Below are positions 1 to 48,850 of a stretch of 48,850 bases of DNA, in pieces. The position numbers and the translations under genes are program-made. This DNA comes from Rhodocyclaceae bacterium. GTDB taxonomy: Bacteria; Pseudomonadota; Gammaproteobacteria; Burkholderiales; Rhodocyclaceae. The notes under the pieces were generated by a model. The model saw nothing but the letters and a program-made list of their open reading frames with translations, was not told the DNA's origin and ran no database searches. The first letter of the stretch is position 1, and each line of letters starts with the position of its first letter. Location of the stretch: NCBI GenBank assembly GCA_011391215.1, contig JAABQX010000010.1, forward strand, positions 1 through 48,850. The letters are read 5' to 3'.

Positions 1-319
1 GCAGTTTCATGCCCGGCGGCAAGGGCAGGCCGGCGGTCAGCGAGCCCATGCGCTCCTGTGACAAGGCCTCGGCGCGCCGGTTAGCGTCGTTCAGGGCGGC
101 GGCGATCAGGTCTTCGAGCATTTCCTTGTCGTCCATCACCGACGCATCGATCATCACGCGCTTGACATCATGCTTGCAGGTCATCACCACCTTGACAGCG
201 CCAGCGCCGGATTGGCCTTCGACTTCGAGATTGGCTAGTTCGTCCTGCGCCTTGGCCATGTTTTCCTGCATTTTCTGCGCCTGTTTCATCAGGTTGGCGA
301 TGCCGCCTTTGTTCAACAT
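1..319 (-). CDS. ybaB: YbaB/EbfC nucleoid-associated protein, 3' end cut by window edge
   Basis: Small DNA-binding protein of the YbaB/EbfC family, which forms a dimer with tweezer-like arms and coats nucleoid DNA. The visible 106 codons start [20 protein letters not shown], the family's N-terminal helix, and run to LPLPPGMKL, close to the usual C-terminus. Only two or three residues should be missing beyond base 1. The ATG at 319 is preceded by an AAGGAAA ribosome binding site. The gene lies 10 bases after the dnaX stop, the usual dnaX-ybaB-recR order in proteobacteria, so recR probably follows outside the window. Identification is firm; the exact C-terminus is not visible. Confidence 0.95.
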
Positions 320-329
320 GTGAGTTTCC

Positions 330-1958
330 TTAAATGGGTTTGATGGTGGATTCGTCGATGCTGGCGTCGAACAGGTCGCACAACTCGTTGACCAGGGGAT
401 CGCTCTCGATGGCGGCGATGGCGCGGTCCTGCCGTTCGCGTTTTTCACCATCAGCGCGGGTTTTCGGGGTTTCCCCCTCGGGTTCGGCCAGCACGATTTC
501 AAGAACGAGCGGACGAGCAAAATGTTTGATGAGTTCCGCACGTAGTTTTTCCTGATGCGACTGGAGATACTTGTGTGCCGGCGCCAGGCGCAGCACGATG
601 CGCGCATCGTCGAGACTCGCCAACTCACAATGCTGGGCCAACTGACGGACTAGGCCGGCGGGCAAACCAGCCGCCAAGCCATGCCAGTCATCGCTCCCGG
701 CTTCAACAGGCCCAGCGGCAACCATTGGGGTTGAAGCCGGTGCAACGACTGTTGTTAGTTGTGGCTGCGGCGCAGCGGCTCTTGGCAACGTCGTATTTTG
801 GCGTACCGGTTGCGCCGTCCCCGTACTGGAACGGCCCGGCTGCGCCGTCCCGTGGGTGCCGACTTTTTCATTCCCGCTAGACGGGCGGAACGCATGCAGC
901 CGCAACAGCGTCATGCCGAAGCCCGCCGCCTCATCCGGCGCCAGCGTCAGTTCGTCGCGGCCGTGGATGGCGATCTGGTAGCACAGCTGCAAAAACTCGG
1001 CGTCGAGCCGTTCGGCATACGACGCCAGCCGCTCGCGCTCAGCCACATCAAGCAATGCATTGGGCGCCAGTTGCACCAGCGCGATACGATGGAACAAGGT
1101 CGCCAGTTCCTGCAGCGCCGAATCGAAGCTCAGGCTGCGTGCCTCCATGGTGTCAGCCACCGCCAGCATGGCATGGATGTCACCGGCCGCCAGTCCGTCA
1201 AGCAAGGCAAACAGGTGGTCATCGCCCACCGTGCCGAGCATGGCCCGCACGCCCTCCTCCTCGATACGACCGGCGCCGTGGGCGATCGCCTGATCGAGCA
1301 ACGAGAGCGCATCGCGCATCGAACCGGCGGCGGCCTTGGCGAGATGACGTAGCGCGGCGGGTTCGCAGGCGATGCCTTCCGCTGCCAGCACACGCGTCAG
1401 ATGCTCGATGATGTGGCCCGGCGGCATCTGCTTGAGGTTGAATTGCAGGCAGCGCGACAGCACCGTCACCGGAATCTTTTGCGGATCGGTGGTGGCGAGG
1501 ATGAACTTGACGTGCTCCGGCGGCTCTTCCAGCGTTTTCAACATCGCGTTGAAGGCATGGCCGGAAAGCTGGTGCACTTCGTCGATCATGTACACCTTGT
1601 AGCGGCCGCTGTTCGGCGCATACGCTGCCTTTTCGAGCAGCGCCGCCATGTCGTCGACGCCGCGATTCGAGGCGGCATCCATTTCCACGTAGTCGATGAA
1701 GCGTCCGCTATCAATCTCCGTGCAGGCGGAACAAACCCCGCAAGGCGTCGACGTGATGCCGGTTTCGCAGTTCAGCGCCTTGGCGAGGATGCGCGCGATC
1801 GTCGTCTTTCCCACGCCGCGCGTACCGGTGAAGAGGTAAGCATGGTGCAGCCGCTGCTGTTCGAGCGCATGCACCAGTGCGCGCACCACATGTTCCTGCC
1901 CGACCAGGGTGTCGAAAGACTTGGGGCGCCACTTGCGGGCCAGTACTTGATAATTCAT
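330..1958 (-). CDS. dnaX: DNA polymerase III subunit gamma/tau
   Basis: Clamp-loader ATPase of the replicative polymerase, 542 residues. I start it at [10 protein letters not shown] (1958) because this is the family N-terminus, although the frame stays open upstream to 2135. The AAA+ module shows Walker A GTRGVGKT (45-52), four zinc-ligand cysteines (64, 73, 76, 79), Walker B DEVH (126-129) and the SRC arginine-finger motif (168-170). After about residue 360 comes a low-complexity Gly/Thr/Gln linker, then the tau-type C-terminal region. The linker carries a copy of the 24-base dispersed repeat (844-867) and a 16-base direct repeat nearby. A TAGAAT box ends 7 bases before the ATG and there is no Shine-Dalgarno, so the transcript may be leaderless. 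ybaB follows 10 bases downstream. Confidence 0.97.
806..851. repeat. 16-base direct repeat in dnaX linker
   Basis: Two copies, 806-821 and 836-851, match at 15 of 16 positions and encode GTAQP twice. Both contain GCGCCGTCCC, which is also the left end of the adjacent 24-base repeat. A local duplication of that end is plausible. Confidence 0.6.
844..867 (+). repeat. 24-base dispersed repeat, copy 1 (in dnaX)
   Basis: Starts GCCGTC and ends GCCGACTTTT. It has four differences from the commonest form, all in the middle block. Read on the dnaX strand it encodes KVGTHGTA in the linker between the AAA+ domains and the tau tail. Confidence 0.75.
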
Positions 1959-1965
1959 GCCCGCG

Positions 1966-1971
1966 ATTCTA
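1966..1971 (-). promoter_or_regulatory. Candidate extended -10 box for dnaX
   Basis: On the minus strand the sequence reads TTTGTTAGAAT, a TAGAAT box with the extended TG one base upstream. Only seven bases separate it from the dnaX ATG and no Shine-Dalgarno lies between. A start site at or next to the ATG would make the mRNA leaderless. No good -35 is visible. Confidence 0.45.
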
Positions 1972-1980
1972 ACAAACGCA

Positions 1981-2008
1981 AACGGGCGCCCTGCATCGAG
2001 CGCCCGTT
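1981..2008. terminator. Hairpin between the Spy-like gene and dnaX
   Basis: Perfect 9-base arms AACGGGCGC and GCGCCCGTT enclose a 10-base loop. CTTCTTTT follows on the plus side and a T-rich TGCGTTTGTT follows on the minus side. For minus-strand transcription it sits 20 bases after the Spy-like stop and just before the dnaX -10 box, so it probably ends the Spy-like transcript. Confidence 0.65.
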
Positions 2009-2028
2009 CTTCTTTTAGCCGCAGATCA

Positions 2029-2583
2029 TCAGCTTTGCGGCGGCATTCCCCGGCCCGGGCCGCCCATGCCGCCACCGTGCCTACCGCCGTGTCCACCCAT
2101 GCCGCCCCCCATCTTGGCAACTTGCTGGTCCGCAAGTAACTTCTGCTCGGGCGTCAGCGCATCGTACAAGCGCTTGAAGTTCTCATTCACCCCGGTCAGT
2201 GCGGTGAGATGCTCCTGCATCATGACCTGACGCTTGGCCATGCGTTCGGGGGCAGTCAATTTTTCATCCGCCGCCTGCGCCTGGAAAGCCTGGCGGCCCT
2301 TGCCGGCCTCGCTCTTGGCCTTCTCGGCAAAAGCCTGCCAAAGCGGTTCCTGCTGCGGCGTCAGCTTCAACGGGCCTTTGAACATGTCGAGGCGCTGCTC
2401 GGCACGAGCGGCCGGATCGAACTTCATCGATGCCTGACGTCCCATGGGGCCACCCTGCATGCCCATTGGCCCGGTGCCCTGCGGCCCCATGCCGTCGCAG
2501 CCAGAGCGGCCTTGCGCAATGGCGGCGCCGCCGATACCTGCGGCGATGATCAAACCGGCGATGATTTTGTGATTGCGTTTCAT
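2029..2583 (-). CDS. Spy/CpxP family periplasmic LTxxQ-motif protein
   Basis: Secreted protein of 184 residues. The ATG at 2583 has AAGGAG close upstream and is followed by a typical signal peptide (MKRNHKIIAGLIIAAGIGG, cleavage near AIA-QG). Two LTxxQ-type motifs are visible: LTPQQ in the middle and LTPEQ near the end, as in Spy/CpxP, which bind unfolded proteins in the periplasm and respond to envelope or metal stress. Both the segment after the signal peptide and the tail are rich in Gly, Met and His, so metal binding is possible (inference). It stands alone between ffs and dnaX. An inverted repeat lies upstream at 2651-2665. Confidence 0.8.
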   Translation of the reverse strand: MKRNHKIIAGLIIAAGIGGAAIAQGRSGCDGMGPQGTGPMGMQGGPMGRQASMKFDPAARAEQRLDMFKGPLKLTPQQEPLWQAFAEKAKSEAGKGRQAFQAQAADEKLTAPERMAKRQVMMQEHLTALTGVNENFKRLYDALTPEQKLLADQQVAKMGGGMGGHGGRHGGGMGGPGRGMPPQS

Positions 2584-2650
2584 GTTGCTCTCCTTGTGAG
2601 TGAACCGTCGATGGGAGAGATTAGGCGCCGCGGATGTAAGCGGACGATAT

Positions 2651-2665
2651 CCGGTTTGTAACCGG
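2651..2665. promoter_or_regulatory. Inverted repeat upstream of the Spy-like gene
   Basis: CCGGTT, a 3-base loop, then AACCGG: a perfect 6-base inverted repeat about 70 bases before the Spy-like ATG and 33 bases after the end of ffs. It could be an operator or a weak processing/termination hairpin for ffs. No T-run follows. Confidence 0.3.
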
Positions 2666-2697
2666 GTATGAAACGTGAAACATTTTGAAAGGGAGAG

Positions 2698-2797
2698 GTG
2701 GCGAGCCTGACCCCCGGCACTTGCAGTAAGTAGCTGTGGCTGCTGCCTTCCGGCCCTGACCCGATTCACCACCCCGCAATGCGGGGAGACCCGCCAC
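2698..2797 (-). ncRNA. ffs: Signal recognition particle RNA, small (4.5S) type
   Basis: About 100 bases. The minus-strand sequence contains the SRP domain IV signature: GGGTCAGG, then a GCC-GGAA-GGC tetraloop stem, then AGCAGCC, which forms the Ffh-binding loop. The ends GTGGCG and CGCCAC pair, closing the long hairpin typical of 4.5S RNA. The RNA joins Ffh to target membrane proteins to SecYEG. The ends given are those of the closing helix; the mature termini may differ by a few bases. Confidence 0.93.
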
Positions 2798-2802
2798 GAC
2801 GA

Positions 2803-2833
2803 AGTCTAGCAGAAGATCACACCCCGCCCTCAA
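2803..2833 (-). promoter_or_regulatory. Candidate promoter of ffs
   Basis: On the minus strand TTGAGG (2828-2833) and TAGACT (2803-2808) are separated by 19 bases. The TAGACT box ends five bases before the predicted 5' end of the RNA, which fits a stable-RNA promoter. Confidence 0.5.
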
Positions 2834-2857
2834 GATCAGCAATCAATCCGGCAATTT

Positions 2858-3730
2858 TCAGAGGCATTGCAAAAACTCGCGCACCACGGCGACTTGCGCG
2901 TCATCCATGAACATCGGCGCATGGCCGACACCGGGGATTTCCACGCTGCGCGCACGCGGTCCGCGCTCGCCCATCGCCGCCACCGTCTGCCGTGACAGCA
3001 GATCGGAGGTTTCTCCACGCACCACCAGTGTCGGGCAACGGATCGCGTCATACAGCGGCCAGAGATCGACATCCTTGCCCACTTCGCCTTGCGCGGCCAC
3101 TGCGGCGTTGAAGGGCGCGGCAATCCCCGGGTCGTAGCGCAAAGCGATGCGCCCATTCGACCCGGTCTTGACGACACGCTCGGTGAGATGTCGCCACTGC
3201 CCGTCGGTGAGATTGCCGAAGGGCGCTGCAATCAGGCGGATGTAGTGCTCGGCCTCCTCGATCGTGGCGAAATCGGGCGGTGTGGCGAGATATGTACTGA
3301 TGCGCGCCAGGGCGCCCGCCGCAATCACCGGCCCGACATCGTTAAGAATCAGCCGCCGGATCGGTGTTTCAGCTTGCGCCGCCAACGCCATGCCGATCAT
3401 GCCGCCCATCGAGGTGCCGAGCCAATCGACGGTCTCGACATCGAGCCGTGCGAGCAGCGCCACCATGTCGGCCGCGTATTGCGGAATACCGTAGTGCAGC
3501 GGTTCGCGCAGCCAGTCGCTCTGACCACGCCCGACGACGTCGGGGCAAACCACGCGGTATGCACCTGCCAGAGCCTGCGCCAGATAATCGAAATCACGCC
3601 CGCAACGGGTCAGGCCATGCACGCAGATCAACACACGTGGATTGTGCGGATCGCCCCACTCGACATAGGCCATGCGATGGAAGCCGGCAGGACTCAGGCA
3701 TTTGACGAAACTCTGGCGCATTGCTGTCAT
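2858..3730 (-). CDS. Alpha/beta-fold hydrolase, substrate unknown
   Basis: A 290-residue hydrolase fold. CVHGL (36-40) is the oxyanion-hole region, GTSMGG (105-110) is the nucleophile elbow with Ser107, and Asp243 and His270 (GVGH) complete a plausible triad. Its ATG overlaps the comEC stop as ATGA, so it is translationally coupled to comEC; a second in-frame ATG three codons on is possible. No signal peptide is seen, so it should be cytoplasmic. Related proteins are annotated as generic esterases or hydrolases and nothing in the sequence fixes a substrate. The link to comEC is by expression only. Confidence 0.85.
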   Translation of the reverse strand: MTAMRQSFVKCLSPAGFHRMAYVEWGDPHNPRVLICVHGLTRCGRDFDYLAQALAGAYRVVCPDVVGRGQSDWLREPLHYGIPQYAADMVALLARLDVETVDWLGTSMGGMIGMALAAQAETPIRRLILNDVGPVIAAGALARISTYLATPPDFATIEEAEHYIRLIAAPFGNLTDGQWRHLTERVVKTGSNGRIALRYDPGIAAPFNAAVAAQGEVGKDVDLWPLYDAIRCPTLVVRGETSDLLSRQTVAAMGERGPRARSVEIPGVGHAPMFMDDAQVAVVREFLQCL

Positions 3731-6108
3731 GGCGAACTTTCACGGGAAACGAAGTCAGGATTGTGCCAGTAGCGCCGCCGTTGCTCACGTTCATGCACGA
3801 TGTCGGCGCCCGCCACCGAATAATTCACAGTGACGGCCCCCGCCTGATCGGTGCGATGAATGCTTGCGCTGCCAGCCAGATAGCGGTCGAGAACTTCCGG
3901 GTAGGGATGGCCGAAGCGATTCCGGTAGCCGACCGGAAAAATCACCTCACGTGCCCCCACAGCCGTCACAAAAGCCGGCGATGACGTGCGCTTGCCGCCA
4001 TGGTGCGGCGCCACCAGAATATCTGCCTGCACGTCCGGGCCATGGCGCGCCAGCAGGGCCGCTTCGGCCGCACCTTCGAGATCGCCGGGGATCAGCACCG
4101 TGCCGTGCGGGCTGTCGATCTTGAGCACACAACTCATGGCGTTCGTCGCCAGCTTGCGCTTGTAGTCATCGGCCAGCGGATGCAGCAGACGAAAACGCAC
4201 GCCATCCCATTCCCAGCTTTCCCCGTCGCCACATTGCCGTCCCGCCAGCACCGACTTTTGCAGGATCGGATGCGTCGGGGGGATGGAGGTGATGAAGTCG
4301 GCAACCGGTAGCGCGGCAAGCAAGGAAACCGCGCCGCCGGCATGATCCTGATCGGCATGGCTGACAATCAACGTATCCAGGCGTTGCACACCGGCTGCCC
4401 GCAAATAAGGCCAGAGGATGCGGTTGCCGCTATCGGCGGCGACATTAAAGGTAGGGCCGGTATCGAATATCAAGTCGTGCGTGGCGGTTTGCACATGCAC
4501 GGCCTGGCCCTGGCCGACGTCGAGCACGGTGATTCGCATCTCGCCCGGCGCGGGTCGTGGCGGAAAAATGAAGAACAAGGGCAGGAAACTCACCAGCCCC
4601 AGCCAGCGCGCAGGGAAACCGCGCGGCAGCAGCAGCCAGAGCGTCCCCGCCAGTGCCAGCGGTACCGCCCAAACGGGGGGCGCGTGCTGCTGCCAGAGCG
4701 CGCCCGGCAGGGCAGCCAGCCATTCCAGGAACACCATGAGGCCGGTCAGCAGCCCATGCGCCAACTGCAGCGCGATGCCGCCACCGGGCAGGCTGCCGAG
4801 CAGCGCCAGCGGCGTGACCAGAAAACTCACCAGTGGAATCGCCAGGGCATTGGCAATGGGCGAGACCAGCGAGAACTGCTGGAACAGCGCCAGCAGCGCG
4901 GGGATCAGGCCGAGTAGCATCGCCCATTGCGCCCTGCCCCATTCGACCAGCCAGTGCCGCTGCCCCAGCCGTCCCTGGCCAATATAGAAGAGCAGCGCCA
5001 CCGCGCCAAAAGACAACCAGAAACCGGCTGCCAAGACCGCCCACGGGTCGAGCAGCAGCACCAGCAGCAACGCGAGTCCCAACACGTGCGGAGCAGCCAC
5101 GGCACGTCCGGAAAGCATCGCCACTGCCACCACACCGAGCATGTAGAGCGTACGCTGCGCCGGCACACCGAAGCCGGCGAGCAATGCATAGCCGAACGCT
5201 CCGGTGAAACCGGCGAGTGCGGCGGCTTTCTGTGCCGGCCAGAGCAGCGGCAGACGCGGCGAACGCCGCCAGAATACGGCTACTAGCCAGGCGACGAGAC
5301 CGCCGAGCATCGTCACATGCAGCCCGGAAATCGACATCAGGTGGGTGATGCCGGTGGCGGCAAACAAGCGCCAGAGCTCCGGCGCGATGGCCTGCTGGTC
5401 ACCCACCGCCAGCGCCGCGAGCACACCGGCGTAGGGTTGGTCGGGCAAGGTATGGGAAATCCGTGTCCGCGCCGACTCGCGCAGCCGCTCAATCGCACCG
5501 GACAGGCCGCCAGCACCTGTCTCCAGCCGTCCCGTCAGCGCCGACTTTCTGACGTAACCCGTGGCGCGGATGTTGCGCTCAAACAGCCAGCCCTCGTAAT
5601 CGAAACCGTGCGGATTGACATTGCCATTCGGTCGTTTCAGACGCACCAGAAAGCGCCAGCGCTCCCCCGCGTGCGGCAGTGGCAGTCCATTGGGTGCAGC
5701 GAATTCTTCGTCGGTTTCGTCATCCGCATCGGTATCGAACTGGCGATACCAGCTCAGTGCGATGCGGCGCGGCACCGGCGCAGCCGCTTGCTCAACCGCA
5801 ACAGTAAAGCGCACCCCGCGTTCGAAACGTTGCGGCAACTCGGCAACCACGCCGGTGATTTCGATGTCGCGCCCTTCCCACTCGACCGGCAGGGCATCCG
5901 CCAGCCGCCAGTGGGCAAATCCCCCTGCCCAGGCCAGCCCGAGCAAGGCCGCGCCAATTATGGATAGCCAGCGCCGACGCTGCCGTCCGGCCAGCCACAG
6001 CAGCGACCCAGCCACCGCCATGGCCGCCAGAAAAGTCGGCGCTGGCAGGACGGCACGCTGTTGCAGCAGCCAGATGCCCAGCGCAAAAGCCAGCACCCGC
6101 CACGGCAT
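3727..6108 (-). CDS. comEC: ComEC/Rec2 DNA internalisation channel protein
   Basis: Inner-membrane protein of 793 residues that carries single-stranded DNA into the cytoplasm during natural transformation. It has N-terminal membrane segments and a DUF4131-type soluble domain (roughly 25-170). The competence domain follows, with its motif HLMSISGLHV near residue 258 and many hydrophobic helices to about 500. The C-terminal metallo-beta-lactamase-like domain begins at VLDVGQGQ (about 527) and has the metal motif SHADQDHAGG near 584. Full length, with no visible defect. It diverges from the DUF2062 gene 12 bases away and overlaps the hydrolase start. It holds three copies of the 24-base repeat (4236, 5526, 6031), more than any other gene here. 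Confidence 0.96.
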   Translation of the reverse strand: MPWRVLAFALGIWLLQQRAVLPAPTFLAAMAVAGSLLWLAGRQRRRWLSIIGAALLGLAWAGGFAHWRLADALPVEWEGRDIEITGVVAELPQRFERGVRFTVAVEQAAAPVPRRIALSWYRQFDTDADDETDEEFAAPNGLPLPHAGERWRFLVRLKRPNGNVNPHGFDYEGWLFERNIRATGYVRKSALTGRLETGAGGLSGAIERLRESARTRISHTLPDQPYAGVLAALAVGDQQAIAPELWRLFAATGITHLMSISGLHVTMLGGLVAWLVAVFWRRSPRLPLLWPAQKAAALAGFTGAFGYALLAGFGVPAQRTLYMLGVVAVAMLSGRAVAAPHVLGLALLLVLLLDPWAVLAAGFWLSFGAVALLFYIGQGRLGQRHWLVEWGRAQWAMLLGLIPALLALFQQFSLVSPIANALAIPLVSFLVTPLALLGSLPGGGIALQLAHGLLTGLMVFLEWLAALPGALWQQHAPPVWAVPLALAGTLWLLLPRGFPARWLGLVSFLPLFFIFPPRPAPGEMRITVLDVGQGQAVHVQTATHDLIFDTGPTFNVAADSGNRILWPYLRAAGVQRLDTLIVSHADQDHAGGAVSLLAALPVADFITSIPPTHPILQKSVLAGRQCGDGESWEWDGVRFRLLHPLADDYKRKLATNAMSCVLKIDSPHGTVLIPGDLEGAAEAALLARHGPDVQADILVAPHHGGKRTSSPAFVTAVGAREVIFPVGYRNRFGHPYPEVLDRYLAGSASIHRTDQAGAVTVNYSVAGADIVHEREQRRRYWHNPDFVSRESSP
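4236..4259 (+). repeat. 24-base dispersed repeat, copy 2 (in comEC)
   Basis: One difference from the commonest form. On the comEC strand it encodes KSVLAGR, within the metallo-beta-lactamase-like domain. Confidence 0.85.
5526..5549 (+). repeat. 24-base dispersed repeat, copy 3 (in comEC)
   Basis: Two differences from the commonest form. It encodes KSALTGR, just before the competence domain. Confidence 0.85.
6031..6054 (-). repeat. 24-base dispersed repeat, copy 4 (in comEC)
   Basis: One difference. It is in opposite orientation to copies 2 and 3, so the comEC strand reads it as AVLPAPTF in the N-terminal membrane region. Confidence 0.85.
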
Positions 6109-6114
6109 TACAAT
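6109..6114 (+). promoter_or_regulatory. Candidate -10 box for the DUF2062 gene
   Basis: TACAAT ends six bases before the ATG at 6121. There is no Shine-Dalgarno, so a leaderless transcript is possible. The whole comEC-DUF2062 divergent gap is only 12 bases. Confidence 0.35.
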
Positions 6115-6120
6115 GACCTC

Positions 6121-6693
6121 ATGCGCAACTGGCTAAGAAAATACATGCCCGACCACGCAGCGGTCCACGAAAACCGCTGGCTGGCGCCGTTTCGCAACAC
6201 GCTGTTGCATCCGCGCCTGTGGCACATCAATCGCCATTCGGCCGCCGGCGGCGTGGCAACGGGATTGTTTTGCGGGCTGATTCCCGGGCCGCTGCAAATG
6301 CTTGGCGCGGCACTCTGTGCCATCATTTTCCGCATCAATCTGCCGCTCGCGCTCATTACCACGTTTTACACCAACCCGTTTACCATCGTGCCGCTGTATC
6401 TGGTCGCCTTCGCCTTGGGCCGGTTCGTGCTGGGGTTGTTCGGGCATGCGCACGGGCAGTTCGTCGTTCCGCCCGAGTACGGCGACCCCGGCAGCGAAAC
6501 CCTATCAGCATGGGGCAGCGCGGTGGTCGACTGGATGGTGGAACTGGGCGCCCCACTCGCCATCGGTCTGCCGTTGTTGGCCGGACTACTGGCCGCCGTC
6601 GGCTACCTTGCGATCCGACTGGCCTGGCGCGTGTACCTCGTCCGCGCTTGGCATCATCGACGCATCCGCAGAGCCCAAGCGCCCGTCGCATAG
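6121..6693 (+). CDS. DUF2062 inner-membrane protein
   Basis: A 190-residue membrane protein starting [10 protein letters not shown]. It carries the DUF2062 pattern: a basic N-terminus, [18 protein letters not shown] (about residues 45-62), then INLPLA and YTNPFT before further hydrophobic helices; there are about four membrane segments. The molecular function of the family is not established. It is the only plus-strand gene in the first 9.5 kb, diverging from comEC. Its last 108 bases overlap the 3' end of lolD on the other strand, so the two genes are convergent and overlapping. Confidence 0.85.
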
Positions 6694-7356
6694 CAAAAGT
6701 CGGCGCTGGCAGGACGCCGCCAGCGTCGCATCATGGGTGACGATCACCAGACTGGTGCCGTGCGCCGCGTTCATGTGCAACATCAAGGCAAATACTTCAT
6801 CCGCCGTACGGCGATCGAGGTTGCCGGTCGGCTCGTCGGCCAGTACGCACGCCGGCCGTGTCACCAGGGCACGCGCCAGCGCAGCCCGCTGACGCTCGCC
6901 ACCGGAAAGTTCGCCGGGCCGATGCTTGAGCCGCGCGCCCAAGCCGACGTCGGTCAGGAGCGCCGCCGCCTGCGCTTCGGCATCCGCCTTGGCCATGCGC
7001 CGGATCAACAGCGGCATGGCGACATTTTCCAGCGCCGTGAATTCCGGCAGCAGGTGGTGAAACTGATAGACGAAGCCGAGCGATTCGTTGCGCAACCGCC
7101 CACGCTCGGCTTCCGAGACCTCCGCCAAGGCCCGGCCGAGCAGATGAACTGTGCCGGCCGATGGCACATCCAGCCCACCCAACAGATGCAGCAGCGTGCT
7201 CTTGCCGGAACCGCTGGAACCGACAATCGCCAGCGTCTCGCCAGCGCCGATTTTCAGGTCGATGCCGGTCAGCACCGGCACATCGGTCGCGCCCTGGCGG
7301 AAGATTTTGGCCAGACCGGCACAGACTAGAACGGGCGCCTTCATGGAATCACTCAT
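6586..7356 (-). CDS. lolD: Lipoprotein-releasing system ATP-binding protein LolD
   Basis: ABC ATPase of 256 residues that powers transfer of outer-membrane lipoproteins from the inner membrane to LolA. Walker A GSSGSGKS (46-53), the Q-loop region [18 protein letters not shown], signature LSGGE (150-154), Walker B VLADE (171-175) and His208 are all present. The [16 protein letters not shown] stretch is typical of LolD/MacB-type ATPases. The start overlaps the end of lolC by 8 bases. Compared with the usual 228-233 residues there is a tail of about 22 residues that runs antisense to the DUF2062 gene. The 24-base repeat at 6695-6718 encodes ASCQRRLL just before DGRL. Confidence 0.94.
6695..6718 (-). 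repeat. 24-base dispersed repeat, copy 5 (in lolD)
   Basis: Two differences. It begins one base after the DUF2062 stop codon but lies inside lolD, where it is read as ASCQRRLL, the only copy in that register. Confidence 0.85.
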
Positions 7357-8611
7357 ACCTGAGCGCCTCCGCCGGATTCACCCGCGCCGCGCGCCAACTC
7401 GGATATAGCGTCGCCAATACTGTCAGAGTGAAGGAAACCACGGCGATGATCCAGACATCCGACCAGTGCAAATCGGAAGGTAGATCGGAAATGTAATAAA
7501 CATCCTTGGCAAGGAACTGCATACCCAGCATGCGTTCGAGGAAGGGCACGACCACATCGACATTCAGCGCCAGCGCCACACCACCGCCAATGCCCATGAC
7601 CAAACCGATCACGCCGATCAACGTGCCCTGCAGGATGAAGATGCGCATGATGCTGCCGGGACTCGCCCCGAGCGTGCGCAGGATGGCGATATCGGCACGC
7701 TTGTCGGTCACCGTCATCACCAGCGTGGACACGATATTGAAAGCCGCTACCGCGACGATCAGCAGCAGGATGAGGAACATCATGTTCTTTTCGATCGCCA
7801 CGGCGCGGAAGAAATTGGCGTGATTCTTCGTCCAGTCGGAAACGCGCAGATCCTGCCCCAGACCGCCTGCCAATTCACGCACCACCGTCGGTGCGGCAAA
7901 GAGGTCATCGAGTTTGAGACGCACGCCGGAAACGCGCTCATCCATTTGATAGAGCTTTTGCGCATCCGCCATGTGCAGCAGTGCCAGGCCCGAGTCGTAT
8001 TCGAACATGCCGACCTCAAAGATGCCGACCACGGTGAATTGCTTCAGGCGTGGCAATACCGCCGCCGGTGTCACCATGCCTTGCGGCGCGATCAAGGTCA
8101 CCTTGTCGCCGGTGAAGGCGCGCAGCGCGTAAGCCAGTTCTGCGCCCAGAATAATGCCAAACTCGCCCGGCTGCAGCTGTTCCAGCGCACCCGTTTTCAT
8201 GTGGCCGGCAAAATCGGCGACGCGATCTTCTTCCACCGGCAAAATGCCGCGCACCAGCACGCCTTTCACCTGTCCGTCGAAAGAGAGCATGCCCTGTTGC
8301 TGCACATAGGGCGCGGCCGCTACCACACGCGGATGGCGCACCACGGCATCCATTGCCTGCTGCCAGTTTTCCATCTCACCATCGGCACCGGATATCTGCG
8401 CATGCGAAGCCACGCCGAGAATGCGCGTGCGCAGCTCCTTCTGGAAACCGTTCATCACCGACAGCACGACGATCAGTGCCGCCACGCCGAGCGCCAGGCC
8501 GAGCATGGAAATTAGTGAGATGAAGGAAATGAAGCGATTGCCGCCGCCCGGCTTGCGGGCGGACGTGTAGCGCAGCCCAATCAGCGCTTCAAACGGGGTT
8601 TCAAATGACAT
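7349..8611 (-). CDS. lolC: Lipoprotein-releasing ABC transporter permease, LolC/LolE family
   Basis: Membrane subunit of the Lol exporter, 420 residues. The N-terminal region [41 protein letters not shown] contains the first membrane helix and the conserved LRY start of LolC/E. A large periplasmic domain follows, then three C-terminal helices with the FtsX-like pattern ([26 protein letters not shown]). Only one permease gene accompanies lolD. A single permease may form a homodimer in this organism, as for LolF proteins in bacteria with a two-gene system (inference). A TAGAAT box ends 7 bases before the ATG and no Shine-Dalgarno is seen. Confidence 0.93.
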
Positions 8612-8618
8612 GAAGGCG

Positions 8619-8624
8619 ATTCTA
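8619..8624 (-). promoter_or_regulatory. Candidate -10 box for lolC
   Basis: On the minus strand TAGAAT then seven bases then the ATG of lolC. There is no ribosome binding site between and no clear -35. Confidence 0.4.
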
Positions 8625-8699
8625 CCTGCGGACCACCAAGGTCACGCACTCCAGCCACTGCAACAAATTCTCGAACAGCTTCTCGGGATGGAGCAGCGC

Positions 8700-9497
8700 T
8701 TACCACACGGCGCGCATGCTCAGGGTCCACATTTTCTCTCCGGACTGCGGAGGAGATGCGCCACCTTGGGTCATTGTGTCAAGCCTGGCCGGAGCGACAC
8801 TGGTGCGCTGGATACTGATGTTCGATTTAATACCCAATACGCTGTCCGCCCAGGCATTGGCAAAGCCGAAGGGGTCGGTGAGCACCATGATTGTCTTGTC
8901 CCAGCCATCCATACCGCCCGGCTGATTGCGGATGCGTTCCCGTAATGGGGCAAACCAGTACTCCCCAACCAGCGAGCCGATCACCGGCGTCACAATCAAG
9001 TCTTGCTTGGAGACGGGTTCGAACATAGCCTCTGCGCCAAATTCGTAAAGTGAGGACCAGAGGGCCGAGACCAGGAAAGATTCCATGCGACCGAGACCGC
9101 GTTCTCTTGCCCGGGTGTAGTAAGTGGCGCCCCAGTAGGGGTGGAGCACGTAATTGACCACAGCCTTGTCTTGATCCCACACTGGGGTCAAGTTGTTTCT
9201 GTATTTTTCGCTGGAATATGAGTCTTTTTCCTCAGAACCCCAACCTGAAATACTCTCCGGCATCACATAGAGCGTGCCGATGGCTAAAAACTGCCATCCC
9301 AGAAAATAGGCAGTGTCGCGCCCAACGCCTTTCCAGTCCGGGCTGCCCGGTAAAGGGCCGTTCCAGGGGTAGTTCACCCCGGACTCGGTTTCAATGGCGG
9401 GCGTCGGCGCTGCTTCTTCTGCCATTGCGGGGGGGCAGACGAAGTTAACGAGGAAGAAACAGAGGGCCGCAAGACGCCAAGTATTTTTTTTAACCAC
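8700..9497 (-). CDS. DUF3943 domain protein, exported
   Basis: A 265-residue exported protein. The GTG start has AGGA about nine bases upstream. The signal peptide ends near CPPAMA-EE. The mature part has the DUF3943 pattern: NYVLHPYWGATYYTRARERG, a central SLYEFGAEAMFEPVSKQD, and TPVIGSLVGEYWF, followed by a C-terminal beta-rich segment ending in an aromatic residue (MRAVW). The role of the family is unknown; the pattern suggests an outer-membrane or lipid-associated protein (inference). It sits upstream of lolC on the same strand, 88 bases apart, and diverges from tamA, so its neighbours on both sides are outer-membrane biogenesis genes. Confidence 0.78.
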   Translation of the reverse strand: MVKKNTWRLAALCFFLVNFVCPPAMAEEAAPTPAIETESGVNYPWNGPLPGSPDWKGVGRDTAYFLGWQFLAIGTLYVMPESISGWGSEEKDSYSSEKYRNNLTPVWDQDKAVVNYVLHPYWGATYYTRARERGLGRMESFLVSALWSSLYEFGAEAMFEPVSKQDLIVTPVIGSLVGEYWFAPLRERIRNQPGGMDGWDKTIMVLTDPFGFANAWADSVLGIKSNISIQRTSVAPARLDTMTQGGASPPQSGEKMWTLSMRAVW

Positions 9498-9591
9498 TTG
9501 TTAATCCTAAGTTATTTGCCGAGCCGTGCGGGCCAGAATTGAGTTAAGAGTGAGCGATGATACAGGGAGACGACCGGCTTGTACCGCACAG

Positions 9592-9597
9592 TAGAAT
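9592..9597 (+). promoter_or_regulatory. Candidate -10 box for tamA
   Basis: TAGAAT ends six bases before the GTG start at 9604. The TAG is an in-frame stop, so tamA cannot start farther upstream. The usable space for a leader is only a few bases. Confidence 0.45.
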
Positions 9598-9603
9598 CCG
9601 CGC

Positions 9604-11283
9604 GTGTTTTTATCCGCCCGTCGCCTCTTTCCTTGCCTGCTGGTTCTCCTCCCGCCGATCGCGCTGGGCGGGGAATTGGCGCTCGATGCGCCGGATGAAA
9701 TTGTTGAACTGCTGACGCCGCATTTGCCGGAAGAGGCGGGAGCTGTGCAGTTGCAAAAATTGTCGCGTGAAATCCTGTCGACTGAGGGTTATTTCTTGCC
9801 TGTGATCGATTTTGCGCAGAGCAACGATGCAGTGCGCCTGAAAATCGACCCCGGGCCGCGTACCACCGTCAAGGCGGTGAATGTAACGATCAACGGCCCG
9901 ATCGAGGCAAAAATCAAAGATGAACTGGTGGCCAGCTGGCGGTTGCCCATTGCCCAACCCTTCCGTCAGGAAGATTGGGATCGCGCCAAGCAAGACTTGC
10001 TTTCTCGCTTGCTGGCTAATGACCACGCCGCCGCCAAACTTGTCGATAGCGAGGCCGGGATTGACTCGCTTGCCGCTAGCGCGATGCTGATGGCGCAATA
10101 CGACGCGGGTCCGCGCTATCGCTTTGGAGAATTGCGCTACAGCGGGCTTGAGCGCTATTCACCGGAACTGGTGGAGCGCTACAACCATTTTGTTCGTCCC
10201 GGCGAGGCGTATCGCGAGGACAAACTCAGCGAGCTGCAGAGCACGCTGCAGGTGACGCCTTATTTTTCATCGGTCAGCGTCAGCCTTGATCCGGATGCCG
10301 CCGAGGGTGACGGCGCTACGGTGGATGCGCCAGTGCTGGTGCGTGTGCGCGAGCAGGCGGCGCACCGCCTGGCCCTGGGGGCGGGAGTCAGTTCCAACAC
10401 CGGGGCGCGGATCGAGTTTGCTTATCACACGCCCAACCTGTTCAAGCAGGCCTGGTCGCTTGATAGCGGCCTGCGGCTGGAGCAGAAAAAACAAACAGCC
10501 TACGCCGATGTGTTCCTGCCACCGGATGAGAAAAATCGCCGCCATAGCGTCGGGGTCATGGCCGAAGGCACCGATATTGAGGGGCTGAAAACCCAGCGTT
10601 TCGCCTTCGGGGCGCAAAGCGTGCAGCAGCGTGGCAGCATCGAACAACGTCTGGCGCTGCAATGGCAACATGAGTATTTGCAGCCGGATGGTGCCCAAGA
10701 AACCGACAGCAAGGCACTGGTGCCCAATGTGACATGGACCTGGCGTCAGGTCGACGATGTGCTAAATCCGCATCATGGCATCGTTTTGCAAGCGCAAATC
10801 GGCGGCGCGGCCCAGGAGCTGCTTTCGGACCAGGATTTCGTGCGTCTGTATGGCCGCTATCAGCAGTTCATTCCGCTGGGCCGCGTCGATTCACTGATTT
10901 TGCGTGGCGAACTGGGCTACACCATCGCTGATTCGCGGAATGGCATCCCACAGGATTACCTGTTTCGCACCGGTGGCACCAGTTCGGTACGCGGTTATCC
11001 GTACCAAAGTCTCGGCGTCGAGGACGGCAATGCAGTGGTTGGCGGACGTTACCTCGCCGTGGCCAGCGCCGAAGCGACGCATTGGCTCGACAACGATTGG
11101 GGCATCGCAGCCTTTATCGATGCCGGTGACGCCATCGATGCGCTTCAGGATGCCCGTCTTGCCGTCGGCTACGGACTCGGTGCGCGCTGGCGCAGCCCGG
11201 CCGGGCCGATCGGCATCGACCTGGCCTACGGTCAGCGAATTAGTGAGTTTCATCTGCATTTCTCGCTGGCGATTCCGTTCTGA
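9604..11283 (+). CDS. tamA: Translocation and assembly module outer-membrane protein TamA
   Basis: Omp85-family outer-membrane barrel, 559 residues, partner of TamB in moving or inserting outer-membrane components. A signal peptide covers about 1-22. POTRA domains follow (about 25-255), including the segments TVKAVNVTINGPIE and YRFGELRYSGLERY. The 16-strand barrel contains the Omp85 lid-lock motif in GGTSSVRGYPYQSLG and ends in a barrel signal HLHFSLAIPF with terminal Phe. The GTG start is forced by the in-frame stop at 9592. tamB begins one base after the tamA stop, so they form an operon. Confidence 0.93.
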   Translation: MFLSARRLFPCLLVLLPPIALGGELALDAPDEIVELLTPHLPEEAGAVQLQKLSREILSTEGYFLPVIDFAQSNDAVRLKIDPGPRTTVKAVNVTINGPIEAKIKDELVASWRLPIAQPFRQEDWDRAKQDLLSRLLANDHAAAKLVDSEAGIDSLAASAMLMAQYDAGPRYRFGELRYSGLERYSPELVERYNHFVRPGEAYREDKLSELQSTLQVTPYFSSVSVSLDPDAAEGDGATVDAPVLVRVREQAAHRLALGAGVSSNTGARIEFAYHTPNLFKQAWSLDSGLRLEQKKQTAYADVFLPPDEKNRRHSVGVMAEGTDIEGLKTQRFAFGAQSVQQRGSIEQRLALQWQHEYLQPDGAQETDSKALVPNVTWTWRQVDDVLNPHHGIVLQAQIGGAAQELLSDQDFVRLYGRYQQFIPLGRVDSLILRGELGYTIADSRNGIPQDYLFRTGGTSSVRGYPYQSLGVEDGNAVVGGRYLAVASAEATHWLDNDWGIAAFIDAGDAIDALQDARLAVGYGLGARWRSPAGPIGIDLAYGQRISEFHLHFSLAIPF

Positions 11284-11284
11284 G

Positions 11285-14200
11285 ATGCGCGCCAAACTCG
11301 CCCTCGCCAGCTTTTTACTGATCGCCGCGCTTGGCGGGGCCGGCTTTTGGCTGAGCCATAGCGAAAGCGGGCTGAAAAACGTGGCGCAGCTTGCCAGTCA
11401 GGCGAGTGGTGGACGGCTGAAAATCGGGGCGAGTAGCGGGCAGTTGGTCGGGCCGTTCACGCTTGAAACGCTGAGCTGGGAGAGTCCTGACCTCAAGATT
11501 CGGATTGCCGGTTTGCGCGCCGATTGGCAGCCGGGCGCCTTGTTCAGCGGAAAACTGGCGATCAGCGAACTCGGCATTGATCAGTTGCACTTTGATATTG
11601 CGACGAGCAGCGATGCCAGTCCGCCGCCGACCCGATTGCGGCTGCCTGTTGCGGTCGACGTCGACAAAGTGGCGATTTCAGCCTTTGATTGGGCGGGTTT
11701 TTTCACTGCGAATTTGATCAGCGGCCGGTTGAGTAGTGACGGTGAAACTCACCATCTGAGCGATTTTGTTGCCAGGAGCGGCCATCTTGCCTTGACTGGC
11801 GAGGCCAGCCTGGGCGGTGCTGCACCTTTACCTCTAAACTTCAGCGCGCAACTCAGTACACTACTCAGTGGCCAGCTTGACGCGCGTCCGCTGCACATCG
11901 CAATCCACGGCGACGGCGTGCTCGAGCGCTTCGAGCTGGCCATCAAGGCTGAGCAAGGCGTCAGCGGGCAAGGCAAGGCGACGATCACGCCATTCTCGGC
12001 GCAATTCTTTGCCGATGCCCGACTGGTGCTGGACGGTATCAATCCCGCTGACTGGTTACCTGACGCGCCGCTGGCACTGCTCGCGCTTGAGGCCAATCTG
12101 CAACCTGCCGGGCAAGGCTTGACGGGCGATTTTGCGCTCACCAACCGGCAGCCCGGCCCCTTCGACCGCCAGCGTTTGCCGCTTGCGCAACTGCACGGTC
12201 AGCTTCGGGGGAATGCTGCGGCAATGCGCTTCGAGCAGCTACGCGCTGATTTAAGCGGTGGCGGTTCGTTGAGCGGCAGTGGCCGCTGGGCGGGGCATGT
12301 CCTCAATCTTGATCTGCAGGCGGCCAAACTGGATGCCGGCAGCCTGATTACACGCTTGCGCAAAACTCAGTTAAAAGGCCCGCTTAACGCCACCCTCAGC
12401 GTCGACCAGCAAACCCTGCAGGCTCAGCTCAGCGACCCGCGTTATGCCTTAAAAGTGAACGCGCAACACGCCGCCGGCCAAATCACGGTGCCGGTACTTG
12501 AACTCTCGTCCGGCGACTCTGCGCTCAAGGTCAATGGCGCACTGACGTTCAATCAGGCGCGGGCGTTCAAGCTGGAGGGGGAACTCAGCCGCTTTGATCC
12601 AAGCCGTTTTAGCAAAGCGCCCAAGGCGCTGATCAACAGCCATTTCAAAGGCACAGGCACGCTGCCGCCGCGCCCGCAAATTGACGCACATTTTGAAATT
12701 GCCGATAGTAAGTTTGCCAGCGAGCCATTGGCCGGGTGGGGTGATATCCGTCTCGATTGGCCGCGCGTTCAACAGGCGAATGTCACGCTAAATGCCGGCA
12801 CCAATCAACTCAAGATGCAAGGCGCCTTTGGTCAGCCGGGTGACCAACTTGAGATTGCGATCAACGCGCCGAGACTCGCGCCCTATGGCATCTATGGGAT
12901 CGAAGGCGGGCTCGTCGCACAACTGAGGATGGCCGGTACCGTTCAGGCACCAACGCTGAATGCCAGTGCCGAGGCGAGCCGTTTGTATCTGCCGGGCGTC
13001 GCTCAACTGAGCGGATTGAAACTCTCGCTGGACGCCGGCAGTGCCACCAACGCACCACTCGCACTCAACTTGACGGTGGCGCGTATTGTAGATTCTAGGC
13101 AAGTCATGCTGGCGCGCGCGATCCAGCTAAAGGCCAGCGGCAGCAATGCGCACCACATTATTCAGGGTGGTGCCGAGCTGGCTAGCGAGCGCACGCTGGC
13201 GCTAAGCCTGCAAGGGAGCCTGGAAGAGATGCGCTGGCGCGGTGAGTTGCAGGAGGCCAGCCTGAGTGGGGGAATTGCGGGCTTCAAGCTGACTGCGCCG
13301 ACGGTGGTGGCAGTGGCTGCCGAGGCCTGGTCATTTGGTCCGGCGCAACTCGCCGGACTTGATCCGGCGCAGCCGTGGCAAGCCACGCTGCAAGCCAATG
13401 CTGACGCCAGGCAATTGCGTGCCGAACTCAGCGCCCGTGGGCCGCGCTTCGGCGAACTGGACGGCAAAATGGAGGCCGCGATGAGCAGCGCCTGGTCGCT
13501 CAACCAGCAAGCGCCGTGGCTGGCGACCTTAACAAACCGTAGCAATGACCTGGGTTGGCTGGCCGGCTTGCTCGGCGAGGGCTGGAAAACCGGTGGTCGC
13601 CTGAGTGGCGAGTTGAAAATTGCCGGCACCCCGGCGCAACCGATTTCCAGCGGCAGCTATCGCGGTGAGGAATTGATGTTGCAGATCCCCGGGCAGGGTT
13701 TGCACCTCGCCAACGGGAAGCTCGATGTCGCGTTGAGCAACAATCTCCTGCACGTTAATCAGTTGAATTTCGACAGCCTGCTGCAAAAGCCGCCGCGCGC
13801 CCTGTTGCGCAGTGAGCGCGTTGATCTGGCGGCCCTGACCGGGCGACCTGGGCGGCTTGAAATCGGCGGCGCAATGCGGGTTGACCGTAACCAACTCGGC
13901 GATCACGCTGCGCTCGATGTTCGGCTCGAGCGTTTTGGCGTTTATCAGCGTCCGGATGAGTGGGTATTGCTCTCTGGCAACGGCCGGATGAACTGGGAAA
14001 ACAATACACTGGGCATCCATGGCAAGCTGGCCGTCGATGCCGGTTATTGGCAACTCGCCGCTGCGGGAACACCCAGATTGTCCGATGATGTGGTGATCAA
14101 ATCGCCGGCAGGCGAAAAGTCGGCCAGTCCGCTGCGCCAAAATCTCGATCTCGACATCAGCGCCGATCTGGGGCGCAATTTCCTGTTCGACGGCGTCGGG

Positions 14201-14995
14201 CTGAACAGCCGGCTGGTAGGTGACGTGCGCGTGCGCGCCAGCGGCCGCGACCTGCTGCGGGCCAGCGGCAGCATTCGCTCCCGCGATGGCCGCTTCGAGG
14301 CTTACGGCCAGCAACTGGAAATAGAACGCGGCATTCTCACCTTTCAAGGGCTGATCGAAAATCCGGCGCTCGACGTGCGTGCCATACGCAAAGGTTTGCC
14401 GGTGGAAGCCGGCGTGCAGGTGAGCGGCACCGCGCAAAAGCCGACCGTCAAGCTGGTTTCTGATCCCGAGCTACCCGACGCCGAAAAACTTACCTGGCTG
14501 GTGCTCGGCCATGGCCCCGAGCAATTGAGCGCCGCTGATGCCGCGCTGTTGCTCCCAGCGGCAGGCAGCATCCTCGGCCGTGACTCCGCTGGCGTAGTCA
14601 AGCAGCTAAAAACCAACTTCGGCATCGATGAATTGGGTATCCGCCAGGGTCAGCTTGGCGACAACAACAGTCGCTCCCAGCGGAGCCGGATAGCCGGTGG
14701 CAGCTACGATACGACCGCCAGCACCGGCAATCAGATTCTCAGCGTCGGCAAACGTCTCTCTTCCAACGCCCTGCTCTCCTACGAGCAAACCCTGGGCGAG
14801 GCGGAGAGCATCGTCAAGCTGACGGTCAATCTGACCCGGGAGATTTCGGTGATCGGCCGCGCCGGCAGCGACAACGCGCTCGATATTTTTTATACGATCA
14901 CGCTGGGCAAGCCCAAACGTGGTGTCGAAAATTCGTTACGGACCGGAGGGCGCGCGCCTGCGGCGTCGATAGACCCCGATGATGCGCACAAATAG
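11285..14995 (+). CDS. tamB: Translocation and assembly module inner-membrane protein TamB
   Basis: AsmA/TamB-type bridge protein, 1236 residues, anchored in the inner membrane and spanning the periplasm to TamA. I start it at the ATG one base after the tamA stop (MRAKLALASFLLIAALGGAG); the open frame upstream of it is a shadow over tamA. The signal anchor covers residues 6-24. A very long repetitive beta-rich region follows. The C-terminal DUF490/TamB domain includes RDGRFEAYGQQLEIERGIL, PDAEKLTWLVLGHG and ends YTITLGKPKRG plus an extra tail of about 25 residues. The gene points at the fusion gene on the other strand. Confidence 0.93.
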   Translation: MRAKLALASFLLIAALGGAGFWLSHSESGLKNVAQLASQASGGRLKIGASSGQLVGPFTLETLSWESPDLKIRIAGLRADWQPGALFSGKLAISELGIDQLHFDIATSSDASPPPTRLRLPVAVDVDKVAISAFDWAGFFTANLISGRLSSDGETHHLSDFVARSGHLALTGEASLGGAAPLPLNFSAQLSTLLSGQLDARPLHIAIHGDGVLERFELAIKAEQGVSGQGKATITPFSAQFFADARLVLDGINPADWLPDAPLALLALEANLQPAGQGLTGDFALTNRQPGPFDRQRLPLAQLHGQLRGNAAAMRFEQLRADLSGGGSLSGSGRWAGHVLNLDLQAAKLDAGSLITRLRKTQLKGPLNATLSVDQQTLQAQLSDPRYALKVNAQHAAGQITVPVLELSSGDSALKVNGALTFNQARAFKLEGELSRFDPSRFSKAPKALINSHFKGTGTLPPRPQIDAHFEIADSKFASEPLAGWGDIRLDWPRVQQANVTLNAGTNQLKMQGAFGQPGDQLEIAINAPRLAPYGIYGIEGGLVAQLRMAGTVQAPTLNASAEASRLYLPGVAQLSGLKLSLDAGSATNAPLALNLTVARIVDSRQVMLARAIQLKASGSNAHHIIQGGAELASERTLALSLQGSLEEMRWRGELQEASLSGGIAGFKLTAPTVVAVAAEAWSFGPAQLAGLDPAQPWQATLQANADARQLRAELSARGPRFGELDGKMEAAMSSAWSLNQQAPWLATLTNRSNDLGWLAGLLGEGWKTGGRLSGELKIAGTPAQPISSGSYRGEELMLQIPGQGLHLANGKLDVALSNNLLHVNQLNFDSLLQKPPRALLRSERVDLAALTGRPGRLEIGGAMRVDRNQLGDHAALDVRLERFGVYQRPDEWVLLSGNGRMNWENNTLGIHGKLAVDAGYWQLAAAGTPRLSDDVVIKSPAGEKSASPLRQNLDLDISADLGRNFLFDGVGLNSRLVGDVRVRASGRDLLRASGSIRSRDGRFEAYGQQLEIERGILTFQGLIENPALDVRAIRKGLPVEAGVQVSGTAQKPTVKLVSDPELPDAEKLTWLVLGHGPEQLSAADAALLLPAAGSILGRDSAGVVKQLKTNFGIDELGIRQGQLGDNNSRSQRSRIAGGSYDTTASTGNQILSVGKRLSSNALLSYEQTLGEAESIVKLTVNLTREISVIGRAGSDNALDIFYTITLGKPKRGVENSLRTGGRAPAASIDPDDAHK

Positions 14996-15015
14996 ATGAT
15001 GACTCGCTAACAAGG

Positions 15016-15057
15016 GATTCAGCTGCCGTCCCGCCAGCGCCGACTTTTGCCTGAATC
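15016..15057. terminator. Inverted arms around a 24-base repeat, tamB/fusion-gene convergence
   Basis: GATTCAG (15016-15022) and CTGAATC (15051-15057) are perfect 7-base inverted arms. The 28-base loop is almost exactly one copy of the 24-base repeat. The right arm overlaps the stop codon of the convergent gene. It is possibly a shared terminator; the loop is long, so this is tentative. Confidence 0.35.
15025..15048 (+). repeat. 24-base dispersed repeat, copy 6 (intergenic)
   Basis: Exact form, identical over 24 bases to the copy at 27531. It lies in the 60-base gap between convergent tamB and the kinase fusion gene. Confidence 0.9.
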
Positions 15058-17392
15058 AGCGCCGTATCTGGATTTCGTCGATATGCCCGATCATGCCGGT
15101 GCGGATGCTCGCGGCGTTGCCTTCGTCGGTATCGATGTGCATGGCGAGGCGGAAGTTGGGGTTCACGCGTACCACGACGTCACCGAAGATCAACTCGCGG
15201 TCACCATCGATACGTACCCGCACCACATACTTATCGCGCAGGCCACGGCGCATGGCATCCTCGGGCGACATGTGGATATGCCGCTGGGCGCAGATTACCC
15301 CGTGCGTTATGGTCGTCGAGCCCTGCGTGCCTTCGAGGGTGATGCCCGGCGTATTGGCGAGGTCGCCCGATTCGCGGATCGGCGGCTGGATGCCAAGCTT
15401 GAACTGCTCGGTCATGGCGATCTCGACCTGGGTTTCCTTGCGCGTCGGGCCGAGCACGCGCACATTCTCGATCTTGCCCTTGGGGCCGACCAGATGCACT
15501 TTTTCGGCGCAGGCAAACTGGCCAGGCTGCGAGAGTTCATGCTCGGGCGTGAGCTGGTGGCCTGGGCCGAACAGCTTTTCCACGTCGGCCTGCGCCAGAT
15601 GCACGTGATGGGCGGAGATTTCGATGGGGATCGGCTCGTCTGCCTGCCCGTTGCCGCTGCGGGTGATCAAGCTGCGCTCGGTAGCACGCAAGGCTTCCCA
15701 AGCCACCAGGCGCTCGTCGTTGCTGGCGATGACGATGATCTTGACGGGCGAATCATCAGCGGAGATGACGGCATGTGAAGCGACCGCGCCAAGGGTGCGA
15801 TTCTTCTCCTCGTCGAGGCGGATGCCCATGAATTCGAGGCCCTGGCAGGCCAGACTGCGTACGGCAGAACTGGATTCACCGATGCGACCGGTGAAGGCCA
15901 GCACATCGATGCCACCCATCGCCGCAACGTAAGCGCCAACGGTCTTGCGAATGTGATAGCAATAGGCACGGTGCGCCAGCAAGGCCCGATGATGGCCCTC
16001 GTCGGCGGCGGCTTCGACCTCGCGAATATCGCCCGATATCCCCGAAATACCTTTCATGCCGCTTTCCGAGTTGATGAGCTTCGACAGCTCCTCGGGCGAC
16101 ATCTTGTAATGTTCCATCAGGTGGATCATCACCGCCGGATCGAGGTTGCCGGCACGATTCGACATGATCAGGCCTTCGGACGGAGTCAGGCCCATCGTCG
16201 TATCCACGGATCTGCCGTGGTCGATGGCGCACATCGAGGAGCCGATGCCGAGGTGGCAGGAGACGATCTCCAGCTCGCTGAGCGGTCGTTTCGTCACTTC
16301 CGCAGACTTCAGCGACACATAGCGGTGTGAGGTGCCGTGGAAGCCATAGCGGCGGATGCCGTCTTTCTTGTAATACTCGTAAGGCAGACCGTACATGTAG
16401 GCGTAGGTCGGCAGCGTCTGGTGGAAAGCTGTGTCGAACACGGCAATGTGCGGCACAGCGGGAAAATACTTCATCGCCGCCTTGATGCCGTCGAGGTTAA
16501 CCGGGTTGTGATACGGCGCGAACACCGCCAATGCCTCGATATCCTTCATCACATCCGGTGTGATCAGGGTCGAGCTGTAGTACTTGCTGCCGCCATGGAC
16601 GACGCGGTGGCCGACTACCACGACCTCCTGCGGCATGAAAGCGAAGCGGCCGCCAAGCTTGCCGACCTCATCGAAGATCGCCGCAAACAGGTCGGGCAAG
16701 GTGCAATGAGGCCGCGTGCGTTCAATGACTTCGCCGCCGGCAACCAGGCGGACGCCGACAGCGCCGTTGCCGAGGTGATCGAAGATGCCATGGATATCGC
16801 GACTGTCATCTTCGGTGTCGTAGATGCCGAAGCGCACCTGCGCATTACCGACATTGAGCGCAAGGATGCGTCCCGGCGTTTCCGATTTCAGTCTCAGGGC
16901 ATACGGATCGGCGGCATTCGCCAGCGCTTGCGATTGCACCTGGCTGCTGGTGAGGTCGATGGCCTTGGCTGCATTCGACTTGATCCGTTCCGCCAGCAGT
17001 CGCGAAAGAAACATCACCGCCTTGGGCTGGGTCACGATATCGCGGTTGAAGACGCTTTGGGGAATCAACAAAACGAAACAGCGATTGCTGGCGATGATGT
17101 CGGTCACCGTCCGGTCGCCGGTCAGCAGCGACATCTCACCGAAGACATCACCGTCGTTGAGTTCGCCGATAACGGTACGCTCACCGATCAACCCGGCCAG
17201 GGAAATCTCGGCGCGGCCCGACAGCATCACACCAAAATGCTCACCGGGTTCGCCGCACTCCCTGATCGCCTCCTTGCCCTCGAAGCTGCGTATTTCGCTG
17301 CCGGTCAGAATGCTCTCGATTTTTTCCGGGCTGAAACCGGCGAACAGCCGCACATGCTCGGCCAGAAACTGTTTGACTTCATGGGGGCTCAT
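15056..17392 (-). CDS. Cyclic-nucleotide-binding domain / acetate-propionate kinase / PduL phosphotransacylase fusion
   Basis: One 778-residue protein with three parts. Residues about 15-122 form a cNMP-binding fold (GEPGEHFGVMLSG, then GDVFGEMSLLTGDRT). Residues about 175-570 are an acetokinase: HRVVHGG (Arg263), FDTAFH (Asp320), RYGFHGTSH (His352), MSNRAGNLDP (Arg413), TGRIGES (Glu506). Residues about 588-778 are PduL: HHVHL (His596, His598), RHIHM (His705, His707), MHIDTDE (His752), the expected zinc ligands. The two catalytic parts would carry out consecutive steps between acyl-CoA, acyl-phosphate and acyl plus ATP. Unusual kinase sites: NVGNAQV where NCGSSSL is normal, and CHLGIG where CHLGNG is normal. 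I use the ATG at 17392, which has GAGG about 8 bases upstream; a GTG lies three codons earlier. The cNMP part suggests allosteric control (inference). Confidence 0.9.
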   Translation of the reverse strand: MSPHEVKQFLAEHVRLFAGFSPEKIESILTGSEIRSFEGKEAIRECGEPGEHFGVMLSGRAEISLAGLIGERTVIGELNDGDVFGEMSLLTGDRTVTDIIASNRCFVLLIPQSVFNRDIVTQPKAVMFLSRLLAERIKSNAAKAIDLTSSQVQSQALANAADPYALRLKSETPGRILALNVGNAQVRFGIYDTEDDSRDIHGIFDHLGNGAVGVRLVAGGEVIERTRPHCTLPDLFAAIFDEVGKLGGRFAFMPQEVVVVGHRVVHGGSKYYSSTLITPDVMKDIEALAVFAPYHNPVNLDGIKAAMKYFPAVPHIAVFDTAFHQTLPTYAYMYGLPYEYYKKDGIRRYGFHGTSHRYVSLKSAEVTKRPLSELEIVSCHLGIGSSMCAIDHGRSVDTTMGLTPSEGLIMSNRAGNLDPAVMIHLMEHYKMSPEELSKLINSESGMKGISGISGDIREVEAAADEGHHRALLAHRAYCYHIRKTVGAYVAAMGGIDVLAFTGRIGESSSAVRSLACQGLEFMGIRLDEEKNRTLGAVASHAVISADDSPVKIIVIASNDERLVAWEALRATERSLITRSGNGQADEPIPIEISAHHVHLAQADVEKLFGPGHQLTPEHELSQPGQFACAEKVHLVGPKGKIENVRVLGPTRKETQVEIAMTEQFKLGIQPPIRESGDLANTPGITLEGTQGSTTITHGVICAQRHIHMSPEDAMRRGLRDKYVVRVRIDGDRELIFGDVVVRVNPNFRLAMHIDTDEGNAASIRTGMIGHIDEIQIRR

Positions 17393-17493
17393 GGTTCTCA
17401 CCTCAAAACATCACTGATTGCTTATCAAGTATGGCATAAGAAAGCCCTATTTTGTTGCAGCGCAGCAGGCAAAATTGCAAGAAATCGCCGTGC

Positions 17494-17499
17494 TAGCAT
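17494..17499 (+). promoter_or_regulatory. Candidate extended -10 box for the COG4255-like gene
   Basis: TGCTAGCAT gives a TAGCAT box with extended TG, ending six bases before the ATG at 17506. There is no Shine-Dalgarno. The spacer CCGCCG closely resembles that of tamA (CCGCGC). Confidence 0.4.
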
Positions 17500-17505
17500 C
17501 CGCCG

Positions 17506-18498
17506 ATGCAACTCACCCTGTATGTCCCCGGCCTGCTGCTGCCGGATGCGATCCGCGCCGACAACGTGTTCGACCTCAACGCACCCGCCTTTTCCCTGTT
17601 ATTGGGGCGCGGGGAGCGTCTCGAACTGCCTCCCGACTGGCTGGCCAGTGCCTTTGGCCTTGTTTCTCCTGTTCCGGCAGCGGCTTTACGAAAAGTCGGC
17701 GTCGGCGGGACGGCGGCAGGGGAGTGGATTTGCCTAGATCCGGTGCATTTGCAGGTTGCACGTGAAGGTATTTCGGTCGCCGATCCGGCCCGGATCGATC
17801 TCACTGAAGAGGATGCCGCCCTCCTGATTGATGCTGTACAACCGCTATTTTCCGGGTGGGGCGAGATTTCAAGCACGACGCCAACACGCTGGGAAATGCG
17901 CCTGAGCCGGCCTGTTGCACTCGAAACCCGCACCTTGCCGCAGGTTGTCGGCCAGCCGGTGAACCCCGCGTTGCCTGGCGGTGCGGATGGCCGTGAATGG
18001 CGCCAACTCTTGTCGGAAGCCCAGACGGTATTACATGCCCATACGCTCAATCAACATCGGGATGCCCTCGGCAAGCCGACCGTCAATAGCTTGTGGCCTT
18101 GGGGAGAGGGTCCCCTGCCCGACCACATTCAGGCGAACTTCAATGTTGTCTGGAGTGATGACCCCGTGCTCGCCGGCCTCTGCGCCCATGCCGGAATGCC
18201 ATGCCTGGCTGTGCCCGACAGGTTCCAAATCGCCAGCGGACGCGTGCTCGCTGGCGTCGATCTGCTGGAGCAGCCGGCCCGCCAACTCGATGTGCTGGCC
18301 TGGCGGGAAAATCTGCTGAAATTCGAGCACAACTGGCTGGCGCCGGCCATCGCCGCAGTGAAAAAAGGGGAGTGTCGCGAATTGCGGCTGATCGGTACTC
18401 GCGTTAATGAACAGCCCGCGACGGTGGCCTTCGTCCTGACACGTGGCGCATTGCGACGCTTCTGGCGCCGTTCGCAACCACTCTCGACACTGGCATGA
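17506..18498 (+). CDS. Conserved protein of the COG4255 type, often annotated as phosphoglycerate mutase
   Basis: A 330-residue soluble protein beginning MQLTLYVPGLLLPDAI. I recognise it by position and by the pattern QHRDALGKPTVNSLWPWGEG: proteins of this kind regularly precede recJ in betaproteobacteria and are labelled phosphoglycerate mutase-like. I cannot see a convincing catalytic set and give no function. Its stop overlaps the recJ start as ATGA, so it is coupled to recJ. It diverges from the kinase fusion gene with a 113-base gap. It contains a copy of the 24-base repeat (17691-17714), encoding KVGVGGTA near residue 63. Confidence 0.75.
   Translation: MQLTLYVPGLLLPDAIRADNVFDLNAPAFSLLLGRGERLELPPDWLASAFGLVSPVPAAALRKVGVGGTAAGEWICLDPVHLQVAREGISVADPARIDLTEEDAALLIDAVQPLFSGWGEISSTTPTRWEMRLSRPVALETRTLPQVVGQPVNPALPGGADGREWRQLLSEAQTVLHAHTLNQHRDALGKPTVNSLWPWGEGPLPDHIQANFNVVWSDDPVLAGLCAHAGMPCLAVPDRFQIASGRVLAGVDLLEQPARQLDVLAWRENLLKFEHNWLAPAIAAVKKGECRELRLIGTRVNEQPATVAFVLTRGALRRFWRRSQPLSTLA
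17691..17714 (-). repeat. 24-base dispersed repeat, copy 7 (in the COG4255-like gene)
   Basis: Two differences, both in the middle. It encodes KVGVGGTA on the gene strand. Confidence 0.85.
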
Positions 18499-20207
18499 CA
18501 CAAATCGCCATCCGCCCCGTGCCGCAACGCGCCCGACTGATGCTGGAGCAGTCCGGCGTGCACCCACTGTTGGCGCGGCTTTACGCAGCGCGCGGCGTGC
18601 AAGGCAGCGACGAGCTCGATACACAGTTCAAGTCGCTGCTGCCGCCCGAACAGTTGAAAGGCATCGACACCGCCGCGACTCTGCTGGCCGATGCGCTCGC
18701 CGCACAGCAGAAGATCCTCATCGTCGCTGATTACGACTGCGACGGCGCCACGGCCTGTGCCGTCGGCCTGCGCGCCTTGCGTGCGCTGGGCGCCAAGGGC
18801 GGCACGGTCGACTACCTCGTGCCCAACCGCTTCGAGACCGGCTATGGACTCTCGCCCGAAGTGGCGCAACTGGCTATTGCCAGACACCCTGACATCCTCG
18901 TTACCGTCGACAACGGCATCGCCAGTGTCGAGGGTGTGGCGGAAGCCAAACGCCTCGGCATGACCGTGATCGTCACTGACCACCACCTGCCGGGCGATGA
19001 ACTCCCGGCGGCAGACGCCATCGTCAATCCCAACCAGCCGGGTTGCCATTTTCCGAGCAAGAGCATCGCCGGGGTCGGCGTGATGTTCTACGTCATGCTG
19101 GCGTTGCGGGCGGAGCTGCGCAAACGCGGTGCTTTCGCGAGGCGCGCGGAGCCCAATCTCGCCGCATTACTTGACCTCGTGGCGCTCGGTACGGTGGCCG
19201 ACGTGGTAAGTCTTGACCGCAATAACCGCATCCTCGTCGCCCAGGGACTGGCGCGCATTCGCCAGCGTAAACTGCAACCGGGCATCTCCGCCCTGCTGCA
19301 GATCGCCGCGCGCGAACCGGCCCGCGCCAGCACCTTCGATCTCGGCTTTGCTGTCGGCCCGCGCCTGAATGCCGCCGGCCGGCTCGCCGACATGAGTCTC
19401 GGTATCGAATGCCTCACGACCGACGACATGGGCCGCGCCCTCAATATTGCTCAGGAGCTCGACACCATCAACCATGAGCGCCGTGCCATCGAGTCCGACA
19501 TGCAGGAAGCTGCTGCCATCCAGCTTGAAGGCATCGACGCCGGCCAGCGCGCCAGCCTGACGCTGTTCGATCCCGCCTGGCACCAAGGCGTTGTCGGCAT
19601 CCTCGCCGGCCGCGTCAAGGAAAAGCTGCATCGCCCCACCTTCGTCTTTGCGCGTGGTCAGGAAGGCGTGGCGGGCGGCGAACTCAAAGCCTCCGGACGC
19701 TCCATCCCCGGCCTGCACCTGCGCGATGCCTTGGACCTCGTCTCCAAGCGCCACCCCGGCCTGCTCAAACGCTTCGGCGGTCACGCGGCAGCCGCCGGCC
19801 TGACGCTGATGGAAGATGACTTACCCACCTTCGAAACCACGTTCGAGGAAATTGCCCGCGCCCTGCTGACACCCGCCGCCCTCACCCGCACACTGGAAAC
19901 CGACGGCGCACTTGAAGCCGGCTATTACAGCCTGACGCCGGCGCGCCTGCTCCAGGATGCGGTGTGGGGCCAGGGTTTTCCCGCCCCGCTATTCTCAGAT
20001 GAATTCCAGGTCGTGCAGCAGCGCCTGCTGAAAGACAAGCACCTCAAGCTGACGCTGAAAAAGGGCAATGTGCGCCTGGATGCCATTCAGTTCAATCATC
20101 CAGAGAGTGCGCCAGAGCACATCCATGCAGCCTTCCGCCTGGCCATCAACGAATGGCAGGGCGAGGCGAAGGTGCAACTGGTACTGGAATATTTCGAGGC
20201 AGCGTAG
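18495..20207 (+). CDS. recJ: Single-stranded-DNA-specific exonuclease RecJ
   Basis: 5'-to-3' single-strand exonuclease of the DHH family, 570 residues, used in recombination and mismatch/base-excision repair. The metal-binding motifs are complete: DYDCDG (79-84), DNG (139-141) and TDHH (161-164). A DHHA1-type domain follows with FGGHAAAAGLTL, and the C-terminal OB-fold region is present. The ATG overlaps the upstream gene's stop. It is convergent with hldA, with 7 bases between the stops. RecJ acts on single-stranded DNA and so could influence DNA taken up by transformation (inference). Confidence 0.96.
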   Translation: MTQIAIRPVPQRARLMLEQSGVHPLLARLYAARGVQGSDELDTQFKSLLPPEQLKGIDTAATLLADALAAQQKILIVADYDCDGATACAVGLRALRALGAKGGTVDYLVPNRFETGYGLSPEVAQLAIARHPDILVTVDNGIASVEGVAEAKRLGMTVIVTDHHLPGDELPAADAIVNPNQPGCHFPSKSIAGVGVMFYVMLALRAELRKRGAFARRAEPNLAALLDLVALGTVADVVSLDRNNRILVAQGLARIRQRKLQPGISALLQIAAREPARASTFDLGFAVGPRLNAAGRLADMSLGIECLTTDDMGRALNIAQELDTINHERRAIESDMQEAAAIQLEGIDAGQRASLTLFDPAWHQGVVGILAGRVKEKLHRPTFVFARGQEGVAGGELKASGRSIPGLHLRDALDLVSKRHPGLLKRFGGHAAAAGLTLMEDDLPTFETTFEEIARALLTPAALTRTLETDGALEAGYYSLTPARLLQDAVWGQGFPAPLFSDEFQVVQQRLLKDKHLKLTLKKGNVRLDAIQFNHPESAPEHIHAAFRLAINEWQGEAKVQLVLEYFEAA

Positions 20208-20214
20208 CCCGGGT

Positions 20215-21138
20215 TCAGGCGCTCAATTCGGCTAACGAACAAGTTGCCGTACCGAGTTTCCCCACTACAACACCCGCCGCCCGGTTGGCCCAGCGCATTG
20301 CATCGGCCATGCTCAATCCACTGGCCAGCATGACCGCCAGTGTGGCGATCACCGTGTCGCCCGCGCCGCTGACATCGAAAACCTCGCGTGCCAGCGCCGG
20401 TTCGTGAACCACTCCTTCCTCTGCAAACAAGCTCATGCCTTCTTCCGAGCGGGTCAGCAGCAGGGCGCCCAGCCCGAGCGAGTGGCGCAGGTTAGCAACA
20501 CGTGCGGCGAGGTCGTCTTCTCTCGTCCAACGCCCGACCACTTCACGCAATTCAGCCCGATTGGGGGTGATGATGTTGGCACCGGCATAACGCGCGTAAT
20601 CGTCACCTTTCGGATCTACCAGCACGGGTTTCCCGTGCTCACGCGCCAGACGGATCATTTCGGCAATATGGGCCAGCCCGCCCTTGCCGTAATCCGAAAG
20701 AATCACGACGTCGCAGACGTGCAGACGCTGCCTGAATTCCGCCAACTTGGCATCCAGCACCTCATGCGTCGGCGAATTCTCGAAATCGATACGCAACAGT
20801 TGTTGCTGGCGCCCCAGCACACGCAACTTGACGGTGGTATTGAGTTGCGCATCCTCGAGCAGGCTGGCATCAATAGACGAGTCAGCCAACAGTTTGGCCA
20901 ATGAGCGCCCCGCTTCGTCGGCACCGACCACCGACAGCAAAGCGACATGTGCGCCCAGGGCGGCGATGTTGCGGGCGACGTTGGCGGCACCACCCGGGCG
21001 TTCCTCGCTTCTCTGGACCTTGACGACGGGTACCGGCGCCTCGGGAGAAATGCGCGTGACGTCGCCGAACCAGTAACGGTCGAGCATGACGTCGCCGACG
21101 ACCAGGATGCGGGCTTGCTGTGTGTCAGGAAGTTTCAT
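20215..21138 (-). CDS. hldA: D-glycero-beta-D-manno-heptose-7-phosphate kinase
   Basis: PfkB/ribokinase-type sugar kinase, 307 residues, phosphorylating heptose-7-phosphate at C1 on the way to ADP-heptose for the LPS inner core. Visible motifs are GDVMLDRYWFGDVTRISPEA (15-34), GGAANVA (49-55), DPKGDDYARYAGANIITPN (175-193) and the catalytic SGAGD (257-261). It has only the kinase domain; the cytidylyltransferase half found in E. coli HldE is absent and must be a separate gene elsewhere. It is last in the long gyrA-to-hldA run, 26 bases after lapB. Confidence 0.92.
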   Translation of the reverse strand: MKLPDTQQARILVVGDVMLDRYWFGDVTRISPEAPVPVVKVQRSEERPGGAANVARNIAALGAHVALLSVVGADEAGRSLAKLLADSSIDASLLEDAQLNTTVKLRVLGRQQQLLRIDFENSPTHEVLDAKLAEFRQRLHVCDVVILSDYGKGGLAHIAEMIRLAREHGKPVLVDPKGDDYARYAGANIITPNRAELREVVGRWTREDDLAARVANLRHSLGLGALLLTRSEEGMSLFAEEGVVHEPALAREVFDVSGAGDTVIATLAVMLASGLSMADAMRWANRAAGVVVGKLGTATCSLAELSA

Positions 21139-21164
21139 GTCCCACTCTTCAGGGGGTTAGATCG

Positions 21165-22385
21165 CTAAGGGGTCAGATCAAACTCTTCGGAGCGCCGGGG
21201 CGGAAACGTTTCCCAGCCGCCACACGCAGGGCAACGCCAGTGGAATTGGCGGGCTTTGAATCCGCAAGCGCTACAGCAATAGCGTGCCACACGTCGCGTG
21301 TGGTTATGGATGAGGTTTTTTACAAGCTCAAGATCGGCGCGCTTCTCCGGCTGCGCCAGCAACACCTGCGCCTCCAGCAATTTATCCAGCCCCAGCAGCG
21401 TCGGGTTGCGGCGCATCTCGTCGCGCACACACACGTAGGCAGCCTGGGGGCCATTGCTGGCCAATTCGGCCTGGAATACAGTGTCGAGCAGGTCGATGGA
21501 CGAATGGCGTTCAAGATAGCCCCGCAGCAGTGCGCTGCCTGCCGCCTCACGCCCCAGATCGCGGAATACATCCATCATTTTTTCTGCAGCGAGCGCGAGA
21601 AACTCCGGATTTTGTTGCTCGATGCTCTGCCATGATGCCAACGCCGCCTCCAGGTTACGCGTCGCGTCGGCTGTCGCCGTCGCGCCAGCGCCGACTTTTA
21701 CCTCGAGTTCGCCGCGCATCAAAGTGGCGCGCACACACTTGCGATTTGCGGTCAGCGCCGCATCGAGCCGCGTACGCGCGTCTTCAAGCCGGCCGTTGAG
21801 TAGATCGGAAGCGGCCAGTTCGCAGTGGAACTCGGCAATTTCCTTCTGCCACAAATGTTCCGCGTGGCCAGGCATTTGTTCGGCGATGACAATCGCTTTG
21901 CCCCATTCTTTTTCCTGCTGAAAAATCTCCAGCAGACTGCGCAGGGCCTCCTCGTCGCGTACCGTACCGCGCAGCTTTTCGAAGATTTCCTCGGCACGGT
22001 CGAGCAATCCTGCTTTCAGATAGTCCTGCCCCAACTCGGAAAGCGCATGCAGGCGCTGCTCTTCGGATAGCTGGATGAGCGGCGCACCACGCTCGATCAG
22101 GTGCTTATGTACCCGGATAGCGCGATCCGTTTCACCGCGCCGGCGGAACAGGTTGCCCAGTGCAAAATGCAGTTCGATGGTTTCCGGATCGATCCTGGCG
22201 GCATCGAGAAAGGCCTCGATTGCCTTGTCGGGCTGCTCATTGAGCAGGAAATTCAGCCCGGTGAAATAGGAGCGAGGCAGGGCCCGCGATTCACGCAGCA
22301 GTTGGTTGATATCGATACGTGCCGCCAGCCAACCCAGCCCAAAAAATACCGGCAGGGCCAGCAACCACCATAGTTCGATTTCCAC
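21165..22385 (-). CDS. lapB: LPS assembly regulator LapB (TPR and rubredoxin-type zinc domain)
   Basis: A 406-residue inner-membrane-anchored protein that in E. coli controls FtsH degradation of LpxC. The N-terminal membrane helix (about 5-21) is followed by DINQLLRESRALPRSYFTGLN, the family signature. Tandem TPR repeats follow, and the C-terminal metal-binding knuckles are CCSACG and CPACGGW. It starts with GTG two bases after the lapA stop, so the genes are tightly coupled. A 24-base repeat encodes KVGAGATA between TPRs (21676-21699). Confidence 0.95.
   Translation of the reverse strand: MEIELWWLLALPVFFGLGWLAARIDINQLLRESRALPRSYFTGLNFLLNEQPDKAIEAFLDAARIDPETIELHFALGNLFRRRGETDRAIRVHKHLIERGAPLIQLSEEQRLHALSELGQDYLKAGLLDRAEEIFEKLRGTVRDEEALRSLLEIFQQEKEWGKAIVIAEQMPGHAEHLWQKEIAEFHCELAASDLLNGRLEDARTRLDAALTANRKCVRATLMRGELEVKVGAGATATADATRNLEAALASWQSIEQQNPEFLALAAEKMMDVFRDLGREAAGSALLRGYLERHSSIDLLDTVFQAELASNGPQAAYVCVRDEMRRNPTLLGLDKLLEAQVLLAQPEKRADLELVKNLIHNHTRRVARYCCSACGFKARQFHWRCPACGGWETFPPRRSEEFDLTP
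21676..21699 (+). repeat. 24-base dispersed repeat, copy 8 (in lapB)
   Basis: One difference. It encodes KVGAGATA on the lapB strand. Confidence 0.85.
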
Positions 22386-22387
22386 GC

Positions 22388-22693
22388 TTAAAAACCCGTA
22401 GGCGGGAAATCAATAGCGGTAACCGGCGTTTGCACCGCCGGAAGCTTTTCCTTTGCAGCGAGTTGGCGCTTGAGTGTGGAAATGTCGCGGCGCTGGCGCA
22501 CCAGTCGGGGCAGCAGCGCGAGTATCCCTAACACTACCCCCGTCACCATGGCAACGAGCAGAGTCACGGAAAGCGGTGCGTGCCAGCTGGCATCGAAGAA
22601 AAAGCGCAGTTCGATTTCTCCGCTGTTCTTGATGGCCAGCCCGAGCAAGGCAACAAAGAAAAAGCCGCGCAGCAGCCACAGCAGCGCGTTCAT
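22388..22693 (-). CDS. lapA: LapA family inner-membrane protein (DUF1049)
   Basis: A 101-residue protein with two membrane helices: LLRGFFFVALLGLAIKN near the start and LSVTLLVAMVTGVVLGILALL in the middle. A basic coiled segment RRDISTLKRQL follows, the standard LapA/YciS layout. It works with LapB in LPS assembly control. I choose the ATG at 22693 over a TTG at 22705, which would start three bases from the ihfB stop. The gene lies between ihfB and lapB, as in many proteobacteria. Confidence 0.9.
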   Translation of the reverse strand: MNALLWLLRGFFFVALLGLAIKNSGEIELRFFFDASWHAPLSVTLLVAMVTGVVLGILALLPRLVRQRRDISTLKRQLAAKEKLPAVQTPVTAIDFPPTGF

Positions 22694-22705
22694 AAGCGTC
22701 GACAA

Positions 22706-22993
22706 TTACTCGGCGAGCTGATCAACCCGTTCACGCAATTCCTTGCCGGCCTTGAAATGTGGCACATATTTGGCCGGCACTTGCACCTTGCTGCCCGTTT
22801 TTGGATTACGGCCGGTGCGGGGTGGACGGTAATTGAGGGAAAAGCTGCCGAAGCCGCGAATCTCGATGCGATCACCGCTGGCCAAGGCCTCGGTCATTGC
22901 ATCGAGAATCATCTTTACGGACATATCGGCATCTTTCGCCACCAGCTGCGGAAAGCGCTCCGCCAGACGAGTGATCAACTCGGACTTGGTCAT
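22706..22993 (-). CDS. ihfB: Integration host factor subunit beta
   Basis: DNA-bending histone-like protein, 95 residues, starting [17 protein letters not shown]. It has the beta-arm core [28 protein letters not shown] and the tip proline. It forms a heterodimer with IhfA. The length equals the family norm. It follows rpsA by 22 bases, the classic rpsA-ihfB pair. Confidence 0.98.
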
Positions 22994-23015
22994 GACCGGA
23001 ACTTTCCGCCTGTGC

Positions 23016-24731
23016 TTACTGCTGGTTCAGCTTGGCCTTCAACAAGGCACCAAGATTGGTGGTACCCGTCGCGGCGGCTGCCGAATCGCTGGCCAGTTTA
23101 TGCATTGCCTCGCTCTGTTCGGCCTGATCCTTCGCCTTGATCGAGAGGTTGATCGAACGGGTCTTGCGATCGACGTTGGTAATCAGCGACTCGATGGCAT
23201 CGCCGACCTTGAGGTGCTGACTGAGGTCTTCGATGCGGTCACGCGAAAACTCGGAAACGCGCAAATAGCCCTCGACTTCACCACCCAGATCGATCACCGC
23301 ACCACGCTGGTCAACACTCTTGACCGTGCCATTGACCAAACTGTTCTTGTCGTGCGTGGCGATGAAACTGGTGAATGGATCACCATCCATCTGCTTGACG
23401 CCCAACGAAATACGCTCTTTCTCGACATCAATGGACAGCACTACCGCCTCGACTTCGTCGCCTTTCTTGTAGTTCTGCTTGGCTTCTTCGCCGGTGGCAG
23501 ACCAGGACAAGTCGGAAAGATGCACCAGCCCGTCGATGCCGCCGGGCAGGCCGATGAAGATACCGAAATCGGTGATCGACTTGATGCCACCACGGACCTT
23601 GTCGCCCTTCTTGTGGTTCATCGCGAAGTCATCCCACGGATTGGCCTGGCATTGTTTCATACCGAGGCTGATGCGGCGACGCTCTTCGTCGATCTCGAGA
23701 ATCATCACTTCGACTTCGTCGCCCAGCTGGACAACCTTGGACGGGTGAATGTTCTTGTTGGTCCAGTCCATCTCGGAGACGTGCACCAGGCCTTCGATGC
23801 CCTGCTCGATTTCGACGAACGAACCATAATCGGTCAAGTTGGTGACCTTGCCGAACAGGCGCGTGCCAGCCGGGTAACGACGCGCAATACCCACCCACGG
23901 ATCTTCGCCGAGCTGCTTCATGCCGAGGCTGACGCGGTTCTTTTCCTGGTCGAACTTGAGAACCTTGGCGGTAACTTCGTCGCCGACGTTCAGCACTTCG
24001 GACGGGTGACGCACACGACGCCAAGCCAGGTCGGTAATGTGCAGCAGGCCATCGATACCGCCGAGGTCGACGAACGCGCCGTATTCGGTGATGTTCTTGA
24101 CGATGCCCTTGACGATGGTGCCTTCCGACAGGTTTTCGAGCAGCTTCTGACGCTCTTCACCCATGTTGGCTTCCATCACTGCACGACGCGATACCACGAC
24201 GTTGTTGCGCTTGCGGTCGAGCTTGATGACCTTGAATTCAAATTCCTTGCCTTCGAAAGGCGTGGTGTCCTTGACCGGACGCGTATCGACCAGCGAACCG
24301 GGCAGGAAGGCGCGGATTCCATTGACCATGACGGTCAGACCACCCTTGACCTTGCCGGTGATCACACCCTTGACGAGGATGCTGTCGGTCATGGCCTTGT
24401 CGAGGTCGTTCCAAGCAGCGATGCGCTTGGCTTTGTCGCGCGACAGGCGGGTTTCGCCGTAGCCGTCTTCGAGCATCTCGATGGCAACCAGCACAAAGTC
24501 ACCCGGGGTGGCTTCGACTTCGCCGCGGTCGTTCTTGAACTCTTCGACCGGGATAAAAGATTCGGATTTCAGGCCCGCATTGACGACCACAAAGTTCTGG
24601 TCGATGCGAACGACTTCGGCCGTGATGACTTCACCAGCGCGCATTTCCTGGCGCAGGAGACTTTCCTCGAAGAGGGCGGCAAACGATTCCATAGATTCCA
24701 TGGGATTTACGGCAGCAGCAGTAGCAGACAT
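23016..24731 (-). CDS. rpsA: 30S ribosomal protein S1
   Basis: RNA-binding ribosomal protein of 571 residues with six S1/OB-fold repeats. The diverged first two (about 30-185) bind the ribosome, and the four canonical repeats carry GXXGXV/YGXFV-type motifs ([50 protein letters not shown]). It recruits mRNA with weak Shine-Dalgarno sequences. Its own ATG has no strong Shine-Dalgarno (CTTAACCCTTTATG), as is common for autoregulated rpsA. It follows aroA/cmk by 41 bases and contains no copy of the dispersed repeat. Confidence 0.98.
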
Positions 24732-24772
24732 AAAGGGTTAAGGTTCCAAGAAATATCCGTCTTGACAACGGG

Positions 24773-26734
24773 TTAGTTAAAAAACGGCAGCTTGCGATGA
24801 ACCATCTCCATCACGGCGGCCACGGCTTCCTCGATACCCATTGGCGTGGTGTCCACCAACCCGGCATCGTCACACTTTTTCAAGGGCGCCACGCTGCGCG
24901 CGGCATCGCGCGCATCACGTTCCCTCAAGTCCTGCACAATGTCCTGCAAAAGGGGCCACATGTTATCAGGCATTCCCTTGTCGATCAACTGTTTATAACG
25001 CCTTTCACCCCGCGCCTCGGCCGAAGCGGTGAGAAATACCTTCACCAGCGCCTCGGGAAACACCACAGAGCCCATGTCGCGGCCGTCGGCCACCAGTCCG
25101 GGGAAGCGTCGATAAGCTCGCTGGCGATCAAAAAGTGCTGATCGTACTGCGGGCAAGGCCGCCACTTTCGAGGCGCCAACGCCGACGTCTTCAGCGCGGA
25201 TTGCTGCCGTGACATCATCACCCGCCAGCAACACCTGTTCGCCGACAAACTCGGCTGGCAAAGCAGCCGCCACGCGAGCCACACCGGCCTCATCATCCAG
25301 CGCCACGTTCGCGCGCATTGCCGCCAACGCCGTCAGGCGATACAGCGCACCACTGTCGAGAAAGTGGAAACCCAGCACCGCCGCCACGCGTTGCGCCACT
25401 GTGCCCTTGCCTGAGGCCGAGGGACCATCGATGGCGATCACCGGCGCGGCTATGGCGCCGAAAGCATCGAAATATTGCGGGAAAGTCTTGGCGACGCAAC
25501 CCGGATCGTTGATGCGGACTGGCACGCCGCCCAGTGCGTCTAGCGAGAAGCACATCGCCATGCGATGGTCATCATAGGTATCGATAGCGACATTTGGCAA
25601 TAAAGTCGGCGGTGGCGAGACGGCAAGCCAATCACTGCCCTCCTCCACCATCGCGCCAAGCTTGCGCAATTCAGTTGCCATCGCGGCGATACGGTCGGTT
25701 TCCTTCACCCGCCAGGAGGCAATATTCCGCAGCTTGCACGGCCCGTCGGCGAACAGCGCCACCACCGCCAGCGTCATGGCTGCATCGGGGATGTGATTGA
25801 GATAGAGATCGAAAGCCTTCAATTTGCCCGACATCGGAGCAGCAGCCTCGATGAAATTGTCGCCCCAGGTAATCCGCGCACCCAGCGTTTCCAGTGCGTC
25901 GGCAAAACGCACATCACCCTGGATGCTCTGCCGACCGACACCCTCAACGCGCACCGGTCCGCCGCCAATAGCCCCAGCGGCAAGGAAATAGGAGGCCGCC
26001 GAAGCGTCGCCCTCGACATGTAGCAAACCCGGACTACGGTAATGCTGGCCGGCAGCAATCGTGAAGCGCTGCCAGCCTTCGCGCTCAACGGTCACACCAA
26101 AACGCGCCATCAGGTTCAGGGTGATTTCGATGTAGGGCTTGGAAATCAGTTCCGTCGTCACCTCGATCATGGCCGTCTTACCTGTCAGTGGCAAAGCCAT
26201 CAGCAAAGCGGTAAGAAACTGCGATGACACATCGCCACGCACACGAATTGGCGCAGCAAGTTTTATCTCGGCGGGAAATATCTCCAGCGGCGGATAACCC
26301 TCATTCGCCGTGTAGCGTACGTCGCATCCGATCTGGCGCAAGCCATCGACCAGATCACCGATCGGCCGCTCGTGCATGCGCGGTACGCCTGAGAGCCGGT
26401 AATGCCCGCCGGACAGTGCAAGCGCCGCTGTCAGCGGTCGAATCGCCGTGCCCGCATTACCCATGAACAGATCAGCTTCCTTGCCCGGAAAAATGCCCGC
26501 ACAGCCGGACACCCGATAAGAGTTGACACCAAGCGCCGTCACGCCAACGCCGACTTTTTGTAGCGCCGCCAGCATCACCCGCGTATCGTCGGAATCGAGC
26601 AGATCACGAATTTCGGTCTCACCTTCCGCCAGCGCGGCGAGCAGCAACATGCGGTTGGAAATGCTCTTGGAGCCTGGCAATTTCACCGTTCCAGAAGCGC
26701 GCCTCAGGGCAGGCAGATCCAGATAGGCTGTCAT
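24773..26734 (-). CDS. aroA-cmk: Bifunctional EPSP synthase / cytidylate kinase fusion
   Basis: A 653-residue fusion. The first part (about 1-430) is 3-phosphoshikimate 1-carboxyvinyltransferase: [10 protein letters not shown] (19-28) with the substrate Lys and Arg, [10 protein letters not shown], and [11 protein letters not shown] near the end of the domain. A short joint ([11 protein letters not shown]) leads into cytidylate kinase (about 433-653): P-loop [27 protein letters not shown] and RRYKQL. The first enzyme acts in the shikimate pathway; the second makes CDP from CMP. In most proteobacteria aroA and cmk are adjacent separate genes; here there is no stop or restart between them. Two copies of the dispersed repeat lie in the aroA part (25601, 26537). 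The start overlaps the tyrA stop by 4 bases. Confidence 0.95.
25601..25624 (-). repeat. 24-base dispersed repeat, copy 9 (in aroA part)
   Basis: Three differences. It encodes AVSPPPTL shortly before the DDHRMAM active-site strand. Confidence 0.75.
26537..26560 (+). repeat. 24-base dispersed repeat, copy 10 (in aroA part)
   Basis: Two differences. It encodes KVGVGVTA in the N-terminal third of the EPSP synthase domain, in the opposite orientation to copy 9. Confidence 0.85.
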
Positions 26735-27615
26735 GTTGACTTGTCCAGCGTATCAAGCCAGGCATCACGGCGTGTGCGCGCGGTATCAAACATTGTTTCG
26801 AGGCTGGCACTATCGGCACTTGCCAGTAGAACTCGCGTTTTCAGCAATTCGGCCATGTAGGCATCTAGTTCCGCTAGCAGAGCCTTGCGGTTAGCGAGGC
26901 AGATGTCACGCCACATCTCCGGATGACTGCTGGCAATCCGCGTGAAATCGCGGAAGCCGCTGGCAGCAAAACCGAACAACTGATCGGCGTTGTCGCGAAT
27001 GGCAAGGTCATGCACTAGGGCAAACGCCAGCAAATGCGGCAAATGGCTCACCGAGGCAAAGATACGGTCATGTTCCTCCGGCGCCAGTTCCGAGACGCGC
27101 GCGCCGCAGGCCTCCCAAGCCGCGCGCACCTTGGCCACGGCTTCTGGAGTATTTTCGGGCAGCGGCGTCAGCACCACGCGCTTGCCGCAATACAGGTCGG
27201 CCGTGGCCGCTGCCACCCCGCTCTTTTCAGCCCCGGCGATCGGATGTCCGGGGATGAACTGCCCGATCTTGTTGCCAAACGCAGCGCGGGCAGCAGCGGC
27301 CACATCGGACTTGGTGCTGCCACCGTCGGTAACTAGGGTTTGCGGCTCGAGATGCGGCACCAGCGCCTGCATCACGGCGAGCATCTGTCCGACGGGCATG
27401 CCGAGCAGGACCAGATCCGCGCCCTTGAGAGCGCTCGCCCAGCTAGCGGCGATCTCGTCGATCACACCGAGTTGCAGCGCCTTTTCCAGCGGTGCGCGGG
27501 TGCGGCCGATGCCCACAATGTGAACTTCCTGCCGTCCCGCCAGCGCCGACTTTTGTGCGAGGGCAAAGGAACCGCCAATCAACCCAACGCCGCAGACAAC
27601 AATTTTCCCTGTCAT
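26731..27615 (-). CDS. tyrA: Prephenate/arogenate dehydrogenase
   Basis: NAD(P)-dependent dehydrogenase of tyrosine synthesis, 294 residues, monofunctional (no chorismate mutase part). The Rossmann motif GVGLIGGS is at 9-16, and the TyrA motifs [18 protein letters not shown] and [11 protein letters not shown] are visible. A dispersed repeat encodes KSALAGR straight after the Rossmann helix (27531-27554). It overlaps hisC by one base and aroA by four, so it is part of the aromatic amino acid run. Confidence 0.95.
27531..27554 (+). repeat. 24-base dispersed repeat, copy 11 (in tyrA)
   Basis: Exact form, identical over 24 bases to the intergenic copy at 15025. It encodes KSALAGR. Confidence 0.9.
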
Positions 27616-28703
27616 CAGAGCGCGTGTCCCAGCGCTTCCAGAAAGCGCAGGTTTTCGGTCTCGAGGCCGATGGTCACGCGCAGGTGCTTCGGCAGACCAT
27701 AACCGCCGATCGGTCGCACGATCACCCCCTGCTTGAGCAGCTTTTGATTGACCGCCGCACCATCATTCACCGCGAAGGTGAGGAAGTTGCCATGCGAGGG
27801 AATATGGTCGAGGCCAAGCCGCTTCAAACCGGCAACGATCTGCTCCATGCCGCGCCGGTTCAACTCATAACTTTCGGCGACGAACAGGTGATCGTCGAGC
27901 GCCGCACAGGCCGCTGCAATTGCCAGGTTGTTGACGTTGAAGGGCTGGCGTACACGGTTCAGCAGATCAGCCACGTTCGGTGCGGCGACGGCAAAGCCGA
28001 TGCGCAGTCCCGCCAGGCCATAGATCTTCGAGAAGGTACGCGTCACGATCAAGTTAGGAAAATCCTTGATCCAGGCCACCGTGTCGGCACGATCAGCCGG
28101 CGGCAGGTAGTCGTTGTAGGCCTCATCAAGCACGACGACGACATTAGCTGGCACCGACTGCATGAAGGCATGCACCTCGGCATAAGGCAGAAAGTTGCCG
28201 GTCGGGTTATTCGGGTTGGCAATCCAGATAATGCGTGTATCCGGACGGATTGCGGCGCGCATGGCAGCCAGGTCGTGGCCGTAATGCTTCGCCGGCGCAA
28301 CGATGCACTCGGCGCCCGTGCTCAGCGTCGCCAGCGGATAGACCGCGAAGGCGTGCTGCGCAAACACGGCGGAGCGCCCCAGGGCCAGAAACACCCGCGC
28401 CGCCAGATCGAGCACATCGTTCGAGCCATTGCCCAGCACGATCTGATTCTGCATGACACCAAGGCGTTCGGCCAGTGCCGCGATCAAGGCAAACTGATCG
28501 GGATAGCGTTCCAGTCCAGTGATGGCTGCCTCAACCGCCGCCCGCGCTTTCGGGCTCATGCCCAGCGGATTTTCATTGGAGGCCAACTTGACGATTTTCT
28601 CGACCGGCAAGCCCATTTCGCGCGCCAGTTCGGTAATCGGTTTTCCTGGCACATACGGCGAAATGCCGCGAATGTAGGACAACGCCTGTTCTGTGATGCT
28701 CAT
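27615..28703 (-). CDS. hisC: Histidinol-phosphate/aromatic aminotransferase, HisC family
   Basis: PLP-dependent class I/II aminotransferase of 362 residues. Motifs: NENPLG, NPNNPTG, DEAY, and TFSKIYGLAGLRIGF with the PLP lysine near 226. I start at the ATG at 28703, which has GAGGTGG five bases upstream, rather than the GTG two codons earlier. Lying between pheA and tyrA, this second type of HisC probably transaminates phenylpyruvate and hydroxyphenylpyruvate as well as, or instead of, imidazole acetol phosphate (inference from context). Its stop overlaps the tyrA start as TGATG. Confidence 0.92.
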   Translation of the reverse strand: MSITEQALSYIRGISPYVPGKPITELAREMGLPVEKIVKLASNENPLGMSPKARAAVEAAITGLERYPDQFALIAALAERLGVMQNQIVLGNGSNDVLDLAARVFLALGRSAVFAQHAFAVYPLATLSTGAECIVAPAKHYGHDLAAMRAAIRPDTRIIWIANPNNPTGNFLPYAEVHAFMQSVPANVVVVLDEAYNDYLPPADRADTVAWIKDFPNLIVTRTFSKIYGLAGLRIGFAVAAPNVADLLNRVRQPFNVNNLAIAAACAALDDHLFVAESYELNRRGMEQIVAGLKRLGLDHIPSHGNFLTFAVNDGAAVNQKLLKQGVIVRPIGGYGLPKHLRVTIGLETENLRFLEALGHAL

Positions 28704-28724
28704 GTCCACCTCGCTATTCCTGGA

Positions 28725-29819
28725 TTACTGACTCGCGCGCGGATACGAACCCAGTTCCTTGAGGAACCCCACGCAGCCACGCAGATCGTCGAGGGCCTCC
28801 GCCAGCTTCGGCTCTTGCCGGTGGCCTTCGATGTCGATGAAGAAAACATACTCCCAGCGACTGTTGCCGAAACCCCGCGCCGGGCGCGACTCGAAACGAC
28901 TCATTGAGACTTCATGATTTTTTAGCGGCGTCAGCAGGTCGTGGACGGCTCCCGGTTTATTCTGCGCAGAGCAGACAAAGGAAGTCTTGTCCCCCCCCGA
29001 TGGACCCGCATCGTGATTCGCCAGCACGACAAAGCGCGTGGTGTTCTTCGGGTCGTCCTCGATGTTGGCCGCGAGAATATTCAATTCGTACAGCCGCGCC
29101 GCTGCTTCGCCGGCAATCGCGCAGGCTTCCGGGTCTTGCGCTGCCATGCGTGCCGCCTCGGCGTTGCTCGCCACCGGCACACGCGGTAGATTGGGCAGAT
29201 TGCGGTTGAGCCACTCATGGCATTGCGCCAATGATTGCGCATGCGAATAGAGTTTCTTGACGGCGTCCAGCGCCGGCGCACGCGTCATCAGGTTCTGGTG
29301 GATACGCAGATTGACTTCGCCGCAGATCATCAGCGGAGAAGTCAGCATCTGGTCGAGTGTGCGGCCGACGGAGCCCTCGGTGGAGTTCTCGATCGGTACC
29401 ACGCCATAATTAACCTGTCCCGACTCGACGGCGCGAAACACATCATCGATGGTCAGGTAAGGTGTAAAGGTCGGCGCAGAGCCGAAATGTTTCTTGGCCG
29501 CCGACTCGGTGAAGGTTCCTGCCGGACCGAAATAGGCGATCTTCAGCGGCTGCTCGAGCGCCAGGCAGGCCGACATGACCTCGCGGAATATGGTGCGCAC
29601 CGCCGCTTCGGGCAACGGGCCGGGATTGGTTTCGGTAATGCGCTTGAGCACCTGCGCTTCGCGTTCCGGGCGATAAATGTTGCCGTGCTTGATTTCGCCG
29701 ACGCGATGCGCCAACTGCGCCCGCTCGGAGAGCAGACGCAGCATGTCGCTGTCGATACGGTCGATGCCCTCGCGCAGCTTGGCGAGTTCTTCCTGCTCCG
29801 TTTTGGCGGAATCAGCCAT
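28725..29819 (-). CDS. pheA: Bifunctional chorismate mutase/prephenate dehydratase
   Basis: A 364-residue P-protein of phenylalanine synthesis. The AroQ-type chorismate mutase covers about 10-90 (LREGIDRIDSDMLRLLSERA). The prephenate dehydratase domain (about 93-270) contains YFGPAGTFTESAA, PIENSTEGSVG and the catalytic TRF (261-263). The ACT regulatory domain carries ESRP (310-313), which in the family binds phenylalanine for feedback inhibition. I use the ATG at 29819; a TTG lies one codon upstream. The serA stop overlaps this ATG by one base (TGATG). hisC starts 21 bases downstream. Confidence 0.96.
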   Translation of the reverse strand: MADSAKTEQEELAKLREGIDRIDSDMLRLLSERAQLAHRVGEIKHGNIYRPEREAQVLKRITETNPGPLPEAAVRTIFREVMSACLALEQPLKIAYFGPAGTFTESAAKKHFGSAPTFTPYLTIDDVFRAVESGQVNYGVVPIENSTEGSVGRTLDQMLTSPLMICGEVNLRIHQNLMTRAPALDAVKKLYSHAQSLAQCHEWLNRNLPNLPRVPVASNAEAARMAAQDPEACAIAGEAAARLYELNILAANIEDDPKNTTRFVVLANHDAGPSGGDKTSFVCSAQNKPGAVHDLLTPLKNHEVSMSRFESRPARGFGNSRWEYVFFIDIEGHRQEPKLAEALDDLRGCVGFLKELGSYPRASQ

Positions 29820-31003
29820 CAACTCTCCAGGGGCAGATAGCGCACAGCCAGCACGCCCTCAATTTTAGCGATCTGCTCGATCACCTTCTTCGACACCTTG
29901 CTGTCCACATCCACCAGCGTGTAAGCCACATCCTTCTTGGACTTGTTCATCATGGTGTGAATATTGAGCTTTGCCTCCGCCATGGCAGTCGAGATCTGAC
30001 CCACCATATTCGGCACGTTGGCGTTAACGATGGCGATGCGGAAGCCCGACTCACGCGGCATGATGACGGTCGGAAAATTCACCGAATTCACGATATTGCC
30101 GTCGAGCAGGTAGTCGCGCAGCTGGTCGGCCACCATGATTGCGCAGTTCTCTTCCGCCTCGCGCGTCGAAGCGCCCAGATGCGGCAACGCGATGATGTGG
30201 GGGTGATTATTGACCTTGGCGCTGGGGAAATCGCAAACGTAGGTCGACAACTTTTTCGCATCCAGTGCGGCCAGCACCGCCGCCTCATCAACCACGCCAT
30301 TGCGGGCGAAGTTGAGCAGCACGGCGCCATGTTTCATCAGTTCGATGCTCTCGGTATTGATCATGTTGCGCGTGGCATCGACCAGTGGCACATGCAGGGT
30401 GACGAAGTTGCAGCTTTTCAGCACTTCACCCAGCGAATTTGCCCGCTTCACCTGCGAGGGCAGGCTCCAGGCGGCATCAACGGTAATCTCGGGATCAAAG
30501 CCGACGACGTTCATACCCAACTTGATCGCCGCGTCGGCAACCAGGCAACCGATCTTGCCGAGGCCAACCACGCCCAGCGTATGACCAGCGATTTCGTAAC
30601 CGGCAAAGGTTTTTTTGCCGCCTTCAACCTTCTTTTCCATCTCTGTGTCGCTCGGGTCGAGCGCACCGACAAACTTCATGGCACCGCCGATATTGCGCGC
30701 CGCGAGCAGCATGCCAGCCAGCACCAGTTCCTTGACGGCATTGGCGTTGGCGCCGGGAGCATTGAATACCGGCACGCCGCGTTCCGACATCGCCTTGACC
30801 GGAATATTGTTGGTGCCGGAGCCGGCACGACCGATGGCCAGCACGGTTTGGGGAATGTCCATACTGTGCATGTCGGCTGAGCGCAGCAGCACGGCGTCAG
30901 GCTTGGCAACTTCCTTGGCGCAGGCGAAACGCTCGGCAGGCAGGCGCTTCAGGCCGTTCTGCGAGACGTTATTGAGAATCAGAACTTGAAATTGATCGGC
31001 CAT
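29819..31003 (-). CDS. serA: D-3-phosphoglycerate dehydrogenase
   Basis: First enzyme of serine synthesis, 394 residues. D-2-hydroxyacid dehydrogenase fold with the NAD motif GVVGLGKIG. The catalytic Arg is in FARNGVVDE and the catalytic His in PHLGASTREAEEN. A C-terminal ACT-type domain (about 320-394, MVGQISTAMAEAKLNIH) is likely to be the serine sensor. The gene lies between serC and pheA, 4 bases after the serC stop, so two steps of serine synthesis are coexpressed. Confidence 0.95.
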   Translation of the reverse strand: MADQFQVLILNNVSQNGLKRLPAERFACAKEVAKPDAVLLRSADMHSMDIPQTVLAIGRAGSGTNNIPVKAMSERGVPVFNAPGANANAVKELVLAGMLLAARNIGGAMKFVGALDPSDTEMEKKVEGGKKTFAGYEIAGHTLGVVGLGKIGCLVADAAIKLGMNVVGFDPEITVDAAWSLPSQVKRANSLGEVLKSCNFVTLHVPLVDATRNMINTESIELMKHGAVLLNFARNGVVDEAAVLAALDAKKLSTYVCDFPSAKVNNHPHIIALPHLGASTREAEENCAIMVADQLRDYLLDGNIVNSVNFPTVIMPRESGFRIAIVNANVPNMVGQISTAMAEAKLNIHTMMNKSKKDVAYTLVDVDSKVSKKVIEQIAKIEGVLAVRYLPLES

Positions 31004-31007
31004 CTTC

Positions 31008-32090
31008 TTAACCTTTGCTCGCAGCGAATTCTTTCATGTACTCGACCAGCGCCTGTACGCCGGCAACCGGCATGGCGTTATAGATCGAGGCACGCATGCC
31101 GCCGACCGAGCGGTGACCCTTGAGTTGCACCATGCCACGCGCCTTGGCACCTTTGAGAAATTCCTCGTCGAGCGCCGCGTCCTTGAGCGTGAAGGGCACG
31201 TTCATGCGCGAGCGATCTTCCTTACGTACAGGATTGCGATAGAAGTCGGTCGTTTCGAGATAGTTGTACAGCAGGTTAGCCTTCTCGATGTTCTTCTGCT
31301 CCATCGCGGCGATACCACCATTTTTCTTCAGCCACTGGAACACCAGACCGGCGATATAGATCGCGTAGGTCGGTGGCGTGTTGTACATCGACTCGGCATC
31401 AACGTGGGTCTTGTAGTCAAGCATGGCCGGCGGCGTCGGCTGGGCCTTGCCGACCAGATCGTCACGAATGATGACAATGGTCAGACCGGCCGGGCCGATA
31501 TTCTTCTGGGCGCCACCGTAGATTAGACCAAACTTGCTGACGTCAATCGGGCGGGAAAGGATGTTCGAGGACATGTCACACACTAGAGGCACGTCGCCCG
31601 TATCGGGAATCCAATTGAATTCGACGCCGCCGATAGTCTCGTTGGCGGTGTAATGCACGTAGGCGGCATCCTTGGTCAGTTTCCAGTCGGCCTGGGCCGG
31701 CGCATAGGTGAAAGCCTTGTCCTCGGCGCTGGCGGCGACATTGACGTTGCAGAAGGTCTTGGCGGCCTTGATCGCCTTCTTCGCCCACTCGCCGGTATGC
31801 ACGTAGTCAGCCACGGCCTTGCCGCGCAACAGGTTGATCGGGATCATCTCGAACTGGAGCGAAGCGCCGCCCTGCAGGAACAGCACCTTGTAGTTAGCGG
31901 GGATGGCCATGAGTTCGCGCAGGTCGGCCTCGGCCTGAGCAGCGATGCCCATGAATTCCTTGCCGCGATGGCTCATCTCCATCACCGACTGGCCGGCGCC
32001 ATGCCAATCCACCATCTCGGCGGCAGCCTGCTGCAAAACTTCTTCGGGTAGCGCGGCGGGGCCGGCGCTGAAGTTGAATACACGTGCCAT
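31008..32090 (-). CDS. serC: Phosphoserine aminotransferase
   Basis: Second enzyme of serine synthesis, also acting in pyridoxal phosphate synthesis, 360 residues. Start [15 protein letters not shown] is the family signature; [10 protein letters not shown] and the PLP-lysine motif GGAQKNIGP (Lys196) are present. Its ATG overlaps the gyrA stop as TAATG. Length matches the family. Confidence 0.97.
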
Positions 32091-34639
32091 TACTCTTGCT
32101 CCTCGTCAGTTTCGATAACTTTTTCGATGCCGGCGAGCTTGGTGCCGTCATCCAGATTGATCAGGCGCACGCCTTGTGCCGAGCGCCCGGTTTCGCGTAC
32201 CTGCGTCACCTTGCTGCGGATCAGCACGCCGCCAGTGGAGATCAACATCACCTCGTCGGTTTCCTCGACCAGCACCGCGCCGACTACCGCGCCGTTGCGC
32301 TCGGAGGTGCTGATGGCGATCATGCCCTTGGTGCCGCGTCCGTGCTTGGTGTACTCGGCGATGGCAGTGCGTTTGCCATAGCCGTTTTCGGTGGCAGTCA
32401 GCACATTGAGACTTTCGTCCTTGGCCACCAGCATGCAGATCACCCGTTGGCCATCCTCCAGCATCATGCCGCGCACACCGCGCGCATTGCGACCCATCGG
32501 CCGCACATCCTCTTCGGAAAAACGCATCGCCTTGCCCGCATCGGAGAACAACATGACATCGCACTGACCATCGGTAATCGAGACACCGATCAGGAAATCG
32601 TTCTCGTCCAGGCCAACCGCGATAATGCCGGCCTTGCGCGGGTTGGAGAAATCCGACAGCGGCGTCTTCTTCACCGTACCCATCGCGGTCGCCATGAAGA
32701 TGTAACGGTTCTCGTCAAAAGTCGGCGTTGGCAGGACGGCAGTAATTTTCTCGCCCTCCTCCAGCGGGAAGAGATTGACGATCGGCTTGCCGCGACTGGT
32801 GCGCGTGCCTTCCGGAACTTCGTAGACCTTGAGCCAATAGACCCGGCCACGATTCGAGAAGCACAGGATGTAATCGTGTGTGTTGGCGATGAACAGTCGA
32901 TCGACGAAATCATCGTCCTTGATGTCGGCGGCCTTCTTGCCGCGCCCACCATGGCGCTGCGTACGATAGTCTTCCAGACGCTGGCGCTTGATGTAGCCGG
33001 TGTGCGAGAGCGTCACCACCATGTCTTCACGGGCAATCAGATCCTCGAGATTGATGTCCGCCGTCTGCAAAATAATTTCGGAGCGGCGCTTGTCCCCGAA
33101 CTGCGCACGGATGGCGGCCAGTTCCTCAGTAATGATCTGCGTGATGCGCTCGGGACGAGCCAGGATGTCGAGCAGATCGGCGATCTGCTCCATCACCTCG
33201 CGATATTCGGCAACGATCTTGTCCTGTTCGAGGCCGGTCAGGCGTTGCAAACGCAGTTCGAGAATCGCCTGGGCCTGCACATCGGACAGCAGATAGCCAC
33301 GCCGCGACATGCCAAATTCAGGTGCCAACCCTTCAGGACGCGAGGCTTCAGCCGCCGCACGCACCAGCATTTCCTCGACCAGCGTCGAGCGCCAAGTACG
33401 CGCCATCAATTCACGCTTGGCATCGGCTGGTGTTGGCGCCGCCTTGATCAGTGCGATGATTTCATCGACGTTGGAGAGCGCGACGGCGAGGCCTTCGAGT
33501 ACATGACCGCGATCACGTGCCTTCTTCAACTCGAACACTGTGCGCCGCGTCACCACCTCGCGACGATGGGAGAGGAAGCACTCTAGGAGTTGCTTGATGT
33601 TCAGCAGTTGCGGGCGGCCATCGACCAGCGCCACCATGTTCATGCCGAAGGTATCCTGCAACTGCGTCTGCTTATAGAGGTTGTTGAGGATGACCTCGGG
33701 CACTTCACCGCGCTTGAGCTCGATCACCAGGCGCATGCCGGATTTGTCCGACTCGTCCTGGATGTGGGCGATGCCCTCGATCTTCTTCTCGTGGACGAGT
33801 TCGGCGATCTTTTCCTGCAGGGTCTTCTTGTTGACCTGGTAAGGCAGTTCATCGACGATGATCGCCTGGCGGCCGGAATTTTTGATCTCTTCATAATGGG
33901 TGCGGGCGCGCATGATGACACGGCCGCGACCGGTCAGATAGCCGTCGCGCACACCGGAAACACCGTAGATCAGGCCGGCTGTGGGGAAATCAGGCGCGGG
34001 AATGATCTTGATAAGCTCCTCGATTTCGATGGCTGGATTATCCAGCAGCGCAAGACAACCATCGAGCACTTCATTGAGGTTATGCGGTGGAATATTGGTC
34101 GCCATGCCCACCGCGATACCGGCGCTACCGTTGATCAGCAGGTTCGGGATGCGCGCCGGCATGACCAGTGGTTCATGCTCCGAGCCGTCATAGTTCGGCC
34201 CGAAGTCAACCGTTTCCTTGTCGATGTCGGCCAGCAATTCGTGGCCAATGCGCGCCATGCGAATTTCCGTATACCGCATCGCGGCAGCATTGTCGCCATC
34301 CACCGAACCGAAGTTACCCTGGCCATCGACCAGCATGTAGCGCAGCGAAAAATTCTGCGCCATGCGCACGATCGTGTCGTAGACGGCCGTATCGCCGTGC
34401 GGGTGGTACTTACCGATGACATCACCGACAATACGCGCCGACTTCTTGTAAGCCCGGTTCCAATCGTTGTTCAACTCATGCATGGCGAACAGCACGCGGC
34501 GATGCACAGGTTTAAGGCCATCACGGGCATCCGGCAGCGCCCGCCCGACGATTACGCTCATGGCGTAATCGAGATAGGAATGGCGCATTTCCTCTTCGAG
34601 GCTGACCGGCAGGGTTTCCTTGGCAAAAGCAGAGGTCAT
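32090..34639 (-). CDS. gyrA: DNA gyrase subunit A
   Basis: Type II topoisomerase subunit of 849 residues that introduces negative supercoils with GyrB. I use the ATG at 34639 ([17 protein letters not shown]); a GTG three codons upstream is less likely. Active-site Tyr is in AAMRYTEIR (about 123). The quinolone-pocket position equivalent to E. coli Ser83 is Thr ([10 protein letters not shown], residue 84). The GyrA box is QRHGGRG. The C-terminal pinwheel ends with an acidic tail. A dispersed repeat encodes AVLPTPTF in the first part of the pinwheel, where other GyrA proteins have a sequence like AILPVTEF. It is the head of the long minus-strand run. Confidence 0.98.
32717..32740 (-). repeat. 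24-base dispersed repeat, copy 12 (in gyrA)
   Basis: Two differences. It encodes AVLPTPTF in the C-terminal domain without changing its length relative to E. coli GyrA as I recall it. Confidence 0.85.
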
Positions 34640-34684
34640 GTAAGTCACCGCCCCGGCGAAAGAAGGGCTTATTGAAAAGCGGAA

Positions 34685-34693
34685 GATTCTAAC
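34685..34693 (-). promoter_or_regulatory. Candidate extended -10 promoter of gyrA
   Basis: Minus strand reads TGTTAGAAT: TAGAAT with an extended TG, 45 bases before the ATG. A weak Shine-Dalgarno (GGTGAC) precedes the ATG. No clear -35. This would drive the gyrA-serC-and-onward run. Confidence 0.45.
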
Positions 34694-34777
34694 ATGACAA
34701 GACTGCCAGACCGCCCTCGCCCAACAAGCTTTCGTTTAAGCTAAGGTACTGTCGATAAGTCACTTTTTGTCCTGCCA

Positions 34778-36133
34778 ATGTCTAACCAAACTATCCCTGC
34801 GCCAGAGGCAACCATTCGCGAAATCGATCAGATCATCGATGCGCGCTGGATCATCCCCATCGAACCAGACAATGTGGTTCTCGAAAATCACAGCCTGATT
34901 ATTCAGAGTGGATACATTCTTGATTTACTGCCCTCAGGTGATGTAGCAGCACGTTATCGCGGCAAAGAGCATTGGCAGCTGACAGATCATGTGCTGCTGC
35001 CGGGTCTTGTCAATCTCCATACACACGCTGCCATGAGCCTGTTTCGCGGCTACGCCGACGACATGCCGCTGATGCGCTGGCTGCAGGAGCGCATCTGGCC
35101 GGCGGAAAGCCGCCATATATCAGCCGACTTCGTGCGCGACGGCACCTTGCTGGCCTGCTGGGAAATGCTGCGGGGAGGTGTCACCTGCTTCAACGACATG
35201 TATTTTTTTCCGCTAGCGGCTGCCGATGCCGCTCTGGCCGCAGGCATGCGCGCTGCGCTCGGCATCACGGTCTTCGAGTTTCCCAGCATCTATGGCAGCG
35301 GTGCCGAAGATTACTTGAGCAAAGGACTGGCAACCAGGGACGCTCTGCTGGATGAGCCGCTGCTATCCTTCTGCCTGGCCCCGCACGCGCCCTACACCGT
35401 CGCCGATACCACCTTCGAGCGCATCGCGACGATTGCCGATCAGCTCGATCTTCCTATCCATATCCACCTGCATGAAACCCAGGATGAAATTGATAACAGC
35501 CTGAAAGAGCATGGCGTGCGACCGCTGGAGCGTTTGCGCCGCCTGGGGCTGCTCGGACCCGGGCTGATCGCCGTCCATGCCGTCCATCTCGACATGGACG
35601 AAATCGGCCTGCTGGCGACACAAGGCTGCCATGTAGCCCATTGCCCGACCTCGAACATGAAACTGGCGAGCGGCATCGCTTCCATCGGCACATTGCTCGA
35701 GCATGGTATTGGTGTAGGCTTGGGCAGCGACGGTGCCGCCAGCAACAACCGGCTGGACATGTTTCAGGAAATGCGTCAGGCCGCCTTGCTGGGAAAGCTG
35801 GCATGCCGAGAGGCCGCTGCACTGCCGGCCCATCAGGTGCTCAAAATGGCGACACTGGAAGGTGCCCGTGCGCTCGGCATGGATCGGCTAATTGGCTCCC
35901 TTGTACCGGGCAAGGCTGCCGATCTCGTGGCGGTAAAACTTGACGAATGGGATCTCCAGCCCTGCTACGATCCCTTATCCCATCTGGTCTATGTCGCCGG
36001 GCGCGAACAGGTCAGCCATGTCTGGGTTGCCGGAAGGTTGCGAATAAACAACAAAACACCTGTTGATCTCGATACATGTGCATTGCTGATGAGGACTGAG
36101 TTGTGGCAAAATGCTCTATCTAATCAGCGTTAG
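34778..36133 (+). CDS. mtaD: 5-methylthioadenosine/S-adenosylhomocysteine deaminase, TRZ/ATZ-type amidohydrolase
   Basis: Metal-dependent amidohydrolase of 451 residues. Metal ligands are visible: HTH (81-83), the HLHE motif in IHIHLHETQ, AVHAVHLD, and the aspartate in GLGSDGAASNN. CPTSNMKLASG and the C-terminal GSLVPGKAADLV are family features. Family members deaminate adenosine-type nucleosides such as methylthioadenosine; some act on triazines, so the exact substrate is inferred. It diverges from gyrA with a 138-base gap and precedes ompA on the same strand. No clear Shine-Dalgarno precedes the ATG. Confidence 0.85.
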   Translation: MSNQTIPAPEATIREIDQIIDARWIIPIEPDNVVLENHSLIIQSGYILDLLPSGDVAARYRGKEHWQLTDHVLLPGLVNLHTHAAMSLFRGYADDMPLMRWLQERIWPAESRHISADFVRDGTLLACWEMLRGGVTCFNDMYFFPLAAADAALAAGMRAALGITVFEFPSIYGSGAEDYLSKGLATRDALLDEPLLSFCLAPHAPYTVADTTFERIATIADQLDLPIHIHLHETQDEIDNSLKEHGVRPLERLRRLGLLGPGLIAVHAVHLDMDEIGLLATQGCHVAHCPTSNMKLASGIASIGTLLEHGIGVGLGSDGAASNNRLDMFQEMRQAALLGKLACREAAALPAHQVLKMATLEGARALGMDRLIGSLVPGKAADLVAVKLDEWDLQPCYDPLSHLVYVAGREQVSHVWVAGRLRINNKTPVDLDTCALLMRTELWQNALSNQR

Positions 36134-36319
36134 TCGGTTTGTTTTTCCAGTAATGTCTATTATTTATCGATATAGAATTCGAACTGCCATATAACCTGTC
36201 ACCAAGCATGTAGTAACCTCGACAACGAGATTTAGATTAATTTCAGACTGACTCAACCGGACTTAACCGTTTAGCCCCTGCAAAATCTTCAACTTTATTA
36301 CTAAAGGAAATACAACATC
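36134..36319 (+). promoter_or_regulatory. AT-rich upstream region of ompA
   Basis: A 186-base gap, markedly more AT-rich than its surroundings, before ompA. It ends in a good ribosome binding site (AAAGGA, 36303-36308). Highly expressed porin genes usually have such leaders. I could not fix a single promoter: ATATAAC and TTTAGATT are possible -10 boxes. A small inverted repeat CTCGACAACGAG lies within it. Confidence 0.4.
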
Positions 36320-37024
36320 ATGAAAATCGTTTCCAAAAATATTCTGCTGGCTGCTACGCTGGCTAGCATCGGCGGTGCTGCTTTCGCCCAAAACGCTGTA
36401 GTTGCCAAAGCTGGTGATGTTGTCCCTTACGTCATTGACCAGCGTGGTTTGGTCGCCAAGAGCGGTTTCGGCCTATGCTGGCGTACCGGCTACTGGACCC
36501 CGGCTGCTGCCGAGAGCGTCATGTATGGCCAGTTCCCGATCGGTTGCGAGTGCGACAAGGATCTGATGCCCAAGGCCAAGTGTGAGCCCCCCGCACCTGC
36601 TGCCCCCGCTGCTGCTCCCGCTGCTGCTCCAAAGCCCGCCGCCGAGAAGGTGACTCTGGCCGCCGATGCCCTGTTCGATTTCAACAAGGCCGACCTCCGC
36701 CCCGAAGGCAAAGCCAAGCTTGACGATGTTGCCAGCAAGATCAAGAGCATCAAGCTCGAAGTCATCATCGCCGTCGGCCACGCCGACCGCATCGGCAAAG
36801 ACGCTTACAACCAGAAGCTCTCCGAGCAGCGCTCCGCCTCTGTCAAGGCTTACCTGGTGAGCAAGGGTGTCGAAGCCAACCGTGTCTACGCCGAAGGCAA
36901 GGGCGAAACACAGCCCAAGACCGGCGACACCTGCGGCAAGAGCGAAGTCAAGTCCAAGAAACTGATCGACTGCCTGCAGCCCGATCGTCGCGTCGATATC
37001 GAAATCATCGGCACGAAGATGTAA
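36320..37024 (+). CDS. ompA: OmpA-family outer-membrane protein
   Basis: A 234-residue outer-membrane protein with signal peptide [19 protein letters not shown] (cleavage AFA-QN). It has a short N-terminal segment with paired cysteines (GLCW, GCEC), an Ala/Pro-rich linker, and an OmpA C-terminal peptidoglycan-binding domain ([44 protein letters not shown]). The Asp and Arg that hold diaminopimelate in the family are present. The N-terminal part is too short for an eight-strand barrel, which is usual for this betaproteobacterial form. A strong terminator follows. Confidence 0.95.
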
Positions 37025-37045
37025 TCCAGTCTTTTCTGCACCACA

Positions 37046-37076
37046 AAAAGCCCTGCACTGCAGGGCTTTTCCTTTT
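37046..37076 (+). terminator. Rho-independent terminator of ompA
   Basis: AAAAGCCCTG pairs perfectly with CAGGGCTTTT around a 5-base loop, followed by more T (CCTTTT). It begins 22 bases after the ompA stop and ends just before ubiG. Confidence 0.9.
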
Positions 37077-37086
37077 CCGGAAGCGA

Positions 37087-37797
37087 ATGATGAATACCTC
37101 TGCCAATGTCGACCCGCAGGAAGTTGCCAAATTCAGCGACCTGGCTCACCGCTGGTGGGACCCTCATGCGGAATTCAAGCCTCTGCACGATATCAATCCG
37201 TTGCGGCTTGGCTGGATAGACCGCTGTGTCAGACTCGCCGGCAAGCGCGTGCTGGATGTCGGCTGCGGCGGCGGGCTACTATCGGAGGGCATGGCAGCCT
37301 GCGACGCCAATGTGACCGGCATTGACCTTTCCGAGAATGCGCTCGGCGTTGCACGCCTGCATTTATTGGAGAGTGGTCGTAACGTCGATTACCGCCTGAT
37401 CGCCGCCGAAGCCCTGGCGGCCGAAGCCCCAGCCAGTTTTGATGCCGTTACCTGCCTCGAAATGCTGGAGCACGTCCCCGACCCGGCCAGCACCATCGCC
37501 GCCTGCGCAAGCCTGGTGAAACCGGGTGGACAAGTGTTCTTTTCCACCATCAACCGCAATCCCAAGGCCTATTTGTTTGCGGTGATTGGCGCGGAATACA
37601 TTCTCAACATGCTGCCCAAAGGTACCCACGATTACGCCAAGTTTCTCCGCCCGGCGGAACTTGCACGTTTTGCCCGTGAAGCCGGCCTTGATGTGGCCGA
37701 GATCATTGGCATGAGTTACAACCCGCTGACGCAATCCTACCGGTTGGGCGACGACACCAGCGTCAACTACCTGATGCGCGCGGTACGTCCGGCCTGA
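37087..37797 (+). CDS. ubiG: Ubiquinone biosynthesis O-methyltransferase UbiG
   Basis: SAM-dependent methyltransferase of 236 residues that does both O-methylations of ubiquinone synthesis. The N-terminal [25 protein letters not shown] is the UbiG signature; the SAM motif is VLDVGCGGG (55-63), with GIDLSENAL next. Two adjacent ATGs are possible starts. It follows the ompA terminator by about ten bases, so it needs its own promoter or readthrough. It is convergent with the binding-protein gene, 5 bases apart. Confidence 0.96.
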
Positions 37798-37802
37798 GAG
37801 GA

Positions 37803-39950
37803 TCAGTGCACGGTGGCTGCCTCGCGGCGGCGGTGACTCAGCATCGCCGGCAATGACAGCAACACCAGCAACGCAGCAGCCAAAGCCAGCGGCCAGATGA
37901 CTGGCGGGTTCCAGCGGTCACGCAAGCTTTGGCGCGTGGCGACATCGATGCGCTGATACTTGAGCGTGTTGTTACCTACCTTGGTGGGCTTGCGGTTTTT
38001 CAGCCAACTGTGGCGCAGGCTGTAATCCTTCGGGTGGTAACCCCAGACCCACGGGGTGTCCTGTTGCAGAATCGCCAGCATGCGATCAATCAATTCCTGC
38101 CGCTCCGGCCCACTCTCCATCGCCCGCATCTGCTCGAACAAGCGGTCGTATTTGGGATTGGCATAGTTGGCAGCATTCTCCCCCTGATGTTTTACCTTGC
38201 CCTGCGGGCCATACAGCAGGAACAGGAAATTTTCCGGGTCGGGATAGTCGGCATTCCAGCCAAAATAAAATAGCTGCACCGCGCCCTTGCGCACTTTTTC
38301 CTGAAACCGGTTGTAGTCGGTGCTGCGCACCACCAGTTGCACATCAATCTTCTGAAACTGTTTGTTCAGCCAGTCGATGCGGGTCTTGGCGCCGACCCCC
38401 GTCGCCGTCGTGTCCAGATAGATGACCAGCGGCTCGCCTGTCTTTGCGTCCCGGCCATCCGGCCAACCGGCCTCGGCCAGCAGGCGCCGTGCTATTGCAA
38501 CATCCTTGCGGCGCGGGCCATTTTCAGTCCAGTCATAAATAACCGGATTGACACCCTCACGGCCTGGGCGATAGCCGAAAATTCCCGGCGGAATCGGCCC
38601 CTGCGCAGGAATACCGCGCCCATTCTGGAAAATGGAGACAAATTCTTCCTGATCGATGGTGATGGCAAGCGCCTGCCGCAGTTTGCGCGCCGCCTCTGAA
38701 GTTCCGCCGACCACTGGGTCGAGCATGTTGAAGCCCATGTAGAACGTTGAAGTGGCCACTGAAGTCGACAGCTGGATGCCTTGTGTCTGCATATCGGCAG
38801 TCAGCGAAATCTCGCCACCCGAACCTACCTGCACGGCCTGATCGAAGGAATCCGAGGAGATGCCGGAGGAATCATAATAGCCTTGCAGGAACTTGTTCCA
38901 GTAGGGAATCTGCTCCTTCTCGCGCGTAAACACTACCTTGTCGATAAAGGGCATGGGCTGGCCACAATCGCCGAGAAAACCGGCCTGACGATCTTCCGCA
39001 TCGCCCGCGCAGGGGTAAGTTTCCCCGCGAAAATGCGGATTACGTGCCAGCACCATGCGGGCATTCGGATTATTTTCCGTGAGCATGTAAGGACCTGTCC
39101 CGACCGGATACCAGTCGAGCGTCAGATTTTTTTCCGCCATGCCCGACTGGCTGTGAAATTTGTCGGCTTCCCAAGGCATCGGCGCAAAAAACGGCATGGT
39201 CAGCCAATAGACAAACTGCGGATATTTCCCCTTGATGCGGATCCGATAGCGGTAACGGTCGAGCACCTCGACACCGGCAAGGGAATGCGCACGCAAATCC
39301 AGCCAGCCATCGGCGTGCCGTTCCGCCGGCACCGAGTTTTGTAAAGACTTTGCCAGCTCAGGCAGACCAACGATGTACTCGCCCATCAACCCCAGAATCG
39401 GTGAATGCAGCTTGGGGTGAGCCAGGCGCTTGATGCCATACACGTAGTCCTGCGCTGTCAATTCGCGGGTATCGTTTTGCAAAAAATCGGCCAACACATG
39501 TCTTTTGGCCAATTCGTCCGCGTTAAGTGCGTGATAGATGTAGTGGCCCTCAGGCGTGCGAGCAAAAGCCGGATGCGGCTGATAGCGGATGTTCGGCTTG
39601 ATCTCGATCACATAATCGGTGAAGGCAATACGCGCCGCCGGCGTTGTCGGCGGCAGAGACTTGCCTTGCGCATCGAGATAGCGCGGTAGAGGAACTGCGA
39701 CGGCAGTCGCGGGAATCAGTTCGTAGGGACGCCGCAGGTAGTGATACTGCAGAGGTGGTTCGTAAATCTGCGCCGTAAACGTCATCTCGTCCTCGCTGTA
39801 GGATTGCACGGGGTCAAGATGCTTCGGTCGCTCCGTAAAGGCCGTATAGAGGATGTTGTGGCCCCGATCCGTTGCCGGATAAGGATCGTTCCACGCAACA
39901 CCGCAGCCGGTCAGCAGGAAAATTACCAGTAAATTTAACAATAGGCGCAT
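37803..39950 (-). CDS. Oligopeptide-type ABC transporter substrate-binding lipoprotein with C-terminal membrane helix
   Basis: A 715-residue solute-binding protein of family 5 (SBP_bac_5). I start it at MRLLLNLLVIFLLTGCG (39950), a lipoprotein signal with Cys16 in LTGC. The binding core includes TAFTERPKHLDPVQSYSEDE, DWYPVGTGPYMLTENNPN and FYFGWNADYPDPENFLFLLYG, the last typical of peptide-binding family members. Unusually, the C-terminus has a membrane helix (VIWPLALAAALLVLLSLPAM) and a short basic tail. No permease or ATPase gene lies nearby: ubiG and fabI flank it. A degenerate repeat copy lies at 39317. TACACT seven bases before the ATG and no Shine-Dalgarno suggest a leaderless start. 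Confidence 0.85.
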   Translation of the reverse strand: MRLLLNLLVIFLLTGCGVAWNDPYPATDRGHNILYTAFTERPKHLDPVQSYSEDEMTFTAQIYEPPLQYHYLRRPYELIPATAVAVPLPRYLDAQGKSLPPTTPAARIAFTDYVIEIKPNIRYQPHPAFARTPEGHYIYHALNADELAKRHVLADFLQNDTRELTAQDYVYGIKRLAHPKLHSPILGLMGEYIVGLPELAKSLQNSVPAERHADGWLDLRAHSLAGVEVLDRYRYRIRIKGKYPQFVYWLTMPFFAPMPWEADKFHSQSGMAEKNLTLDWYPVGTGPYMLTENNPNARMVLARNPHFRGETYPCAGDAEDRQAGFLGDCGQPMPFIDKVVFTREKEQIPYWNKFLQGYYDSSGISSDSFDQAVQVGSGGEISLTADMQTQGIQLSTSVATSTFYMGFNMLDPVVGGTSEAARKLRQALAITIDQEEFVSIFQNGRGIPAQGPIPPGIFGYRPGREGVNPVIYDWTENGPRRKDVAIARRLLAEAGWPDGRDAKTGEPLVIYLDTTATGVGAKTRIDWLNKQFQKIDVQLVVRSTDYNRFQEKVRKGAVQLFYFGWNADYPDPENFLFLLYGPQGKVKHQGENAANYANPKYDRLFEQMRAMESGPERQELIDRMLAILQQDTPWVWGYHPKDYSLRHSWLKNRKPTKVGNNTLKYQRIDVATRQSLRDRWNPPVIWPLALAAALLVLLSLPAMLSHRRREAATVH
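39317..39340 (+). repeat. 24-base dispersed repeat, copy 13, degenerate (in binding-protein gene)
   Basis: Four differences from the commonest form, including G for C in the otherwise constant CGAC. It encodes NSVPAER, in the same register as the KSALAGR copies. Probably a decayed or never-perfect copy. Confidence 0.5.
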
Positions 39951-39957
39951 GGCGGAA

Positions 39958-39963
39958 AGTGTA
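39958..39963 (-). promoter_or_regulatory. Candidate -10 box for the binding-protein gene
   Basis: Minus strand reads TACACT, seven bases, then the ATG at 39950. There is no Shine-Dalgarno. Confidence 0.35.
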
Positions 39964-39976
39964 ATGCAATCGCGGC

Positions 39977-39982
39977 TATAAT
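39977..39982 (+). promoter_or_regulatory. Candidate -10 box of fabI
   Basis: A consensus TATAAT, about 27 bases before the fabI ATG. GGGAGG (39997-40002) lies 7 bases before that ATG. The -35 is weak. Confidence 0.55.
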
Positions 39983-40009
39983 CCGGCGCTCGCATTGGGA
40001 GGATTTATC

Positions 40010-40810
40010 ATGGGATTTCTTGCCGGAAAACGGATTCTTATCACCGGCCTCTTGTCCAACCGATCCATTGCTTATGGAATCGCCCGGGCCTGTCACCGCG
40101 AAGGTGCGCAACTCGCTTTCACCTATCAGAATGAACGCTTTCTTGACCGGATCAACAAGTTCGCCAGTGAATTCGGCAGCGACCTGATATTTCCACTCGA
40201 TGTCGCCGACGATGCCCAGATCGACGATGCATTTGCCAAGCTGAGTGAACGCTGGGAAGGCCTCGACGGGCTGGTACATTCGATCGCTTATGCACCCACC
40301 GAATCGATTGAAGGCGACTTTCTCGATGGCATCTCGCGTGAATCCTTCCGCATCGCCCACGAGATCTCGTCCTACAGTTTTCCGGCACTGGCCAAGGCAG
40401 CCCGCCCGCTACTCCTCAAAGGCAACAATCCCTCGCTGGTGTGTCTGTCCTATCTCGGTGCCGAGCGCACCATGCCCAACTACAACACGATGGGATTGGC
40501 AAAGGCGAGCCTTGAAGCTGCCACTCGCTACCTGGCGTTCAGCCTGGGCCCGCAGGGCATCCGCGCCAATGCGGTTTCCGCCGGTCCGATCAAGACGCTG
40601 GCCGCATCCGGCATCGGCAATTTTGGCAAACTGCTGGCCTATAACGCCCACCACGCCCCGTTGCGCCGCAACGTCTCTATCGACGAAGTCGGCAATGCCA
40701 CGGCCTTTCTGCTTTCTGACCTGTCGAGCGGCATTACCGGTGAGGTTATCTATGTCGATGGCGGCACGCACAATGTCGCGATGGGCAACGCCGATCCCCT
40801 GCCCGAGTAA
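40010..40810 (+). CDS. fabI: Enoyl-[acyl-carrier-protein] reductase (NADH) FabI
   Basis: Last step of each fatty acid elongation cycle, 266 residues. I use the ATG at 40010 because GGGAGG lies 7 bases upstream; the frame opens at a TTG 15 bases earlier. Start [13 protein letters not shown], the glycine-rich NAD motif, and the FabI active site Tyr148, Tyr158 and Lys165 ([19 protein letters not shown]). FabI is the target of triclosan-type inhibitors. It is convergent with ppiD; a repeat-containing hairpin lies between. Confidence 0.97.
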
Positions 40811-40825
40811 TTCGCGGATATGCGC

Positions 40826-40856
40826 GGCGGGAGCCGTCCCGCCAGTGCCGACTTTT
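40826..40856 (+). terminator. Hairpin formed partly by a dispersed repeat after fabI
   Basis: GGCGGGA pairs with TCCCGCC around a GCCG loop. The right arm and loop belong to the 24-base repeat; its CTTTT end lies 8 bases past the stem. It may terminate fabI, although the T-run is short and displaced. Confidence 0.4.
40833..40856 (+). repeat. 24-base dispersed repeat, copy 14 (intergenic)
   Basis: One difference. It lies in the 60-base gap between convergent fabI and ppiD. Confidence 0.85.
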
Positions 40857-40870
40857 CTAAAACCTCGTTA

Positions 40871-42769
40871 TTACTTGCGTTCCAGCGCGTCCGCGTTGAT
40901 TTTTACGGGATAGTGCTGGCGCAAGGTAGCGAGCCAGGCGACCAGATCCTCCTGGGCAACCACCTGGCCATATTGCTGGCGCAAAGCCTGGCTACGGGCA
41001 ACCGCCTCGGCACCCGATGAACTGTCATAGGGCTTGACTTTGTCGATACGATACAAGGCAAATCCTGCGGGTGCTTTCGCCCCGACATAAGCCGGCAGAC
41101 TCGTCGCAGGTGCGGCGAAGATGGCGTTACGCGCCTCGGGGGAGAGGTTCGGGGCATGCTGGCGACTGACCGAACGCGTTGCGCTCCACGCCAAATTGAG
41201 CTTCTCGCCCTTGTTCAATTTTTCCAGATCGGCTTGCCCGGTCGCAGATGCCTTGGCAATGGCCGCCTCGCGCACCAGCACTTTTTCGATCATGCCGGAA
41301 ACCGCCTCCAGCGGTTCAAGAGCAGCGGGGCGGTGATCGGTTACGCGCGCCGATACCAGCGTATTGTTGCCAACGTCGATCGCTGTCGTGTTGCGCTTGT
41401 TCTTCAGTGCGTCATCACTGAAGATCGCCTGCAACAACTTGGGATTTGTGAAGGGCGCCGCCGCTTGCCCGCTCTTGGCAAGCCACTCCGAAATCTGCAC
41501 ACCCAGCCCGTATTTCTCCGCCGCCGGCTTGAGACTATCGGCCTGCTCATAGACGATATTGCCGAATTCCTCCGCCGCTGCGGCAAACTGTTTAGCCCCG
41601 GACTGGCGCTTCAGTTCAGCAACAATTTCACCGCGCACCTCATTCAGCGGACGCACTTGCTCGGGCCGTACTCCGGTCAGCTTGATCAGATGAAAACCGA
41701 AATCGGAGCGCACCACCTCGGAAATCTGGTTTTCTTTCAAACTGTACGCAGCCTCTTCGAACGGCTTCACCATCATGCCGCGCCCGAAGTAACCGAGATC
41801 CCCGCCTTTTTCACCTGAACCAGGGTCTTGCGAATGCTGTTTCGCCAGCTTGGCGAAATCTCCCGGGGCCGCCTTCAACTGAGCAAGAATCTGCTCGGCC
41901 TTTGCCTGCGCTGCCTTGACATCGGCATCCGGCGCGTTCTTGTCGGCACGAATCAGGATATGACTCGCCTGCCGCTGCTCCGGCTGTTTGTAACGCGCCT
42001 CATTCGACTGATACCAGGCCTTGATTTCCTCGTCGCCGACCTTTGCTGCCTCGATCATCTTTTCCTGGCTCAAGGTCAGATACTCCACCCGAACCTGCTC
42101 GGGTACTTCGAAGCGTGCACGATTTTCCTCGTAGAAGCGCTGGATTGCAGCAGCATCAGGTTTGACTGCACTGGCAAACTGCTCGGCACGCACCACCGCC
42201 TCGCTGATTTCCCGCTCTTCAAGTTGCGCCGCCAGCCAGCGCTCAGTGGGAACATGGCCACTCACGGCCGCATTGCCGACGGCCATCATCGCCTGCTGCA
42301 ACAGCAGATCCTGCCTCACCTGGGCTTCAAACATCTCGGTGCTCATGCCCTGTGCAGCCACCAGCGCCTGGTAGCGTTCGCGAGAGAACTTGCCGTTTTC
42401 CTGCAAGGACGGCACCGAAGAGATGAAGCCTATCAAAGCCTCGTCGCTCACCATTAGCTTCGACTTGTTGGCATGCAGCGCCAACAAGCGTTGGTTAATG
42501 AGTTCCTCCAAAACGCCACGCCGCAGCTGCGGACTTTCGAGCAACTCCTGGTTATTGCCGCCGAGCTGGGGGCGCAAACGATCCTGCTGTTCGCGCAAGG
42601 CCTGCTGAAACTGGCCGGCGACAATCGGCGTGCCACCCACGTTGGCAATCTCGTCCGCCCCGCCCGTGTTACTCACATAGGATTCGACACCCCATAGAGC
42701 GAATGGCAGGATGATGAGCGCCAGGACGAACTGAATTATTTTTTTGCTGTTGCGGACAAAATCAAACAT
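40871..42769 (-). CDS. ppiD: Periplasmic folding chaperone / peptidyl-prolyl isomerase PpiD
   Basis: A 632-residue protein anchored by one N-terminal membrane helix ([18 protein letters not shown]). A SurA-type N-terminal chaperone domain follows ([32 protein letters not shown]). The parvulin domain is about 265-360 ([39 protein letters not shown]). It sits next to SecYEG and helps exported proteins fold. The leader contains a terminator-like hairpin between a TATAAT box and the start. fabI converges on it. No copy of the dispersed repeat is inside the gene. Confidence 0.95.
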
Positions 42770-42786
42770 GAGCGCGCTTTCGAAGT

Positions 42787-42809
42787 AAAAAGGCGAACCG
42801 CAGTTCGCC
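42787..42809 (-). terminator. Terminator-like hairpin in the ppiD leader
   Basis: Minus strand: GGCGAAC, loop TGCG, GTTCGCC, then TTTTT. It has a perfect 7-base stem with a T-run, so it looks like a real intrinsic terminator. It lies 18 bases upstream of the ppiD ATG, after the TATAAT box. Either it is an attenuator of ppiD or the leftover end of a gene that once preceded ppiD. Confidence 0.75.
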
Positions 42810-42829
42810 TTCGATCAGTATTGCCGGAC

Positions 42830-42835
42830 ATTATA
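42830..42835 (-). promoter_or_regulatory. Candidate -10 box upstream of ppiD
   Basis: Minus strand CGTATAATG gives a consensus TATAAT about 60 bases before the ppiD ATG. Predicted transcription would meet the 42787-42809 hairpin within about 15 bases. Confidence 0.5.
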
Positions 42836-42911
42836 CGAAATTGCCAACGGCAATATTTGCCTGCTTGCCAGTATTTCCGGTGAGTTTCAGCCCTTGAATC
42901 GGCAGTTTTTC

Positions 42912-42923
42912 TTGTCATGACAA
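42912..42923. promoter_or_regulatory. Perfect 12-base palindrome upstream of the HD-GYP-like gene
   Basis: TTGTCATGACAA reads the same on both strands. It lies in the ppiD/HD-GYP divergent gap, 6 bases before the first possible start and 63 before the best one. It is a candidate operator; the binding protein is unknown. Confidence 0.35.
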
Positions 42924-42929
42924 CCCAAA

Positions 42930-44108
42930 ATGGAATGGCAAGCTTATTGCATGAAGCTAACTCTCGATCCATCCGGAGTCGGCACCATGGAAAACTCGCT
43001 CGCACTGCAACCCTGCCGCTTATCCCCTGAATTACTGCAAGGGCCGCTGCCTTTCGACCTGTACAGCAGCAACGGCATATTGCTGTCGAAACAGGGCAGC
43101 CGCCTCAACAGTAATGTGGAAACCTTGCTTGCCAAGTCATTTTTCAGGGCACAACGTGATGCAGAGCGGGATGAGGCCGGCGCCCTACCCCTTCTCCAGA
43201 CCCTCTTTTCCCGATATGGCGAGCTGACAGAGCGCTGGTCTTGCACCATCGAAGATGTATGCGAGTTGAAACTCCTGGCCGACGATCTTGCCGAACTCTG
43301 TGACGCCCATTCGGATGTCTGTGTTTGCATGGCACCCTATCTTGCCGGGGGCAGTTATGCGACCCGGCATTCCTTTGCCGTCGCCATTGTCGCGCTCATG
43401 CTCGGCAGCACGCTGGGCTGGAATGCCGGACGCCAGGTCACCCTGGTGCGGGCCGCCATGACCATGAACCTTTCCCTGCTGTCCAATCATGATGACTGGG
43501 CGGGTATCCGCGGCCGCCTGAGCGAATATCAACAAATGAGTGTGCACCGCCACCCCTGCTTGTCGGCCGATCTGCTTGCCCAGTCTCCCGGCACCGATTT
43601 GCGCTGGATCAGCGCGGTCGAGCAGCACCATGAGAACCTCGATGGCAGCGGCTACCCTCTGGCGCTGAAGGGCGAGGAAATCATACCGGAAGCACGCGTC
43701 TTGCGCGTTGCCGACACCTGGTGTGCCATGGCGCTGCATCCATCAGGCAGAGGCCGGAAGCCGCCGCGACTCGCATTACGCGAGATGATGGATGTGGCTA
43801 GGGGACACCTCGATCACACCGTGTTTCTCGCCCTGAAAAAACTCATGGGCGCCTATCCGCCCGGCACCTTGATCCGTCTTGCCAATCGCGAGACCGCACT
43901 GGTCCATCGCTGGGTGAGCGCCGTCTCGGCACCTCGCGCTGTCCTGAGTATCATCTCCCCCACCGGCGAGCTGATGCGGAAATTCAGGCATCGGAACACC
44001 ACCCAGTTCGGCTTTCGTGTCCGGGACTACGCGCAACTCAACCTGCTGCAGATGAGTCGTCTGCCCTGGCAGCGGGTCTGGGCGCAGGATGACGACGAAA
44101 AAGCCTGA
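42930..44108 (+). CDS. Degenerate HD-GYP domain protein
   Basis: Up to 392 residues. Possible starts are the ATGs at 42930, 42951 and 42987; the last (MENSLALQPCRL) has GGAG at a good distance and is the most likely. The C-terminal half follows the HD-GYP layout: ATRHSFAVAIVALMLG, HRHPCLSADLL, EQHHENLDGSGYPLALKGEEI and RVADTWCAMALH. The HHExxDGSGYP part is kept, but the HD motif expected after the second helix (LLHDIGK type) is replaced by MTMNLSLLSNHDD, so two metal ligands appear to be missing. HD-GYP proteins normally degrade cyclic-di-GMP; this one is more likely to be a sensor or inactive (inference). It is convergent with leuD. Confidence 0.78.
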   Translation: MEWQAYCMKLTLDPSGVGTMENSLALQPCRLSPELLQGPLPFDLYSSNGILLSKQGSRLNSNVETLLAKSFFRAQRDAERDEAGALPLLQTLFSRYGELTERWSCTIEDVCELKLLADDLAELCDAHSDVCVCMAPYLAGGSYATRHSFAVAIVALMLGSTLGWNAGRQVTLVRAAMTMNLSLLSNHDDWAGIRGRLSEYQQMSVHRHPCLSADLLAQSPGTDLRWISAVEQHHENLDGSGYPLALKGEEIIPEARVLRVADTWCAMALHPSGRGRKPPRLALREMMDVARGHLDHTVFLALKKLMGAYPPGTLIRLANRETALVHRWVSAVSAPRAVLSIISPTGELMRKFRHRNTTQFGFRVRDYAQLNLLQMSRLPWQRVWAQDDDEKA

Positions 44109-44136
44109 GGTGTTGGCGACTTCTGCGTGGTGATGG

Positions 44137-44775
44137 TCAGGCGAACAGCCAAGGTTGTGCTTCCTGGTGTTTCGCCTCGAAAGCCTTGATTTCCCCGGCA
44201 TGCTGCAGCGTCAGGCCGATCTCGTCCAAACCCTTCAACATGCAATGCTTGCGGTGCGGCGTGATGTCGAAGCTGAACCACTCGCCGGCAGGATTCCGCA
44301 CCGTCTGCGTCTCCAGGTCAACCCGCAGGCGGTAGCCTTGCGTGGCGGCACACTCGCGGAACAACTGATCAACGATGGCGGCCGACGCAACGATGGGTAG
44401 GACACCATTCTTGTAGCAATTGGAAAAGAAGATATCGGCGAACGAAGGGGCGATGATGGCGCGGAAGCCATAATCTTCTATCGCCCAAGGGGCATGCTCG
44501 CGGCTCGAGCCACAGCCAAAGTTATCGCGGGCCAGCAAGATCTCCGCACCCCGATAGCGCGACTGGTTGAGAACGAAATCCTTTTTAAGCGGCCGGTTCG
44601 TGCAATCCATGCCCGGCTCGCCTTGGTCGGTATAGCGCCACTCGTCAAACAGGTAGGGGCCAAAGCCCGAACGTTTGATCGATTTGAGAAATTGCTTGGG
44701 AATAATCGCGTCGGTATCGACGTTGGCGCGGTCGAGAGGGCAGACCAGGCCGTTGAGTGTGGTGAATGCTTTCAT
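44137..44775 (-). CDS. leuD: 3-isopropylmalate dehydratase small subunit
   Basis: A 212-residue swivel subunit of the isomerase that also hydrates citraconate. I start it at [20 protein letters not shown]; the upstream open frame overlaps leuC and is not coding. Motifs: [28 protein letters not shown] and [12 protein letters not shown]. The ATG follows the leuC stop by one base. With LeuC it serves both leucine and the citramalate route. Confidence 0.97.
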
Positions 44776-44776
44776 G

Positions 44777-46183
44777 TCAGAAGTTCCTGATGTCGACAAA
44801 ATGGCCAGCGATGGCGGCGGCAGCAGCCATTTCCGGACTGACCAGATGGGTACGGCCACCATTGCCTTGGCGTCCCTCGAAGTTGCGGTTGGAGGTTGAA
44901 GCGCAACGCTCACCCGGTTCCAGTCGGTCGGCGTTCATCGCCAGGCACATCGAGCAGCCTGGCTCGCGCCATTCAAAACCAGCGGCAATGAATACTTTGT
45001 CCAGCCCTTCGGCCTCGGCCTGGCGCTTGACCTGGCCTGAACCCGGTACGATCAGCACCTGCTGAACGCTGGCCGCCTTCTGCTTGCCCTTGGCAACGGC
45101 CGCGGCGGCGCGCAAATCCTCGATACGCGAGTTGGTACAACTGCCGATGAATACCTTGTCGAGCTTGATTTTGCTGATCGGCGTATCTGCGACAAGGCCC
45201 ATGTATTGCAGCGCCCGCTCGATACCGGCGCGCTTCTGCGGATCGGGCTCATTGGCAGGGTTCGGCACACGCGCACCAATCGACAGCACCTGCTCGGGAG
45301 AGGTTCCCCAGGTCACCTGCGGTTCGATCGCGGCAGCATCCAGCTCGATCACGGTGTCGAATTGCGCGTCGGCATCCGACGTCAATGTTCGCCAATAGGC
45401 GATGGCCTTGTCCCAATCGGCACCCTTCGGGGCAAACTGGCGGCCCTTCAGATATTCAATGGTTTTCTCGTCAGGCGCCACCAGGCCGGCGCGGGCGCCG
45501 CCCTCGATGGCCATGTTGCATAGGGTCATACGACCTTCTATGGACAACGCACGGATCGCCTCACCGCCGAATTCGATGGCGTAGCCGGTGCCGCCGGCGG
45601 TGCCGATCTTGCCGATGATGGCCAGCGCGATGTCTTTCGCCGTCACGCCAGCGCCGACTTTTCCATCCACCTTGATCAGCATTCGACTGGATCGCTTGGC
45701 CACCAACGTTTGCGTCGCCAGCACATGCTCGACCTCGGAGGTACCGATACCGTGCGCCAGCGCCCCGAAGGCACCGTGCGTCGAGGTATGGCTATCGCCG
45801 CAGACGACGGTCATGCCCGGCAGCGTCGTGCCGTTTTCCGGGCCGATGACGTGAATGATGCCCTGGTTGGCATGCTTGAACGGGAAATACACCAGCGCAC
45901 CGAAGTCCTTGATGTTGGCATCCAGCGTTTCAACTTGCAGGCGCGAGATCGGATCCTTGATGCCCTCGTCCCAGTGGTCGGTCGGCGTATTGTGATCCGG
46001 GTTGGCAACGATGGAAGTGCTCCGCCACGGCCGGCGACCGGCCAGGCGCATGCCTTCAAAAGCCTGCGGACTCGTCACCTCGTGCATCAGGTGGCGGTCG
46101 ATGTAGATCAGGCAGGTGCCGTCGTTTTCTTCGCGGACGACGTGGGAATCCCAGAGTTTGTCGTATAAAGTCTTGCCAGCCAT
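44777..46183 (-). CDS. leuC: 3-isopropylmalate dehydratase large subunit
   Basis: A 468-residue [4Fe-4S] aconitase-family subunit. Start [16 protein letters not shown] with GGAAG upstream; the longer frame is a shadow over cimA. Cluster ligands are in IGSCTNSR and [29 protein letters not shown] is the family signature. A dispersed repeat encodes KVGAGVTA inside the normally conserved stretch that reads GK, two or three variable residues, then PGVTAKDI in other LeuC proteins. The gene lies 35 bases after cimA. Confidence 0.97.
45639..45662 (+). repeat. 24-base dispersed repeat, copy 15 (in leuC)
   Basis: One difference. It encodes KVGAGVTA around residues 174-181, directly before [12 protein letters not shown]. 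Confidence 0.85.
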
Positions 46184-46218
46184 GGTTCTTCCTTGCGAGT
46201 GATGTTGTTGCGGTTGTT

Positions 46219-47793
46219 CTAGTGACGTTCCTGATCGCGCAGCAGCTTGACGTCCATGGCATCGACCAGCGCCTGCCAGGAAGCATTGATGATATCGGTG
46301 GATACGCCAATGGTCGTCCAATTATCGAGGCCGTCGCTCGACTCGATCAGCACGCGCACCTTGGCCGCCGAGGCCTTGTCGGAATCTAGCACGCGCACCT
46401 TGTAGTCGGTAAGGCGGATTTCGCCGATGGCCGGGTAAAGGCGCTCCAGCGCCTTGCGCACCGCCTTGTCGAGCGCGTTGACCGGGCCATCGCCTTCGGC
46501 AACGGTGAGTACCTCCTGATCGCCCACGCGCACCTTGATGATCACCGACGAATTCACGTCATTTACCGCCGGCTCGTTGGTGATGACCTTGAATTCGACC
46601 AGTTCAAAGAACGGTGTGTAGCGGCCGAGCATCTTGCGCACCACCAGATCGAAGGAGCTTTCCGCCGCCTCGAACTGGTAGCCCTCGTGTTCGAGTTCCT
46701 TGAGCTTGTCGATGATCTTGCGCGTCTCGGGCGAATCCTTGGTCAGGTTCGGGTCGATGGCGTTGATACGCGCCAGCAGCGTGCTGCGCCCCGCCACCTC
46801 GGACATCAGCACGCGCCGACTGTTGCCGACCAGTTCCGGATTGATGTGCTCATAGGAAATCGGGTTCTTGACGACCGCATCGATGTGCATGCCGCCCTTA
46901 TGGGCGAAGGCATGGCCGCCGACATAAGGCGCTTTTTCATTCAGCGGCAGGTTGGCAATTTCGCTCACCGAGCGTGCCACCGACGTCAGGTTGCGCATCG
47001 CGGCGGCGGGAATGCACTCCAGTCCCAGCTTCAACTGCAGGTTGGGAATGATCGAGCAAAGATTGGCATTGCCGCAGCGTTCGCCCAGCCCGTTGATCGT
47101 GCCCTGCACCTGCGTCGCCCCGGCCTGCACCGCACGGATGGAATTTGCCACCGCCATTTCGCTGTCATTATGGCAATGGATACCGACCGTTGTATCGGGA
47201 AACTGTGCGCAGACGATGCGGGTAATCTCGAAAATCTCATCGGGAAAACTGCCGCCATTGGTATCGCAGAGTGCAAGGCTGTCCGCCCCCGCCTCTGCCG
47301 CAGCCGCGAGCGATTTCAGCGCATATTCGGCATTGTCCTTGTAACCATCGAAGAAGTGCTCGGCATCGAAGACCACTTCCTTGCCATGCTGCTTGAGATA
47401 ACGCACGGTGTCGGAAATCATGTGCAAGTTTTCATCGAGCGTGGTGCGCAGGATTTCCAGCACCTGGTAATCCCAACTCTTGCCGAAGATGGCAATGGCC
47501 GACGTGCCAGCCTTGAGCAGCGATTGCAGACCGGCATCTTCCGGGACGCGAATACCCACCTTGCGTGTGGCCCCGAAGGCGATGATGCGGGCATGGTCGA
47601 GCTGCAGGTTCGCGGCGCGGGCGAAGAACTCCAGGTCCTTCGGATTCGAGCCCGGGTTGCCGGCCTCGATATAGCTCACGCCAAGGGCATCCAGCCGCTC
47701 AACGATCTTGAGCTTGTCCTCGACGGAATAGGAGATACCCTGCGCCTGGGCGCCGTCGCGCAGCGTGGAGTCGTAAATGGAAATCCGGGCCAT
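46219..47793 (-). CDS. cimA: (R)-citramalate synthase
   Basis: A 524-residue acyl-CoA lyase-family enzyme joining pyruvate and acetyl-CoA to citramalate, the threonine-independent entry to isoleucine. The N-terminal TIM barrel has [13 protein letters not shown] (catalytic Arg and metal Asp), [13 protein letters not shown] and NGLGERCGN. The [18 protein letters not shown] segment and the long form fit CimA rather than LeuA. The C-terminal domain (about 400-520) is the LeuA-type allosteric dimer domain, probably sensing isoleucine (inference). leuC and leuD follow and supply the next steps. The upstream region has a tandem repeat and alternative hairpins. Confidence 0.93.
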
Positions 47794-47813
47794 GGAAATT
47801 CGAGTAGTTGATT

Positions 47814-47837
47814 ACCGCAATGGTGTTGCGGTGCAAC
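47814..47837 (-). promoter_or_regulatory. Mutually exclusive small hairpins in the cimA leader
   Basis: ACCGCAA/TTGCGGT (7-base stem, loop CACCA on the transcript) and GTTGC/GCAAC (5-base stem) share bases and cannot form together. They lie 20-45 bases before the cimA ATG. Such a switch could affect translation; no leader peptide is evident. Confidence 0.3.
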
Positions 47838-47841
47838 GCAG

Positions 47842-47872
47842 ATTGTACTAGCTGAACTTGTACTAGCTGAGC
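47842..47872. repeat. Tandem 15-base repeat upstream of cimA
   Basis: TTGTACTAGCTGAAC (47843-47857) is followed at once by the same unit with one change (47858-47872). On the minus strand each unit contains TAGTACAA, and the unit nearer cimA gives TACAAT (47842-47847), a usable -10. The repeat lies within the 86-base gap between rfbC and cimA. Confidence 0.6.
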
Positions 47873-47879
47873 TGCGCCT

Positions 47880-48428
47880 TCAATCGAACACTTCAGCATC
47901 CGCAAACGCACTGCCCACCGCATCCTTGGCCGAAATCAGCGGCGCTGCATCCAGCCGCCAGTCGATGCCGAGCGCCGGATCATCCCAGCGGATACAGCGC
48001 TCGCATGCCGGCGCATAGGTGTCGGTGGTCTTGTAGAGAAACTCCGCTGTGTCGGAAAGCGTGACGAAACCATGGGCGAAACCGGGGGGAATCCACAGTT
48101 GCCGCTTGTTCTCGGCCGACAGGATATCGCCCACCCAGCGCCCGAATGTGGGCGAACTCTTGCGGATATCCACCGCCACATCGAACACCTCCCCCTGCAC
48201 CACACGCACCAGCTTGCCCTGCGCCCTGGGCGGCAACTGGTAGTGCAGCCCGCGCAGGACACCCCGGGTACTTTTCGAGTGATTATCCTGTACGAAATCA
48301 ACATCCAGGCCGGTGGCGGCGTTGAATGTCTGGCGGTTGTAGCTTTCGAAGAAGAAGCCACGTGCATCGCCGAAAACCTTGGGCTCGATCAACCAGACGT
48401 CGGCCAGGGCGGTCGGGGTCACGTTCAT
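47880..48428 (-). CDS. rfbC: dTDP-4-dehydrorhamnose 3,5-epimerase
   Basis: A 182-residue cupin epimerase of dTDP-L-rhamnose synthesis, used in O-antigen or other surface polysaccharide. Motifs: [29 protein letters not shown] with the catalytic His, [12 protein letters not shown], and the DDPALGIDW end. Its ATG overlaps the rfbA stop as ATGA, so the two are coupled. cimA follows after an 86-base gap and may be separately transcribed. Confidence 0.97.
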
Positions 48429-48850
48429 GTCAGCACCTTTTCAGCCAGGAGGCGCTGCAAGTATTGCCCATAGCCGTTCTTGGCCAGTGGCTGGGCGAGC
48501 GCTCTGAGCTGCTCGGTATCGATCCAACCCTGACGCCAGGCGAGTTCTTCGGGACAGGCCACCTTGAGGCCCTGGCGCTTTTCCAGCGTGGCGATGAACT
48601 GGCTGGCTTCGAGCAGCGATTCGTGGGTGCCGGTATCCAGCCAGGCATAGCCGCGTCCCATGATTTCGACGTCGAGCCGGCCCTGCTCCAGGTATATCCG
48701 GTTGAGGTCGGTGATTTCCAGTTCGCCGCGCGGCGAGGGCTTGAGGGCCTTGGCGATGGCCACGACATCAGCGTCGTAGAAGTAGAGACCAGTGACGGCG
48801 TAATTCGATTTCGGTTGGCTGGGCTTTTCTTCAAGGCTGATCGCTTTCCC
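48425..48850 (-). CDS. rfbA: Glucose-1-phosphate thymidylyltransferase, C-terminal part
   Basis: The last 141 codons of RfbA; the N-terminal half with the nucleotide-binding motif lies beyond the window edge. Visible: [41 protein letters not shown] and [18 protein letters not shown], all conserved in the family, and a typical C-terminal helical segment. The enzyme makes dTDP-glucose from glucose-1-phosphate and dTTP. It precedes rfbC in an rfb/rml operon. Confidence 0.96.

Follow-up and report, generated by a model that had tools for sequence, protein, structure and literature searches.

A 24-base motif with the consensus GCCGTCCCGCCAGCGCCGACTTTT, which recurs throughout the genome of a Rhodocyclaceae bacterium, very probably is a DNA uptake sequence and would thus act as a watermark of self-DNA; the receptor, the uptake bias, and the drive that belong to this interpretation are postulated from sequence patterns. 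The preliminary description had noted the likeness to uptake sequences, and nearly every prediction that could be tested at the sequence level agrees with it, namely high frequency, occurrence on both strands, lack of polarity, mainly substitutional origin, tolerance within genes, species dialects, concentration in one clade, and the presence of competence genes.

The window, i.e., the whole analyzed stretch of 48,850 nucleotides, contains 16 copies as scored by the number of mismatches to the consensus (Table 1). All 15 copies listed in the preliminary description are real, although one start had to be corrected from 26537 to 26535, and they differ from the consensus by 0 (n = 2), 1 (n = 5), 2 (n = 5), 3 (n = 1), or 4 (n = 2) mismatches. 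The two perfect matches to the consensus are at 15025 and 27531. A 16th copy at 7232, absent from the earlier list, has 5 mismatches and changes the strand split, correctly given as 10 plus and 5 minus, to 11 plus. The rule that copies start with GCCGTC and end with GCCGACTTTT is not exact, with deviations in those at 4236, 5526, 6695, 7232, 25601, and 39317. Chance recurrence had been considered essentially impossible, and five shuffled windows yielded zero matches below 7 mismatches; the window itself contains a single match at 7 mismatches, the level at which the shuffled windows start giving matches. Long ORFs, mostly housekeeping genes, hold 14 of the 16 copies.

Table 1. Motif copies and the comEC gene in the window.
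Feature	Position	Strand	Context
Motif copy, 4 mismatches	844..867	+	within dnaX-like gene
Motif copy, 1 mismatch	4236..4259	+	within comEC
Motif copy, 2 mismatches	5526..5549	+	within comEC
Motif copy, 1 mismatch	6031..6054	-	within comEC
Motif copy, 2 mismatches	6695..6718	-	within ABC-transporter ATPase gene; graded substitutions in orthologues
Motif copy, 5 mismatches	7232..7255	+	additional copy; closer matches in several orthologues
Motif copy = consensus	15025..15048	+	intergenic
Motif copy, 2 mismatches	17691..17714	-	within ORF 17506-18498 (no Pfam match)
Motif copy, 1 mismatch	21676..21699	+	within TPR/rubredoxin-domain (LapB-like) gene
Motif copy, 3 mismatches	25601..25624	-	within fused EPSP synthase/cytidylate kinase gene
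Motif copy, 2 mismatches	26535..26558	+	within fused EPSP synthase/cytidylate kinase gene
Motif copy = consensus	27531..27554	+	within prephenate dehydrogenase gene
Motif copy, 2 mismatches	32717..32740	-	within gyrA
Motif copy, 4 mismatches	39317..39340	+	within solute-binding protein gene
Motif copy, 1 mismatch	40833..40856	+	intergenic
Motif copy, 1 mismatch	45639..45662	+	within aconitase-family (LeuC-like) gene
comEC, DNA-translocation channel of natural competence	3727..6108	-	TIGR00361 E 5.9e-97; PF03772, PF13567, PF00753; three motif copies inside

Confinement of the copies to this region, which had been named as an observation that would speak against an uptake sequence, was not found: the host genome (G000) contains 269 exact occurrences of GCCGTCN8GCCGACTTTT versus 0 of the reversed pattern. 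A search of 434 kb of this genome retrieved 127 copies with ≤6 mismatches, corresponding to approximately 680 per 2.33 Mb, whereas the same search gave 2 copies of the reversed motif and 1 copy after Markov-2 shuffling; across tests, the controls gave 0 to 2 copies.

The spelling of the motif differs by species and is common to most copies of a genome. In G016, 22 of 24 copies have C at position 5 (1 of 127 in the host genome); in G005, 20 of 22 have A at position 1 (4 of 127 in the host genome); and in G017, 46 of 52 have T at position -1 (0 of 24 in G016). Orthologous copies change spelling together (between the host genome and G005, position 1 changes from G to A at 4 of 5 orthologous sites), and at least four genome-coherent dialects with a shared core exist in related species. 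The motif is approximately 25 bases long and contains two direct GCCGWC half-sites whose starts lie 14 bases apart (GCCGTC-N8-GCCGAC). It carries 36.2 bits of information, about three times the 12.7 bits needed to find ~680 sites, and such an excess would be expected if drive homogenises the copies.

The best surviving alternative, albeit an improbable one, is a genome-wide binding site of a chromosome-maintenance factor, such as a Chi-, KOPS-, matS-, or repair-like signal. Such a site could equally be distributed genome-wide, occur in genes, and be born mainly by substitution. However, a housekeeping site would be expected neither to carry 36 bits where 12.7 are enough nor to switch dialect across the whole genome between sister species, and the motif is not palindromic and showed no polarity on the single chromosome examined. 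On the single-contig chromosome of G017, which contains 171 copies, all 80 '+' copies are uniformly spread (KS p 0.56), and the first 516 kb, in which the strands were compared by using the first 20 '-' copies, hold 19 '+' versus 20 '-' copies. Neither replication-strand polarity nor an orientation bias along the replichore, as in Chi/KOPS-type polar sites, was seen along this chromosome.

Comparison of orthologous sites shows that copies of the putative uptake sequence arise mainly through base substitution rather than as 24-base inserts. Graded, mostly ungapped intermediates occur in orthologues at 6695, 7232, 17691, and 6031. Among 189 pairs with a homologue that lacks the motif, 95 show no net change in length and only 2 a change of approximately -24 (-27 to -21), the latter compared to 4 of 2181 random sites. 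These data, the lack of a palindrome, and the scarcity of flanking conservation past the first one or two bases make it very unlikely that the motif is a mobile element of the REP, MITE, or IS-remnant type that was dispersed by inserting as a 24-base unit, and neither the unit insertion nor the palindromic ends of REP/MITE elements were found. On the other side, the copies are more alike than a binding site requires, and over 104 bases a few motif-less homologues show length differences of -30 (5 pairs) or -36 (1 pair). Motif pairs are gapped within a 36-column window in 292 of 649 cases versus 263 of 2244 random pairs, and because motif sites sit in such indel-rich DNA, some copies possibly arose via more than point changes. 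Insertion as the main route was nonetheless rejected on the basis of the 649 orthologous pairs.

The earlier statement that copies lie mostly inside genes is right in absolute terms, since 83 of 121 copies (69%) in the host genome do so, but this share is below the ~88% expected and the copies are thus under-represented in genes. A close counterpart is the deficit of uptake signal sequences (USS) in Haemophilus influenzae genes (65% versus 86% expected; PMC2346458, as far as excerpted). The same excerpt reports strand and gene-end biases for known uptake sequences, whereas neither bias was seen among the in-gene copies of the host genome, 40 of which are on the same strand as the gene and 43 on the opposite strand, and which are evenly spread along genes. 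Inverted pairs, proposed there as terminators, are almost missing for the motif: the 507 copies surveyed form 8 adjacent pairs <120 bases apart (14.7 expected at random), just 1 of which is inverted ('-+'), and an inverted half-partner lies upstream of 7 of the 507 copies. The terminator/inverted-pair model was rejected on these counts. That the repeat acts as a transcription terminator or other RNA element is hardly credible also because most copies are in genes and both orientations occur, although the motif ends in TTTT and 16 of the 36 intergenic copies in the host genome with both neighbours called (3 of 11 in G002, 5 of 17 in G017) lie between convergent genes. Finally, a composition or peptide artefact, that is, a common protein motif in biased codons, can practically be dismissed: two frames are favoured (26 of 83 copies in phase 0 on the same strand and 28 of 83 in phase 2 on the opposite strand) and a residue of matches at 4 to 6 mismatches survives codon shuffling, but at ≤3 mismatches the codon-shuffle check suggested in the preliminary description gave 70 real copies in 387 script-predicted genes versus a mean of 2.0 in 20 synonymous shuffles, copies are also intergenic and fall into six frame/strand classes, and many same-family relatives contain no copy.

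The search in relatives, likewise suggested earlier, located the motif in one group of environmental bacteria. Of the 19 genomes searched from the host's genus, 18 have many copies, as do five further genera, whereas the remaining sampled members of the family and order have few or none; named motif-bearing relatives mostly carry the Rhodocyclaceae label. In a comEC tree, 23 of 23 motif-rich rows fall inside one 25-row clade (support 100/99). This tree comprised the window and 40 of the 46 non-window genomes having a ComEC place (G015 and G016, both fragments, as well as G043, G045, G083, and G100 were not included), and its motif-free rows were chosen by us among complete genomes with a count of 0. 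Only the 25-row clade was used, since the midpoint root of the tree is weak, as are several deep forks, and two long rows come together. G006, a member of the same genus that possesses ComEC and DprA, and G024 are motif-free lineages closely related to motif-rich ones. A de novo search for another dialect (11/12-mers) in motif-free genomes revealed nothing motif-like among the top ten listed for G006 (134 kb), G021 (79 kb), G023 (100 kb), and G020, G022, and G024 (20-33 kb each). The scarcity that would be predicted for recently acquired DNA was not clearly seen in strain-specific DNA: G017 has 8 copies in 35.4 kb of strain-specific and 44 in 164.6 kb of shared DNA, G002 has 8 in 35.3 kb and 44 in 164.7 kb, and the densities are 2.26 versus 2.67 per 10 kb in both.

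The first six bases of the motif, GCCGTC, are also the start of the AT-DUS dialect of Neisseriaceae. Like the DNA uptake sequences (DUS) of this family, whose species dialects follow phylogeny and share a core (PMC3630211, in part), the motif has many non-palindromic copies and dialects with a shared core, and both groups of hosts are betaproteobacterial. However, DUS are only ~10-12 bases long, and the CTG core at +6 to +8, present in all dialects according to the same extract, is lacking in the motif, where none of 127 copies has G at position 8. Copy numbers of the DUS dialects counted there range from 2245 to 5918 compared to ~680. The USS of Pasteurellaceae resemble the motif in being common yet under-represented in genes, in having two dialects with a shared core, and in being conserved outside the 9-base core as well; the available portion of PMC12616744 works with an extended USS of 17 positions and names ComN/PpdA as the proposed receptor. 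The USS hosts belong to a different bacterial class, though, the motif has ~25 strongly conserved positions, and its letters differ from those of Hin-USS and Apl-USS as given in that portion. The 9-base USS core, AAGTGCGGT or ACAAGCGGT, is found on neither strand of the consensus; the minus strand AAAAGTCGGC merely resembles USS AAGTGCGG, and a gap is needed.

The available part of PMC12616744 (2025) knows uptake sequences only from Neisseriaceae and Pasteurellaceae, and no report on uptake sequences in Rhodocyclaceae was among the literature matches listed, which did not cover preprints. The letters, the length (~25 bases, 36 bits), and the family of the motif are new compared with the known uptake sequences. 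Tentatively, and with slightly more doubt than confidence, we propose an independently evolved third uptake language, the first outside these two families and the longest, in which a bipartite site (GCCGTC-N8-GCCGAC) would be read by a receptor unrelated to ComP. This receptor may have arisen once in the ancestor of one Rhodocyclaceae clade, with later drift into at least four dialects and one or two losses. It is still debated whether uptake sequences are selected species tags or by-products of a biased receptor and recombination. With its six genera, no fewer than four dialects, the close motif-free lineages G006 and G024, and an approximately threefold excess of information, a third case would allow comparative tests of both the origin and the drive hypothesis. 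In environmental communities, the motif might also be used as a watermark to follow DNA exchange, and the protein that would read it is an unfamiliar kind of DNA reader worth searching for.

If the motif is an uptake sequence, a sequence-reading receptor on the type IV pilus, probably a minor pilin, would bind DNA that carries the 24-25-base motif. The bound DNA would be pulled in, pass through ComEC, be protected by DprA, and recombine into the chromosome. Import would favour alleles with a better motif, so that recombination could enrich the motif in either orientation wherever a site is neutral or tolerant and keep the copies of a genome in the spelling that its resident receptor prefers; where this preference shifts, the copies would follow and species dialects would emerge. 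ComEC was found in 47 of 48 genomes searched and DprA in 26 of 28, and type IV minor pilins are among the competence genes present; that motif-free relatives, G006 among them, have ComEC and DprA too counts against the uptake interpretation. PF16732 (ComP_DUS), the family of the DUS receptor ComP, matches 37 of 41 genomes regardless of the motif, and a profile search of the host genome, which is 76% complete, retrieved no match to PF16732 or PF12019. FimT-type DNA-binding minor pilins (PMC8897410) have likenesses in most motif-bearing genomes examined, but FimT-like pilins also occur in motif-free relatives, and the accessible part of that paper does not show sequence-specific FimT. No gene tracking the motif emerged from the co-distribution of PF16732 and PF12019 or from a pilin charge comparison. 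GspH/FimT matches were obtained in 27 of 28 genomes, motif-bearing or not, and in most motif-bearing genomes examined the GspH/FimT-like minor pilins adjoin PilE/ComP-like pilins. A second GspH locus is present in G017, G002, G008, G010, G001, and G071, which we take to be a different, MSHA-type pilin set.

All 15 copies of the motif claimed for the window in the preliminary description are present, one with its start shifted to 26535, and a 16th starts at 7232. These 16 copies differ from GCCGTCCCGCCAGCGCCGACTTTT by 0 to 5 mismatches. The next match appears only at 7 mismatches, the level where chance matches start; five shuffled windows contained no match below it. Confinement to this 49-kb region is refuted by the window's own genome (G000; 2.33 Mb, 102 contigs, 76% complete), which holds 269 exact matches to GCCGTCN8GCCGACTTTT. 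They occur in both orientations, as had been described (148 forward, 121 reverse), and the reversed pattern was found 0 times in every genome of the own-genome, family, and order scans and on the G017 chromosome. In 434 kb of G000 (the window plus 20 stretches), 127 copies were detected at up to 6 mismatches vs. two for the reversed motif and one after a Markov-2 shuffle, which scales to approximately 680 copies per 2.33 Mb. Synonymous-codon shuffling of 387 genes, predicted by a simple script that used no annotation, reduced 70 real matches (up to 3 mismatches) to a mean of 2.0.

The motif also recurs in relatives. In a family scan of 395 genomes taken from a larger group, 97 had at least one match to CCGYCNYGCCAGCGCCGASTTT and, by our own tally, 50 genomes from six genera had at least 10 (Table); genera outside these six reached a maximum of 9. 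Among the matches listed, most exact hits in named genomes fell in assemblies from metagenomes, under the labels Rhodocyclaceae, Sulfuritalea, Sulfurisoma, or Propionivibrio; some hits carried other taxon labels. The order scan with the pattern CCGTCNYGCCAGCGCCGASTTT matched 15 of 399 genomes, including four of the family; outside the family, 11 of 386 genomes matched with 1 to 4 copies each. Three of the four extra-family genomes with at least two copies have two copies 4.5 to 8.5 kb apart. Such spacing is as expected of imported DNA, and the pairs thus look like watermarked DNA from motif-bearing species.

Table. Located features, motif-rich genera (g) of the family scan, and motif logos of single genomes (G)
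Feature	Location	Observation
comEC	window 3727-6108	three motif copies inside
G428	C3:26361 and 30921	nearby copy pair outside family
G475	C34:277116 and 285458	nearby copy pair outside family
G590	C24:162 and 7154	nearby copy pair outside family
g1		at least 10 matches in 18/19 genomes
g2		at least 10 matches in 17/22 genomes
g25		at least 10 matches in 1/1 genome
g54		at least 10 matches in 1/1 genome
g62		at least 10 matches in 4/4 genomes
g80		at least 10 matches in 9/9 genomes
G000 logo		yGCCGTCCCGCCAGCGCCGACTTTT
G002 and G017 logo		TGCCGTC...; position 20 relaxed
G016 logo		CGCCGCCyCGCCAGCGCCGAsTTT
G005 logo		CACCGT...GACTTTT

Logos, several resting on 5 to 16 copies only, revealed that relatives share the motif in dialects that vary between species and are coherent inside each. 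With copies treated as independent, position 5 is C in 22/24 copies of G016 vs. 1/127 of G000 (Fisher 4e-23), position 1 is A in 20/22 copies of G005 vs. 4/127 of G000 (Fisher 7e-19), and position -1 is T in 46/52 copies of G017 vs. 0/24 of G016 (2e-14). Position 20 in G017 is C in 30 and G in 13 of the 52 copies. Orthologous copies match their own genome's dialect, with small numbers and copies again treated as independent: position 1 changes from G to A at 4/5 sites between G000 and G005, and position -1 from T to C at 3/3 sites between G017 and G016. Genome-coherent dialects to which orthologous copies switch point to a putative trans-acting reader, one per genome.

The motif sites carry 36.2 bits vs. 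12.7 needed to locate them, a figure somewhat inflated because sites were chosen by similarity. Copy number, dialects, and this surplus conservation fit the uptake-sequence reading proposed initially, and we infer uptake, a receptor, and the direction of cause: a biased DNA receptor and recombination would together have produced the motif's properties and left a genome-wide mark. A housekeeping binding site would fit less well than drive by uptake, because of the surplus conservation and the genome-wide dialect switching. Strain-specific DNA is not clearly depleted of copies, with 2.26 per 10 kb vs. 2.67 in shared DNA. Among the 28 to 48 genomes searched, no uptake component splits motif-bearing from motif-free genomes: ComEC (47/48; absent from G018, 83% complete), DprA (26/28; no match in G014 and G019), ComP_DUS-family pilins (37/41), or GspH/FimT-like pilins (27/28; no match only in G000, which is incomplete). 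Receptor candidates are the minor pilins of the PilE/ComP-like and FimT-like kinds that neighbouring genes encode. In a 41-row comEC tree, all 23 motif-rich rows fall inside one 25-row clade (100/99) that also contains the motif-free G006 and G024, and the 16 remaining motif-free rows lie outside. The simplest reading would be a single origin followed by losses; comEC itself could be exchanged, and its tree is therefore not a species tree. G006, of the same genus as G000 and read over 134 kb, has ComEC and DprA, a long comEC branch, and 0 motif matches in the genome scans, and is a natural loss or never-gained control.

With position 8 being G in 0/127 G000 copies, the motif lacks the core CTG (+6 to +8) of the neisserial DUS, and it contains neither of the two USS cores of Pasteurellaceae. 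On these grounds it is placed outside both and filed as a new, putative sequence of the uptake kind. Uptake sequences are known, according to PMC12616744, from Neisseriaceae and Pasteurellaceae only. A literature search with the motif's letters, and for uptake sequences with Rhodocyclaceae-family names, found no paper. Its start appears to equal the start of the Neisseria DUS, and its reverse strand seems to resemble, with a gap, the Haemophilus USS. Two half-sites in direct orientation, GCCGTC and GCCGAC, may be read in the motif, their starts 14 bases apart.

The placement mostly inside genes holds for G000 (83/121 copies, 69%) but falls below expectation: across six genomes, the share of copies (up to 5 mismatches) inside predicted genes is 54 to 75% vs. 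81 to 91% expected. In H. influenzae, 65% of USS lie in ORFs with approximately 86% coding DNA (quoted in PMC2346458). The same paper reports strand and gene-position biases of USS and DUS, whereas in-gene G000 copies are about equal by strand (40 vs. 43) and evenly spread along gene length. Their reading frames are unequal, with phases 0 (AVPPAPTF), 1, and 2 used 26, 13, and 1 times on the same strand and phases 2 (KVGAGGT), 1, and 0 used 28, 13, and 2 times on the opposite one. On the single-contig chromosome of G017, the 80 "+" copies are uniformly placed (KS p 0.56). Counts within its first 516 kb are 19 "+" vs. 20 "-" copies. The stretch 8635-15024 of the window, with DUF3943, Omp85/TamA-like, and TamB-like genes, has no motif copy; among the matches listed, its matches in other genus members are only short, weak, and located elsewhere.

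Orthologues at 6695, 7232, 17691, and 6031 align mostly ungapped, with the motif graded from poor to perfect; gaps are common at 4236 and frequent at 5526. Across 649 orthologous pairs from 340 query copies with enough flank, 460 homologues also carry the motif. Of the 189 without it, 95 have equal length over 104 bases and only 2 are 21 to 27 bases shorter; insertion of a 24-base unit is thus rejected as a general route, in keeping with the earlier view that the motif does not look like an IS remnant. Pointing the other way, gaps within a 36-column window affect 292/649 motif pairs vs. 263/2244 random pairs, the equal-length share is 50% at motif-less homologues vs. 83% at random sites, and 8/189 motif-less homologues are at least 18 bases shorter vs. 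9/2181 controls. Motif sites therefore lie in indel-rich, tolerant DNA.

Inverted motif pairs are nearly absent (1 among 507 copies). Adjacent copies exactly 54 bases apart occur in the same orientation in G002 and G017 (L180:7237-7314, L185:9814, L186:6018) and inverted at L056:5031-5108. Other words are frequent as well: ATGTCTGGCATG occurs 10 times in 100 kb of G016 (L198-L202), and overlapping 12-mers around CAGCAAATCCCACAGCA each occur 8 times in 100 kb of the motif-free relative G023 (L252-L256).
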